A stretch of DNA of 64,000 bases from Agarophyton chilense (Eukaryota; Rhodophyta; Florideophyceae; Gracilariales; Gracilariaceae): contig JARGXX010000003.1 of the NCBI GenBank assembly GCA_030374765.1, forward strand, positions 124,001 to 188,000, given 5' to 3'. Shown here in pieces: positions 1 through 64,000 of this stretch; the first letter of the stretch is position 1; each line of letters begins with the position of its first letter. The position numbers and the translations under genes are program-made. Under the pieces are notes generated by a model. The model had not been told where the DNA came from. It saw only the letters and a list, made by a program, of their open reading frames with translations, and did not search any database.

Positions 1-26
1 ATAACATAAATGCATAACATAATTGA

Positions 27-1351
27 CTAAAAATCATCTGAATTCCTGACAACTTCGTCTCCAACCTCGCAACTTACGATATCTGAAGACGCCAGCGATA
101 CTGCGGCACCTAGACTGGTGGCTACCACATGCATTTTAATCTCAACCGGTGCCAAAAATCCTCCCCCTTCTTCTTCCTGCGCATCATTATCAGATTCCTC
201 TAATATCTGAAGATCAAGTACTGCAATTGCGTCAGGAGAGCAGGCCAGATATCGTGCCTCTTTCATAGCGACCATTCTTACATCAAATAGATATGTTATA
301 AACGTCATGTTTTGAAGAGCTGACATGAAAGCGCTCTCATTGGCACTGCCCCGCATCATCGGTTCTGTCAAAAACCTAGAACTAAACCACCCCGAATAAA
401 GTAGTTTAAACCATTCTCCTATTGTACGATCCTGCATGGTTCTTCCTGAATCGTTTACACCTGACTTCTGCCTTAATTCAACGTTGCTCATCAGAAGGAT
501 TCCAGCATTTGTGTCTGTGACGCGAAATTGTCTGAGTAGGAACCAGTCGGCACAGCGCTGTCCCACGGATAGAAAATCACATGCAGCAACAACTCTGTAT
601 TCAACAGCCTTTTTGACTGCCAGTATGGCTTCACCCTCTCCGTGAACTCTACTGAAAGCGAAGTAGCTGCTGCAGAATTCGGCTTAGCTACCGCGATCCA
701 TGTATTTAGGGTGTATTGAAACCCCGTTTGTACATTGTACAGAAATCGGAGATTATTAGCCAAGGCCTTTGTTCCACGTTCACGAATAGCAATAGCCGTC
801 ACTTTATTATTTCCCTTAAGAGCGCGACCGCCGTTCACTTTCTTAGTCACAACAAAAACCGCCGGACCTAAAAAGGGGCTGTCATTAATAACAAAAGCGT
901 CTCTCCCGTCAAAAGATGATACAGGAAGCGACCATGGAGTCACTTCCTCTGGAGCACGGATCTTCATTGATTGTTCAGAGCCATTTGTCAACCATGTTTT
1001 TAATAAATCCTCAAGATTGGCATTGGAATTACCAGAATCTGATTGCACACTGTCACTGCCCTCGACTATTTCTTCCTATAAATAGCTTCGCGTTGAGTTC
1101 AGAAACGATTGGAAAACACAGGGGTGCATGCGCAGAAGGTGATTTGGCATCACAAACACCGAACCAAGTGCTAACAATGTTAAAATCTCGATGAACGAAG
1201 GTTTCCTAGAACCGCGATCTGCTGTTAGGAGGCAACCACTGAGGGCCTCTTCTCCTCGGCCATCCATCACGATTGTCAGTAGCTTACGAACGGACTCGGT
1301 CTGTTTCTCCCCACAACGCCGATATCGCACTGCCAGAATGATTCGGAACAA
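27..1351 (-). pseudogene. Degenerate transposase-like protein with PD-(D/E)XK-like C-terminus
   Basis: A minus-strand reading frame runs from about 1351 to 491, broken near 1049-1075 by a stop, and continues in another frame from 566 to 27 after a one-base shift near 550-566. The upstream part contains LLTADRG followed by VFVMPNHLLRMHPC, which I remember as typical of DDE-type transposase-like proteins common in algae and oomycetes. The last part contains SPDAIA, then about 45 residues later PVEIK, which fits the D-(x)n-E-x-K core of a restriction-like nuclease. Transposons of the ISL2EU type pair a transposase with a YqaJ-like nuclease, so that family is a possible home. The frameshift and stop make this a relic. 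The family assignment comes from memory of motifs only. Confidence 0.4.
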
Positions 1352-1403
1352 AGCATCTTCTAGCGCATCTGCTGCGTGTCACTCTCAATCTGCCTTTCGC
1401 AAA

Positions 1404-2786
1404 CTAAGCGTCTTCACCTGGGCGTTGGCAGCCCGGGTTCAAATTAGTCGTCGTCCAGAGTTGCTTACCAATGAAATTGTTAGAAAAAGACTTTCCTATT
1501 GTCCCAAAACGCAAGGATCTCGAACTTCGACAGCTGTCTGGTATGATCTCTTTGAGAAACGCACAGCATACTGCCGTCATTTCCTCTCCCGGTTGGCTTG
1601 TAGGCCAAAACGTGTAGTATTCGCTGTTACGGAGGGAGCAGGCACCTGCGACAGTGTTCGGGACAGCCGAATGAGTGCTTGCGGTTAAGAGGAAGATGTG
1701 GTAGAGCACAACACTAGCGAGCTATAATGGATGTTGTAAGGCCCTACTCGCCAATGAGGTTGCTTGGTACTATTGAAACGGACAACTAATTTTTGTAGCT
1801 CGTCCGGACCTCCGGTTAAGGAATCCTGAACAAGGAACAAGTGAGTTGTGAAACCCGTTGTTGTCTCCTGTACTTTGGAGTCGGCGATCTCCTCTGTGCC
1901 TTATGTACTGTGCACAGGGGTGAGCGCCGAACATAATAATATCTAGATTTAAACTTGGTTAGCCAAGTAACCCCTCTACAGTAGGGTATAACTAGCTCTA
2001 AATGGGCTTCCACCTACGAAGGACAGGCTTTGTTGCCACTTGGCTACCCACTATATGCCCCGTTGCCAATCCGGTATTTCCTTGAAAAGGGTCAAATGGG
2101 ATGCGCCGTTGCAGGCCGAGATCCCACGTGTAGCATACCAACTCGCTGGCTATCTGCGGGATGCCACTTCATAACTTCATCTTAGCTGTTGCACTCACCT
2201 ATGAGTATCATCGTTCTTAGACGAAAAAAATTTCGTTGGTATTCCGAGAGTTGTAGAATACTACAGAATGTTGTCTGTAATGAAGCGAACACGACTCAAA
2301 GGAAGAACAGCACCTCCTGACCGCCTCATATTTACAATACTCTTCTCAAAACTAAAACCGGTGGTATGTGATATAAATAACACATCTAAATACTGGTACA
2401 TGTCTGCTAAGCTCGATGGATTCTGTTGAAAGGCTTGCGCGACGCTATATCATTTTGTCGATAAAATGGTCCTCCATCTGAACTGTAGAACATAGATGTG
2501 TCTGTACAGTTCATCCGGCACTAGCATCTGGTAATTTATGTCTCTTTTCCTGCGAAAGTCCAATTCCACTACCTCGACCTGATCGGCGTCTGCGCCCGCG
2601 TGGTTGTTGGGTTGTTAAAGATCCTCTCCACCTTCCACGAGGGCCTGAATGTCTCTCTGAGCGCTCTGCGACTCTATCAGAGAGCACACCGCTTGTGGTG
2701 CGCAGCAGCACAGCATCTGCGGAGGTAGAAGTGCCCGCCACAACGTCGGAGATGATTGTAGCCATCTGAAAACTCGCTTGGGGCAA
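1404..2786 (-). other. Possible 5' remainder of the same degenerate element
   Basis: Short minus-strand frames at 1404-1709, 1816-2013 and 2511-2786 lie upstream of the transposase-like relic in the same orientation. The one at 2511-2786 has an Arg/Gly-rich stretch (about residues 45-75) and could be the start of the ancestral protein. None carries a motif I can name, and the frames are separated by many stops. They may simply be decayed coding sequence. Confidence 0.2.
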
Positions 2787-3556
2787 AGTGACACAACTCA
2801 GTTGTCCCTTAACTGTTTTGGAAAGTTGAAAATCTGGCTGATTCCTATCAACGCACTACATACAGCTGCAGTAAAGTCTTCTTAGGCAATTTTTTCACGC
2901 CTGCCGCACGAATCCGGCGGAAAACGTCAAAATTCGGGTCTATTGATCACTACACTGATCAATAGCTGTTTTTGAGCAAATTGACGAAGTTTTTTATTGA
3001 TCACCATAGTGATCAATAATGGCATTAGGGATACTTGTTTCGCCTTCGACGGGATTTGGTGTTACAGTGTGGGAACAGTGGACATCATGATCGCTCTTGT
3101 AGCGTGGTGCTCGCTCGGGCGCTGTTGGCTCAGGCGCAGGAAAGAGGGGAGCTAAGAAGCAGGCAGCAACAAATTCTTCTGTCTAGCTGCTTTCCCAAGT
3201 CAGACCTTATCCATGAGACGCCAGTCCGCTTCACTTAGTCGTCGCTCTTTCTCCCTGGCGGCTTCTCTGGGAGGGGCGCAGGAAGTGTGCAAGGTGCGCA
3301 AAATAAAGAGACAGCTCCGACTGACAACCACACTCCCCATGTTTGTTGGAGTAGTAGGTACCTGTTTCACTTTATCCGCTGTCAATAGAACGAGCACTTC
3401 GGCAACGAGCATGACGTAACCTCTTCCAATCAATTGAAGAAAATGAATGGAGGCTAAGACTGCTTACAGGTTACCATAACATCTTCCATGCCCTCTTCTC
3501 GTAGCTGAAATATCAATGAAGCTACCTAATAAATATACCAGCTTCTCTCAGTCTCA
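2787..3556. other. No recognisable gene; palindromes only
   Basis: Short frames exist on both strands but none has a recognisable motif. The notable content is the pair of short palindromes at 2940-3019, listed separately. Confidence 0.4.
2940..3019. repeat. Two closely spaced short palindromes sharing TTGATCA
   Basis: CTATTGATCA (2940-2949) pairs with TGATCAATAG (2956-2965) around a 6-base loop. TTATTGATCAC (2994-3004) pairs with GTGATCAATAA (3009-3019) around a 4-base loop. The arms are perfect and the two hairpins share the core ATTGATCA. They could be transposon subterminal sequence or a protein-binding pair. Confidence 0.6.
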
Positions 3557-4092
3557 GTGAGAGGGGGCAATGATCACGGTGCCCGACTTACTTGCGGGCG
3601 TCTGCTCCTTAGCGTGGGCCAGCTGACTCCTGCAAAAGTTTCTGTAGTGCGCGAGCGTTCGCTAACCATCAGTACCGTAAAGATGTCGGCTGATGCGCTG
3701 TTGTATTTGAAACGCGATAATCGGAAGAGAAAAAGCGCACCAGTGTCGTGCAAAGAGACTGCAGTACGCCTCTCTCGAGCAACAACTCAAATAAAAACTC
3801 AAATAAAAAACGCCCTTGTAACTCGTTTACAAGAAACCATAATGACAAAAAAAACCCCTGGAATAACTGGAACAATCGAAACCCTAACAGCAACAACTAC
3901 CAGAAGTACAACATCCCTAACAGACGCGTGGGATTCTTTGTTCGCACCAAATCTGGTTTCAGGGCTTCCAACCACGACAAGGAGATGCAAACTTGGCTGG
4001 AATAAGGTAAAAACGCGTGCTTTTTTTTCGACATAAAATTTATTCTGGTAATACCAGGAGATGAGGAATGGACTGGTAGAGACATCTGACGG
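3557..4092 (+). pseudogene. Copia2 gag 3' fragment (degenerate)
   Basis: Plus-strand frames at 3557-4036 and 3748-4005 encode a basic region and an Asn-rich linker. A segment follows at about 3931-3985 reading FFVRTKSGFRASNH. This has the spacing of a retroviral zinc knuckle (C-x2-C-x4-H-x4-C) with all four ligands replaced. The piece sits directly upstream of the copia1 insertion and in the same orientation as the copia2 fragments at 10738-11219 and 16592-19000, so it is probably the gag end of that older element. The reading is an inference; the fragment could be unrelated. Confidence 0.35.
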
Positions 4093-4097
4093 CCTAT

Positions 4098-4794
4098 TGT
4101 TGGATTGGGAAATGCTGAAGGAAAGGTTGAGGGAATGAAAAGAAGGTTCGCCAGCTCTGGCTTGGATTTACTTGGAGGCGCTCAAACTTTCACTTATATA
4201 CTACTTCAAAACGTCAGCTGTCTAGACTCCAACCCAAAGTAAACCTTAGACTACAAAGCAGGGACACTCAATACTACCAATCATATTCAAGCATGACATT
4301 AACCCTAGTCAATGTTCATTGCAGCGCAAAACAAGGCAATATACAGTGCACACAGTGCACAGCCAATAATTACACTGACGTGTGCACAAATTCAATATGC
4401 CAGCACACACTACTTGCAATCCGCCTCCATACACATTCACGTTCCAGCACAGTACACCAAGTCTTCTGTAATACACATGTCACGTCTCTTCTCCAAGTAC
4501 ATTCGTTACACCTTGAGAGATGTGTTCATAGTACACCAGCTGGACATGTTGAACAGCGTTCACAGTAGTACAACTAGACTACGTACACACGTGTCCCACA
4601 GACAAACCCAATAGTGCCATACCACTTGTACACACCACATTGCATGTGCACATTTGCAGTAGCCAATCACAGTCGGAGTTCACGTTGAGATCCGACTGAC
4701 ACGCATATGCGCTTTTCCTGAGGCACCCTCCAAAACAGCCCATGCTCCCCTGCACTTTTTGTTTTCAGTGACAGCGCAGGGTCAACAGCCAGCA
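4098..4794 (-). repeat. Copia1 3' LTR
   Basis: This 697-bp copy matches 10044-10732 almost throughout. It is bounded by TGTTGGATT at the left and AACAGCCAGCA at the right on the plus strand, and the CCTAT duplication lies just outside the left end. Confidence 0.93.
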
Positions 4795-4805
4795 CCCCCC
4801 CCTCT
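4795..4805 (-). other. Copia1 polypurine tract
   Basis: On the coding (minus) strand this reads AGAGGGGGGGG and directly abuts the TG of the 3' LTR. That is where the primer for plus-strand DNA synthesis is expected. Confidence 0.85.
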
Positions 4806-4815
4806 GTCGCTGACT

Positions 4816-7800
4816 TCAAAGGTCTAGGTTTCGGACGCCACTGTCTTCACGGAACCTCTCGTGCTTCACACGGAAAAGTGGTTTGTTGAGCATATCGGCA
4901 GTCATGCAATCGGTAGGGCAGTAGAACAACACAATCGACTTGTCACGTAGAGCTTCTCGAGTAAAGTGAAAACGAATGTCGATATGCTTGGTACGCTTGT
5001 TGACAACGCCATTTCGGGCAAGGTCAATGCACCCTTGGTTGTCAACATATACAGGCGTTGTTTCAACAAGCAACTTTACCGAATCGTCCACTTCTACACC
5101 AATGACTATGCCGATGCCTTTCCACAAACGCCTAAGCCAGATTGCCTCTTTGGAACCACTGCACAGACTCACATACTCAGCTTCAGCACTAGACAGTGCA
5201 ACCACTTCTTGCTGACGTGAACACCATGACACAGGACCTCCAGCCATCATGAACAAGTATCCACTGGTAGACTTGCGGTTTGCAACATCGCCTGCCCAGT
5301 CAGAGTCCACGTAGCCGTGAAGTGCCAAATCGGTGTTTAAGCCGTAGGTGAGACCAAATGTACAAGTACCGTTGAGATAGCGAAGCACACGTTTGAAGGC
5401 CTTCCAGTGAGTCTCTCCAGGTTTCTCAACATACTTGGCAAGTTTGGACACCGCGTATGAGATATCTGGACGAGTTCCTACAGACAAGTACATGAGACAT
5501 CCAATTGCCTGACGGTACGGCACCTCCCTGAGTACATCCTGAATCGCAGACAGGTCCATGCCAACTTCCATTGGATTGTCAACTGGTTTGGACTGGTGCA
5601 TGCCAAAACGTTCCAAGACCTTTTGTGTGTACGCAGACTGAGTCAGATACAACTCTCGCTTAACTCTGTCACGGTGAATCTCGAATCCGAGTACCATGCG
5701 AGCTTGATAGAGGTCTTTCATGTGGAACCGAGACGAGAGCTCTGCCTTTACACGATCCATTGTCTTCATGCTCGGACTTGCAATAAGCAAGACATCAACG
5801 TATAGAGAAACTAGAACAAAAAATCCCAGTATCTTTCCACTGTACACACACTCATCTGCGTCATTTGGCGTCAACTGCATCTCCTCAACAAGGAACGAGT
5901 ATATCTTTGCATGTCACTGTCTGGGTGCCTGTCGTAGCCCATAGATGGCTTTCTTCAAACGACACACCAGATCCTCGTTACCTTGCTGCACAAAACCTGT
6001 TGGCTGCTCCATGTACACTGTCTCCTCAAGGTCACCGTTCAGAAAAGCTGTTTTCACATCCATCTGGTGCAAATGAAAGTCTCGTACAGCAGTCACTGAC
6101 AGAATCATCCTGATCGAGGTAAACTTAACAACAGGTGCATATGTTTCAGAAAAGTCAACACCCTCGATCTGCAGGAATCCTCTAGCAACTATACGAGCCT
6201 TGTACCTGATAGTTGGTTCACCAGATGGTGCTGCTTCATACTTCTGCACATACACCTACTTGGACGAAATCACGTTGCTGTCTGCTGGCCTTGGCACTAA
6301 GTCCCATGTGTCATGCTCAATTAGTGACTGGTACTCACTCTTCATTGCCTTCTTCCATTCTTCGGAATCAGGACGTGACACAGCATCATCATATGACGAC
6401 GGGGTGTCATCACTGGCAGTGAGTAGAGCAGTTGCACGCCACCATGAGCTCGGCCCCCTACGTTCACGCGTGGACCTACGAACAGGTTGTGTCTCATGCA
6501 CTATAGGCTCAACTGGTGTATCAGCTGCGGAATCACCAACAGAGCTGTCAGAAGCATCATCAGAGTCAGGCAAAGGCGCAGAAGGGTCATCATCACTGGG
6601 TCCACTAGATGTGTCAGATGTAGAGGTATCATGTGGAGTAGACATATTACTAAAGTCAATGTCTGCGTAGTCCTCTTTCTCATAGCTAAACTGGTTGTCT
6701 GAGCCCGAAAACTCATCAAACCATACATCTCTTGACACAATCACCTTTTTCTTTTCAGAGTCCCACAACTTGTATCCGTGAGACCCTGGGGTGTACCCAA
6801 TAAAGATAGCTTCCACACCACGCTCCTCTAGCTTCTTCAGCTTATGATCCATAACCTTGTACCAGCATCGGCTCCCAAACACACGCAGGTTGCTCACATC
6901 AGGCTTCTGACCATGCCACAGTTCATATGGTGTCACACTACTTGGAAGAGCTTTGCAAGTCACACGGTTGCGCACATACACAGCAACATTCAGTGCCTCA
7001 GCCCAAAAGTGCTTTGGCAATATCTTGTGACATAACATCGATCTGACCAAGTCCATGAGTGTGCGGTTGAACCGTTCGCCAAGTCCATTCTGCTGAGGAT
7101 TGTAAGGCATAGTTCGCTGATGCTCAATACCGTGACGTACAAGTTCTTTGGTAAAACGATGTGACAGATATTCACCACCGTTGTCAGTGCGCAATGCTTT
7201 CAGCACACTCTCACGTGCGGTGATGGTTTTCACTTGTCTGCCGGTTTGGTTTTGAACAAACTTGAGCCACCTTAGGAACATCTGGAACACCTCATCCTTA
7301 GTTTTGAGCATGTAGAAGAAGCAGAAACGACTGTGATCATCGATGAATGTGACGAAGTAGTGCGAGCCTTCCAAGGATTTCACACTTACTGTACCTGACA
7401 CATCGGAGTGAACAAGTTCCAGTACGTGTTTTGCTCGTTCCCCCCCTTGCTTGGGAGTCGGAGCACGGGTTGCTTTTCCTACTACACATGAGCCACACAC
7501 ATCTGAATCCTGCGCAACGTCTACATTGAGCCCTGACACAACCTTGTTTCGAGCCATATGCTTGATACCATCCACATTCGCATGAGCCATTCGAGCATGC
7601 CATAGCGACAAGTCCGACACAAGTGCGCTGTTTACATCTGTACACTGGTGTGCAGCAGTGCAAAGGTAGTATAGGCCTTTGACGCGGCGCCCCACGGCAA
7701 CTACTTTTGACCTCTTGTATACACATACCTTCTCTTTTTCAAACACTACTTTGCACCCCAGATCACAAATCGCCGATACAGAAAGCAAACGGTACCTTAA

Positions 7801-8841
7801 ATTCGGTACATGAACAACTTGCTTCAGCTAGCACTTTCGTTTGGACCCTTCCACAATCAGATCAAGCTCCACACTACCGTGACCAACAGACTCTAGTTTG
7901 GAATCATTACCGATGCTAACGCCAGAAGACACCTTACTATCATATGTTTGGAACATGGATTCGTCAAAAGTCATGTGGGCAGTAGCACCAGAGTCAACAA
8001 TCCAGTCACTGTTCGTGGCTTTATCAGAGCCAGTAGCAATGAGACATACAAAGTCAGAGTCGTTGCCACCCGTACCTCGCTCATCGCTGAGCTCAGTATT
8101 GACAGTTGGGTGAGCAGCACCGACCTGATTCCTGTTAGCCCCATCACGTTGCTTCTTGAAACAGTTCCTCTGGATATGACCCTTCTTATGACAATAATGA
8201 CACTCGATGTTCCTCCATCGTGACTGCCTGCCAACCAAAGCTGCCTCACTTCCACCAGGCTCCTCCTTGGCACGATCGTTCATTCGCTGCTCTTCTTGCA
8301 GAAGACGACTCTTCACAAACTCTAGAGTGATTTGACGATCGCCAATCGTGGTATCAATTGCCACGATGAGGTGCTCGAATATTTCCGGAAGTCCGCATAG
8401 GATGGCCATAGCGATGTCCTCCTCCTCAACAACAACGTCCATACACTTTAGGTCCGATGCCAGATGACGTACACGGTTGATGAACTGTTGCATTTTCTCA
8501 TCATCACGCATCTTGGCAGAGTAGAAGGACCGTCGGGCGTTGATTTTGTTGAGCAGAGTCTTGCGTTGGAACACATCGCAAATAGCTTTCCACATATCGG
8601 CAGCGTTGTCGGCGTCCTGCACATGATCTAAATGCTCATCACTGAGTGTGAGACCAATAATAGCTCTGGCCTTGGCATCTTTCTTTTTCCAAGTCGACAG
8701 CTCATCTTTGTCAGTGGGTCTAACACAGTCGAGGTGACCGTCGAGGTCCTTGAGTGCAAGCAGCAGCTCAATCTTCTGCTTCCATACGTGGAAGTTATCC
8801 TCAACCAGCTTTTCGATTTTCACCCCACTGAACGAATCCAT
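4816..8841 (-). pseudogene. Copia1 gag-pol polyprotein, three in-frame stops
   Basis: One continuous minus-strand frame of about 1340 codons. The start chosen is the ATG at 8841 (MDSFSG), where copia gag homology begins. Domains in order: gag with zinc knuckle CHYCHKKGHIQRNC (about 8160-8205); aspartic protease DSGATAHMTF (about 7970-8005); integrase with an HHCC region ending CGSC, then the catalytic Asp, RTDNGGEY, and Glu in GLGERFNRT; reverse transcriptase with YGLRQAPR; and RNase H with DSDWAG and LSSAEAEY. Stops are TAG at 7828-7830, TAG at 6256-6258 and TGA at 5914-5916. The last two sit where copia proteins have a conserved Trp. The polymerase YVDD box reads YVDV (codon 5791-5793), so the second catalytic Asp is lost. 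The element cannot make a full product without outside help. Confidence 0.92.
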
Positions 8842-10028
8842 GTTGTGCAAAGTGTCACAAGAGGCCGAGAGAGATGGCTTGGCAGCAACAGACAAGTGAA
8901 CAACAACAACAGACAACAACAACAAAGTAAACACAACAAACGACAAATAATTCTTCAAGATTGAACAGACAATAGTCTGCGGGCGCACTGGCAGGGCTTC
9001 CTATACCCGCGTCCCTAAAGGTCAGACCCCTGGCCTCCAGAGCTCTTCTGGGTAGATAACGGTTTTCTGCAGTCTACCTCTTCCCACGTCAAAAGGAGAA
9101 GGCGCGTTGCTCCTTACGAGGCTTCCCGAGGATGGTTAATGACCGAAGATATGCCTTCACCAAGTTGACCCTCTCTGGCCTCTTTCAAGAACTAGCGCAA
9201 CCTCGAAACCGAAGCTACTTCAACACCAAGATACGCTTCTAACGAGCAATCAATGAAGATCGCACGCGGCCTGATCCTGGAAAGGAGGTTAGCCTTCGAA
9301 ACGTCGCCTCCCCGCGTACTGCGGATCAAAAGCTTATATGGATGCTGTTCACAACAGTCCAAGTGCCCAACCACAAAGGTCGGGCTGACACACAAAGTCA
9401 AACAACCAGCCAAGTGCAGTGCGCCACGGCACCCCGTCCACAAATGCACCCGCAAAGTTCAACCAGATCTTTCGACCGTCACTGTTGTCCGCCCTAAAAG
9501 GACCAGTGAGGAACCCGATTTACAGTACACCTGCTTTGGTTCAAGCCGCCAGGCTAACGTCCCCGAGTACAAGGAATCACCCAAAGTACCTCGGATCAAC
9601 CGCTTGTCGCACAGGCAAAGATGCAGACCAAACACACAAACACACACGAACGCTGAGCCAAGAACTCCAGGCCCAGACTTCAACAAACACGGTCCTCAAC
9701 CTCTCAGATCAGAACCCGCAAACACGATTCAGGGATCCACAAAACAACGAAAGAGAGGGAGACCAAACGAAACGGATAGCGATCGACAAACACGGGCAAC
9801 AACGAGCACCCAAACACAATCACGATAAAAACGTCCAACCACTACCACCACAACGCCCTCAGGGAGGAACGCAAGACCGAAAGAAAATACCAACATCAAC
9901 CCACGATACGGTCACACACCCGACGAAACGGCTACTACGGCGGAAACGAAGAGAATAGAACAGCGAAACGGGTGAACGGCGGTGCGGGAGAGCGGCGAGA
10001 GACGAACTATAGGGCAGAGGTCAGCGGG
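8842..10028 (-). other. Copia1 long untranslated leader
   Basis: About 1.2 kb separates the primer-binding site from the gag ATG, which is long for a copia element. Next to gag there is a CAACAA-rich stretch on the plus strand (about 8895-8945). Long plus-strand frames (9253-9828, 9419-9958) are antisense to the element, are Gln/Thr/Arg-rich without known motifs, and are probably by-products of base composition. Confidence 0.55.
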
Positions 10029-10043
10029 GCTGGGCCCATAACC
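10029..10043 (-). other. Copia1 primer-binding site, half initiator tRNA-Met type
   Basis: The plus strand reads GCTGGGCCCATAACC and ends exactly where the LTR begins. This equals the anticodon arm of eukaryotic initiator tRNA-Met (anticodon CAT), not its 3' end. Drosophila copia and some other Ty1/copia elements prime with a half tRNA cut in the anticodon loop region, and this site fits that mode. Confidence 0.85.
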
Positions 10044-10732
10044 TGTTCGATTGGGAAATGCTGAAAGAAAGGTTGAGGGAATGAAAAGAAAGTTCGCCAG
10101 CTCTGGCTTGGATTTACTTGGAGGCGCTCAAACTTTCACTTATATACTACTTCAAAACGTCAGCTGTCTAGACTCCAACCCAAAGTAAACCTTAGACTAC
10201 AAAGCAGGGACACTCAATACTACCAATCATATTCAAGCATGACATTAACCCTAGTCAATGTTCACTGCAGCGCACAACAAGGCAATATAACAGTGCACAG
10301 CCCATAATTACACTGACGTGTGCACAAATTCAATATGCCAGCACACACTACTTGCAATCCGCCTCCATACACATTCACGTTCCTGCACAGTACACCAAGT
10401 CTTCTGTAATACACATGTCCCGTCTCTTCTCCAAGTACATTCGTTACACCTTGAGAGATGTGTTCATAGTACACCAGCTGGACATGTTGAACAGCGTTCA
10501 CAGTAGTACAAGTAGACTACGTACACACGTGTCCCACAGACAAACCCAATAGTGCCATACCACTTGTACACACCACATTGCATGTGCACATTTGCAGTAG
10601 CCAATCACAGTCCGAGTTCACGTTGGGATCCGACTGACACGCATATGCGCTTTTCCTGAGGCACCCTCCAAAACAGCCCATGCTCCCCTGCACTTTTGGT
10701 TTTCAGTAACAGCACAGGGTCAACAGCCAACA
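10044..10732 (-). repeat. Copia1 5' LTR
   Basis: This 689-bp partner of the 4098-4794 repeat starts TGTTCGATT and ends AACAGCCAACA on the plus strand, followed by the CCTAT duplication. The promoter for the minus-strand transcript should lie here, but I could not assign a TATA box with confidence. Confidence 0.93.
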
Positions 10733-10737
10733 CCTAT

Positions 10738-11219
10738 CCCATATCGACAGATCCGGAACAGTCAAACTCTCCAAAGGTGACGGTTTGTTGCCTCAAGCAA
10801 AGCATACACAAAAGTTAACCAGCAATCTCTTCGTACTCCACGAACTTGGGTAGTTGATGAAGATTGACTTCAAACACACGAACTCCATTCATGTTTTGAG
10901 GATCTGGGACAAGGATCATAAGACGTATCTCTACAAGTCCCGATTCAATGAATGTTGGTATCCCTTACACAGTACGCTGAGAAGGAACAATCTCAAAGAA
11001 GCCCGCGCCCCTTTCATAGACGACTCCAAGCTTGGGCATGCAAAGCTCGGACATCTCAGACAAAACCGAATGATCGCGGCATGCCACTCCACCTACTGCA
11101 TTCCCCACTTCACCAAGGAGAACATTGAGACGATAGACTGCACATCTTGCAAGGAAGCCGCAACACCTTTGGCTCCAGTTTACGAAAAGCATTCTGTTTC
11201 TCATTTCCTCTCATTGACT
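10738..11219 (+). pseudogene. Copia2 integrase N-terminal fragment
   Basis: The frame opening at 10854 encodes SKLGHAKLGHLRQNRM, then about 30 residues later DCTSCKEA. This is the His-His-Cys-Cys zinc-binding GAG-pre-integrase region of a Ty1/copia polyprotein. The frame is cut at 11219 by the DIRS-like insertion. The next codons of the same protein resume at 16592, giving SLT joined to RIDISGPIN, which matches the start of the integrase core. The left side is cut by copia1. Confidence 0.85.
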
Positions 11220-11643
11220 ACATGACAGCTCGCTACGCTCGTACTACTACGCTTTGCATTTTTAACTAAGTACTATTGACAAGGTAAAAAATAATTTTTT
11301 GACAACAACATTTCAATTTTTAATACGAAGCTATAGTGTTTTAAACTACCACGCGATGGCATCCGAGCGACTTAACCAAAAAAATAACTAAGTCCCAGCC
11401 AGCTCACCCCCACTCCCCAAAAACCAATCCTAGACCAAAACCCATTAAATTCTTACAACCAAGTCCACTACTACTATCCAAACTAAACTTCCTTCTGATA
11501 TAGGTTCCAAGCTCTAAGTTGATATTCCAGGAGACAGTTTTCTGTTATAATGATTTTTCAGAAAACTGATTCCGAGTGTCAGAATTCTGCGAGTCGGGTG
11601 CAGAATTCTGACGAACTGACTTAAACGAAAAACGATTTTCGGC

Positions 11644-12645
11644 TTAAGATTCCACATGATGATCCAAACCCCCAGCCCAATCTGGCGGCGGCACGTTGAA
11701 AGATGTGTATGCCCTGGTGTAAACCGCCTCAAATGACTGACGTTGGGCCGGGGATAGTTCGTTGAGCGCGTGGTATAATTTGTGTGGTTGAATATATCCC
11801 TAAAATTTTTTATCGCTTTGCCAACGTCCTCGGCATTTTATATCCTGGTCGGCGACACGAGCATAAAGCTTGTCGGTGGTCGCCCCGCCGTACCTAGGCA
11901 TGTGTGGAGTGATCGCGAACGGAATCCCTAGACGTTCAACGGCTCTTCGGAGACCGGCCCAAAATCGGACTGGTTGATACGGGAAAAGAACTTCTGCTTC
12001 TGCCAACTTCCTTCTTCTAACTAATTTGTTTAACAAAACCGCCAAAAAATACGGCCTTATCGTGACGGATTCATTACGGCCACGTTTTCCTATCGCAATG
12101 TTGAGCATCCCATAGTGCGGCCGCTTTTCGGTTAGCGGCAGCATGGCGACGTCCAATACTTTTAGCTGCAATAAATCCCCTAGCCTGAGATACCCATCAA
12201 ACAGCAGCAGTAATCCTACCCCCAGATCCGGATCCCCGTGTTTGAAAAGTTCCAATGCCAATCCGTATACAACGATTTCCGGACACACGCCAAAGTGAAG
12301 GTTAGGGCGCGACGCTGTCCAGCCTTGTACACTTTGATTCGCCAATACCAACTTCCCGCTGAGTTCGGGGAGAAAAAATTCCAACGCTGATTTTGCCTGA
12401 GCTACACCTCCTGCCTATAATTGTTGATTACCATGAAAAAGATCAATGCAATACCTCGTGAACAACTTATCAACTTCTTCTGCGTTCCTACATCGACGGC
12501 GAGCAACTGGTTGTTGCGCCGGCCACTCCACGATATAACCAAGGTTCTTACGGTATCCCTGCAACGTTGCCGGTTTTACCCGCCGGTGAGCTAGATCAAA
12601 CAGCCCGTGACGGTTCATCGGCTGGATTTTTCCCACTAGGGACAT
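11644..12645 (-). pseudogene. DIRS-like tyrosine recombinase
   Basis: The N-terminal core-binding part (12415-12645) includes VKPATLQGYRKNL. A TAG follows at 12415-12417, then the catalytic part (11800-12384) in the same frame: Arg in LLFDGYLRLGD, the H-x-x-R box in PHMPRYGGAT, and RGRWQS. A second in-frame TAG (11800-11802) precedes GYIQPHKLYHAL, which holds the likely nucleophilic Tyr, and the frame closes with a TAA near 11644. This enzyme would integrate circular DNA by strand exchange rather than by an LTR-type integrase. The frame differs from that of the RNase H upstream, which suggests a separate overlapping ORF, as in other DIRS elements. Confidence 0.85.
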
Positions 12646-12649
12646 AAAA

Positions 12650-14433
12650 TTAATCCATTGTTAGGTCACCAACGAGTACCAACGCGGCAACGCGTCTGCA
12701 GATCCGGTTAAAGCTTCGCTTACTGCTACGTCCCTCTAGCAAAGCTCCAAGAAGCGACTGGTTATCAGTAAACATTATTATCCGTGTTCGATAATTGTTC
12801 CGATTTCGAAGAAGCCAACGCAGACCAAGAATGACTGCTTGGTTCTCTAGAATGTGTATCGGGTGTTTTTTCTTCCAACGATGTCGTATCGCAATTTTCC
12901 ACTCCTGTGCTTCAATCCATTCAATCCGATCCAATCCTTCGCAAATTTTCAAAGGATCTCGGCACTCGGTATAAACTACTCCTCCATCAATTAATCTTGC
13001 GTCTGTACAAAGGATTGTTGTGTTGAACGGCGTAGAAGTATTAATCCGGATCAATGGTGCTAGTTTTAAAATTAATTCCAGCTCCTTCCGGCTAACTACG
13101 TTGCCGCCAACATATTCTTAGGTTGAGGACGTAATGGAATATATTCTTTCGAAGACCGAAAAGAGTGGCCTCCTCCATAGCATAAACCAAGCCCATTTTC
13201 CAATTATTCTTTGTACTTCTTTTACCTTCCATATCTTCTTTTTCAGCATGTTTTCAGTAATTGTTATCAGCGTTCTCATTTTTTCCTGTTTTGGCATCAA
13301 TACGCCATTTTCCCGACTTCAAATCCCAAGACTTCTGTACTTTCTCCTTCTGCCGGCCATGATACTTTTGTCGCCTGCGAAGGCAAAGAGCTACGCTCAG
13401 ACTCCTTTATCACGGCCCACAGATTTCTTTCCGACATCTCTTTGCTTGTTCCAAACGAAAAATAATCGTCCACGTAAGCTCCAAATGTATATTCGCCAAC
13501 GGAAATTGAATCCGCTACCCAGTCGTCCATGCAGAGCTTAGCGCGAGCTAAGATTTCTAGATGGATTTTCTGAGCCACAAAGACAGAGTGTGACCACCCC
13601 ATGGGCATTGAGAGCATGACGGGGAATAATTTTTTCCTTCCGACTTCGATTGGTGGCAAACCAAAATACGTATTCACCCATCCTGGTAATTTCATTCGGT
13701 GGTATTGATTGTCCATTTCTGACTTTCCAACATAAAGCGTTCGTCCTTCCGGGATGTGTAATCTCGCCAGATGCCCTGGGTTAGGAAGATCGATTTTAGG
13801 TGGATCGGTAAACTGAAGGTTAGCGTTCCGAGCGTCGATTATGAGCCTTTGTTTTCCTTCTTTTTTAGGAACCGCAAAAACACCATTTACAACTTTCGGT
13901 TTTCTTTCCTTCAAATCTATTAACCCCCTTCCACCAATTTTCTAATCAGGGCATTGTAATCTTTCGCCTTCACTCCACAAAACGGCTTCTTAGCTCCTTT
14001 CACCTCTTCATCTTCTCATATATAGTAGCTGTATATCCCCTGGTAGTAATGAGATAATATCAGCCGAGGCTGCCAGACCATTTTCTGGCAATGATACTCG
14101 GTCCGGATTCAGCCAGACCCATTGGTGTGGGTCACTGTATTCGAACGTAGAATCAACATCTCCTACGGACTCCTCCGAAACGAAATAATTTCGGCGGTAT
14201 GAGCCCTCCCCGATGCCTTGCAAGATACTGCTCTCCAGGCTTTGGACAGCGTTCCTCTCTTGTACCGGCAGAAAGGGGTAGACATGCTCGACATACAAGC
14301 AATTAAGCCCACTTCGAAGTCCCTCAAGTATACTTTGGATATTCTTCTTGCGTCTCCACTTTTGTCGTTGTCGTGCGCTTGCTTTCTTTGTATCCCCGTC
14401 CTGTATATCAGACGCCCCTGACATAAAAAGCAC
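12650..14433 (-). pseudogene. DIRS-like reverse transcriptase and RNase H
   Basis: 14008-14433 is the N-terminal part. The reverse transcriptase core (13297-13914) contains VFAVPKKEGKQRLIIDARNAN, MPMGWSHS and an intact catalytic box in FGAYVDDYF. A connecting piece lies at 13118-13300, and RNase H (12650-13054) contains CTDARL, a Glu in the AVILGLRW helix region and FTDNQS. The pieces are separated by frameshifts, one in a run of Gs near 13925 and another near 13300. The last two pieces are in one frame with a stop between them. The polymerase box is preserved, but the ORF cannot be read through. Confidence 0.85.
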
Positions 14434-14491
14434 GTCCCGCCTGCCCGTCGAATTAAAAATAGGTGTTGTTGTTGCTGTCGTTGTTTTTATA

Positions 14492-15664
14492 TTAGTTTTC
14501 GTTCCCGTCTCCTTGCTTCCGCAAGGCAGACTTATCCTTCTTAAACTCCTTACGAAGTTTTGCTGACTTGTGAAGCCTTCGCTTCATTGACTCGCTTATC
14601 AAATCGTCTTGCTCCTCTTCGAGTTCTCTGGCCGCTTCCCAGTTGCCAGTCTTATCAACCATTGTCACTGCAGCCAACCTGCGAATTGCCAACTCCACCG
14701 CCAACTCATTTATTGCGCGCATAATGCCCAAAGAGCTGATGAGGCAGTCGATAACCCGAGCTAGTGTTGCAGCTTCCCGGCGGTTCCGAATGACTGTCAA
14801 ATGACGAGCTTCAACCCACACAGAGACCGTCGGATAATTCGTCAGGGCTTTGCGGAGCATATCTTCCCCTTCAAGACTGTCAACCGAAACATATTGTTCA
14901 GGAAACGGTTTGCTAGCGAAAGCAACCCAGAACTTTTTGTTCGCCTTCTGCCGCTTCGAACTCAAAGCCTTCTTCGCAAGGCTCGAAATCCCCTCGTCTC
15001 CATCGTCGGACTCTGAACCAGAGTCATTGCCAGAATCGAGAACAACTCCTTCCATCGCCTGTCTGATGTCGACAAGAAAATCGTCCCCCTTTGACTTCTT
15101 CTTTGAGTTTTTCCGCGACTCTTTCAATTCCTTAATGTCTTTAGTCATGCGTTTCCGCGCCTTCTCCAACCCCTACATGAAAGAAAGAATTTTCTGCATT
15201 TCACTGGGGCGCGTAGTAGCCTCTTCCTCAGAGTCAGAATCTGGAGCGGACTCGGACTCGTATTCACTCGAGGATTCACCCTCGTTGCCCCCCATCACGC
15301 GTTTAGAACGCCCTCGAGGTTTTTGATCCGAGACGGTTACAACTCGAGTACTCGCTACTCCCTTAGAAGAACCCGCTTTCAGCGCACTCCCTCCGACACT
15401 TAGTGGGTATGTTTTATCTTCAATGCAATGGAACAAGAAGTCCGTTTCTCCCTCTTTAGGGATTCCCGGAATCTCATTCCTGATTACACGAAGGAGAGCA
15501 TTTTTGCTCTGTGACTTTTCTCCAAGGTAAACTGAAAGCCTACCCCGAAAAGCTTCTCTTACGACGCCCAAGGCGTCTCCCCCCATGCCCTCGATTTTAT
15601 GCCCGAGAGCTCTGCAGTTTGAAATTTTGTTTGTAGCAGGTCCATCACCTCTAAGGACGGTCAA
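14492..15664 (-). pseudogene. DIRS-like gag protein
   Basis: Two pieces in one frame, 15173-15664 and 14492-15169, are separated by a TAG at 15173-15175. The first part ends in an acidic Ser/Glu/Asp tract. The second begins with a Lys-rich helix and ends with a Lys/Arg-rich tail, with a central region (KKFWVAFASKPF, YVSVDSLEG) I cannot assign. The position first in the element and the charged composition suggest a gag-like nucleic-acid-binding protein. No ATG opens the first part, so the 5' end is probably damaged. Confidence 0.6.
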
Positions 15665-16586
15665 CCCATTCCGTCCTCGGGACTACTTTAACCCGTAGTG
15701 CAGGCTTGCGCTTTTAGGAGGGCTGCTCCTGGCTAAGCACGCGACCTAAATAGGTCCAGCCGTCACCCGACTCCCATACAAGTGTAATTAGGTCAGGGCC
15801 TCGTATCCACCAGGTCCCTGAGATTCGTGCCTCGACAACACTACCCACAGTTACTACTGGACAGACCTTGGTGCCTTAAACACCATCGCCTTACGTCATT
15901 CCGCAAGGCGCATGGTACATAAATTTGAACATTTTTTTTTTCAGAAAACCCTTCAAAAACTAAACACCGATAGCGCGAAAACCGTTAATTCCGATATGCA
16001 ACTTCCAAAAACCTTATGAGACTCGATTAAAAAACACGCAGAACCCCCAGCCAGATACGAACTTCACGCAAGCTTCCGGATTGCACTGACGATAGACTTG
16101 CGCACGTGGGAAAAAACCCCTTATCACCCAATTAAGGAAAGACCTTACATAATTCCGTTTCCGGACTCTAGCACAAGCAACGCCAGCAAAGCCCAATGGA
16201 CAACAACCCATACGGTAAAACACTTAAGCTCTGCAATTCGTCGAACCTAGCCTTAAAAAAATATTTTTCACCAGCATACCTCAATGCCCGGCCCCGAAGT
16301 ACCGATAATTTAATTTCCTCAGAAAATTGAAACAAGTTTCAAGAATTCCGAAAAAACACACCAACTTGATAGGGATCACTGGCCTACGGAGGCCTGATCA
16401 CTTCCCTCTCTAACAGGGATCCCTCCCTGACTTACTCCGTTAGCCAGCTTACGCTGCCCAGTCGACACCACGAGGAGGTGGAGTAAAGCTTTAGTCGACC
16501 AAACGCAGAGGCGTCAATTTTCCGTCAAGTCTCCGGAAATAATAATCCCTATGCAGGCTCTGGATTAAAACAAAAACCTCTCTAAC
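15665..16586 (-). other. DIRS-like element 5' noncoding end
   Basis: No coding potential seen. It holds an inverted repeat around 16370-16410 (TGGCCT and AGGCC arms, flanked by GGGATCA and TGATC). This region should include one terminal repeat, but I could not match it to 11220-11640. Confidence 0.4.
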
Positions 16587-16591
16587 TGACT

Positions 16592-19000
16592 CGCATAGAC
16601 ATCTCTGGTCCGATCAATACCGTGTCATCTAATTGATCATCATACTTACTGGCCATTTTTAACGAGAAAACGAGACTATTCACTGTGTACTTCTTCTCCA
16701 TCAAGACGCAGAACTTTCCATGCATCAAGCGCTACAAAGAACTTACCTGGACCGAGCTGATCAACTTCTACATGTATCGTATTCGACTGGATCGAGCGTG
16801 TGAAAACCGCTCTGATGAACGTATTACGTTTTGTGAAGATAACTGTGTAACTCTTGAGTACTCACCGCATTATGCACATCAATCAAATATTGCAGGTGGA
16901 AAACACATCCAGAATTTATGAACAACAACCCGAACCTTGCTATTTGATTAGAACCTCCCTGAACTTCATTGGGAGGAAGCGATTAATCACGAAAACTGGT
17001 TACGGAACCGTCTCCCCTTTGCAAGAGTTAACGTGTACACTCCAAATTCTCTTTGGTCTGGTAGAAAAACGACCTTGGAGCATCTCCTACCTTTGGACAG
17101 CAAGGTCCCGCCTACATATATCGGTCTGACATTGACGCGCAGAAGATGTTTCTACCACGCGCTGTACTTGGACACTTTGTAGGAATGGAGAATCCGAGAA
17201 CCTTATTGCCCATTTATGTTCCACAGGGAAAGGGGCGGAAATCATTAACACCTGCCTGTCAGGGTTTCGGACATTCACACTGTATTGATTACCTTCCCTG
17301 TCTGACTTAATCGATCTCACTTCTCGGAGCAGTCGAGTAGCTGAACCCGAATGAAACGATGAGGGTGAAGATCACATGTAAATTTCTCTCATATATTTTA
17401 TTTCTGCAAATCAAAGTTCTACCCTAAACGGGAATCCCTAAATCGTTCGATGAAGCCCGCAAGGTCAAAACATGGGCAAAAGCCATCGATTGAGAATGTA
17501 ACGCTTTGATAGATCGTGGAACACGGGAATATGTATACCAAATCACGGATATGAATGGCACACCACACTTGTTAACATTCATTGGCAAGGACACTGCCGA
17601 TATGCAACAGCAGCTTCACAAAGGTTGCTGTGTCGCTCGGGGACATAAGAAACTCTCTTTCCTTGACTACACTCTAGATGACAACTACGCACCGGTAGCC
17701 CGTCATTTTACTATTCTCCTACTGATGTCAAAGGCTACTTCAAAGGACTTTGACCTCGAAACAATGGACATTAGAAACGCATTCCTTTATGGTGATATGG
17801 ACAAGCCATTGATTTTCGAACAACCTATTAACTCCAGTATGACATCGTATCAACCCAGAAAGGTCTGCTTACTTCTCAAGTCAATCTACGGGTCAGTACA
17901 AACAAGTAGGACCAGGGTATCTCTTTTTCATGAGGGTTTTCTCCAAATGGGTTTCAAAAATTCGAAGAGCGATCACATACTTCCTGTCTACAAGTCGTAT
18001 GATGAATTGTTTCTGAACTTGGTCGTTGTGGTTTATGAAATCATGTTTGGTTCGTCTACAAAGTCTCTTAGGGCTGACTTGAAGTAACAAATGATGCCAT
18101 CTTTCAAATTGAAGTGCCCTGGACCTGCTAAACTCTTCATTTGTTGTAGTATTACTCGTTCAAGAGATGGAATATTTCTGGATCAATCCAAGTACATAGA
18201 ACGATTTGCTACGGAACACGGACTGCGACACATCGAATCGGTCTGCACTCCATTACCAGCAACTTATGACTTGAAGAATAGGTAAAAGGATGAACCCGTA
18301 CTTGGTCGCATGGAGCACAACTTATACCGCTCTCTCCTCGGATACAACTTATACATAGCGGTATGCACCCGATTTGAACTATTCCACGCCGCTTTACATC
18401 TATCGAGGACAGTGCATGAGCACACCCAACGCCACGTGATGCTTTTGAAGCAAATGGGTAAGTATTTATTAGGAACGAAAAGGAATCGACTCGCATTTAC
18501 GTCGATGAGCAAGACGCCCCTGAAATTTTTTTTGCGATTCCGATTGGGCTGGGTGCAAAGAGAATTTAAGGTCAAGGACATGTTATTTGACACAAGTGAA
18601 CAACGCTCGGACTATATAGAGTTCAAAGAGATAGAGTATTATTACACTCTCGTCTGGAGAGGCTGAGTGTATCGCTCTCTCACAGAGAGCAAGTAAAATT
18701 GTATGGCTTCGCATAGTGTTCTGGCGGCTTGTTCATAACGAGAATTTATGCTCGGAACCAGAACTGTATCTGGTGAAGATGCATACTAATAGCTCAGCCA
18801 TGGGATCCATAATGGAGAAACAAAAGATTATGGATAGGACTACGCACATCTCTATTCAGTTCCACCATATGAATGATTTCGTCGATTCTGTAGTTGTTGA
18901 ATTAATTCAAGTAGAGTCTTTTCAGCAACCTGTAGACCTGTTCAATAAGTCAATTTCGTACCAAAACTTACAAAATCAACTTCTTTTGTTTGGATTCTAA
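16592..19000 (+). pseudogene. Copia2 integrase core, reverse transcriptase and RNase H
   Basis: This is the plus-strand continuation of copia2. The integrase core starts RIDISGPIN and continues to about 16921. Reverse transcriptase follows at 17506-18087 with YAPVARHFT and ETMDIRNAFLYGDMD, a degenerate SIYGSVQTS, and a polymerase box decayed to VVVYEIMFG. The thumb is at 18091-18285 (FLDQSKYIERF), connection sequence (YRSLLGYNLYIAV) is at 18310-18666, and an RNase H-like tail ends with QPVDLFNKS at 18716-19000. Many stops and shifts show this is older than copia1 and the DIRS-like element that cut it. Confidence 0.85.
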
Positions 19001-19527
19001 AGGGTATTTTCTTATTCTTACTATGGTTTTTTGTTGTGTTTCTGATGTATTTTTGGTGTATGTTTATCCTGTTTTATTACAGATTTATACGTTTAGATAC
19101 CATTTGTGATGCTGTAAATTTTTCTTGTGTAATTCTTTTCTTCTCCTACATGGTTTTATCTTTTTTCGAAGGGTTTTAACAGTAGCAAACGTCATTATAT
19201 TTATCCAGTTCTGAGCCGCTGTTAAGATTATTGAGACTAGCTATCAGTCGTGTCGAAGCTGCTCATTTTTCTGAACACGAATGTTTCTGCGCACGGGTGA
19301 TGACCTAGACTAAGCAGTATTCTTGCTTGGAGGCAATGCCAAGAGAGTTGTTGATAACGTAAACGATTTCTTCTAGAGATTGTGTGACGCAATATGGCAC
19401 GAGCACACTTGGTGCAACTATCAGTGCCAATTATCAGGCCACTTTACAGGGGTCGACACAGAGACCCGTTTCTGGGTAAAACGAAACGAACGACGGCGGC
19501 GTTGCCTCCCAGAAAGGGAGCGGGAGA
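19001..19527. other. AT-rich noncoding sequence, probable copia2 3' flank
   Basis: A T-rich stretch with no convincing ORF. An AAAGGG directly after the copia2 stop could be a decayed polypurine tract, so part of this may be the copia2 3' LTR. I found no matching copy upstream. Confidence 0.35.
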
Positions 19528-19532
19528 CAGAT

Positions 19533-20349
19533 TGTATAGCGACACGTGGGCATATAATCGGTCGGAGCACCATTCATATATCGTCCGATATATCGGGAAC
19601 CACGTCAACGATTTTCTGAGTAATATTAGTTTTTAGTATTTTAGACACCTTAAAAGGTGAGTTAGTTAAGTCTCTACAGTAGTACCGAAGTGGACGAATG
19701 GATGTGCAAGGCTGCGGTTACACACATGATACGTGTATGGACCAGGATTGGTGTGCACTATTATAGTCTACACGTGTAGTTCACTGTCTAGAATAGAGGT
19801 AAGCGATGGCTTCACCCCCATCCCTACCACCAAGTAAGTAGAAACCGAGTGCTTGGCTCTAGATTATGTCGCCTAAGCGAGACTCCATCTCTTAACGAAA
19901 GAAACCGCGACTGGTTCGGCTAATCTATCCCCTCGGGAAGCTCAGGCGTCACTGTACCCTTGTTTTTGGTTTGTTTCTTTCTTTTGGTGGGTTTTTTTGT
20001 GTTCAGGACAGTACACCGCCCCTGTATAGCGTTGTTTTTACCCGTCTTTATTTCGCTTATCCAGTGTGGATTCCCCTTTCATAGGTCGGTATGCTTGGTC
20101 GTGCGTCCTATTTCGCCCTACATTTTCGCCCTACATTTCGCTGTTGTATACGGAATACCATTGTACTTGGATCCCCCTTTGATTCTTCCCCTTTTTCTTG
20201 GTTCATCATCTTCATAGGTATTGCGTGAACCACTGTGGCCTTACATCCACGCATCGGTCGCAGGAAGGCTCGTTCGCTGAGTTACCCCTTTTCACGAAAG
20301 CGAGACTCGAACACCCAAGAGGTATTTCCCCATCTGGGATTGCTCTACA
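19533..20349 (+). repeat. Gypsy1 5' LTR
   Basis: An 817-bp repeat matching 29614-30456. It begins TGTATAGC and ends TTGCTCTACA, with the CAGAT target duplication just outside. Confidence 0.93.
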
Positions 20350-20351
20350 TC

Positions 20352-20369
20352 TGGTCTCCCGACTTAGAA
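20352..20369 (+). other. Gypsy1 primer-binding site
   Basis: TGGTCTCCCGACTTAGAA starts two bases after the LTR, and its TGG pairs with a tRNA CCA end. The site in gypsy2 (TGGTTTCCCGACTAAGAA) is almost the same, so both elements use related primers. I could not name the tRNA. Confidence 0.75.
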
Positions 20370-20510
20370 GGGGAGAACCTAACACGTGTTGAAGATTGGT
20401 AGATAGGATCCCGTTTGCTACTGATATTCATTGCTACTTTGCTGTCGCTTTTTGAGGCTTTCGATTTGGTTTAATTGGTATTCCGAAGTGGTCGGTCTAC
20501 TGTTTACAAA

Positions 20511-22586
20511 ATGTCACAGCCTGCCTCCACGTCGAGGAAGGACTGCGCACGAGCGGCAAGGGGTACAGCACATGATGAACCACGCTGGTGGATGTCCGCC
20601 CCGGAGGAATTAATTGCTGATCAAACTGATACTTAAGCTCATGGAGCGCCCTCACCCGCTCCTGAAACTCAATTTGTCGCCCCTGCGGTACCACAACCAA
20701 TTGTTGAAACACCGTCAGCGGTAAACCGAATCATTGAGTCGACTCAGTGCCACAACTTGGACTCGCATTTGCACATTGCTAATACCGCTCATATTTGTCT
20801 GTTTCAAGAGGTGACCGAACTTGGTCGTATCGTGGATGATGCCCATCTTCGGGATGTTTCAGGAGAAATGTGAGTCTTTCGAAGAGATGTTACCTCCATT
20901 TTGGAATATCTGGGTGTTCCAGGAACTTTTAAAAAGGAATACGCCGACCACGTTGATGACGTCCGCGCCAACGCACAACGACTCCAAGGTCGTTTGGACA
21001 CGTTTGAAGCAACAATCTGATTGGATCAAGAAGTTGCCACCAAGGCGGATGAAATTGCCATGTCAGTTCATTCGATTGGATTCGAGAATAAACGAAGTCT
21101 TCGTCATTCCAAAAAGAGGTACATTACAGTTCGATTTCATGTGGTTCAGATTCTAACCGTCAGTATGCGAAATAATCTTCTGACTCTTCAGAAGAAGATA
21201 ATCACCCCCAAAATTCTCGGATGACAGGCTCGAAGTATACTCGCACTACTCAAGTAGTTATTCGCTTCCACGAGAATGGTCGCCGGGACCTTGGATAGAA
21301 GGAGCTGATGTCGACGAATCCGTTATACCGGAAGCTCCTTTTGTACCGCTACTATCGGCTGGACGACTCCTCGTCGAGTCTTACACCCCAGGGCGAGGCA
21401 AAAGTAAAGGCCTGTATCAAAAGAATGGGTCTTACACTGCGTTCGAAGGGATTCAATGGTGAAGATTCTAATCTAATACTTGATTTTCTTGCAAGATTCG
21501 TTCAGGAAGCTGAAATCCTCCAAATGAACGAGGCGCAAGCTTAGATTTTCCTACTGTATTTCCTTAAAGGAATGGCTGAAGATCAGTACAATTCAGTTCG
21601 AGGATCTTTAAGAGCCTCGGAAGGAGGAGTTCCCTGTTGGCCCGAAGCCGTTCAATACCCTCTGAGGTCATGAGCCACTGGTACTGCGATTCAGGATGCA
21701 ATCCTTGCTCTTTGCGATACGAAACAGAAGCCTGGTAAAACCGAAACGGCCTATTCAACTGGTTTGAATAAGGCGTTTCACCTATTTGGTAACGGGTATT
21801 CCACATCCGAGCGGTGTACAATGTTTGTTGATGGACTTGATCCTGCCATAAGAGCGCTTGTTGCGCAACGCCGTGAAGAAAAAACGGATGATTTCCTACT
21901 TGGAACTGGTACAGTATGCCCAATCTGAGGGAGATTCACTCCGTGACCGACAACCTACTGGAAAGTTTCCGACCCACGCCGAAGTGTCTTCACCGTCTCT
22001 TTCACTCTGAAACAGAGGACCCGTTGAAACGGACCACGATAATGTCCACTTCATAGAGAATGATAATTATTCGACGGCCACTACGAACTTGCCGTCTACT
22101 TCTGTTGAAACCTCTGAAGGCGATCCAGCCTTCTATAGTAGCAAAATAGTCAACACAGCTCAACTCGCTCATGCGACAAACGTCATGCGTACAACCCGTC
22201 CCGGATGGAGGGAGAGAGTACCACACCCACGGACGGACGTGAATGCTCGCCCGCCGTTTAATGCGTTGAGTGCACCTATTTTTCATCTCTGTTACCGACT
22301 CGGTCATATAGCACCACGTCGCACGTTGACCTTGAGGGAGATGCAGTCTGTTGTCCTTCAGTACGAGTCTCTATCGGCTGCCAATCAAGCTCGGGTTTCG
22401 AACTGGTCATATCTTCGGGCTAAAGCCAGTTTTGGTCCGGTAACAATGGTCATACCGCGTACGGTAATCGAAATGTCGAATGCTGGTCAGCAAACCCAAA
22501 ACATCGTACCAAACAACGGGAATCCCCCAGTTTCCCCGGATGGAGGTCGATCACTTGTCGCAGAAGCTTCAAACCCAAAAAACTAG
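20511..22586 (+). pseudogene. Gypsy1 gag
   Basis: The start chosen is the ATG at 20511 (MSQPASTSRK), the first in-frame ATG after the primer site. The first segment, in one frame to about 21224 with stops at 20634 (TAA) and later, is helical and charged. The capsid-like core at 21308-21544 reads FNGEDSNLILDFLARF, and its partner after a TAG has FLKGMAEDQY and, at about 21830-21860, FVDGLDPAIRALV. These match the gag core of chromodomain gypsy elements. A decayed zinc knuckle (HLCYRLGH) lies at about 22281-22305. The last frame (22089-22586) ends at the frameshift site. Several frame changes make it non-functional. Confidence 0.8.
22577..22583 (+). promoter_or_regulatory. -1 ribosomal frameshift heptamer A AAA AAC
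   Basis: In the gag frame the codons read CCA AAA AAC TAG, which places the canonical slippery heptamer A AAA AAC in the required phase immediately before the gag stop. A slip of one base back gives AAA AAA CTA GAC ATG, which is exactly the pol frame that follows. Short stem-forming sequences (AGAC/GTCT at 22585-22598 and CCCCT/AGGGG at 22599-22613) lie just downstream. Confidence 0.75.
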
Positions 22587-25500
22587 ACATGGGAGTCTCC
22601 CCTGATGGAGGGGCGTCTTCTAAGTTGAGTTTGAAGACGCGCGAGGTGTCACCGCCTCCTTCCCCAGTCACAATCCGTACAAGGAATATGGCCATAACCG
22701 ACGTTAACTTGGAACACCTAGCTGTTTTACGACGTCCTTGGATACGGTTTATGAATCCCCCTACTCCGGAAAGAGTCCTCGTGATGGCCAAGCGTAACTA
22801 CAAGGTGTATGCAGATCTTGGCCTATCACACAAGTTCATGGTTACACAGTTATCTGTTTTGAATAGAGGAGCCGCGCCCAACGTGATCAATGCTGATATC
22901 ATACAGTCTACACTTCGGAATAATATTTTCTACGGTCCATGAATAGATAACGCGGACGTGAATAATGATCCGCTCCATATTATTGGAAAAACATTTCTCG
23001 CGTTGCGATTGCGTACCTATTTGGTTCAGTTAGACTTTATAGTCTGCGACTCCCGCCCTGCAACCGTGATACCGGGTTATGATTTTTGTGATCGATTTGT
23101 TGAAGCAATTCGTCCCAGAACGAGAACCGTGTTGATGGAAGACGGATCCACGATTCCAATCGTAAGGAAACACCTGAAGTGGGCAACACAAAAGAAAATT
23201 CCGTTACCGGTCGCCCAGGAATCTCTTGACAAGGACCATCGCTCAACGCGTCTCAAGGTTGCGAAATCAATTACGATGCCCTCGGAATCACAAGTATGGG
23301 ATAGAGTGACATCCCAACAATATGGGCTACATATTGTGCAACCCTCGGCTTCTTTAAATACCAAGCATCAACTCGCTCTAGCAAATGGTCTGGTTCTAAT
23401 CGAACCTGATACTTTTTTCAAGGTTCTCGTGGCCAACTTTGGTAAAACCAATCAAAGGGCAACGAAGAATCAAACAATGGACTCAGTACTCCCACACCCG
23501 ACCACTATGGTTCCGTCGAAGATACCGGTTGCTGATGTTATCGGAGTCCTCGAACCTAAGGAGGGGGAGGAGAATGATGTTGTTGACACTACACGTGTAG
23601 AGCCCGAGTTTTAATATTCGGATACCCAACCGACTAAACCGAAAGGGTTGGAACAGAAGGGTTAATTGCCTGGTACAGATGATGTTGATAATTTGAAGGA
23701 GTTGGAAATTTTAGATCTGGAGTATGTCCCGGAAGCTCATCGTGAGAAGGTAAGAGAAATGTTGAAGGAATTTACCCATATGTGGGATGGTTCCGTTGGA
23801 ACTATAGGAATCACGGAACACCGTATTGACTTGCTTCCAAATACTCGGGCGATCTCTCAGCACCCTTACAAGGCTGGACCGAAGGCTCAGCAAGAAGATC
23901 AGACTCAGGTTGAGAAGATTTTACGCTCAGACGTTATAGGACCAACTCAATCGCCTTGGGCGTCACTTGTTGTCTTAGCTCCGAAAGCGGATGGATCGTG
24001 AAGATTTCGTATTGATTATCGACGCTTGAAGGGCCTTATAGTGAACGATGTATACCCGATCCCTCGGATGGATGAATATATCGATTCTCTTGGAAACACG
24101 AGTGTGTTCACCGCCCTTGATGCAAATTGGGGTTATTGGCAAGTTCCTGTTCGAAAGGAGGATCGTGATAAAACTGCTTTTGTCTGCCATCAAGACTTGT
24201 ATCGGTTCAACCGAATGCCGTTTGGCTTAACGAATGCCCCTGCAACATTTCACCATGCAATAGATATCCTATTTGCCAACTTCAAATGAAAAACTACTTT
24301 GGTATATTTGGACGATATCATCGTATTCTCCGACAAAATGGACGAGAATCTCTCCAATGTCAAGGATGTTATGAAAACACTGCGCGACGCAGGAATCAAA
24401 TTGAAGCTGAAAAAGTGTAAGTTCTTTACCGATTCGGTCAAATATCTTGGACATACAATCCGACTGGGACGGCTATCAATCGATGAATTTCGAGTCAAAT
24501 CCTTGAAGGAAGCGAAATATCAGACGAATCAAACGGAGCTCCGATCATTTCTTGGCTTGTGTAATGTGTATCGCAGGTTTATTCCGAACTTCGCTGATGT
24601 TGCGACTTTTCTAAATGAGCTCCTTCGGAAAGAAAGACCAGTTGAACTGGAACCATTCAAAGACGCACAAGCGTCTGCTTTCAATTCCCTTGTGGAAGCT
24701 GTGACGTCTCCACCAATATTAGCGCTTCCAACCGTTGGGCTTCGGTTTGAAGTTGATACGAATGCGAGCAAAGACCAAGGTACACACTGACCATTCAGCT
24801 CTCCGTTGGCTTCTGGAACTAATCGAACCATCGGGACGGCTCATGTGTTGGCGCCTCCGATCGGCGGAGTTTTACTTCGACATTCTTTACAAGAGAGGTA
24901 CTCTGAACACGCAAGCAGATGCGTTATCCGGCTTGGGAACCTCTGCGGAGACAGAACCTATCGACGATCTCTAGATTCCCTGTTTTGCAGTAAAAGAAGC
25001 TGATGGCAGCGCCGAAATAACATGGGATGACGTGTGTGGAAATATGCTAGATACCGAACCTTCGGAGCCCCTGATGGGTTCATTCGTACCAATATCTCCT
25101 GAAGAGATGATCAGACAACAACAAATAGATCCTTTCTGTACACAGATCCGTTTTCGCCTCCATGGAGGAGCAACATTTTCCTTTGAGACAGATGAACAGG
25201 GATATCTGGCTCGAAACGTCGAATCTGACCCCCCAACTTTTGGTTTCCCATTCCTTACAGCAATGGGTACTCCATCTTTCACATTACTCGAAGTTGACTT
25301 CCCATCCTGGAGGAAGAGAATTGTACTTGACCCTTAAATGGGATTCCTACTGGCCTGCTATGGCATTTGACTGTTATACAGTAGGCCGTTCTTGTACGGA
25401 GTGCGCAAAAATTGACGTGAAGTTACGTCAACACTGGAAGAAGTTCAAGCTATTTCCCGCACGGGGGCCCTTGGAATTCGTGGCCATTGACCTTCTAGGT

Positions 25501-27602
25501 GTACTAATCAGCACTCCTCGAAAAAATCGATATGTGTGGGTGATGACAGACCGCTTTTCAAAGCTTGTCAGGACAGTACCGCTTAAACGGATTACAGCTT
25601 ATACTGTGGCACAGGCCTTTGTAATTCACTGGATCTTCTTCTATGGTCCACCCGTACATCTGATCTCAAATAATGGCTCACAGTTTACGTCAAAGTTCTT
25701 TCAAGACGTGTGTCGAATACTCGAAATATGGAACCTATTTACTACATCCTACCATCCTCAAATGAATGGTCAGGTAGAACGGTTTAAACATACATTTCTG
25801 ACCGCGTTACGATCCCATGTTGCCGATCACCCCAACCAATGGGATCTATACACCGACGCAGTAACGCATGCGAATAACACCCAGGTGCATCGGGTTACTT
25901 CACTGTCACCATTTGAGTTGGTTTTATCACGCACCCCACCACCAGGGGCTATTCAGGCTCAACCAACGATCTCCGAGCTCCCCTCACCGAAATTATATCG
26001 GGAATCTTGGAAGAAATGGTTGAAAACAATGGTGCCAATTGCCCAGAAACCAATGGACAAGTCCCAAGCCGCTTATAAGCGTAATTTCAATGATCGAATT
26101 CGCAAGTCTTTACCTCAGATAGCGGTTAACGATTTCATATTCGTACGTAAGGAATAATGCAATGCTGAAAAGGATAAACGGCACAAACTCTCACCGATTT
26201 CTGACGGAACTTACCGAGTCATCTCAGTCGATAAGACAACAGTGGTATTGGAAGTTGACAAACAGCACGAACCGTTTTCTATTGATAGAGTGACCAGAGC
26301 CCCACCGTTAACAACGGAAGTCGTACTAAAACCTGCTACCTTCCCCGGTTATGGGCTATCCTCAACGGACAGATCGCCTTCGCGACCAGAGATTCTCCGG
26401 CCCATAACCCGCGACTTGTCTGACCTACCAAAGCGTTCGGAAACTATTATTACAGGCTCTTTTACCTCAACCTAAGGACCTCGGATAAACCTGACAAGTA
26501 TCACTAGGCTGACCCCACTTACTCAGGTAATCACGACTCCCCTGAACCAACCTAAGGAGGAGGAGGCTACAGAAGAAGGTGCTACAAATAATGGTCGGGC
26601 GATTCCCGGAAGTCCCACTGATGGAGATACAATTACTCGCAAGTTGGAGATGATCGACCACTCCACAGATGAAAAACCTGCACCTGAACGGAAACGCAGA
26701 AGCGTAGAAGAGAAGAAGATCGACATTGCGAAGTAAGATGAAGGAAGTTCATGAATGGAACCAGGTTGTTACTGCTGCAGTGAAGAGATCACATGTACTG
26801 CACAGAATAACGCTGCGAAACAACGGCGCACTGCACAGTACCACATCGAGACGTTATTCCACACACGCGAAAGCCGCAAACCGTCATCAAACGGGTCTCT
26901 GCCTTGACAGTGCAGAAAAGATACCCTGAATAGTACTGTAAACTACAACCTCGCTGGTACACAGTGCCGTGGCACGGCGCATGTTTATGCCAAGCCAATG
27001 AGAGTCGCCATGACCCTCTGGGAGTTCCCCCACCATGCCTAGGGTGTGTGAAGAACGAGATTCCCCGTTAGGACGGATTTGTCAATCACAATTGGCATTC
27101 CGCTGTTATGTGGAAGACACCGCTCATCGATTCGAAGTCCAATCATCGCGGACCTATTCTGGATTAACTCGAATTTACGAGAGCTTCACGAAGAACCATG
27201 AGGTGATCGACTTGGTCGCTTATAGCGAAAGTTACAATTACGCCGTCACCACGGTTCTAGACGATGTCACGAGTGAACCGAACACGTCCCGAAGTTGGAA
27301 TCCCTCACTGGAGGCTTGCTATCAAACTATTTTGAGTCCTACAAAGGATCTCTAGACCGGGATACGTCGTGAGGACGTAAATACCTAAAGTATACCCACA
27401 GGAGTTTATGGTGGATCACGTTGTTCGTCACGAATTCACTCCAACTTGATACTAGCGTTATCAAATCCGATGGTATGGAAACAATCCTGCCGAGGACACT
27501 TGAAAACCTGTTGCGTACTTACCAAGGTCTAAAATTATATCGTATCACCGAAGAATCGATACACCGTTACCTCCAAATTTAGATTATGCCGAAGTTGGGT
27601 AA
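22583..27602 (+). pseudogene. Gypsy1 pol: protease, RT, RNase H, integrase, chromodomain
   Basis: The protease core reads LNRGAAPNVI at about 22859, with the active-site Asp changed to Asn. Reverse transcriptase (about 23666-24490) has SPWASLVVLAPKADGS, FRIDYRRL, MPFGLTNAPATF and an intact LVYLDDIIVFS. RNase H is truncated by an internal deletion at about 24775, which joins DTNAS to VHTDHSALRWL. Integrase (about 25275-26157) has HPGGRELY, CTEC, AIDLLG, SNNGSQF (second catalytic Asp to Asn) and NGQVERF. The chromodomain closes the protein. Stops include TGA at 23999 and 24287 and TAA at 26155, and a frameshift lies near 25280. The phase is otherwise kept over long stretches, so decay is moderate. 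Confidence 0.9.
27408..27602 (+). other. Gypsy1 C-terminal chromodomain
   Basis: The frame contains YQIRWYG, then NPAEDT-stop-KPVAYLPRSKIISYHRR, and ends EVG with TAA at 27600-27602. The TGA at 27501-27503 sits where chromodomains have the Trp of DTWEP. It matches the intact gypsy3 copy at 63831-64000. Chromodomains at the end of integrase direct insertion toward certain chromatin marks. Confidence 0.8.
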
Positions 27603-27759
27603 ACCGAAACGGTAATGAAGTGAAGAAGTCGAGAAGTCGAAGAAGCCGAGAATTAGAAGAATTCGAGAAGCACATAAGTTATAACGACAAGACGATTTTT
27701 ACAACTACTCAAGTCACCCATTCAATAGATGGAGGTGAGTTTATCTCGCTCTGGAACAA

Positions 27760-29529
27760 CTACGCCCCTTTCGAAGGACCAGCCCGACCACTTTGAAAGG
27801 CACCAGCATTCGGTTGATAGCTCTGCACCGCAATGGCTAGGACCTCTCCCATATCAACTATGTTGAGAGGGACTTCCACACCAATGAATTGGAGATGAAG
27901 GCGCATCGCCGCAACTTGCAAATCAACCAGACTCCGCGCGAGCGTCGTAAACCTCCAACCCGCCGGAGCATCCGTATCAACACTAGGACCGGCCACTCCC
28001 ATAGGAATGGTCCCTTCAGAGGCGACAACATCCTCTTTATCCACGTTTGGATCATCGGTATCGACGGTAACCGGAGCGGTTTCACAGTACACCAATCAAG
28101 TTGGATGTCCTGCTTGGATGCCCCGAGTCAATTGGCGCAACGCCCCCGCATGGGCAGTGGTTGTAACCACCCCCTCCCATGGGTCGTAGTACACAAAATC
28201 ACCCGCACCTGGATGCCGGCGACCCGGAGACCGATCATACGGAGAGGCTTGTCCGCGAGCACGGTTAGAAGGAGGGACAGTATCCCAATCGACAATGTCG
28301 ATGAAACTCAGTAAGTAATGAGTTTCACGACAATTCTAGTCAGAGCCCAAGGCTGGGCAGAGAGTAAGTGCTCGAATCGTTGATGGAAGAGCCACAGGAA
28401 GAAACCACAATCAGTTCTTATCATAGGCCTCCCAAAGGATGAATGCCGCAACGAGGTTTGCCCTTTCGGCCAGGACCAAGTTCCAGCATCCCGAGTGCTC
28501 ATCGGCTAACAATCTTGAACATATGTAAGTAAGACACGGAGGAAGTTCGGCATTACACCCACGGGGTACTTTGACCTGATTCCTCCATCTGGGGAAGGGT
28601 ACGTACTTCCCTCGAAGAAAAGGCGGATGGAGGCGGTCAACCTCAACGTTCGGATACGGTACGAAACACCCAAATCGGGAACCAGCTTTTCGCTCGAAGC
28701 GGATCATCTGAAAAAGGGATCTCTGAGATTGTCTCGATACATATCGAAATTGCGCTCGGATAATCGGTCTGCTCCAACACGTCATGTGTGGAAAAAGCTT
28801 GTGAACACTAAGACCATGGTAATCTGTTTCTGGATAGGCAGCTAGGCTATTCCCATAGGATGTTTCACCACGAGTTCGATGGAAAGGCACATCAAAGTTG
28901 TACTCCAACGGTACAGGAGAGTCACCGAGGGTACGGTTGAGTCGCTGATAGGCCAGAAGAGCCATAACGGACCTCGCATCATCCAGACTTTCATCTGTCC
29001 TGCGCAGGAGCGTATCAGGGTCAACCGCGATGTGGGTCCTTCAATCGAAGGAACGGACAATTTGAATCGGAAGTTCACCCTGAAGGTACTCATCCTCCTG
29101 GTAGAAGTCGATCAACTGATTGTTGAGAACCATAGTGGGATGTAACCAGGGGGCTCTGGAATAGAGAAAATTATTCTGAAAAGGATCTCGAACCACCAGC
29201 GATTTGCGCGATATCCAACCGGATTCATTCGCTGAGACGAGCATCGCTTGAGGCGAATTCCACACGGAAGCGTCGACGAGGTTGTTCACGCCATGTTGCG
29301 TAATCCCCTGAAAAAGCGGAGCTGATAGGAAACCACTGTGGTATTGCGATCCCGCAGAGCTCGGCGCACCTGTAGGAACTTGATCGTTGTTGTCCGAAAA
29401 GGGATTCATTCCGTTTGGAAATGTTTCAGAAGGCTGCGATTTATCAGAAGAGGAGATGTTGGAATTACTCGGGCTGAGTGGGTCAGACGAGAGTTTCTTA
29501 CGAGGAACCGGAACATCGGTGACACTCAT
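27760..29529 (-). pseudogene. Gypsy1 antisense accessory gene (aORF family)
   Basis: A single minus-strand frame of 590 codons starts at the ATG at 29529 (MSVTDVPVPRKK), 84 bp from the 3' LTR, and ends 158 bp from the pol stop. Its in-frame stops are TGA 29041-29043, TGA 28411-28413, TAG 28336-28338 and TGA 28096-28098. The Ser/Pro-rich N-terminal part is followed by APWL, then SRPIIRAQFRY, MIRFERKAGSRFG, VPYPNVEVDRL and FILWEA. Across the stops come LWFLP, FIDIVDWDTVP, SPGRRHP and DFVYYDPWEG. All of these align with the gypsy3 gene at 61715-63694. The TGA at 29041 aligns with a Trp there. I recognise no known domain, signal peptide or membrane segment. Confidence 0.8.
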
Positions 29530-29600
29530 GATGAAAGGACTGCTTTTACGTTGCTCGTACTTCGCTTCGGATTGAGGTGTTTCCCCAGTACTCCAACTTT

Positions 29601-29613
29601 AGGGAGGGGGAGA
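29601..29613 (+). other. Gypsy1 polypurine tract
   Basis: AGGGAGGGGGAGA immediately precedes the TG of the 3' LTR, as expected for second-strand priming. Confidence 0.88.
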
Positions 29614-30456
29614 TGTAGAGCAACACGTGCGCGTATAACCGGTTGGGGCACCACTCATATGTCATCCGATATATCGGGGACCTCGTCAACGATTTTATGA
29701 GTAGTATTAGTGTTTAGTGTTTTAGACACCTTAGAAGGTATGTCAGTTAAGCCTCTACAGTAGTACCGAAGTGGACGGATGGATGTGCAAGGCTGGTGTT
29801 ACACATATGACACGTGTATGGACCAGGATGGGTGTGTACTACTATAGTTTACACGTGTAGTTCACTGTCTAGAATAGAGTTAAGCGATGGCTTCACCGCC
29901 ATCGCTACCACCAAGTAAATGGAAACCGAGTGCTTGGATCTAGATTATGTCGCCTACGCGAGTCTCCATCTCTTTACGAAAGGAACCGCGACTGGTTTGG
30001 CTAATCTATCCCCTCGGGAAGCTCAGGCGTCACTGTACCCTTGTTTTTGGTGTGCTTCTTTCTTTTGGTGGTTTTTTTGTGTTTAGGACAGTACACCGCC
30101 CCTGTATAGGGTTGTTCTTACCCGTCTTTGTTTCGCTTATCCAGTGTGGATACCTCTTTCATAGGTCGGTAGGCTTGGTCGTGCGTCTTATTTCGCCCCT
30201 ACATTTTCGCCCTACATTTTCGCCCTACATTTTCGCCCTAAATTTCGCTGTTGTCTACGGAATACCCTTGTACTATGATCCCCCTTTAATTCTTCCACTT
30301 TTCCTGGGTTCATCACCTTCGTAGGTATTGCCTGAACCACTGTGGTCTTACACCCACGCATCGGTGGCACGAAGGCTAGTTCGATGAGTTACCCCTCTTC
30401 ACGAGAGCGGGACTCGAACACCCAAGAGGTATTTCCCCATCTGGGATTGCTTTACA
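29614..30456 (+). repeat. Gypsy1 3' LTR
   Basis: An 843-bp partner of the 5' LTR, beginning TGTAGAGC and ending TTGCTTTACA, followed by CAGAT. The 26-bp length excess over the 5' copy equals two extra 13-bp tandem units at 30187-30245. Read on the minus strand, this LTR lies directly upstream of the antisense gene and is the natural place for its promoter. Confidence 0.93.
30187..30245 (+). repeat. 13-bp tandem repeat in gypsy1 3' LTR
   Basis: The unit is close to ATTTTCGCCCTAC and occurs about four times here. The 5' LTR (about 20105-20132) has about two copies. Confidence 0.8.
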
Positions 30457-30772
30457 CAGATATATACTTAGGGCCGTTTCTACACTAGCACAAAGTACGG
30501 TGTATTTCGTCCAGAATCCCCCTGATCCAGGGGATTTCCCATTTCTTAAGACATGCATAGGACATAGTTCTTCTTGTCCAATTTCCATTTTATTTTGGGG
30601 TTTCTAGAGAGTGACTCCAACATATAACTCATCATGATAGCCTCTGTCGCCATCCAAAACATGACTACCGAACGGGGCCGTCGCTTCGTGATGGCCATTT
30701 CAGCCGTTCTTGCAACTGATGATGATGCACCAGAGCTATTGGCCACAAACTTGCTTTCCTTAACCCAATCAA

Positions 30773-31909
30773 TTGCTCTGCAATGGATTTTCAGGACCGA
30801 AAACCGACAAAAACCTCAGGAAGAGCGTAGAAAAAGACACGCATTGCCCGTCATGGGGTTTCGACTATGCCATGACCCATGATTTTCTTGGAAGCTCATC
30901 GTGGCGAAGTCTTTTCCGCGTTTCGTACGCTATATTACAACGTCTCGCTAATGAACTTCGTCCAATTATAGAGGCCAATAACTCAAGATTTCGCAAGACG
31001 TTGCGTGCTGAGTTAAAGGTGACAGACTTTCTGTTATATGCAGGTGAATGCACGTACGAGAACGCAGCCTGTCTACTTGGCAAAGGTTCAAGTACCGTAT
31101 CCCCGATTTTTTCGACTGTTTCCAGCTCGATCACAAAGAACTACGAAGACACTGTTTAATTTCTGACTGAGGAAAGAGAAGTTTCTTTGGCTTTGAAAAA
31201 GTTTTGAAAACATCAATAGAATGCCTTAGTGTATCGGCGCCACTGATGGAACCCATATAAAATGGAGCTCCTGTCCGGACAAGCAGTATTATGAATAACG
31301 GTGCTACAAAGGGTATCACAGCATTGTACTTTTTGCTGTTGTTACGGCGAACCGAAGGTTATTGTACGTGGTCATTGGGAAGCCTTGAGTTTTGGGAGAT
31401 TAAACAATCTACGAACGATAAAATCTGGAAAAGAATATCATATCGATGATAGCACTTGGCTTGGTGCTCAGATTTCAGACCTCATGGTCGCAAACGTATC
31501 GATTAGGCCATATTTGATGTGTGATTGCGCTTTTCAGTTGAACCGTAATATGATGAAGACGTGCACAGAGCACGAAAAACACGCCAACCCTGTACTTCGT
31601 ACCTGAAATAAGGTTGCGAGCAAGACGTGAAATCCTATGGAATGTGTCTTTGGGATAATCAAGCACCGCTTTACGGTTCTAAAAGAGAGCATAAAGCTTC
31701 ACCACGAAGACGATATCATTCGATTTATATTTTTTTGCGTGGTTTTGCATAACTGGACACTTGAAATTTGTGAAGATATTGAAGTGTATTTATGTCCCGA
31801 CGAAGAACCTAACGCTTTAGTATCAGCAGAGACAACTGCAGGCAAAATAAACGCGATTCACTTCTTTACTAGATTACGAACGATTTCGATGAGGATTAGA
31901 AAGAGCTAG
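30773..31909 (+). pseudogene. Harbinger DDE transposase
   Basis: The first segment (30773-31159) has the helical N-terminal region (WRSLFRVSYAILQRLANELRP and KVTDFLLYAGECTYENAACLLG). After a frame change the catalytic core reads CIGATDGTHIKW (first Asp, about 31235), CYKGYHSIVLFAVV, LMCDCAFQL (second Asp, about 31515) and ECVFGIIKHRF (catalytic Glu, about 31640), ending with FFCVVLHNW. All three acidic residues are still visible. Stops at about 31604 and 31626 and at least one frameshift disable it. Confidence 0.87.
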
Positions 31910-32147
31910 AACTTATCCAAAAAGCACTCTAAGACACTGTGTGTCTTTTCTAGATCCTCGTTTCCCATTTGTAGCTCCGGAATTAGCTTCACATTCGTCT
32001 CTTCTTGTTTCTATATAAATTAATAGAGCAACTCATCACGGGAAATCTTTTGCTTCTTCCGAGTAGTGGTGGATCTACGTTTAGAGACAGTAAAAAGTCC
32101 ATCAGTGAAATATTGTGCCAGAGGATTGTATGTGGCATTTTCGTTTT

Positions 32148-32450
32148 TTAACTCATGCATCTGTTCGTAGAACTCCGAAGTGTTGAAAAGTTTTCATCTT
32201 TTCCATCTCTTCCTGACTTCTTAAACTTTGCAATAAAAAAAGAATACTCTTTCCTGATTCTTGTAAACTTTATCTGCCATTTTTTCGCTGTGCGCTTGAT
32301 GCCATGGATTTGCTTTGCACGTTTTACCGCATCATGAAAAATTTCTGTTAGGCATTTTTTCTGTTGCTTGCGGTTGTCGTACCCCGATTTTTTCAAATTG
32401 GAGAAGAGAAAAAATTGGGTGTCGTTTTCGTAGATTTTCAATGTCAACAA
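32148..32450 (-). CDS. Myb/SANT-like DNA-binding protein of the Harbinger element
   Basis: A frame of 100 residues or more contains KRTAKKWQIKFTRIRKEY, then FIAKFKKSGRDGKDE. This resembles the third helix and following linker of the Myb/SANT-like trihelix proteins carried by PIF/Harbinger elements, which bind the element ends and help the transposase enter the nucleus. The N-terminal part of the domain is not clear and the true start may lie upstream. It faces the transposase. Confidence 0.6.
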   Translation of the reverse strand: MLTLKIYENDTQFFLFSNLKKSGYDNRKQQKKCLTEIFHDAVKRAKQIHGIKRTAKKWQIKFTRIRKEYSFFIAKFKKSGRDGKDENFSTLRSSTNRCMS

Positions 32451-32849
32451 ACTGGCTTTTGGCTCATTTATTGCCTGAGTAGCGCTTGAGGAAGGTGCTG
32501 TATTACTGTTTGTCTAAGAATTCTCTGCGGGGTGGAAAGTTAGCTTCAGAAGCAGTTGTTGATTTAACAGGCACGGATTCTATTCCATTTGTTGCCGACC
32601 GTGGTAACAATTGGCTGTGGGGAACGTTGAAAATTGCAGAAATAGTTCAAAGAAGGATTAAACCCAGACAAAACCAATGGTTTAGAGTGCCTGCGGTCTT
32701 TAAATGGTTGTTGGCGCAATCAAAGAAGATGTAGCTGTGTTTTGGCTCTACTGAACTAGGTAGAAAACGTTGTAAAAGATTTTTGAAGATTATTTTTGAA
32801 ATACTTGCTGTCTAGGGGTCAACTTTTCCATGTTCTCATGATTTTACGA

Positions 32850-33316
32850 CGGATGGCCTCGTGTGAGTTCAATTAGCCTCATATGAGGACATTTTTTATT
32901 TATTAGTAATTAGGATATTAATTCAATCAACAAGCTCCGCGTAACTGAATCATATTGCCAAACACACTCTTTCTTTGATGGAAACAAGATTTAAAGTATG
33001 CAAAAATAGATAATTGAAAGAGAAATTTTTTTTCGAAAATTTTTTCTTGGATAGTTTGAGGCAAAAAATATTTGGTTTTTTTTGCGACCACTTAAGTTTG
33101 TTACACCAAACTTATATCGTTTTTAAGAAGAGTATTAAAGCTTTGTTTGACTAGATTCCCCAGGCTTTTCCTCAAGTATAAAGATGTATGGTTTTTTTTG
33201 TTTTCTTTTTTTCTGCTCTAAATTTGAAAATTCATATCTTGAATGAAATTCAGTTACTTTTTAAGAGAACTTTTGGCCTCATATGAGACCAAGTTGGCCT
33301 CAGGTGTGGCCAATCC
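32850..33316. repeat. Subterminal GGCCTC-TGAG motifs in the Harbinger right end
   Basis: GGCCTCGTGTGAG (about 32853), GCCTCATATGAGG (about 32878), GGCCTCATATGAG (about 33274) and GGCCTCAGGTG (about 33295) recur near the right terminus. CCTCATATGAGG is a perfect palindrome. They may be binding sites for the element's proteins. Confidence 0.5.
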
Positions 33317-33349
33317 TGCGGGCGTGTAGACACTAGTGTAGAAAGCTTA

Positions 33350-33733
33350 CAGTAGGTGCCTGCGCGATCACGTGACTGGCTTCTCTCGACATCTGCTCCA
33401 CTCTGCCAAATGGGCAGTGTGTCAAGTTGAAATGCACAAGTCGCAGACATTCTGCAATAGAAAAGTAAGAAACTTTGCAGAACATATCCAAAAAATTCAC
33501 GAGCTTTTTGCACAGGTGCGAGCGACTGGTGCCGCGTATTGACGGCGCCGCAGTCATCGGCGCCTCTCTAGTCGACATGTGTAACAATCCATGAGTGGCA
33601 TATTACCGCACTATTTGGCCATCTACCTCCCGACAGCTGCTCTATTCGATGCGCCCGTAATATCGACGGCGTTCAGCTCCACTCTGCATCTAGTTCTACT
33701 CCCGCAGCCATCCAATATAGCCTGAACAGAAAC
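33350..33733. other. Intergenic region upstream of PINX1-like gene
   Basis: No coding sequence supported. It must hold the promoter of the gene at 33734. No clear TATA box was seen. Confidence 0.4.
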
Positions 33734-34333
33734 ATGGCGGGCAGTGTCGACACACGAAATCAAGCTTGGGCGAGCGACACGTCTCGCTTCGGTCTGAAAA
33801 TGCTCCAGAAAATGGGTTGGAGTGAGGGAAAAGGTCTGGGCCGCGAGGAAAATGGAAGGACCGATCCCTTGCGCGCGAAGAAGAATTTTGAAAAGCAGGG
33901 CTTGGGTGTGTCAGTCGTCAACACAAGTGCGTGGGATGCGCCGGCTCAAATGGCGCATGGATTGAATAGTGTGCTTGCGAAATTGGCTTCAACCCATTCT
34001 GCTTTGTTGGAACAAGGCGCTGATGTGCAGAATGAGGCAAGTCGTCCAGTTGGGTTTTATGCGCGGAGGGCGGCCCAAAAGAATGTGAAGGGCTACTCTG
34101 CGGATGCGCTTCGTGAGATTTTTGGTGGCGTGGCCGGCGTAAAGGCAAAGACAGAGGAAAACACCCCTGCCACGAATCCCCTCAACGCAGAGGCGTTGCA
34201 GATGGGCAGCAAACCTCTTCGTAACGAAAGGCGGAAAAAGAAGAGGTTTGACAAGTTGGGCGTGTCCTCTAAGATACACAAACCACACAAACATGACAAG
34301 AAAAAGCGGAAAAGGAAATACAAGTCTAACTGA
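33734..34333 (+). CDS. PINX1: G-patch protein, PINX1/Gno1 homologue
   Basis: An intact single-exon gene of 199 residues with ATG at 33734. Residues 17-62 form a G-patch domain (SRFGLKMLQKMGWSEGKGLG, then NGRTDPLRAKKN). This family's version binds and activates the DEAH helicase Prp43/DHX15. After DNTSAWD-like sequence and a middle region, the C-terminus is very Lys/Arg-rich (about residues 165-199), a nucleolar targeting signal. PINX1/Gno1 proteins act in small-nucleolar-RNA and rRNA processing, and in animals also restrain telomerase. The length is shorter than human PINX1 (328) but near the conserved core. It lies beside the transposon cluster but has clean coding sequence. Confidence 0.92.
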   Translation: MAGSVDTRNQAWASDTSRFGLKMLQKMGWSEGKGLGREENGRTDPLRAKKNFEKQGLGVSVVNTSAWDAPAQMAHGLNSVLAKLASTHSALLEQGADVQNEASRPVGFYARRAAQKNVKGYSADALREIFGGVAGVKAKTEENTPATNPLNAEALQMGSKPLRNERRKKKRFDKLGVSSKIHKPHKHDKKKRKRKYKSN

Positions 34334-34563
34334 GCGCTCGGAGACCCGATTGTAGTACAGCCGCTGCGTCGATAAGATCATGTACACTTTTGGTCCCATT
34401 TGGACAGAAAAGTGACCCCCTGTTCAACGATCTCTTTAGCGGCGTGTAGCTTTATCAAGTTTTGCGTGAAAGAGTTGACTGATTAAATCTCACATCTGAC
34501 GAGAATTGCCGTCGAGCGTCGAGTTGCCATCGAATCAGACTGCATTCATTTTAGGTTCTCACA

Positions 34564-34887
34564 TTACTTGTGTCTCGGCCGATGAGTGCCCGGTATTGTT
34601 TCGGTGCTTTTGGCTGTATCCCGCTTCTTTTCCGCGATGTACTCTTTATGCTTCTCGAAATACTCTTCCCATACGCAATCGTTACAACCATTTCCACAAC
34701 ATTCGTGTGGTTCTGGCATGCGCGGGGGTTGAAGGCTTCCAAAATGGGTCCAGCGAATCGAAAAACATGGAGTCGAGTCACAGATAATTCCTTTCCTGTT
34801 CGGCCAGAATAAGCAGACTGTCTTTCTTAGTCGATGGCCGGTAAATGCCATTATTTCACCAAGTTTACAATTTTCTGGTTGGCTCAT
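34564..34887 (-). CDS. OXLD1: OXLD1-like protein (oxidoreductase-like domain)
   Basis: An intact minus-strand gene of 107 codons from the ATG at 34887. An upstream extension starts with TTG, so this is the first ATG. The conserved part is EPHECCGNGCNDCVWEEYFE, the Cys-rich core of the oxidoreductase-like domain (Pfam family name from memory), followed by a charged tail. The N-terminal half contains basic and hydrophobic residues and could target mitochondria, where the human relative is reported. The biochemical role of the family is poorly known. It lies between two plus-strand genes with 230 bp to the PINX1-like stop. Confidence 0.75.
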   Translation of the reverse strand: MSQPENCKLGEIMAFTGHRLRKTVCLFWPNRKGIICDSTPCFSIRWTHFGSLQPPRMPEPHECCGNGCNDCVWEEYFEKHKEYIAEKKRDTAKSTETIPGTHRPRHK

Positions 34888-35454
34888 GAGTTTCTTACTG
34901 ATATCCAACGAGGAATTCGATTGTTGAGAAGGTCATCAACTTTTGATGAAGTGCACTTCAGAAGAGCCTGAATTGCCTTATTTTTCACCGCGTCTCTCTG
35001 AGTGCTGAGTTTTTCTCCTTCGAAAATGTTCTATGAATGCATTCTCACCTTCGAAGCGTCGGAGGATGTCAACCATCTCCGCAATACTTTACCTCGCTTG
35101 GAAAGATGAGAAAGTTCCACTGTACATTGGTTTTTCATGACTGCGGCACATGCTCCACGTTTCTTTGCGTTCGATTCAAGTTGCATTGCTGGAAGAGCAG
35201 CGGAAGGGTGCCACCGGTGCATCATGGATAGTGTCAGAAAGAACCGAGGAAAACGACTGTATTTCAGGCCTTGAACAATTGAGAATCCTTTTTTGAAAGA
35301 TCACACACGCGCATGCATGTGAGATCACAGTCGCGAATCTCCCTGGCATCGATATTGCAATCTTTTTTGTGTGCTAACGCAGACATCTCAAAAGTTATCT
35401 TGCTCTTCTGACTGTAGTCACGTACTTAAAACACTTCTGGTCTCCGTTTGCACA
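34888..35454. other. Divergent intergenic region between OXLD1-like gene and tig
   Basis: About 570 bp between two divergently transcribed genes, so it likely holds both promoters. Short frames here carry no motif. Confidence 0.4.
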
Positions 35455-36930
35455 ATGCAAACACCTGGGTTTGCAGGCAGTGCTCCGAGATTATGGCGTC
35501 ATCGTCAACAACATCGGTCGCCGAGATGTCCCGCTCGAAGAGCCAACCTTTTTGGACCCGCCCCTTGGAGCATGGGGCTTTCAGTTAAGACGGCCCCATT
35601 GCCGAAGAGTCAAGTGAGCATTGAGATCTCCGTCGACAAGGAGGAATGCAGTGCGGCATGGGACTCTGTCGTCAAAGATCTGTCAAAGAAGTCCAAAATT
35701 CAAGGCTTTCGAAAGGGAACCGCTCCGAAACAACTCGTTATCAACCAATACGGCAAGGACAATGTGAAGGCCAGCGCTTGCGAAGAGGTTATCGAAAAAT
35801 CTATCCAGAAAGCGTTGAAGGACTCTGGTATTCACGCCATTGGTCAAGCACAGGTGGACGGTGATGGAGGAGTCGCGTCTGTCATTGCCGACTATGACCC
35901 GCAGTCCCCTTTGAAGTTTAAAGTTAAGATTGATGTCTGGCCTGAAGCTTCTTTCATTTCAACCTATGAGAACTTGGAAATCGAGGCAGAAGAATCGGCT
36001 TTTGATGAATCTTTGGTCGATAAGGCTCTTGAGGATTTGAGGCAGAAAGAGTCTTTCTCTGTCTTGGCCCCGGAAGGAACAAATGCAGAACTCGGAAAGT
36101 TATTGGTTGCAGACCTCGTCGGATATTATCGCAATGATGATGGAACCAGGGGAGGCAAGCTTCCAGACATTGCTGATGGAAACTCTATTGAAATCAACAT
36201 GACTGAAGGTAAGTTCATGGCCGGGTTTGTGGAGGGCTTGATTGGGGCTGAGGTAGGCGAAACAAGAGATGTGAACGTCGAATTCCCAACCACCAATCCA
36301 CGACCAGAGTTGGCAGGTGTGAAAGCAATTTTTTCTGTGACGATCCATGCCGTCAAGGATGTAGTGCTTCCTGAATTGAACGATGACTTCGCCCGTCAAG
36401 TCAGTGAAGAGAAAAGCCTTGAAGATTTCCGAAGGACCATTCGAGATCGGCTTGACACCGAGTCTGAAACGGCCCAGGAAAATAATATAAATACTGCGAT
36501 TGACAATGAACTTTCGGAACTCGTCCAAGTGGACCTTCCTGAATCTCTAGTTGAAAATCAAGTCAAGAACAAGTTTGCAACAATGCTTTCATCATTTAAG
36601 GACAAAGGTATGGCCGACGAGCAGGTGAAGGCCATGGTAACAAAAGAAAATTACGAACTGTACAAGGAAAGAGCTCGAGGAAACGTTGAGAAGGCGTTGC
36701 GTGTCAATTTCGCTGTATCCCGCATCGCAAAGGATCAGAACCTCGTGGTGGAAAAGAAAGCCGTCGAAGATCAGATGGCTTTTGTTCGTGCTGAATTGAA
36801 AGGACAAGATATGGACGAGGACAGAGTGCGAGACCAGGTTGAGGCGCAGCTTGAGCGGGAATTAGTTTTGAAACATATCAGAAAGACCGCCAAGATATCT
36901 CTTGTACCACCAAAGAAGGCTAAAGAATAG
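35455..36930 (+). CDS. tig: Trigger factor chaperone, plastid-targeted
   Basis: An intact single-exon gene of 491 residues. ATG 35455 was chosen because upstream codons in the frame lack another ATG. Residues 1-50 are Arg-rich, Ser/Pro-rich and nearly free of acidic residues, as in a plastid transit peptide. The ribosome-binding domain follows with the signature GFRKG (84-88). A peptidyl-prolyl isomerase (FKBP-like) domain spans about 215-330 (TEGKFMAGFVEGLIGAEVGE), and the C-terminal chaperone arms run to the end. Bacterial trigger factor binds nascent chains at the ribosome exit, and plants and algae keep a nuclear copy for plastid ribosomes. The length matches E. coli Tig (432) plus transit peptide. 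Confidence 0.95.
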   Translation: MQTPGFAGSAPRLWRHRQQHRSPRCPARRANLFGPAPWSMGLSVKTAPLPKSQVSIEISVDKEECSAAWDSVVKDLSKKSKIQGFRKGTAPKQLVINQYGKDNVKASACEEVIEKSIQKALKDSGIHAIGQAQVDGDGGVASVIADYDPQSPLKFKVKIDVWPEASFISTYENLEIEAEESAFDESLVDKALEDLRQKESFSVLAPEGTNAELGKLLVADLVGYYRNDDGTRGGKLPDIADGNSIEINMTEGKFMAGFVEGLIGAEVGETRDVNVEFPTTNPRPELAGVKAIFSVTIHAVKDVVLPELNDDFARQVSEEKSLEDFRRTIRDRLDTESETAQENNINTAIDNELSELVQVDLPESLVENQVKNKFATMLSSFKDKGMADEQVKAMVTKENYELYKERARGNVEKALRVNFAVSRIAKDQNLVVEKKAVEDQMAFVRAELKGQDMDEDRVRDQVEAQLERELVLKHIRKTAKISLVPPKKAKE

Positions 36931-39225
36931 GTTTCACACCTGTCAAAAGTGAAAGGACATCAATACGAAACTTTCTATTGAGTGTTTGGACCTGGTCATC
37001 CGCGATCGTGGTGTCCTGGTAAATAATTACCGCGGTGTTATCGATACTCTTCCAATTCCCAAAACTTGAGTTCTTTCATAAAGAATGGAAGCAGTGTCTT
37101 CATAATCCTCTGGTATGTCGCTCTTCTGACAAGCTTTTCATGATCCTCCGAGAGCATTTTCTGCTCTCGGGAGTGTGGGCTTTTCGCCTCTGTTTCTCTT
37201 TTTCTTTTGCCATGCGTGGAAGCGTTTCGTCACCGACGGCTGTCGTTTCTCATGCAATCTTTCATTCATTCTCTAGAGATCGTCGACTAAAGGGTACACC
37301 ACGACTAGGTGCTGAGCACCTACCACACTTACCACCAAAGGAACCATTAAAGAAGTTTTTTCTACCCTGCCCTCATATCGGTGGCGAGATCGGTTGGAAG
37401 GTTTAACGCCTAATTTCGCCACCAGAGACGAGTGTGATTCATCTGAGAAAACCCCAGAGGTTCCCAAGCGGTTGGCTTCTTTTGAGCCCTTCTTTCGAGT
37501 GGAAATTCGGGGGAAATGGCGGTAATGTCATCTTCCGACAGCAGGCCTGTGACCTGCGTTTATGCAACTATGTGATATCGTTGATCGACGTAACGGCGAT
37601 CGGCAACCAAACCAACCGTTGGGGTGTGGTTGGGGCGAATGCAAAAAGCATAGTTTCGGACTGTTTCCTGAAATATATATGCTTGATAGTACACTGGCTT
37701 AATTTCATCGATCGTAGAGCATAGAGACTCTGGTCCCAGACTAGTCACAGACTGTTCACAGAAAAGTTCTTTCAATAGAAAATCCAGCACATTAGCAGAC
37801 CAGTTTTGAACAGGATCATTTTCGAGCGGCCGTTCACCTTCCTCTGGAGAGGCAATCACGAAATAAGACTTTTGGATAAAGATGTGTGAATTTTTGGAAA
37901 CCGTTCTCTCTAAGGCCTTTAGTATTTTCATGTTTCCCTCGACAACACATCTATTGCGACTCCTTCATAGACTATTTCCATTGCGATGATAGATGTTCAT
38001 TTATTGGCGGTTGTCCCCGCTCAGCCGAGACATCGACAGAGTAGGTACTACAGCGCAATGGGATGCTATCGGTACTACAGTTGTCGCTTGTGCGGATGTC
38101 AGTGCAATATTATAATCTCTACGGGGAAAGTTAGACGACAGCAGCCGAGAGACGCAGCGTCTCTGAGTAAAGTTTTACGACCAAGAATCTGATCCCCTCC
38201 GTTTCTCCGGTCTCCTCTCCTCCCCCCTCGATCCTCACCTTCTTCCTCTGTTCTCCCCCTTCAGTAGACTACTCTGTCTCTTTCGTGTCTCTTCTAGACT
38301 CCTACGTTTTTGCATTTTACCGTTCTCTCGCCACGTCGCTCTCGCCTCTTCCAGGCTGTGTCTACATTTTCAGCTTCCGCCTATTATCGTGCCTCTAGTG
38401 CTATTCTAGCTCCTCCACTCCGCTTTCCATGTGCTCCTCTGCATTCGGAGCATCCCATTCTCAAATGCACTCTAAATTCTCTCTATCTGTTCTACCTCTG
38501 CCCTCTTGCCTTGCTCCTCTCTTCGTTGTCGCCTCATTATCAATTCCATACGACCTCCTGTTCTTGAATTGTTCATGCGTGTACTGGATGCTTCTGCACG
38601 TGCCCTACCTTGCAGTTATTTTGCCTTCTGGAATCTCACAACAGTAAACATAAATAACCCCAGCAAAAAAAAAGAAATAACTAACTTAGAGAAGTAGAAA
38701 TGGGAGTTGAGCACCAGATAGGTTGTAAGGTGGGCAGAGACATAGAAATACCCTACACACTGGCTCGTGTCTAATTGACACGGCGTCGCTGGAGTCAGAC
38801 CCCTGGCCAATCAGAAGCAGAAGGTCAACATCCAATACCCTGCTAAACGGCACCGTAGACGTGGATAGCTCTTACTCCAATGACGGAACGGGGTTCAAAA
38901 TCGACTCAATTGTGGGAAGCCAAGTCAACAGAGAAGAAAGAGAGCGCTTTCCAAACCGAGAGGGGGAGGAGTCATGCCGATTCACAGCGTCAGCGCGACA
39001 CTTTCGACATCATCGACGACGTCAATTAGAAAGATCGCTTTCGGTCTCCGATTATTTCGTTTCCATCTCTTTTAGAGCTACTTGTAATGTCTCTGAGTCA
39101 AGGTAAGAACTGTTTTACTACGATCGCTTTCTGACGGAATTTAAGTAACACAAACGCTATGAAGATGATTCCGCAAACGCGTTAAATGATCAAATTCTTG
39201 ATTTCATTCTTTCTCACGTTAATGA
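36931..39225. other. Long intergenic region without recognised genes
   Basis: Frames at 37035-37406 (plus) and 37560-37931 (minus) are over 120 codons but lack motifs. About 38170-38560 is strongly pyrimidine-rich on the plus strand (many CTC/TCT runs). A perfect palindrome AGGTGCTGAGCACCT occurs near 37305. At 39087 ATGTCTCTGAGTCAAG is followed by GTAAGA, which could be a short first exon with a donor site for the genes downstream. Confidence 0.4.
37560..37931 (-). CDS. Hypothetical ORF
   Basis: An open minus-strand frame of 123 codons starting ATG (MKILKALERTVSK). Composition is protein-like and not repetitive, but I see no domain, transit signal or neighbour that explains it. It could be chance or an exon. 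Confidence 0.25.
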   Translation of the reverse strand: MKILKALERTVSKNSHIFIQKSYFVIASPEEGERPLENDPVQNWSANVLDFLLKELFCEQSVTSLGPESLCSTIDEIKPVYYQAYIFQETVRNYAFCIRPNHTPTVGLVADRRYVDQRYHIVA

Positions 39226-39487
39226 TTGCATATCGTCCAAAATTTGTACAAGATTTTACAATGGCTTCGCAATTCATGCTGTAATGAACATCACAAACAC
39301 AGAAAAAAGATGTTTACTATTACAAAACCATGTGTAAGATATTCTTTGAGCGGAAAAATATCAACACCAACCAATTTTTGCTGTTCACAGCTCGTTACCA
39401 GGATCTCTGATTTGTTTCGATTTAGTAACTTCAGCGTTAATGGATATGAAGCCGATGCCTGGGGTCTATTTCTGACCTTATGAGACA

Positions 39488-40181
39488 GTGGTGGCCCTTT
39501 CCGGATATCCAAGACGATTTAAACGGTCTCATTTTCTGTGGCAAATATTACTTGAAACTTTAAAGAAGTTGTTTATTGTCAATGTAACTGGACATGTTAT
39601 TCGTATTAATATCGTTTTTGGGCCCTTTAATATCAACAAAAACCACTGGGTATTTTTTAGGTATGCGTTATATTGGATTTTCTCGTGCTTGTCGACAAAA
39701 TTTGACGGTCTATTTTGGAGACATTTTACTGATTTTTTATCCTCAGGATGTAATGGAATTCTTTAGGGAGGCGTTTGAATATTCGATCTTGAAGAGAAAA
39801 ATCTGTGCTGTAGTGTCAAACAAGAACTATATGCTTGACACACGGTGTTACAAACACCAGTACGACGGGTTCAGTTGCTGTTTCTATTTGTTGGCACTGG
39901 CTACTGAGTTTGCTTCTGAACGAGGCTTTTCATCAACAGCAACATACAAGTCTGGTTGTAACCAGGATCTTTCCGAGAGTTACCGATTGTTTGCTTTAAA
40001 GAGCCGCACACTACAGGTGGTCCTGGCTTCTTCATTTTTTAAGACGAACAAAGTGACAGAAACGATGGTTGCTTCGTATGGTATTGATCATCGTGATAAT
40101 TACTTTCAGCGTCGAGATGAGGGCCGGATGAGATTGAGGTGGATGCGAAATCCACTTCTGCAACGTTACGATTTTTTCTGA
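39488..40181 (+). pseudogene. Ulp1-type (C48) cysteine protease domain
   Basis: The upstream frame contains NINKNHWVFF, with the catalytic His followed by Trp. The next frame, reached by a one-base shift in a run of six Ts near 39652-39660, contains VYFGDILLIF (candidate catalytic Asp), then KHQYDGFSCCFYLLALA with the oxyanion Gln and the nucleophilic Cys. His, Asp, Gln, Cys in this order and spacing is the Ulp1 signature. These enzymes process or remove SUMO-like modifiers. The shift makes the gene non-functional unless the T run is a sequencing error. No intron signal convincingly explains it. Confidence 0.65.
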
Positions 40182-40271
40182 ACCCATCAGTTTTATGGTA
40201 TTAGAACGTGTGAAGAAATTGGGTTTGGATAAAAAAAAAGGTCACGTTAAACGAAAGAAAGCGCAAATGAT

Positions 40272-41138
40272 GTGGATGACAGCATTGTGGCAGGTCGGAA
40301 TAACTCAATGGTTGAAAGAAGTGTGCAAGATGAGAAACTTTACGGTAATGTTTTCGACAAAGTAAGCGAGGGTCAAAGCGAGGGCAAAGACGGAGATTCT
40401 GGGAGTAGTACTACGTTTGGTTCGGAGGGAGATGATGTCGGTCACAATTCTAAAAAACGATTCATCTCATTGAAAGAGCTGGAGAAACATCAGAAGCGTA
40501 TACTGATGCAAGTGCGTATACGATTTGAGCAAGAAAATGCTAATATACCTCCATTGCCTGCCAGAATTTCAGAAAAACGAATAAGGATACGAGATTCCAT
40601 AGGGCTCAGAGAAGAGCAACTAGTGGTGGAGAACATCGTCAAGGAAGTACTGTATGATGTGTTTTCACGCTCTCTTCCCGGCCCTTTACCTTCAGACGCA
40701 ACTCTTGGACGTGGTCATTATTCAGGGAAAACTAAGGACGTTCTGCGTCTTGTTGCTTGTATAAGCCACGAGAAAGGATTCCCGTACTTATTTCACTACC
40801 TAATGTATGTTAGAAAGCAATCAAAGCGCGACCTTTGTCTTCTTAAAGCACGCTTTCGTTTTGCGCAGCACAAACAGAAATGTCTGGCAAGTATCGTGGT
40901 GGCACTACCTACTATCAATTCTCAGTGTTGTTCAGTGGTCGTCAAATTTAATCATTCGCGCAAAGCGAATTGGAATGCGATTTCTAAAACTATAGTTGAG
41001 GGGCCGCGTCTTGCTATGAAAGAGAAAATTCTCAAGCAATTTCAAGCCTTTCGCGGGAAGATCGTTGGAAAGAAGCAAGAGTATTGGGATACATTACAAA
41101 AAAGACCTTCCTTCGCCTACCAATGGTTCTTTTTGTAG
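40272..41138 (+). CDS. Hypothetical protein between Ulp1 and MULE transposase
   Basis: An intact ORF of 288 codons. The N-terminal third is acidic and Ser/Gly-rich (about residues 20-60), and the rest is Lys/Arg-rich with predicted helices. No motif recognised. Its orientation and tight spacing (91 bp after the protease) suggest it is part of the same transposon, perhaps a DNA-binding or linker portion, or an exon of the transposase gene. Confidence 0.45.
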   Translation: MDDSIVAGRNNSMVERSVQDEKLYGNVFDKVSEGQSEGKDGDSGSSTTFGSEGDDVGHNSKKRFISLKELEKHQKRILMQVRIRFEQENANIPPLPARISEKRIRIRDSIGLREEQLVVENIVKEVLYDVFSRSLPGPLPSDATLGRGHYSGKTKDVLRLVACISHEKGFPYLFHYLMYVRKQSKRDLCLLKARFRFAQHKQKCLASIVVALPTINSQCCSVVVKFNHSRKANWNAISKTIVEGPRLAMKEKILKQFQAFRGKIVGKKQEYWDTLQKRPSFAYQWFFL

Positions 41139-41370
41139 ACGGACAAAGCGTCAGCGGACATCCTAATGCTATCGAGGACCCATCATTTAGGACTACAGAC
41201 GCGCGCTCAGTTCAAACGAGACCAGTTGAATACAAACCAATATTTCGTCCTGCTTCGGCGGTACCACCATTTCCAACAACTGGCCATGAGAAGAGTAGAG
41301 GCAGTAGGGCTCTGAACGATGAAAGAAACGGGGAATCAGAGCAATAAAGAACTGACTTCGGTGGAGTCGG

Positions 41371-43789
41371 TTGGAAAGAATTGACTTCAGGGAGAAAATT
41401 GACGTCTCTGGCGAAAGTGGAACGGGTTTTAGCCAGAAAGACATCTCGAAAATAGCGAATGTAGATGAAAAGAAATCCGATTGTGAACCTAATTTTGTCC
41501 TGGATTTCAACTCTCAGCAACATTATAATCTGTTTTCTGCGCTTTCTGGTGACAAAGAGATCGACAACTTAGTGATGCATGAGCACACAGAGAACGGAGG
41601 TAATGATAACGCTTCAGAACTCATTGAACGGTTTTGGTTCCTAGATGAAAACGAAGAGCTTCCAGATGAACTCGTGACTCTTTCGAAGAAGAAAGAAACC
41701 CTAGAGGGTAACCTCAGTGACTGCTCTGAAGCACTGCAGGATAGTGCGGTGAAGTACTGTGAGGAAGAGAAGTTGGATGTCCATGAAGTTTTTAGGGCGG
41801 CTGTTATCTCGTTTTTTAGAAGCTTGGAAGTCATCGCTCCTGGAAAGGATGTCTTTAAAGAGGTGCGGTACATTTATGAATGTCTGGACTATAAACTTAA
41901 TTGTAGGACTTATATGTTCGTAGGCGAGAAGTTCGTACAGGTGGATGATAAAAGTGGAAGTGGTAAAGATACCCGTGTGCTGAGGAAAAGTATCTTGAAG
42001 TGCAGGAAAGGCCGCGAAAAGCACCTCCGCAACTTTTCATTGACGGTGAAGACTTTCGTTCCAGAAAATGAAGAGGATGGCAGATACTACGTTGTGGACT
42101 TCAGAGATGCAAAGCAAAATCATATCCCTTTAAAGGGGAATGATGGGATGAGATAGCTATCCCCAAAAATGTGCTTCGAAGCCCTGCACATGACCAGCAC
42201 TCTTGACCTAGGAGACACTTTCAGGTTTATGTCGGACAAGTATGGTGTTCCCATAAATTTGCAGTCTGTGAGAAATATGGTTGGGTATGATCACGCGATC
42301 AGCAACCCGCAGGATCTTGAATTCACGAGGCTGCTAGAGTCTTTGGTGTCACTGCATGAGGAAAACGTGCACAACAAATTTGCCTTCACTTGCGATGCAC
42401 ACGGTCGAATGACCTCCGCCTGTGGGTATTTTAAAGGGTGGATCTAGGATTACAGAAGATGCAGGGTGATGCCTGCAGTGTCTATCGATTGTAAGGCGAT
42501 AGCCAATTCTTATGCGTTCCCAGTTCTCACAATTAATGGAAGAGAAAACGATGAGTTCACTCTCACATTATTCATGGCTTTTATGAGCGAAGAAACTGAG
42601 ACAGACTTCGTTGGCACTCTTTTGCGGTTCAAGTCGATGGTTCTCATATCACCATCTCTGATAACAATGGAACAATGCGCGACCTGCATCGCAGCCACTG
42701 AAAAGATGATCAAGAACTTATTCATATTGTTAGATAAATGGCATCTGAACCAAAACCAAATGAAAACTGTTACGTTATGGTGGGAAACGATTTGGGCGTC
42801 CGCAATGATGCGATGAAATGAGTAGGGACCTATTCAATATTAGAAGATCTCAGTTCCTTTCTTCTTTCACAAAACGCAGCTCGTATCCCCAACTCAGGTA
42901 CTTCCAGTGCCTTACAGAGAAGCTTCTAAATTGGTACGCATATATGTACGTTCATATACCACAGCTGCTTGTTGCGTGCTTTAAAAGTGGTGCTGTCCCA
43001 CGCCAGTACATTTTCCAAGGAACAGGAGACACTGAAGCATCTAATGATGGATACAGAGCCTACATAATGGCCAAGAAGGTACCGTTTAGTGCTATTACAA
43101 GGCAACCAAAATGGCTGACGTCGAAAAGGGCTGCGGAGCCAAATGAGTCTCGTCTACGCTCCATGACCCCGTCGAAATCTCGTTTCAGATCCATCCGAGA
43201 CTGCCAGTTGGCACTCCTCATCCCAGTTGTTGACGGTCTGATTGCAGGCTACACTAGCTACCGTCTCAAGAAGTTTAAAGAAATTAGGGTTGATTCCTCG
43301 AAGAACTACGCGGTAACAAATTCCTTCTTTCTATCTCCGGCCGATGCAGATTGGCCAGAGCTCACCGACCAGGATCGCAACAAAATCGATATGATTGCCG
43401 TGTTGGAGCTCACGTGGATCGTTTATTTGCTCCACAAGGTCGAAACTTCTCCCCCACGAGAACAAAGATCTTTGACAGTTCTTTTTGCTCGAATGGAATT
43501 CGAGAGCAAGGAAGGCAGAGACAGGGAATTATTAGTGAGGTGTGTCTGCCAGAAAACCCAGTCAATGGGATTTCCCTGTCGTCACATCATGAAATTTTCA
43601 ATGGCGTGCGAGGACATGGCTGAGCTGAACCCCACCCTCAGGGAGATTCTTGAAGATTGCATTGAACTCGAAGGCCTCTTCGACCTCTATGAAAAGGCCG
43701 ACTCACTGGAATTTGACTATTTCCGCGTCTGTAATCTCCGAAAACAAGCTCGTATTTTTGACATGGTCAGTTTGAATGGTCAGTTATAG
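41371..43789 (+). pseudogene. Mutator-like transposase with SWIM zinc finger
   Basis: One frame from 41371 to 42816 is interrupted by TAG at 42154-42156 and at 42445-42447, then shifts by one base to 42818-43789. Features in order: a FAR1-like DNA-binding region ending KQNHIPL (about 42118); FAFTCDAHGRM; AVSIDCKAIANSY with the first catalytic Asp; a segment around LITMEQC where the second Asp is not visible; LDKWHLNQN; and the C-terminal SWIM finger VRCVCQKTQSMGFPCRHIMKF (about 43535-43600). SWIM fingers and this architecture are typical of MULE transposases. It is a damaged copy. Confidence 0.8.
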
Positions 43790-44106
43790 TCGGCACTGAG
43801 TGAAGATTCCTAATTTACACTCCCACAAATCGACCAATTCCTGGAGACTTGTTCTGAGATCGAGGTTGTAACTTGCATCAAATTGTCAGATTCTCAAGCT
43901 CTCTTTGATCAAATCAAACGAGTGACTTCGTACATAGGCTCTGAAGCCGTGCATCACTTTCAGGAGGTGTTCAGAATAGCGATGGAGGGCTACAACCGAG
44001 GGCGACTCCCTTTAATTTCCGTCTTCAACACTTTCAAAGTGGGTGTGAAGAAGAAACGATAACGGTTGAGCCCTGTAAGCCGCCGGGCCCAGAGAGAAAT
44101 GAAAGA
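43790..44106. other. MULE 3' remnant before gypsy2
   Basis: The sequence looks like decayed continuation of the transposase C-terminus. No inverted repeat or target duplication found. Confidence 0.35.
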
Positions 44107-44489
44107 TGCCACGTGGACTGGGCGACCTCAGCTGGACTGATTTAGATTATTAATTTATTTTAATTAGTGTAATAGATTAGCAGTACAGTGCCAGGGAGAT
44201 CTCAACTCCTCTCCAGTACTATTTACTTGGCTCGAGTGACGCTTCTCTCTTAGAGTAAGGTAGGCACCGTTAGGATACTAAATAACCTCTTTTGGTATAT
44301 TAGTTCCACCATTTGGTCTTCAAGCCATCGTTTCCGTAGCTCCAACCTGTATGATTATGCAGTAAACGCGAGCCTATTGCACCAAGTACTCTGCGAGAGC
44401 CGCCGTCAAGGATTCGAACCTTAAGACCGGCTCTACAACGCTACCACCGGTTGAGACCCGTACGCTAACCCACCCGTCATTGCGTTACA
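44107..44489 (+). repeat. Gypsy2 5' LTR
   Basis: A 383-bp repeat beginning TGCCACGTGG and ending TGCGTTACA, matching 53934-54315 along its length. Confidence 0.88.
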
Positions 44490-44492
44490 TTT

Positions 44493-44510
44493 TGGTTTCC
44501 CGACTAAGAA
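44493..44510 (+). other. Gypsy2 primer-binding site
   Basis: TGGTTTCCCGACTAAGAA lies just after the LTR and differs from the gypsy1 site at two positions. Confidence 0.7.
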
Positions 44511-44615
44511 ACCTTTTGGAATAATTGAACGGACCACTGGAATGAAGAATTATCCCGATTCTAACCTTCATTTTAATTCACCAACGGACCAGAAGTACAG
44601 AAACAACCGCAATTA

Positions 44616-46670
44616 TGGAAGCAGGAAACACACCCAACCGACCAGACCATAAGGCTCCTACGGCAGGATGAAGTGCGACTACAACGCTGGCGATGTAGCC
44701 TGGCTCTCAGGTTGATACCGCTAGCGACCGCAGGAACACGAGGAGCCAGCCCAAAGAAGTACTGACCCCCCTTGATAACCCTGAAAGAATTTGCCGAGAA
44801 GCCGTGGTGGGAGCGCTTTTACGAGAACGCCTCACTAGGGCCACATCCAGGCCAGGGACACCTCAAGGAGAAACCAACCAGACCGAAGGAATTAGAGAAA
44901 ACATGCCCGCAGGGCTTTCCGACCTTCTTTGGCTCCGTCTCCGTGAGCTTTTCTTAGCCCATGTGAATTCCATTGTGGACGTGCGACTCGCTAAGGCGAT
45001 CGCTGACCATACGGATTACCTCACCTCGCGAATAGTCTCTTATGTAATGGAGTCTAAATTATTAATAGACTGCCTCCCACAGGCCGTTCAAGGAGCAGTC
45101 ACCCTCCAGGCAGGCAATTTGGTCCCTAGGACCACCCCACCACAAATTAACCATCCGGTCTCCATATGGCAACCCCCTATCGAACCCCCAGAAGTGGGGG
45201 CATTATCCGCCCCTCGCCGGGAATACCCTCAGGAAAATCCAATGGTGGGACTGTGTATGGGCAGAAGAGAAGCTTCGCGTTTAGATGAGAGGCGGGTTGC
45301 CCACCAGGAGAATCCAAGGGAGTAACAAGCGAGGAGCGGAAGACAATCTTTGCGTCTAGAAGAGAGACCTTTTGCCCCACCCGAAGGATTATATAAGGTA
45401 CAGCGACATCAAGGCTCCATCGGATCTGATAGAGAGATCGATCTTTTAGGTCCCTATTCCGCTGGAAAAAAAGAAGGAACCGCAGGTGAAACAAGAACAG
45501 AAGGCCTAAAAGGAGAGACCATTCGGACACGAGTGATTACGAATCGGCCTGCACCAAAACGACCGACTTGGAAGTAGAGGAGGGTGCCGTTCGAGGTCTC
45601 AGACCAGTGACAACCACAAATGAACTTTTCCTTAAGGTTCTAGACTACCAAAATTATCGGCTGGCCGACAGGTCCGCGAAATATTCTGGTTGGGTGGCTC
45701 GCAGAGTGGCCAAATAGGCCAAACGGATGCAAATAACCATTACGGACAAGTTCTGGGATTCCGATCCCATTGCAGTCCTTAGGTTTCTCAGTTTGTTCCG
45801 TACGGCCCGCGATCAGAACGGTGTTGACGAGGGCGCTGCTCTGTACCTTTTTCAATTCTGCTTTACAGAACAGGCGCGTGACCGAGTGGTTTCGAATATA
45901 TCTGGCGTAACTGACCTCGTGGATGCTGAAAACCGTGAGCTCCTCAGGTCGTACCCGCAGGTTGTTCATTACCTGTTGGATACCTATGCCACGGATGACG
46001 TCGTAATGAATGCCCACCAGGAATTGGTCTCCTCTAGGCAAAGCTCCAGCATGACCGAATCAGCTTCAGTGGACGACATATGGAAAAAGGCTTAACGATG
46101 TGGAAACGTATTCTCCGAAGGACGGCTCAAACGTCACTTCATCACGGGATTACTCCCTTCCATTCGAACACATGTCCACAATTACCACACGGAAACCCCG
46201 CAATACTCCTTCCGAAGGCTCGTTACTTATGCCGAAGGCTATGGAAAAACCTAGAAGACTTCCAGGCGGAATGCTGACTTATCCAGAAAACCCTCAAATC
46301 CATCGTGGAAATCCAGCCAAGCCCATTTGGTTAGCTCCAAGGAATCGGACATGGAATCATCACTCCATTATGCCAATTCGGGAGATGTCCTCGCGGTCAA
46401 TTTCAGTGCTCCTCCGCCTTGGCCTCCATCATATACATCCCAGAGAATTACAGCGACCACTTAACCACCCACGCCCAAGTACCCTCCCTTTCCGCCCGTC
46501 AAGGACTTTTTTTGTTCGCGCCCCAAGGGCTTGCTTCCTCTGACTTTCCATGGCCCTACCTTGTGACTGCACGAAGTATCTACCTGAGGACGCACTAAGA
46601 AACCTCTCAGCCCTCAGGGAAGAGAATTACCGGGTGCAGGGATCCAACGAAATGTTTAACAGGGCATAGC
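44616..46670 (+). pseudogene. Gypsy2 gag
   Basis: The N-terminal part is spread over frames at 44804-45325 and 45350-45577. The capsid-like core (45727-46095) contains FWDSDPIAVLRFLSLF, GAALYLFQFC and VVHYLLDTYATDDVV, and ends at a TAA (46093). The frame then continues as RCGNVF and further gag sequence. It is homologous in layout to the gypsy1 gag. A decayed Cys-rich region lies near 46505-46545. The start at 44616 is the first ATG after the primer site and is uncertain. Confidence 0.7.
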
Positions 46671-46766
46671 AACGAACCACAGGGACCCCTGGAAGCTCAC
46701 GCTATTCCACGCCTCCGGAAACTCCAATCAAAGCCCTACAGGTCCACGCCATTGTAAACCCTACGG

Positions 46767-49700
46767 ATGACACCGAAGAGAAATCTATCCTCAGGAAGAA
46801 ACGGAAACCCTATCGGAAATCTCCTAGAGGGACGAGTCGAGGCAACTCCTCCCTCTTTAAGCCCCTACCTCAACCAATTGGACGGTCATGAGCAAAAGAG
46901 CTCCTCACCTTCCAAAACAAACCACCCAAAATGGACCACTCCGGATGAACCACAATTGGAACACAGTAACTACCCAGTGTGTATTCTCAGGAAAGAGAAC
47001 TATAAAGTTCGAGTAACCGTAGGACTTCGTTCCAAAAACTTTCGATTGACCACAGCTATATTGGACACAAGCGCTGGTCCCAACTTGGTCAATCCTAGGC
47101 TACTCCCACTGGGTTGGAAATAATTCATTCAGGCAAGGAAGACCCCAAGGAATACCGATGCATCACGTAGACCAATAAACAATAAGGGATGGTAACACTT
47201 CACCTCCATTTAGGACAATTCGAAGTGCGCACGTGGTTCCTTGTATGTGCTAACTTGATCGCTGAGCCAATCTTAGAGACGTTCTTTATGGATCGATACA
47301 GCCATTTACCCAGGCCTTACGAAAGTTTCGTTTTACCGCCCACCTTCCATCTCCATAACTGGTTCCGCTCCAGGGCCACAAGCTAGCCGCAAACAAGCGG
47401 TTGTGTCCGAAAACACGAAGTCCAATAAGGTTCGCCTGTCGATGGCCATAACGATACCACCAATGAACCAAATGGCTGTATCCGTCCATTCCCAGTCCTC
47501 AGCTTTCATAACGATTCAGAACCACCCGAAAACGGTTCTGGAGCACCTTACCTTGATGGCCAATGGAGTAATGGACATCCACCCCGACAGGCCCTTCTTG
47601 GTCACAATCAGTAACTTCAGAGATGAACTCGTACGGTTACCTAAAGGTACAGTGATTGGCATCACTCTACCCGCACCCGTGATCACCATGGAGGCCCAAA
47701 TGGATAACCTTGCAATGACAACTCCCGACGAGTACGTCGACTCTTGGGAGGGGACGGTCGCTATCGGCGCAGAATTAGAATCCTATAGACTCCAGGTACT
47801 TGATCTCCTCAGAGATTACCAGGCCATGTGTTCAGGCAGATTGGGCACAATCAGAGCCAATACACACTGCATTGGCCTTCAGGATGATACTAGACCACAG
47901 ACACAGCAACCATACCGTACAGGCCTTAAGGGTAGGGAAATTGTCGCCGACTAGATGGACGAGATGCGCAAAGCTCAAGTCATAGAGCCGGCGCCTCCGA
48001 ACCAATCCGAATGGGCGAGTCCCATTGTCCTCGTGGCGAAGAAAGATGGCTCCATCAGGTTCTGTGTCCAATACAGGAAGCTGAACGCAGTAACCAAGAG
48101 GGACTCAAACCCGATACCTCGCATGGATGACTGTCTGGATTCCTTAGGCAAAACTGTCGTATTTACAACACTAGACGCTAACTCGGGATATTTGCAAATT
48201 CCTTTGGCCGAAGATGTGAGAGCGCTGACAACCTTTACCACCCATGAAGACCAGTTCAGATTTACTCGTATGCCCTTTGGTTTGAAGAATGCACCAGCAA
48301 ATTTCGAAAGGGTAATGGACATCATACTATCCAGAGTCAAATAGAAGTTCGCCCTGGTCTTTTTGGATGACGTTATACTCTTCTCACGGACCGTAAAAGA
48401 ACACCTTCGCCACGGAAGAAAGGTGCTGAAAATCCTACAGGACGCTGGAGTAAGACTGAAACTCGGCAAATGCGCTTTCTTCCAGGCCTCAGGGAACTAT
48501 CACGGTCACATCGCCCTCCCAGGAAAGCTAAAGGTGGCCACACGGACCACAAATGCGATTCGCCAGGCTAAGCCTCCTAGGACCCACACGGAACTACGAT
48601 CCTTCGTGAGCTTTTGCAACGTCTACCGAAAGTTCGTCCAAGGGTTTGCAAAAGTCTCGGCCCCTCTCAACGCGATGCTGAAGAAGGGAACACCTTCGGA
48701 ATTCGAAGCCCTTACGGACGACCAGTACGAGGCATTTTAGACCCTAAAGGACAAATTACTGAACCCACCCATATTGGCTTTACCAAAGCCCAATAGGCCT
48801 TTCTTCCGGGACACAGATGCCTCTGTGATTTCCCAGTGGGTTATGAACTGCTACAGGAACAGGAGCCACCGAAGGATTGTCGACCTATTCACTACTGGAG
48901 CAGAACGCTCACCAGCGCGGAGCGAAACTACAGTACGACCGAAAAGGAATGTCTAGCTATCGTATGGTCTGTATTGACACTCTGTCCGTACCTCGGGGGA
49001 ACTAGGTTTACCGTTAGAACAGACCACGATTCACTCCGCTGGCTACCGAATATGACCAATGCATCAAGTCTTCTCGCTCAGTCGCGCCTCAGGCTGTTTG
49101 AATATGACTACTTAATAGCTTAAAGGCCAGGACTCAAGCACCAGGCAGCAGATGCCCTGTCGCGAATCACTACCGACATAACTGATGAAACTACATTAGA
49201 AGACCTAATTCCTACCCCCTTTGGAGATGATGGACCTCAGAATTATACGGAAACGGATGACGTTATGGGTAAGTTCCAATCGGATGATCCTGAGGTGAAG
49301 GAGAAAGAAGTATAATTATTAGACTGGGAGACAGTACCGCCCAATTAGACACCACCTCAGGTTAATGCGATAGCCGTGGAGGAAAAAGAGCTCCTCCCTG
49401 TAACTATTGACTAACTCCTACAGGCGTAGGTCGAAGACGAGTATTGCAAGGAAACAGCCCAATTGGTAGGAACCCCTGGATGCCTATTCGACTATGATCA
49501 ATTTGGACTACTATGTCGCCGCTCACCGCTGGATGGCGCACTCCAAAGGGTAATACCAACATCGCTAACGGCGTGATTTCTTTACCTCGCCAATTTCCCT
49601 CGCTTGGATGGTCACCCAGGAGGCTGACAAATGTACCAGACCCTAAGGAAGTTCTTCTACTGGGTACTAATGGCGCAGGATATATGGCAAAACGCACGGA

Positions 49701-51039
49701 ACTGTACATCGTGCGCACAAATCCGAGGGTCTTGCACCAACCATCAGACCGAATTGAAGCTCTTCCCCGCCGCAGGTCCGATGGAATATGTTGCAATGGA
49801 TATACTTGGGCTTTTGCTTAGGTGGTCCCATGGAAAACGATTTGTCTTGGTCATAACCGGTAGGTTTATCAAGCTTACCCGAGCCCTACCTTTAGGGAAG
49901 ACAACAGCCACGGAGTTCGCCACGGCCTTCTTGTCCCACCGGGTCAATCTATATGGCATGTCACTCTACCTTTTTACGGATAACAGCAGCCAGTTAGTAT
50001 CCAAATTCTTCACATATGTTTGTTGCTACCTTAGGTATCAAACATGTGACCATCACAGCGAACCACCCGAAAACCAATGGCCAAGCCGAACGCTTTAACC
50101 ATACCCTTCTAGACCGATTGGCGCACTACGATTCGGAGCACCAATTGGACTGGGAAGATTATGTTGAGCCACTGGTTTATGCCTACAACACGCAGGTGCA
50201 CGATTCCACAGGGTCAACGCCTTTCGAATTAACGCTAACGAGATCGCCGCCGCCGATAGCTGTTGACTTTCAGGAGTCTATCATACCCCAGGACATAATT
50301 AAAAAAATGACAGCGACCCGGGCGAAGCGCTACTCGCGCCGACGCATCTAACGCAATATCTAATCGGCCAGAGCCGTACTAACCAAAGCCCAACGGCGCT
50401 ACAAAGTCAATTTTGACAAGGCCGTTTTGAACACAACGACCATTGAGAAAGGAGACCTGGTTTACCTGGACTGGCCACCGAAGGACAGTGATGAACTCGA
50501 GAACACTAGACGAAAGCTCTTACCCCACTCTACGGGACCATAAAAAGTCCTTAACTCCAATCAACACACCATCACGTTAGTAATTGACGGCCTACAGGAA
50601 ACCGTATCGATTGATCGGGTGACCGGAGCTCCCAGCTCCCCCGAATCACCAAAGTCCCAGTCGCCTAACTCAACGGAAACACTACGACCTCAGGCCGACG
50701 CTCAAGTCTCGACACCCCTCAACGCAGTTACCGCGGACTTGACTAGCACGGATTGACCCGAACGTCAATGCCAATGACGACGACCCATATTTTCCAACCG
50801 ACTCCGATAGATTCGCCCCTCTGGACCATACTCTCCTGCTGGAGAATGAATACCAACTGGTGTAGGTGAATGAGGGCATCATCTCCGCCGCTCGGGGAGA
50901 AGATGGAAATATGCGCTACCGCGTCCGTTGGTTCGGCTATACACCTTACGAAGACATTCGGCAAGAGCCTCAAACCATTCCGGCTAATTCTATCGCCCGC
51001 TATTGGCGCAGAATCAGCCGCACGGAGGGCGGCCTTTAG
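46767..51039 (+). pseudogene. Gypsy2 pol: protease, RT, RNase H, integrase, chromodomain
   Basis: Protease: ILDTSAGPNLV (about 47060), with the Gly of DTG changed to Ser. Reverse transcriptase (47403-48740, one frame): PIVLVAKKDGS, MPFGLKNAPANF and VFLDDVILFS, with TAG at 47952, 48342 and 48738. RNase H (48836-49123): ERNYSTTEKECLAIVW and TDHDSLRWL. Integrase (49570-50351, two frames): NCTSCAQ, AMDILG, FTDNSSQ and NGQAERFNHT. The chromodomain-like end (about 50866-51039) has YRVRWFGYTPYED. The first two catalytic Asp residues and the Glu of integrase are present. Many stops and shifts make it more decayed than gypsy1. Confidence 0.87.
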
Positions 51040-51354
51040 GACGGGGCAACCATTGGTCCGAATAATCCCAAAACGCGTCCTAAACCGCCTCCTGACACGA
51101 CAGCTCGCCAGAGCACGACGGTTTGTCGTAGCTCCTGGATCAGGGAACAAGCTCAGTCCTTCGGCGACACCTGAGGAAGACCTGAGACGCTCTCAAGGTT
51201 GGACGACGTCCTGGGGCACGCACGCTTGAGATACAAGAACGAACGACCTTGGAAAAGCACAAGCATTAATTTATTTGACTAAGTAACAGAGATATACCAG
51301 GCCTCTTCATGACCTCAAGTTTCGCGGAAGCGCTCGAAACACAAACAGGACTCA

Positions 51355-53460
51355 CTAAGGCGGCGCAAGAGTAACTCCGTCGTCTTCATTGAAACCTGCT
51401 GGAGCGAAACCGTGACTAGTGTCACCCGAGGAGCGAACTAAACCACTAGGACCGGCCAAAGCGAGCCGAGCACGCTTCTTCGGCGGAGATTCACCTGATG
51501 AACTATTGTTACCATCGTAAGCCTCACAGTCCCTCAAATTTAGACCATACAAGGCATCCAAGTCGGCAGTAACCCTTTGGGACATATTTTGGGCATTCTG
51601 CTGCAGGAAATTGACCATGGTGGTCTTTAGATCCTGATCTTGTTGGAAAACCGCAGCGTAGCGCGCCGAGCGACGCACCCGGGAGCAAGCAGCCCTCAGG
51701 ACTGTCGCAATGTCCATCGAGGACGTAATACCAACGGTACGGCAGACATGACGGACATCCAAAGCCATAGCCGTGACCGAAGCGGGAAAGTGTGGCAACG
51801 GACAGGACGAAGAGATGTCGACGCCCCCAGTGGACGTTTGAGCCAGCGCAACACCGAGAGGACTTCTGGACTCGACAGTAACCTCGACAGGAGGGATGTC
51901 CACCTGGGCGACGGGCCGCTCCTAAGAAAGCTTATCGTAAGGAGCAGCGCCCGGAGGAGCTGGGGGAAGGGAAGCGGTCGGCAACACCAGAGAAGACCCG
52001 ACCGGAGGATTAACGCCCTCCACGGGTAGGACGAAGGGATCTTCACCAAAGGATTTTAAATCGGACATACCAGCTAGAACCAACGGCCTGGCTTCCATAT
52101 CAGGCTCGAAGCACAGGGGATCGAAACCAATGGCCATCGGATAAAAGTCCGGCACATGACGCCTCGGGATGTCCGATGGTTGATTCCTCAAAAGCTTGGC
52201 GATACAGCCACGAGCGTCGTCCCGACACTGCGGATGTAGCGGAATCGGCGTGAGTGAATCGTTATCGTAGTCATACCAAAGGAACCCGGGAGTCTTGCCC
52301 CACTCTCCCTGTAAGACATGATCCAAAAGGGCCTCGGTCTCCTCAAAGTCGAACTGGGTCCCACGAACGATATTCTGGATGCACAGGTTCCTTAGGAAAG
52401 GGATCATGATGCCCGCGAGCGGGATCAGGCGACCTCGAGGACCGGGTATGTTCTCGTCGTACCATACCCTCCAGTTCTCCGAACGGACATTACCATGGAT
52501 TCCGTACTTTGCGTTATCCAGGAAGGCCATAACGGACGTCACGCCGAACTGAACGAAGAGTGTCTGAAACAACAGCCACTACCTTCAGTGATTGTCATCA
52601 CCCATGACTTTGGACGAGTTGTACGCCACCACGGACGGCGTGGGAACCAAAAGAAGCGGCGACACACGCCAATACATGGACCATTGGTTCTCATCCTCGC
52701 GGGGAAGCGAAAGATATAACGGACGACGTTTGTCTTCGCTCCTGTCGTCAAACTCCACCTGGTGCCAACAAAAAAGGAACCCCAGGGATTGACGCAAACG
52801 ATCATCGGACTTGTGCATCTCGTTCCAATAGACCCGGTTAGACATCCAGAAAAGGTGGTCGTACGGTGGCCGGAAGCAAATAAGCGCGAAGAGGTTGTGA
52901 CCAGCCGCAGGAAAGCGCACATGAGGCGAAATTGAGTCCGTGTATAGGTCCGAAAGAAGTTTTTTCACCCTGAACTGGTAGTCGGCTTCCTCTTCGCAGC
53001 GGACATACGGGATGTCCGCTTCGACGAGGGTGCGACATCTCGTCTTCGAACGCGGACCCACACGACAATGCAACCATCGGTTATACCACGAGACGCAGCG
53101 CGCGTTTTTTCTGCCCCTCCGGAAGTCGGGTATCCTGGCAAACCTTCGGGCGTCGAGATACATATGGAAAAACCTTTGGTATTCTTCCACAGAAAACGGA
53201 AGAACGGCATGCCGCACTGCCCGCGGATTCCGTCCGATGGTATGGTCAATGCGGTCCCAGGGACGTTCGTAAGTCACTTGGTATCCTGAGGAGCTCCTTG
53301 CTTGGTTGTTCGAAGCCATGGTACCGCTGCGCACAGGCTGGTTCGTCTGGAAGTGAATAGGACGACCGACAGAAGCGATATAGTCCGGAAAAAGAACGGC
53401 ATCTCCGACGGGCGTATAAGGCGAGTTCGGTATAGCGCGCAACCAATTTAAAAGTATCAC
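51355..53460 (-). pseudogene. Gypsy2 antisense accessory gene (aORF family, divergent)
   Basis: One minus-strand frame of 702 codons is interrupted by TGA 52585-52587, TAG 52579-52581 and TAG 51922-51924. It ends 315 bp from the pol stop, convergent with it. The region before the first stops (LGFLFCWHQVEF, RRPLYLSLP, LLLVPTPSVVAYNS) and the one after (FLWYDYDND) align at lower identity with the gypsy1 and gypsy3 genes. The two stops at 52579-52587 align with Ser and Leu in gypsy3 without a gap. The C-terminal piece (51355-51903) is basic with PPKKRARLA, a nuclear-localisation-like motif. The true N-terminus, in 53461-53930, is frame-broken. Confidence 0.72.
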
Positions 53461-53933
53461 GATGGGAAGACGAGGTAATGGAGTTGACTTGAACAGACTG
53501 ATAGAAGTGAATCACGGTGGACGAAGTGCGGAAGGTCGCCAAACGAAGACCGGAGACCAAGGAAGGCCCCAATTACCGTCAGAGGAGAAGAAGCCAATGG
53601 AATGTCTCGGCAACGCGACGCAAGGAATGCACCGGCGATGCACCTATGGCCAGCGCTCACGGCGCGTGGAAGTTTCAGTCCTTCGGCAAAATCAATTGCC
53701 CTTCGGCGCCAATGGTCAGCCCACTCTTCCCCGTATTCCTGCAGGCGATGACGATGAGACGTCCCGTCGCGCCCAGTGGTACCGGTAGCAACGAAGTGTA
53801 TGCGTCCCATGGGTCAATCATGACGCCTTCTGGATTTCGCCGTGATGGCCGAATCTTATGGAGGGAGATATGTGAGGGAGCAAAGATAGCGGTTGAGCGC
53901 AATAAGCCACCAGGTCCTGAGGGAACTGACTGA
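53461..53933 (-). other. Damaged N-terminal region of the gypsy2 antisense gene
   Basis: Minus-strand frames at 53457-53810 and 53675-53902 overlap the place where the N-terminal part of the accessory protein should be. An in-frame TGA at 53512-53514 cuts the main frame. No exact start could be set. A purine-rich tract before 53934 would be the gypsy2 polypurine tract but is weak (GAGGGAA). Confidence 0.4.
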
Positions 53934-54315
53934 TGCCAAGTGGACTGGCCGACCTCATCTGGACTGACTTTGTTTATTAATTTTTTTAATTAGTATAATC
54001 GATTAGCATTACAATGCCAGGGAGATTCCAGCGCCTCGTCAGTACTATGTACTTGGCTCGAGTGACGCTTTACCCCTAGAGTAAGGTAGGCACCGTTTGG
54101 ATACTAAATTACCCCCTTTCGTACATTAGTTTCACGAATTGGTCTTCATGCCATTGCTTTCGTAACTTCAACTTGTATGAATACGCACTAAACTCGAGCC
54201 TATTGCAGCAAGTACTCTGGGAGTGCTGCCGTCAAGGACATGGACCTTAAGAACCGCTCTGCCACGTTACCACCGGTTGAGACCAATACGCTGACCTACC
54301 AGTCAATGCGTTACA
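53934..54315 (+). repeat. Gypsy2 3' LTR
   Basis: A 382-bp partner of 44107-44489, beginning TGCCAAGTGG and ending TGCGTTACA. Confidence 0.88.
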
Positions 54316-55479
54316 GTCGGTTCTTTTGTGTGGGTCTGGATGTAGCTCTGCGTTGTGGCACGCCGAGATTGATATATGGATGTCTGTGGTTGATAATTTT
54401 GGCATGTTTGGTATGAGGTTTTGTGTGGCGGTGAATGCTAACTGCTTTGTGTTGGCATGATCCATCTTGAGAAACCCTCGATTTATGATGGTCTGAAGAT
54501 TAGAATGAGGCCTACTGCGAATGGAATTCAGCAAGGTCTTCAGGTCCCTTGTGATTTTAGTCTTCTTTTTGGGTGTAGTTATTGGTGGTGCCGTTGATGA
54601 TGGTTTTTGTTGGACTACGGCGATCGGGGCTCCCGGTGTGCTATGGTTTTGTTTGGTTTGGAGATATTGCTTAGATTTATATGCTTTTCGAGGTATCGTG
54701 AGTGCCGTATGGGCAGTGGTGTGCTTTGAAACTGTGCCGCGAAGCTGGTATTGGTAGTTAGTCAATGGGGGCAGTGGCCATAACTGTACATGGTCTTGTG
54801 TTCGTGTCTAATACACATATCCGTCGCGGGCTCTGAAGGTTACTGAGCCCTAGATCTTTTCCAGATCACGAACTGAAATGTGGTTGGGTCTGAGCGATTT
54901 ATTAGCAACTGCTTCGGTTGGAGAAGTCTTATTTCTGTTGGTATGTGTGTTTATTTGAGATTTTTGAGCGCATTTGGTTTTTTTATGAGTGGCGGTTTCG
55001 GTTATAATTGTCTGGGATAATGATATCATACTATTTGTGAGCTGCATGACGTGAGTGGGGTGAGCGCCTCTGTCAAGCACAAACGTACCTTGTGGTTTCG
55101 TTTCTGCTTCTGAGGTGAGGGCGACGGGTGATGCATTTGTTTGGAGTGAAGGATGTCCTTAATATGACTGGGGTGCAGTAGGGAGAGATTGGTGGTAGTA
55201 TGGGGTGTAGGTTAGTGCTTCTGTTCTCTGCACGTAGTTAGCCTGCGGTTTCCTTGTTCTAAACTTAGGGTGTTCCCAGTCCCGACACTGTTTTTCGATG
55301 GGGTTGCATCTGATTCTAAGCGATTTGTTGTGTGAGCATAGTTGTTCGTAGGTAACTGGTCTTGTGGCATAGTTTGGACGTTGGTAGCCTTGGCGTGTGG
55401 GCTGGTATTGTGACGGTGTTCCATAGTTTCCGGTGATTGGTCGGGTTATTTCTGTGTGCGATGGTGTTTTGTATGCCAA
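54316..55479 (-). pseudogene. Copia3 gag-protease-integrase fragment
   Basis: Minus-strand frames at 55159-55479, 54850-55080 and 54316-54765 follow one another. The first is Gln/Pro/Tyr-rich gag-like sequence. The second contains FVLDRGAHPTHVMQL, which resembles a copia protease active site (D-[ST]-G-A) with a changed second residue. The third ends with NLQTII, NMPKLS, SACHNAELHPDPHKRTD, which resembles the zinc-binding start of a copia integrase. The fragment is cut at 54315 by the gypsy2 LTR. The plus strand here is strongly G/T-rich. Confidence 0.5.
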
Positions 55480-57211
55480 TTGGTATAGGATATCGAGGGA
55501 TTTAAAAACGCGTGAAATTGCGGGTGATGGTTGGTTTACTGGCTATTATTGGTCCGAGTATCGATTAAAATAGGGGGTTGGTGCAAAGTCTATGGCGTTT
55601 AGGTGTGTTGAGATGTGATGGTGACATGTGCTCGTGTTTCCGGGGCTGCTTTGTGTGGTATCTTGAGGTATTTGTATCGTTCGTTGTAGTGATAGCGTTG
55701 TGCTAAAGTTTCTGTAAGTAAGGTTCCGTGCATACGCTACGCCCGAGGCGGTGGGCGAGTCGGGGGTTGTATGAAGCCGTGTTGTGGTTGGGTGCGAATC
55801 AGGTCAGCATGTAACCCAGAACCTGTCAGTGGAAGGCGATAACTGTTGTCTTTACTTCGATCTCGTCGTCGTCTAACGCTTAAGTATTGTTTTGCATTGT
55901 AATTCTATTTTGTATGTAGAGGGGAGGTTACCTTGCCCCTCGGAGACGCGCTTATGCGAGCATTCGGTAAAATTTACCCGACGGAAAACATTGATGCAGG
56001 GGTGACAGATATAATACTGTCGTAGTAGACCTGCACAATGCCAGATGCGACCCAAACCAGTTTCGACAAGATGAAAGCATACAAAAACCCTATTCCAATC
56101 AACTCGTTGAGTTCTCCAACGCAAGCACTATGCAGAGCGTAGAAAATACCGTCCAGTGCAGTCATTGAGACACTTTCCAGCGATCGGTACAATAAAAAAC
56201 CAGATTAGTCAAACGAAGGCTCTGCTTTAATCTTTGGTCTAGAAACACGCTACTATACGGTCGAACGGAATTCCAATTTCGCATTACGTCCAGCATTCCA
56301 GTCCTTAAAATATTTTGTGGGTATTTAAGGCGTAGCTACCGGTGTCTGCACTTGCCTTTCCAGTTTGTGTGCATAACGGTCATCTCAGAGTTCACTATAC
56401 TCAAATCACTTGGTCGAAAACACCAGACTGACACCGCGCAACACTGAAAAGTGAAAGCAACGATCGATGCCGCAAATGAACCGATTTCTGTAATCCAATC
56501 AGAAGACAAACCCACTAGTGTGAGGTGATGCATAATTATAGCGCTCAAACTAGGGCGTTTCTGTAAGAAAGGTCAATCGCTGTCCGTGTCGTTGATGTAA
56601 GTGAACCTCATGGCAGAAAAATGAATGGAACTGGTAGGAGCGGATAGCCTCTGCGTCTCATGCAACTGAGCCACAGCGCTGAAATACTTTCTCCCAAAGT
56701 TTGGCCCGTTGCGTGCGTAGAGGTGAATATATCCTCAGTATTCCAACACATTTTTTTCTGTATCCGGCAGCCTATCCCGTCCATCCTCGTCGCAGAACAA
56801 AAGCCACTCTTAATTTGACTGCTTCGGATCTTATACGTCTGTGTAGCCCAACCATTCTCCACTAGAAAATCTACCACCACTTCAGATCTTTCAATACTTC
56901 CTCCCGCGCTGATTCGTGACATCACCTAGTCCTGAATACCCCTCATTCCCAGCGCAGCTATCCGACTTTGACCACCGCTTCTCCTTACTCTTCGTTCCGA
57001 CTGCGTGATCAAAAAACAACTTCAAACCGTTCTTCGTGGTGTAACAGATCTCTTTGTGAGAGAACATGCCGCAAAAACCCACGTGCCGTGGTTGCGCTGG
57101 CCAGTAAGAAGCCAACACCACTCCACCAGCTCATTCTGCCTCAATCTTTTCGACCACTAGTGAAGGAGGTCGGTCGGGGCGTTTAAGCAGTAGCCCATCC
57201 GCTCCTTCATG
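55480..57211. other. Unassigned sequence, decayed frames on minus strand
   Basis: Minus-strand frames at 55873-56124, 55974-56192, 56336-56548, 56608-56925 and 56891-57121 show some protein-like composition (for example HKEICYTTKNGLKLFFD at about 57020) but no recognisable domain. They may be remains of one element, since the Tc1 insertion separates them from similar minus-strand frames at 58565-59809. Confidence 0.3.
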
Positions 57212-57213
57212 TA

Positions 57214-58515
57214 CAGTGCGTTTCAAAAACATATCCCTTTACAAAAACTGCGCCAAAAAGGCATTTCACGTACTGTAGAGCACATTTCACAACAAATAAA
57301 AACCACTAAGTCAATACCACTGTTTAAAAAGTATATCCTTCATACAATCATTCGCTCAATTATGGCTCGTGGCGCACCTCTGACACGCTCTGAACAGCTG
57401 GAAATCATGGAATTAGTAGGTCAGGGTATGATTCCAGCAGATATAGCCCGAAAACTCAAGCGCAGCCCAAAAACAATCAGCAACTTCATCAAAAACCCCG
57501 CTACACACGCAACAAAGCGTTCAACCGGCAGTCCTACGGCACTATCCCCGGCCGATAAGCGTGAAATTAAGCGGGAACTATGCCGCAACACTTCATCTTG
57601 CGGGAAAATTGTCAAAACTCTAAATTTGCCTCTATCAAGATCTACAATATGGCGTGAAGTCAACCGTCAAAATCTGTTCAAGTAGACAAAAATGAGGAAA
57701 ACTTTTTTTTTAAAAGATAATCACAAGAAAAATCGAGTTGAATGGTGTGCTCAAAAAGCTTATTGGAAAACGGAATGGAATAATGTTATCTTTTCAGACG
57801 AAAATAAGTTTAACCTTGATGGTCCAGATTGCTATAAATTTTATTGGCATGATCTACGAAAAGGAAAGAAGGAATTTGTGATTAGGCATTCAGGAGGCGC
57901 ATCAGTAATGGTTTGGGCTGGAATCTCTACGAAAGGAGCAACTCATATGGCTTTTGTTGAAACTACAATGAACTCTGAGAAGTATGCTGAGGTTCTAGAA
58001 AACTATCTTTTACCTTTTGCATACTTTATGCACGGAGAAGAATTCATTTTTCAGCAAGATAATGCACCTGTGCATAAGTCTAATTCTATGAAACAGTGGT
58101 TCAATCTAAATATGTCGGTTATGGAATGGCCTGCGCGCTCTCCTGACCTCAACCCTATCGAAAACATTTGGGAAATGTTGGCCCGAATGGTTTATGGGCA
58201 AGGAAGGCAATTTGATACAGTTTTTGATCTGAAAAAATGTATCAAAGATTGCTGGGAAAAGATTGACTGTAATGCTATCAATCCTTTTATAGAATCAATG
58301 CCAAAGCGTTGTATAAGTGTTATACAGGCTAGAGGAGCAAAAATAAACTACTGAACTCGCGTTAGAATAAAAAGGATGCAATAAAGGTTATGATTTTGAA
58401 ACAGTTTTTTTACTTGAAAATTTTTTCACACTGATTTTGTTAGTTTTACTGTAGCCAAAACGTCGATTTTTGGAAAATTTGTGCGAGGGATATGATTTTG
58501 AAACAGACTTTACTG
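57214..58515 (+). mobile_element. Tc1/mariner transposon
   Basis: A 1302-bp element flanked by TA (57212-57213 and 58516-58517), the family's target duplication. The ends are inverted repeats: CAGTGCGTTTCAAAAACATATCCCT at the left corresponds to a right end that reads, reversed, CAGTAAAGTC then TGTTTCAAAATCATATCCCT. A second internal copy of the right-end motif (TATGATTTTGAAACAG at about 58389 and 58491) suggests a repeated transposase-binding site. Confidence 0.9.
57362..58354 (+). pseudogene. Tc1/mariner transposase, one in-frame stop
   Basis: The start is ATG 57362 (MARGAPLTRSEQLEIMELV), where the family's helix-turn-helix begins. A first HTH (GQGMIPADIARKLKRSPKTI) is followed by a second around LNLPLSRSTIWREVNR. 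A single TAG at 57683-57685 interrupts the frame before TKMRKTFFLKD, probably at a Tyr codon. The catalytic core is intact after it: FSDENKF (Asp 1), QQDNAPVH (Asp 2) and SPDLNPIENIWE (Glu). I count 33 residues between the second Asp and the Glu, one fewer than the usual DD34E of Tc1. Except for the one stop the copy looks well preserved. Confidence 0.9.
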
Positions 58516-58564
58516 TACAAGGGGTCGGAGTAGCTTGGTAAACCACAAAACCGAATCTAATTAT

Positions 58565-59169
58565 TCAAAAGAGAGCACGATACACAGGTAGGACCGTCCG
58601 ATGTATTGGAAAAGAAACAAATCGCTCATTTTTGGGTGCTAATAGAAATTGCAATAACCACTCTTGATATGCCAAGATGTAAGGGTGTCTCCTTTCTTTA
58701 TCTTCAATGCGAACGACGTCACGGTCTCCATTTTCATGCTTTCCCTCGGCCATTGCTTGCTCTGATGCTTAAAGCTGGCCACGAAGCGTCTTTTCAGATT
58801 TTTTCTTTTTCCTCGCCCAACAGTGAAGGTCGAAGACACCAGATTTTCTTTTTGCACCCTCTTCTTGACATATTCTGTTCCCACCTTTTGGTACACACTC
58901 TCTATACACCCTCGACGTAACTCCTCCGTCTCAAACCCCGGGTTCATCCCCGACTGGGTAGCATCCTCAAGTATTTTCCCAGATGCAAACGGTACTGACA
59001 GTGGGTACAAGATCACGTATTTTATAGCCCTCAAGAGATACTCGCCGTAACCGAGTTCTGAGCGCCATTGATCGGAATTCAGAGCTGCCTCCTTGATAAA
59101 AGCAGTACCTTCGTGCTTTCGCGGCCTCTCCAAGTCTTCTTTCTCATCACTTATCTCCAGCACCCTCAC
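58565..59169 (-). CDS. Hypothetical ORF
   Basis: An open minus-strand frame of about 200 codons with protein-like composition (ELGYGEYLLRAIKYVILYPL, GMNPGFETEELRRGCIESVY) and a Lys/Arg-rich C-terminal third. No domain recognised. It may be part of the unassigned element interrupted by the Tc1 transposon. Confidence 0.3.
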
Positions 59170-60157
59170 TAAGATCGTTGCGTCGAGAAGTGCTCCTAGG
59201 TTGGCTTGACGCAGGCTCCAATCGTGCTATCGCAAACCTTTTTGCAGCTTCCGCCTCCGGAGGTAAAAGAGACCTAGGAGGACTGGTAGAACTCCGAAAC
59301 ACTGCTTTATGTTCTTTCTATACAAAATGGCATATGTATTGCATGCTTCACAATCTGCTCGTTGATGTCGCATAATCACTGCGCTGTCATGGACAATACA
59401 TCACCTATCGTTTTCAAAGAGTCTTTGACTAGTGACAATCTTATTCCCAAATATTCTATAGCCTCATGGTTTTTATTGACATCTAAGAAGGTGAATTTTA
59501 GCTCCTTTCAAACGCCCGCAGCGTTCAGGTACTCCCAATTCTTCGCCAATAGTCGGTTTCGGGAGCACTTTTGACAAAGGAGGCATCTAGAGGCGGCGAG
59601 GAGTATCCAATACGATAAATGGGCACATTAAAACCTCCTTCAGAGACACTGCTTTCTCCAACCAACTTAGCATTGTAAATATCGGTAACCACGATGGCAT
59701 AATTGCATTGCTCGAGGTTTACGGTCATCCAGGCAGCACGCAAAGCGACGGCAAGATGTATGGCTCCCTCGTTAGCACCACTCGATACGAATTTTTCGCT
59801 GTCAGCCATTTCCGCTTTTGCAATGTGAGTGTGCTATTTAAAACCGGTCACCTCCTCATGCGTTGAGAGAGATCCCTCTGTAATCAAAGTAGTAGACATC
59901 GTCTGTGTTCTCGGAATGCTAGATAAGTGTGCTAGATAGCTAGTTTTGTAAATAAAAAGCCAAAAAATCTAAGAATTTTGCAGATTGGGCTAGTTCGGCA
60001 CCTGAAAAAAAACATCATTTTTGGAAATAAGAACTCCATGCATCTTAGTGTTTTGACCATTTAATGCAGTTTAATCTGCATTTGCAGTTTACTGGTCACT
60101 TTTGACCGCTCTAGGTGGAGATCCATACCAAGGCAGTCGTCAATACCTTCTACCTCC
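59170..60157. other. Unassigned sequence
   Basis: A minus-strand frame of 94 codons at 59525-59809 (MADSEKFVSSGANEGAIHLA) has an ATG start and protein-like composition but no motif. The rest shows no supported feature. Confidence 0.3.
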
Positions 60158-60604
60158 TTACTGGCCCTTTCGCTTACTAGGCTCCAGCGTTCCACCGGGA
60201 GGGTATTTGAGGTTGAAGAAGTCCACCACCGCATTCTCAACCTCGTCCACCTCCCCACTGCTCAAGTTCCTCACACCCGGCTGCCCCACCACACACACAT
60301 TCCCACCCTTCTTCTCCACATCCTTACCAACCCTCTTCTTCTTCAGCCAAATCTCTCCAACTCCTCCCCCTTTCCATTCCTCTCTCCCCTTCTTCATCCC
60401 AGCCGGCTCCCCGCGTCTCCCTGGCGTCACCGGCGACCCTTTCGCTCTCCCCATCTCCTCTCCCACCTCCTTCAACACCTTCTGCGCACCCCAAATCTCC
60501 CTCACCCCTTCCATGTGCACTTCCAACACCTTCACACGCCTCTGCAGTTCCTCATTCGCCCTCCACAGCTTCCCCATCTCCAGCCCCATCGAGTCGCAGC
60601 ACAC
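60158..60604 (-). CDS. Hypothetical coiled-coil, Lys/Glu/Gly-rich protein
   Basis: An open frame of 148 codons on the strand opposite a C-rich stretch. Residues about 10-55 (LWRANEELQRRVKVLEVHME) have a heptad pattern, then a Gly/Lys/Glu-rich region, and the end (NAVVDFFNLKYPPGG) is more globular. The upstream edge runs into the hairpin repeats, whose arm is related to its first codons. Real protein or compositional artefact is undecided. Confidence 0.3.
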   Translation of the reverse strand: MCCDSMGLEMGKLWRANEELQRRVKVLEVHMEGVREIWGAQKVLKEVGEEMGRAKGSPVTPGRRGEPAGMKKGREEWKGGGVGEIWLKKKRVGKDVEKKGGNVCVVGQPGVRNLSSGEVDEVENAVVDFFNLKYPPGGTLEPSKRKGQ

Positions 60605-60860
60605 CCCTGGCGGCCCACAAATGGCCCGAATGGTGTCCCTACAACATGTTGGTGAATTGTCAGCCGACAGGGGTGTGCTGCGACTTCATCGGTGGACCGA
60701 TGAAGTCGCAGGGCACCCCTGTCGGCCGACAAATACGCCATAACATCACGCATGATGCGTTTCTGAGATGTTGGTCGACTGTCGGCCGACAGAGGTGCGC
60801 TCCGACTTCATCGGGGGTCCCGATGAAGTCCCCACGCACCTCTGTCGGCCGACAGAATGC
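60590..60860. repeat. Tandem array of long imperfect hairpins
   Basis: Arms of about 35-38 bp pair across 2-3 base loops: 60659-60693 with 60696-60730 (three mismatches by eye), and about 60777-60815 with about 60818-60856. Each arm contains GACTTCATCGG near the loop and the palindrome CTGTCGGCCGACAG or a close relative at the outer end. A half arm lies at about 60590-60630. Spacers of about 45 bp are partly palindromic too. Confidence 0.8.
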
Positions 60861-60885
60861 ACCGTGTACACCTGGGCGTCCTAAA

Positions 60886-61679
60886 TGTAGTGCAACGCCA
60901 AGGGCGGCGGAAACACACGAAGATGTCCGAGTCTTCCTCCAAGGAGGGTAGCACGGCGACGGAGCCTCTGCGGAGTGAACACGACTAAGTCGGGGTGTAA
61001 GGCCGAGGTTCACCGGCACGCCAAGCGGGGAGAGTGCGGGATGCAAGAAGGGAGCAGACCAGGTATGAGCTGTATTCCACGGGAGTGGGCAAGTGATAAA
61101 GGGGGGACCACCCAGTGGGGGCGATCGGGGGCATGGGCCACGAGAGACAAAAGAAATATGTAGCAAACCCATTACTGGGGCGAGAATACGGCAATGGTAT
61201 GAAAGATATACACGCTAGCAGCGGTGAGTCACCTGTTGGCGCAGGGTGGATAAGTCTACCGTTAGTAACGCGGCTTCACCTCCGTGGAGTGTGGGAGACT
61301 TGCGAAAGCGGAAAAAGACTAAGAGCCAAGAACCCTGGTTGGGGAGGTTTACTGAGTGTCAGGGCGAGATCACCCTGGCACTATATAGTGTAGAATACTG
61401 TAAAGAGCTCCCTAACCTAGTTTAATAAAGCTAAATAAATAGAGAAATATCCAGCTATGCTGTGCCGACCTGTCCTGGGCCACACGTGGTACACGTGGGT
61501 AAGTCACACCCGAATCGGGGCCACGGCGCACGGCCGCCGGTGCACTTCGCGTACAACGCGTATACACCTGGCTACACCAGCCCGCTAGTAGCGGTATTAC
61601 TCATAGATCTCACAAGTATCGCCCGAGGCGGAAAAACAACCAAGTCCTAGAAAACGTCCCTCACGAGGGTTGCACTTCA
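60886..61679 (-). repeat. Gypsy3 3' LTR (limits inferred)
   Basis: The right limit is set by the polypurine tract. The left limit is set by TGTAGTGCAACG, which on the minus strand gives an end TTGCACTACA like those of gypsy1 (TTGCTCTACA) and gypsy2 (TTGCGTTACA). The resulting 794 bp is close to the gypsy1 LTR. The partner LTR is outside the window, so this is not confirmed by a second copy. Confidence 0.6.
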
Positions 61680-61680
61680 T

Positions 61681-61692
61681 ATCCCCCTCCTG
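61681..61692 (-). other. Gypsy3 polypurine tract
   Basis: The minus strand reads CAGGAGGGGGAT just before TGAAGTGC, the inferred start of the 3' LTR. Confidence 0.65.
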
Positions 61693-61714
61693 AGGCGCGA
61701 GTACGACATCCGCG

Positions 61715-63694
61715 ATGGTGGGCGACGCGCCGAGACGAATGCATAAGAGTGCAACCAGCTCGCTGGGATCCACTTCATCCGATGCCAACAAACGCAGTGC
61801 GGCAAAAATCCAGTCTCCTGGCAACAACCGTTCTCAACGTTCCATCTCAACCGAATCCGCATCCTTGCGTGCCAGTCCTCCGATTCCTCGGCGTCGTCTT
61901 TCGCTTCGGCGGTCTCCTCTTCCGGTCATCCGGCCTCTTGGCTCACCGATGAGAAACCAAAACAATCAACCCAACCGTCTCCCTGCGGGGTACTTCTCCG
62001 GCTTCCGGTCCGCTCCGCTTCCGCAAAGCGTGTCATCGGCTGCGCCGCAGATTCGTATCGCGAACGCGGCTGCTGCTCCGTACGGAATGTTCCCCCCGAG
62101 AGGGTGGCCGCCATACGACATGCTTGTCGGGCGCTATCCTGGGCATCAGGCGTCGGTTCTTCGGCTTGCGCCGTGGTTCGACCAGATTGCGGTGTTAAAC
62201 GAAGCGCTCATAGCGATGTACACCGATGGAAACGGGATGCTTTCGGGCGATATTCCGGCCGTGGCGACAACTTCGTTGGATTGGCGACGCCGCGTAGCTG
62301 TTCCGGTCCACGCTGTGGCGCGCCAGGGTAGTGAAATCTCGGCTTCCGCTCCTGCGGCCTTCGTCCTTCTTGGCCATCAACGGCTTCGCCGGGCTCCTTT
62401 CGAATATCCCATCCCCGATCGTCTCGGCACCGACATTCGGCTTTACCGCACTCAAGGTGAGATTGGGTACGTGGACCGCCTGGCGGGTTTGGAAACACTC
62501 TCGTGGAGGGGCATCCCGATATCACGGCAAGAGGCCATGTGCTGGACGCGACCGATTATCCGGGCAGAATTCCGCTACATGCGTGGACTTGCGCGGGCCA
62601 ACTTCCTCGCCCTGATCCGCTTCGAGCGTCGAGCACGATCCCGATTCGGGTATTTGGTCCCGTATCAGAACGTGGAGATCGAACGCCTTCGAGTGGCCGA
62701 CCGACGGGGTCGCTATGTCCTCATTCCACCGTGGTGGTCGAACCTCGAGGCCTGCCGGGGCTGTTACATCGAGCTGCCACCAGTCATCACGTATTACGGT
62801 TCGTTCCTCATCGAGGATCCCGAATCCGGACTGTGGTCCGTGGTGATTACCGAATGGGCAGTCCGCGCGGCGGTGTTCATCCTCTGGGAGGTGTAGAACC
62901 AGTACAGACTGTGGTTCCTCCCGTTCCGGTTGAGGTCCGCGATTTGCAGCCTGGACCTGAGCATCCCACTTGGTGGAGTAACCAACGCCGAAGAAGTGGC
63001 GGGTCTTCTCGATTACATCGACCAGTTGGACTGGACCACCGTTCCGAATGAACAAAGCGGGCGCACCGTGGGTAGCCGGGGTCAGGACCTGTCACCAGGA
63101 AGGCGTACTCCCTTGGGAGATGATTTCGTGTACTTTAACCCTTGGGAAGGGCACGAAATCTCCGCGGAGGAAGCGAACGAACTCCGGTATGCACTACGCC
63201 ATATCCCCGAAGGGCATCTGATCGGTTTCGTGGACGCGGATGGATATTACCACGTCTACGACGGCGACGATCCAATGGTGGACAACGAACCCGACGACGG
63301 GGAAGCGTACGCCGAGGCGGAGGTTGAGGGGTCCGGAGCGGAAAATCCCTATAACGCGGAGACGCCAGCCACGCCTTATGTGGATTTGGATAACCGCGCG
63401 GGGGCTGGGTCGGAGTACGCGGTAGCTGGACCACCTCCGGTTCCACCGGTGAATCTCCCAAGTGGTGGGGCGTCCGCCCCAGGCGATGCAAGCTCCGCTC
63501 CGGCGGGTCAAGCGGCCGTGATCTCCCAGTTCCTGCGACAGGTGGGGCTGGGGACCAACGCAGCGAGTGGCGATGTTGCCGCGATGCGCGAGGCCTTGAT
63601 CACCGTCTCCAGGGAGGTAACCAAGCCGGGGGCGGTGAGCCGAACCCGTGACGGGGCACGCGATCCCGATGGGGAGTTTTCCCTTGTGACTTAG
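61715..63694 (+). pseudogene. Gypsy3 accessory gene (aORF family, best preserved)
   Basis: A frame of 660 codons from ATG 61715, 35 bp inside the element from the LTR, with one in-frame TAG (62894-62896). That stop aligns with a Tyr codon in gypsy1, so it is probably a nonsense mutation. The N-terminal 110 residues are Ser/Pro/Arg-rich and very basic (PIPRRRLSLRRSP). The conserved region has APWFDQIAVLNEALI, CWTRPIIRAEFRY, LIRFERRARSRFGY, VPYQNVEIERL and FILWE. After the TAG come RLWFLPF, YIDQLDWTTVP, SPGRRTP and DFVYFNPWEG. An acidic Gly/Asp/Glu-rich stretch and a Pro/Ala-rich tail follow. No known domain, no signal peptide. It faces pol, 136 bp away. Confidence 0.8.
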
Positions 63695-63830
63695 AGTAGG
63701 ATCCCGAGTGCTCGGTATTCCATCGATAGCTTCGAATAAAAACCAAGTGACTTGTGTAACCCAAAACCTTCCTTCACTAGCCTGTTCTCAAGCAAACCTA
63801 CTTCTCTTTTCTCTTCCACCGAGGCGGGTG

Positions 63831-64000
63831 TTATCCCACCTGGGCTTTAACAACCGATGCAGGGATTCCCGTCCGCGTTCTGCGGTGATATGACACCACC
63901 TTCGAACGTGGGAGATGTTCCATCGGCTCATCCGAATCCCATTCGGGCCCTAAACCGTACCAACGGACGAGGTATTGAATATAACCATCCGGATGGTATG
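63831..64000 (-). CDS. Gypsy3 pol C-terminus with chromodomain (partial)
   Basis: The frame enters from the right edge and ends at TAA 63831-63833. It reads YIQYLVRWYGLGPEWDSDEP, then HLPRSKVVSYHRR, ending AQVG. This is an intact chromodomain (aromatic and Trp residues in place) at the end of an integrase, matching gypsy1 at 27408-27602. It proves that a gypsy pol lies to the right on the minus strand. Confidence 0.85.
   Translation of the reverse strand, partial: YHPDGYIQYLVRWYGLGPEWDSDEPMEHLPRSKVVSYHRRTRTGIPASVVKAQVG

What the first reader, a model, noticed from the sequence alone, without database searches (positions are those of the whole stretch)
27760..63694. Three gypsy elements share a large convergent accessory gene family of unknown function
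Between pol and the 3' LTR, on the opposite strand, gypsy1 (27760-29529), gypsy2 (51355-53460) and gypsy3 (61715-63694) each carry a frame of 590-702 codons. Gypsy1 and gypsy3 share RPIIRA-FRY, IRFER-A-SRFG, VPY-NVE, FILWE, LWFLP, DW-TVP, SPGRR and DFVY--PWEG in the same order; gypsy2 is a distant relative. I recognise no domain. Antisense ORFs at this place are known in some plant gypsy elements, but this protein is not one I know. It may be a regulator, a structural protein or a defence-evasion factor of the element.
Basis: partly seen in the sequence, partly recalled or inferred. Interest (0 to 1): 0.88.

Follow-up and report, generated by a model that had tools for sequence, protein, structure and literature searches.

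The report
Antisense gene of red-algal gypsy retrotransposons
Three jumping genes in this seaweed DNA carry a backwards-facing extra gene beside their end repeat; hundreds of places in the genome hold it, so it looks like a real gene of unknown function, of a kind known from plants but with a protein that matched no described family in the libraries searched.

Summary
Confirmed. Each of the three gypsy elements has, between pol and the 3' LTR and antisense to pol, one long frame (590-702 codons; 4, 3 and 1 internal stops). Gypsy1 and gypsy3 are clear relatives; gypsy2 joins them only weakly. The host genome (80 Mb, probably Gracilariaceae) lists 80 gypsy3-type (A) and 150 gypsy2-type places, and 69 scored family-B places, all lower bounds. 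44 of 71 (A) and 40 of 69 (B) scored stretches lack stops; 75 of 78 A-type RT places have the ORF, or part of it, convergent within 9 kb. In the A core it is the only open frame and the best conserved, with pN/pS 0.48-0.69 between families and median dN/dS about 0.65 within. Six metagenome proteins (31-42%) and two Agarophyton chilense proteins (gypsy2 type) are relatives; no known domain was found. The start codon lies 71 (gypsy1) and 35 nt (gypsy3) from the 3' LTR, so I infer an antisense transcript begun in that LTR. Best guess: an element-encoded regulator that works like plant aORF-3R or retroviral HBZ without being their relative by the tests run. Transcription, fold and function are untested.

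The parts
27760..29529 (-). gypsy1 antisense accessory ORF, 590 codons, 4 internal stops
   Evidence: 39-42% to an A-type ORF
19515..20349 (+). gypsy1 5' LTR
   Evidence: 87.7% to 3' LTR
29601..30456 (+). gypsy1 3' LTR; ORF start codon 71 nt away
20352..20367 (+). gypsy1 primer-binding site
23756..25971 (+). gypsy1 pol: RT 23756-24992, integrase 25210-25971
27387..27599 (+). gypsy1 pol tail (chromodomain region)
   Evidence: 48% to gypsy3
51355..53460 (-). gypsy2 antisense accessory ORF, 702 codons, 3 internal stops
44044..44489 (+). gypsy2 5' LTR
   Evidence: 82.7% to 3' LTR
53871..54315 (+). gypsy2 3' LTR
44493..44508 (+). gypsy2 primer-binding site, 2 mismatches
47802..50282 (+). gypsy2 pol: RT 47802-49165, integrase 49529-50282
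50752..51015 (+). gypsy2 pol tail
   Evidence: 30% to gypsy3
61715..63694 (+). gypsy3 antisense accessory ORF, 660 codons, 1 internal stop (62894-62896)
60886..61679 (-). gypsy3 3' LTR (element lies on the minus strand); ORF start codon 35 nt away
63834..63998 (-). gypsy3 pol C-terminal end, runs on beyond the window

Best explanation
Shown: a protein-coding gene family that is a near-constant extra gene of the gypsy3-type elements and is present in related gypsy families of this genome, antisense to gag-pol and close to the 3' LTR. Inferred: because the start codon lies only tens of nucleotides from the LTR in gypsy1 and gypsy3, the mRNA must begin inside the 3' LTR (or in flanking DNA) and run toward the end of pol, so the gene is expressed apart from the gag-pol transcript. 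Inferred: the product, with a variable N-terminal stretch, a conserved core of roughly 370 residues and a mostly acidic C-terminal stretch, is a regulatory protein of the element (control of its LTR transcription, RNA fate or integration-complex entry), in the way proposed for plant aORF-3R and known for retroviral HBZ.
For: Copies. Stop-free stretches 44 of 71 (A, 400 codons) and 40 of 69 (B, 640 codons, the query's own locus included), tallied. Frame: in the A core only the ORF frame is open (0 stops; others 3-14) and it is the best conserved (A-D 63%, A-B 42%). Selection: pN/pS 0.34/0.67 (A-D), 0.47/0.68 (A-B), 0.35/0.74 (B-gypsy1 kin), uncorrected, pS near saturation; within-family median dN/dS 0.69 A, 0.65 B, 0.64 D; stop variants 6 of 513 (A), 10 of 491 (B), 16 of 1033 (D) against 15.4, 16.7, 37.2 expected with transitions weighted 4 to 1. 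Layout: pol tail convergent downstream in 20 of 20 A, 17 of 20 D, 19 of 20 B loci; 75 of 78 A-type RT places have a convergent ORF, whole or part, within 9 kb. Start codon kept in 20 of 20 A loci. ORF divergence follows pol divergence: A-B RT 67-76%, ORF 39%; A-C RT 45-52%, ORF about 22%. Precedent: PMC7264820 and PMC11963269 (passages); HTLV abstracts.
Against: No transcript data. No NLS-like motif in A or B members and no DNA-binding domain. No consistent TATA-like motif upstream of the ORF: 3 of 20 A and 11 of 20 B loci by a crude scan. Within-family selection is moderate; the B stop deficit is not significant (p 0.054) and A variants shared by two or more copies show no deficit of amino-acid changes (47 N to 23 S, p 0.35). 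B loci were partly picked for long frames. The tie to gypsy2's ORF is weak.
Confidence: 0.5

Rival explanations
1. Anti-silencing or defence-evasion factor: the protein counters host silencing of the element, as VANC does for Arabidopsis VANDAL elements.
For: It diverges faster than RT, integrase and most of gag (A-B: ORF 39%, gag 57%, RT 67-76%), and separate expression would let it act early. VANC precedent from abstracts in a listing only.
Against: It is not uniquely fast: the frame before gag is at 35% (A-B), and the pol linker at 38% (A-gypsy1 kin). No relation to any known factor. Convergent transcription could itself feed silencing.
Confidence: 0.15
2. Structural or transport protein of the particle (capsid partner, matrix, cell-to-cell movement), expressed from the opposite strand.
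For: Large size, about 650 residues; no other gene was found after pol.
Against: Gag is present as its own frame (Retrotrans_gag E 6e-4, under Pfam's cut-off); no clear membrane-spanning stretch shared by members; structural proteins are normally on the genomic strand (general knowledge).
Confidence: 0.13
3. Enzyme of an undescribed fold, taken from a host or virus long ago.
For: Invariant charged and aromatic residues across the 11 members of alignment A1 (R233, R252, E256, E292, R294, E352, E360, E387, D402, W407 in L022 numbering; gypsy2 type not included).
Against: No enzyme family matched by sequence above a cut-off; invariant residues may be structural.
Confidence: 0.12
4. The antisense RNA, not a protein, is what matters (double-stranded RNA control), or the frame is a coding artefact.
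For: Convergent arrangement; no transcript or protein evidence here.
Against: Amino-acid conservation in one frame between families at near-saturated synonymous distance, fewer stops than expected, and 31-42% protein relatives in metagenomes.
Confidence: 0.05

Closest known systems
Plant antisense additional ORFs between pol and 3' LTR (aORF-3R: maize Grande gene23, rice RIRE2, Silene Retand, PvRetro13; also Boty of Botrytis)
   Same: Between pol and 3' LTR, antisense, present in most copies of a family, conserved like other element proteins, role unknown (PMC7264820, passages).
   Different: No sequence relation was found by the searches made, though none of those proteins was compared directly. 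Gypsy1 and gypsy3 start codons lie 71 and 35 nt from the LTR; Grande gene23 is driven by a promoter upstream of gene23 in a long 3' internal region.
Retand TRP28 (Transposase_28, PF04195) proteins
   Same: Same place and orientation (PMC11963269, passages).
   Different: No PF04195 match in the 25 members scanned. Retand is described as a non-chromovirus lineage, while these elements show a weak chromodomain match at the end of pol.
Retroviral antisense genes (HTLV-1 HBZ)
   Same: Antisense gene near the 3' LTR; in HTLV-1 its transcript begins in that LTR (abstracts; passage of PMC7264820).
   Different: No bZIP or other domain found here; antisense transcription untested. That HBZ is far smaller is recalled.
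Env-like sense ORFs of plant LTR elements
   Same: Extra gene between pol and 3' LTR.
   Different: Here antisense, without a clear shared membrane-spanning stretch.

Membership tests
aORF-3R (antisense additional ORF between pol and 3' LTR) | Lies between pol and 3' LTR | tested here: met
aORF-3R (antisense additional ORF between pol and 3' LTR) | Antisense to gag-pol | tested here: met
   56 of 60 loci have the pol tail on the opposite strand downstream; 75 of 78 A-type RT places
aORF-3R (antisense additional ORF between pol and 3' LTR) | Present in most copies and conserved as protein | tested here: met
   type A; share of carriers not measured for B, C, D
aORF-3R (antisense additional ORF between pol and 3' LTR) | Transcribed in antisense | not testable with these tools
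   no transcript data; TATA-like scan uninformative
Retand / TRP28 | PF04195 domain in the antisense protein | tested here: not met
   no match at E<=1 in 25 members; the whole-genome search was silent but so was its control, so that call shows nothing
HBZ-type antisense gene | Promoter in the 3' LTR | not testable with these tools
   inferred only from the 35 and 71 nt distances
HBZ-type antisense gene | bZIP domain | tested here: not met
   no such Pfam match
Env-like ORF | Transmembrane segment | tested here: inconclusive
   crude hydropathy: in most members the top 19-residue stretch scores 0.9-1.8 and holds an E; higher values lie only at edges (2.34 in an L020 piece upstream of its first Met); no dedicated predictor was run
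Env-like ORF | Sense orientation | tested here: not met
Chromovirus (host element) | Chromodomain at the C-terminus of pol | tested here: inconclusive
   PF00385 at the right place, E 4.5e-5 and 1.5e-4, both under Pfam's cut-off
Ty3/gypsy (host element) | RT-RNaseH before integrase in pol | tested here: met

The most novel reading that the evidence does not exclude
An ancient LTR-driven antisense protein is a core extra gene of a whole clade of red-algal gypsy elements, evolved independently of the plant and retroviral antisense genes, and serves as a sequence-specific anti-silencing factor that recognises the element's own LTR: a new class of transposon counter-defence.
Probability: 0.1. Interest if true: 0.85.

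Novelty: new variant of a known kind. Interest (0 to 1): 0.6.

Why it matters
Antisense accessory genes of LTR elements are known from flowering plants, a fungus and some retroviruses, and their role in the retrotransposons is an open question. A family without detectable relation to described domains, kept in gypsy elements of a red alga, suggests that this layout arose more than once or is very old, and gives a system with many recent copies in which antisense transcription, localisation and effect on silencing can be measured.

Tried and rejected
Module swap of the ORF between A and D elements: the pol in L015 is 93% to gypsy3 while the D ORF beside it is about 53%, but that pol belongs to an A element inserted against the D copy L042 (A-type LTR at L015 8026-8819), so the idea was dropped.

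Sense-strand gene as the cause of conservation: sense-strand frames carry 3-14 stops in the A core and align less well.

Known domains: Pfam, PHROGs, NCBIfam, PDB sequences: nothing above a cut-off; weak single-member chance hits only. Relatives in viral contigs and prokaryote genomes: 5 and 88 pattern matches, none confirmed (57, 58; pattern-based, limited reach). A profile search with 11 members found the same six proteins (38; only 8000 candidates scored). TRP28 in the own genome: silent, control silent too (53).

TATA-like box upstream of the ORF: no consistent motif (77).

Papers: the listed rows of searches showed no description of an antisense ORF in red-algal gypsy elements; only open-licence PMC papers are covered. 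Passages, not whole texts, were read of PMC11963269, PMC8622228, PMC7264820 and PMC2864245.

Mended on recheck: a draft called the ORF the fastest gene of the element; one search shows other parts as fast. A draft left out that gypsy2's own ORF gave no direct match, and said D loci were picked for long frames (they are 20 of the 24 listed).
Full report
The window is part of a contig of an 80-Mb genome in 135 contigs. The only named relatives of the family are two unnamed proteins of Agarophyton chilense, 77 and 79% identical to a gypsy2-type ORF over 56 and 31% of it.

Anatomy. Gypsy1 (LTRs 19515-20349 and 29601-30456), gypsy2 (44044-44489 and 53871-54315) and gypsy3 (3' LTR 60886-61679, 5' LTR beyond the window) are gypsy elements with RT and integrase matches in each; in gypsy3 Pfam gives RT, RNaseH and integrase, plus gag and chromodomain matches that stay under Pfam's cut-offs. 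They share a primer-binding site motif. Gypsy3 lies on the minus strand, as its primer site and polypurine tract show (by eye). In each, the ORF is antisense to pol and its start faces the 3' LTR. The start codon is 35 nt from the LTR in gypsy3 and 71 nt in gypsy1; in gypsy2 the frame opens about 360 nt from the LTR and the stated start, 410 nt away, is not an ATG. In gypsy3 about 140 nt separate the ends of the two convergent frames.

Copies. A search with 400 residues of the gypsy3 ORF listed 104 places: 80 of the gypsy3 type (A, 87-100% identity) and 24 at 50-57% (type D). A family-B query scored 69 of 1897 candidates, 92-100% identical, its own locus included; the gypsy1 piece found more than 100 places at 51-53%, which overlap those, and a gypsy2 piece 150. 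The tool calls such counts lower bounds. Of 71 A places that span the query 44 have no stop, and 39 stops are seen in all; of 69 B places 40 have none and 36 stops are seen. The LTR pairs of gypsy2 and gypsy1 are 82.7% and 87.7% identical, against 95.9% and 97.5% in an A and a B copy, so the broken frames of gypsy1 and gypsy2 fit old age.

Linkage. I compared the 78 RT places at 90% identity or more with the 80 A-type ORF places: 70 have a convergent ORF within 9 kb, 1 had a wrong-way neighbour and 7 had none. A search with a later part of the ORF found a convergent piece for 5 of those 8, giving 75 of 78. From the ORF side, 70 of 80 have such an RT, 1 is wrong-way and 9 have none in the list. 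Duplicated copies, the window's own among them, count separately. The pol tail lies opposite and downstream in 20 of 20 A, 17 of 20 D and 19 of 20 B loci.

Coding. In the core, the A ORF frame has no stop and gives 63% (A-D) and 42% (A-B) identity; the other A frames have 3-14 stops and score lower. Between families pN is 0.34-0.49 and pS 0.67-0.74, ratio 0.48-0.69, without correction for saturation. Within families, 190 pairs each, median dN/dS is 0.69 (A), 0.64 (D), 0.65 (B); in A and D it falls as dS grows, as expected if recent changes are neutral and older ones selected; in B there is no clean trend. Against a simple neutral expectation amino-acid variants are fewer (p 0.019 A, 0.041 B, 0.0006 D), and stop variants too (p 0.005 A, 0.054 B, 0.00006 D). 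Variants shared by two or more copies are depleted of amino-acid changes in B and D (p 0.002, 0.00008) but not in A (p 0.35). The A loci are 20 of the 71 full-span places, spread down the list; the D loci 20 of the 24 listed; the B loci were partly chosen for long frames, which lowers their stop count.

Relatives. Six metagenome proteins match the A ORF at 31-42%. In a tree one (P0002) groups with B and gypsy1 kin (100/99) and three (P0004-P0006) form a group of their own (95/96); if these come from other hosts, which is not known, the ORF lineages are older than the host split. The gypsy2-type row sits on a very long branch (3.14) whose place is unsure; it matches the three A rows only, at 22-24%. 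ORF divergence follows pol: A-B ORF 39%, gag 57%, RT 67-76%; A-gypsy1 ORF 39%, gag 37-61%, RT 46-71%; A-C RT 45-52%, ORF 22%. It is faster than RT and integrase but not uniquely so: the frame before gag is at 35% (A-B) and the pol linker at 38-43% (A-gypsy1 and kin).

What it does not look like. No domain above a cut-off, no PDB sequence relative, no prokaryote or viral-contig relative found. In most members the most hydrophobic stretch scores 0.9-1.8 and holds an E, so a membrane span is unlikely but not excluded. The first 130 residues are basic in A and D but mostly not in B; the last 130 are acidic in 21 of the 22 members of alignment A3 that are not pieces (P0005 is the exception) and neutral in L013.

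Mechanism. Shown: coding, conservation, position, linkage. Inferred: antisense transcription from the 3' LTR, from the short distance in gypsy1 and gypsy3. Inferred: regulatory role, from the separate expression unit, the lack of gag-like or clear membrane features, and the precedents of plant aORF-3R (PMC7264820, PMC11963269; passages) and HTLV antisense genes (abstracts). Evasion of silencing is the main rival.

Novelty. The kind, an antisense ORF between pol and 3' LTR, is known from plants and from Boty of Botrytis. The protein family, the host group and the nearness of the start to the LTR in gypsy1 and gypsy3 are new as far as the searches reach (listings).

Noticed in passing
window 60148-64000 and C3 184-219 kb (L017, L018, L019): Gypsy3 lies in a near-perfect inverted duplication (99.6-99.9% identity); the second copy's ORF is split at the same place. 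It may be a recent palindrome or an assembly artefact. L018 also holds dense internal direct and inverted repeats.
   Followed up: partly
window 4098-10589: A copia-type element on the minus strand with LTR pieces at 98-99% identity and long gag and integrase frames.
   Followed up: no
window 57686-58354 (+): A DNA transposon frame with a DDE_3 domain (E 2e-17), probably Tc1/mariner-like (recalled).
   Followed up: no
window 35323-36930 (+) and 33572-34333 (+): Host-type genes between the elements: a trigger-factor protein (plastid targeting is a guess) and a G-patch protein.
   Followed up: no
L017 834-5885 (-): Pol of gypsy3 has about 600 residues between the integrase core and the chromodomain-like end, without a Pfam match; its first part is 38-43% to gypsy1 and its kin.
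   Followed up: no
gypsy3 LTR, window about 61382: A palindromic TATATA site in the LTR can be read in both directions; meaning unknown.
   Followed up: no
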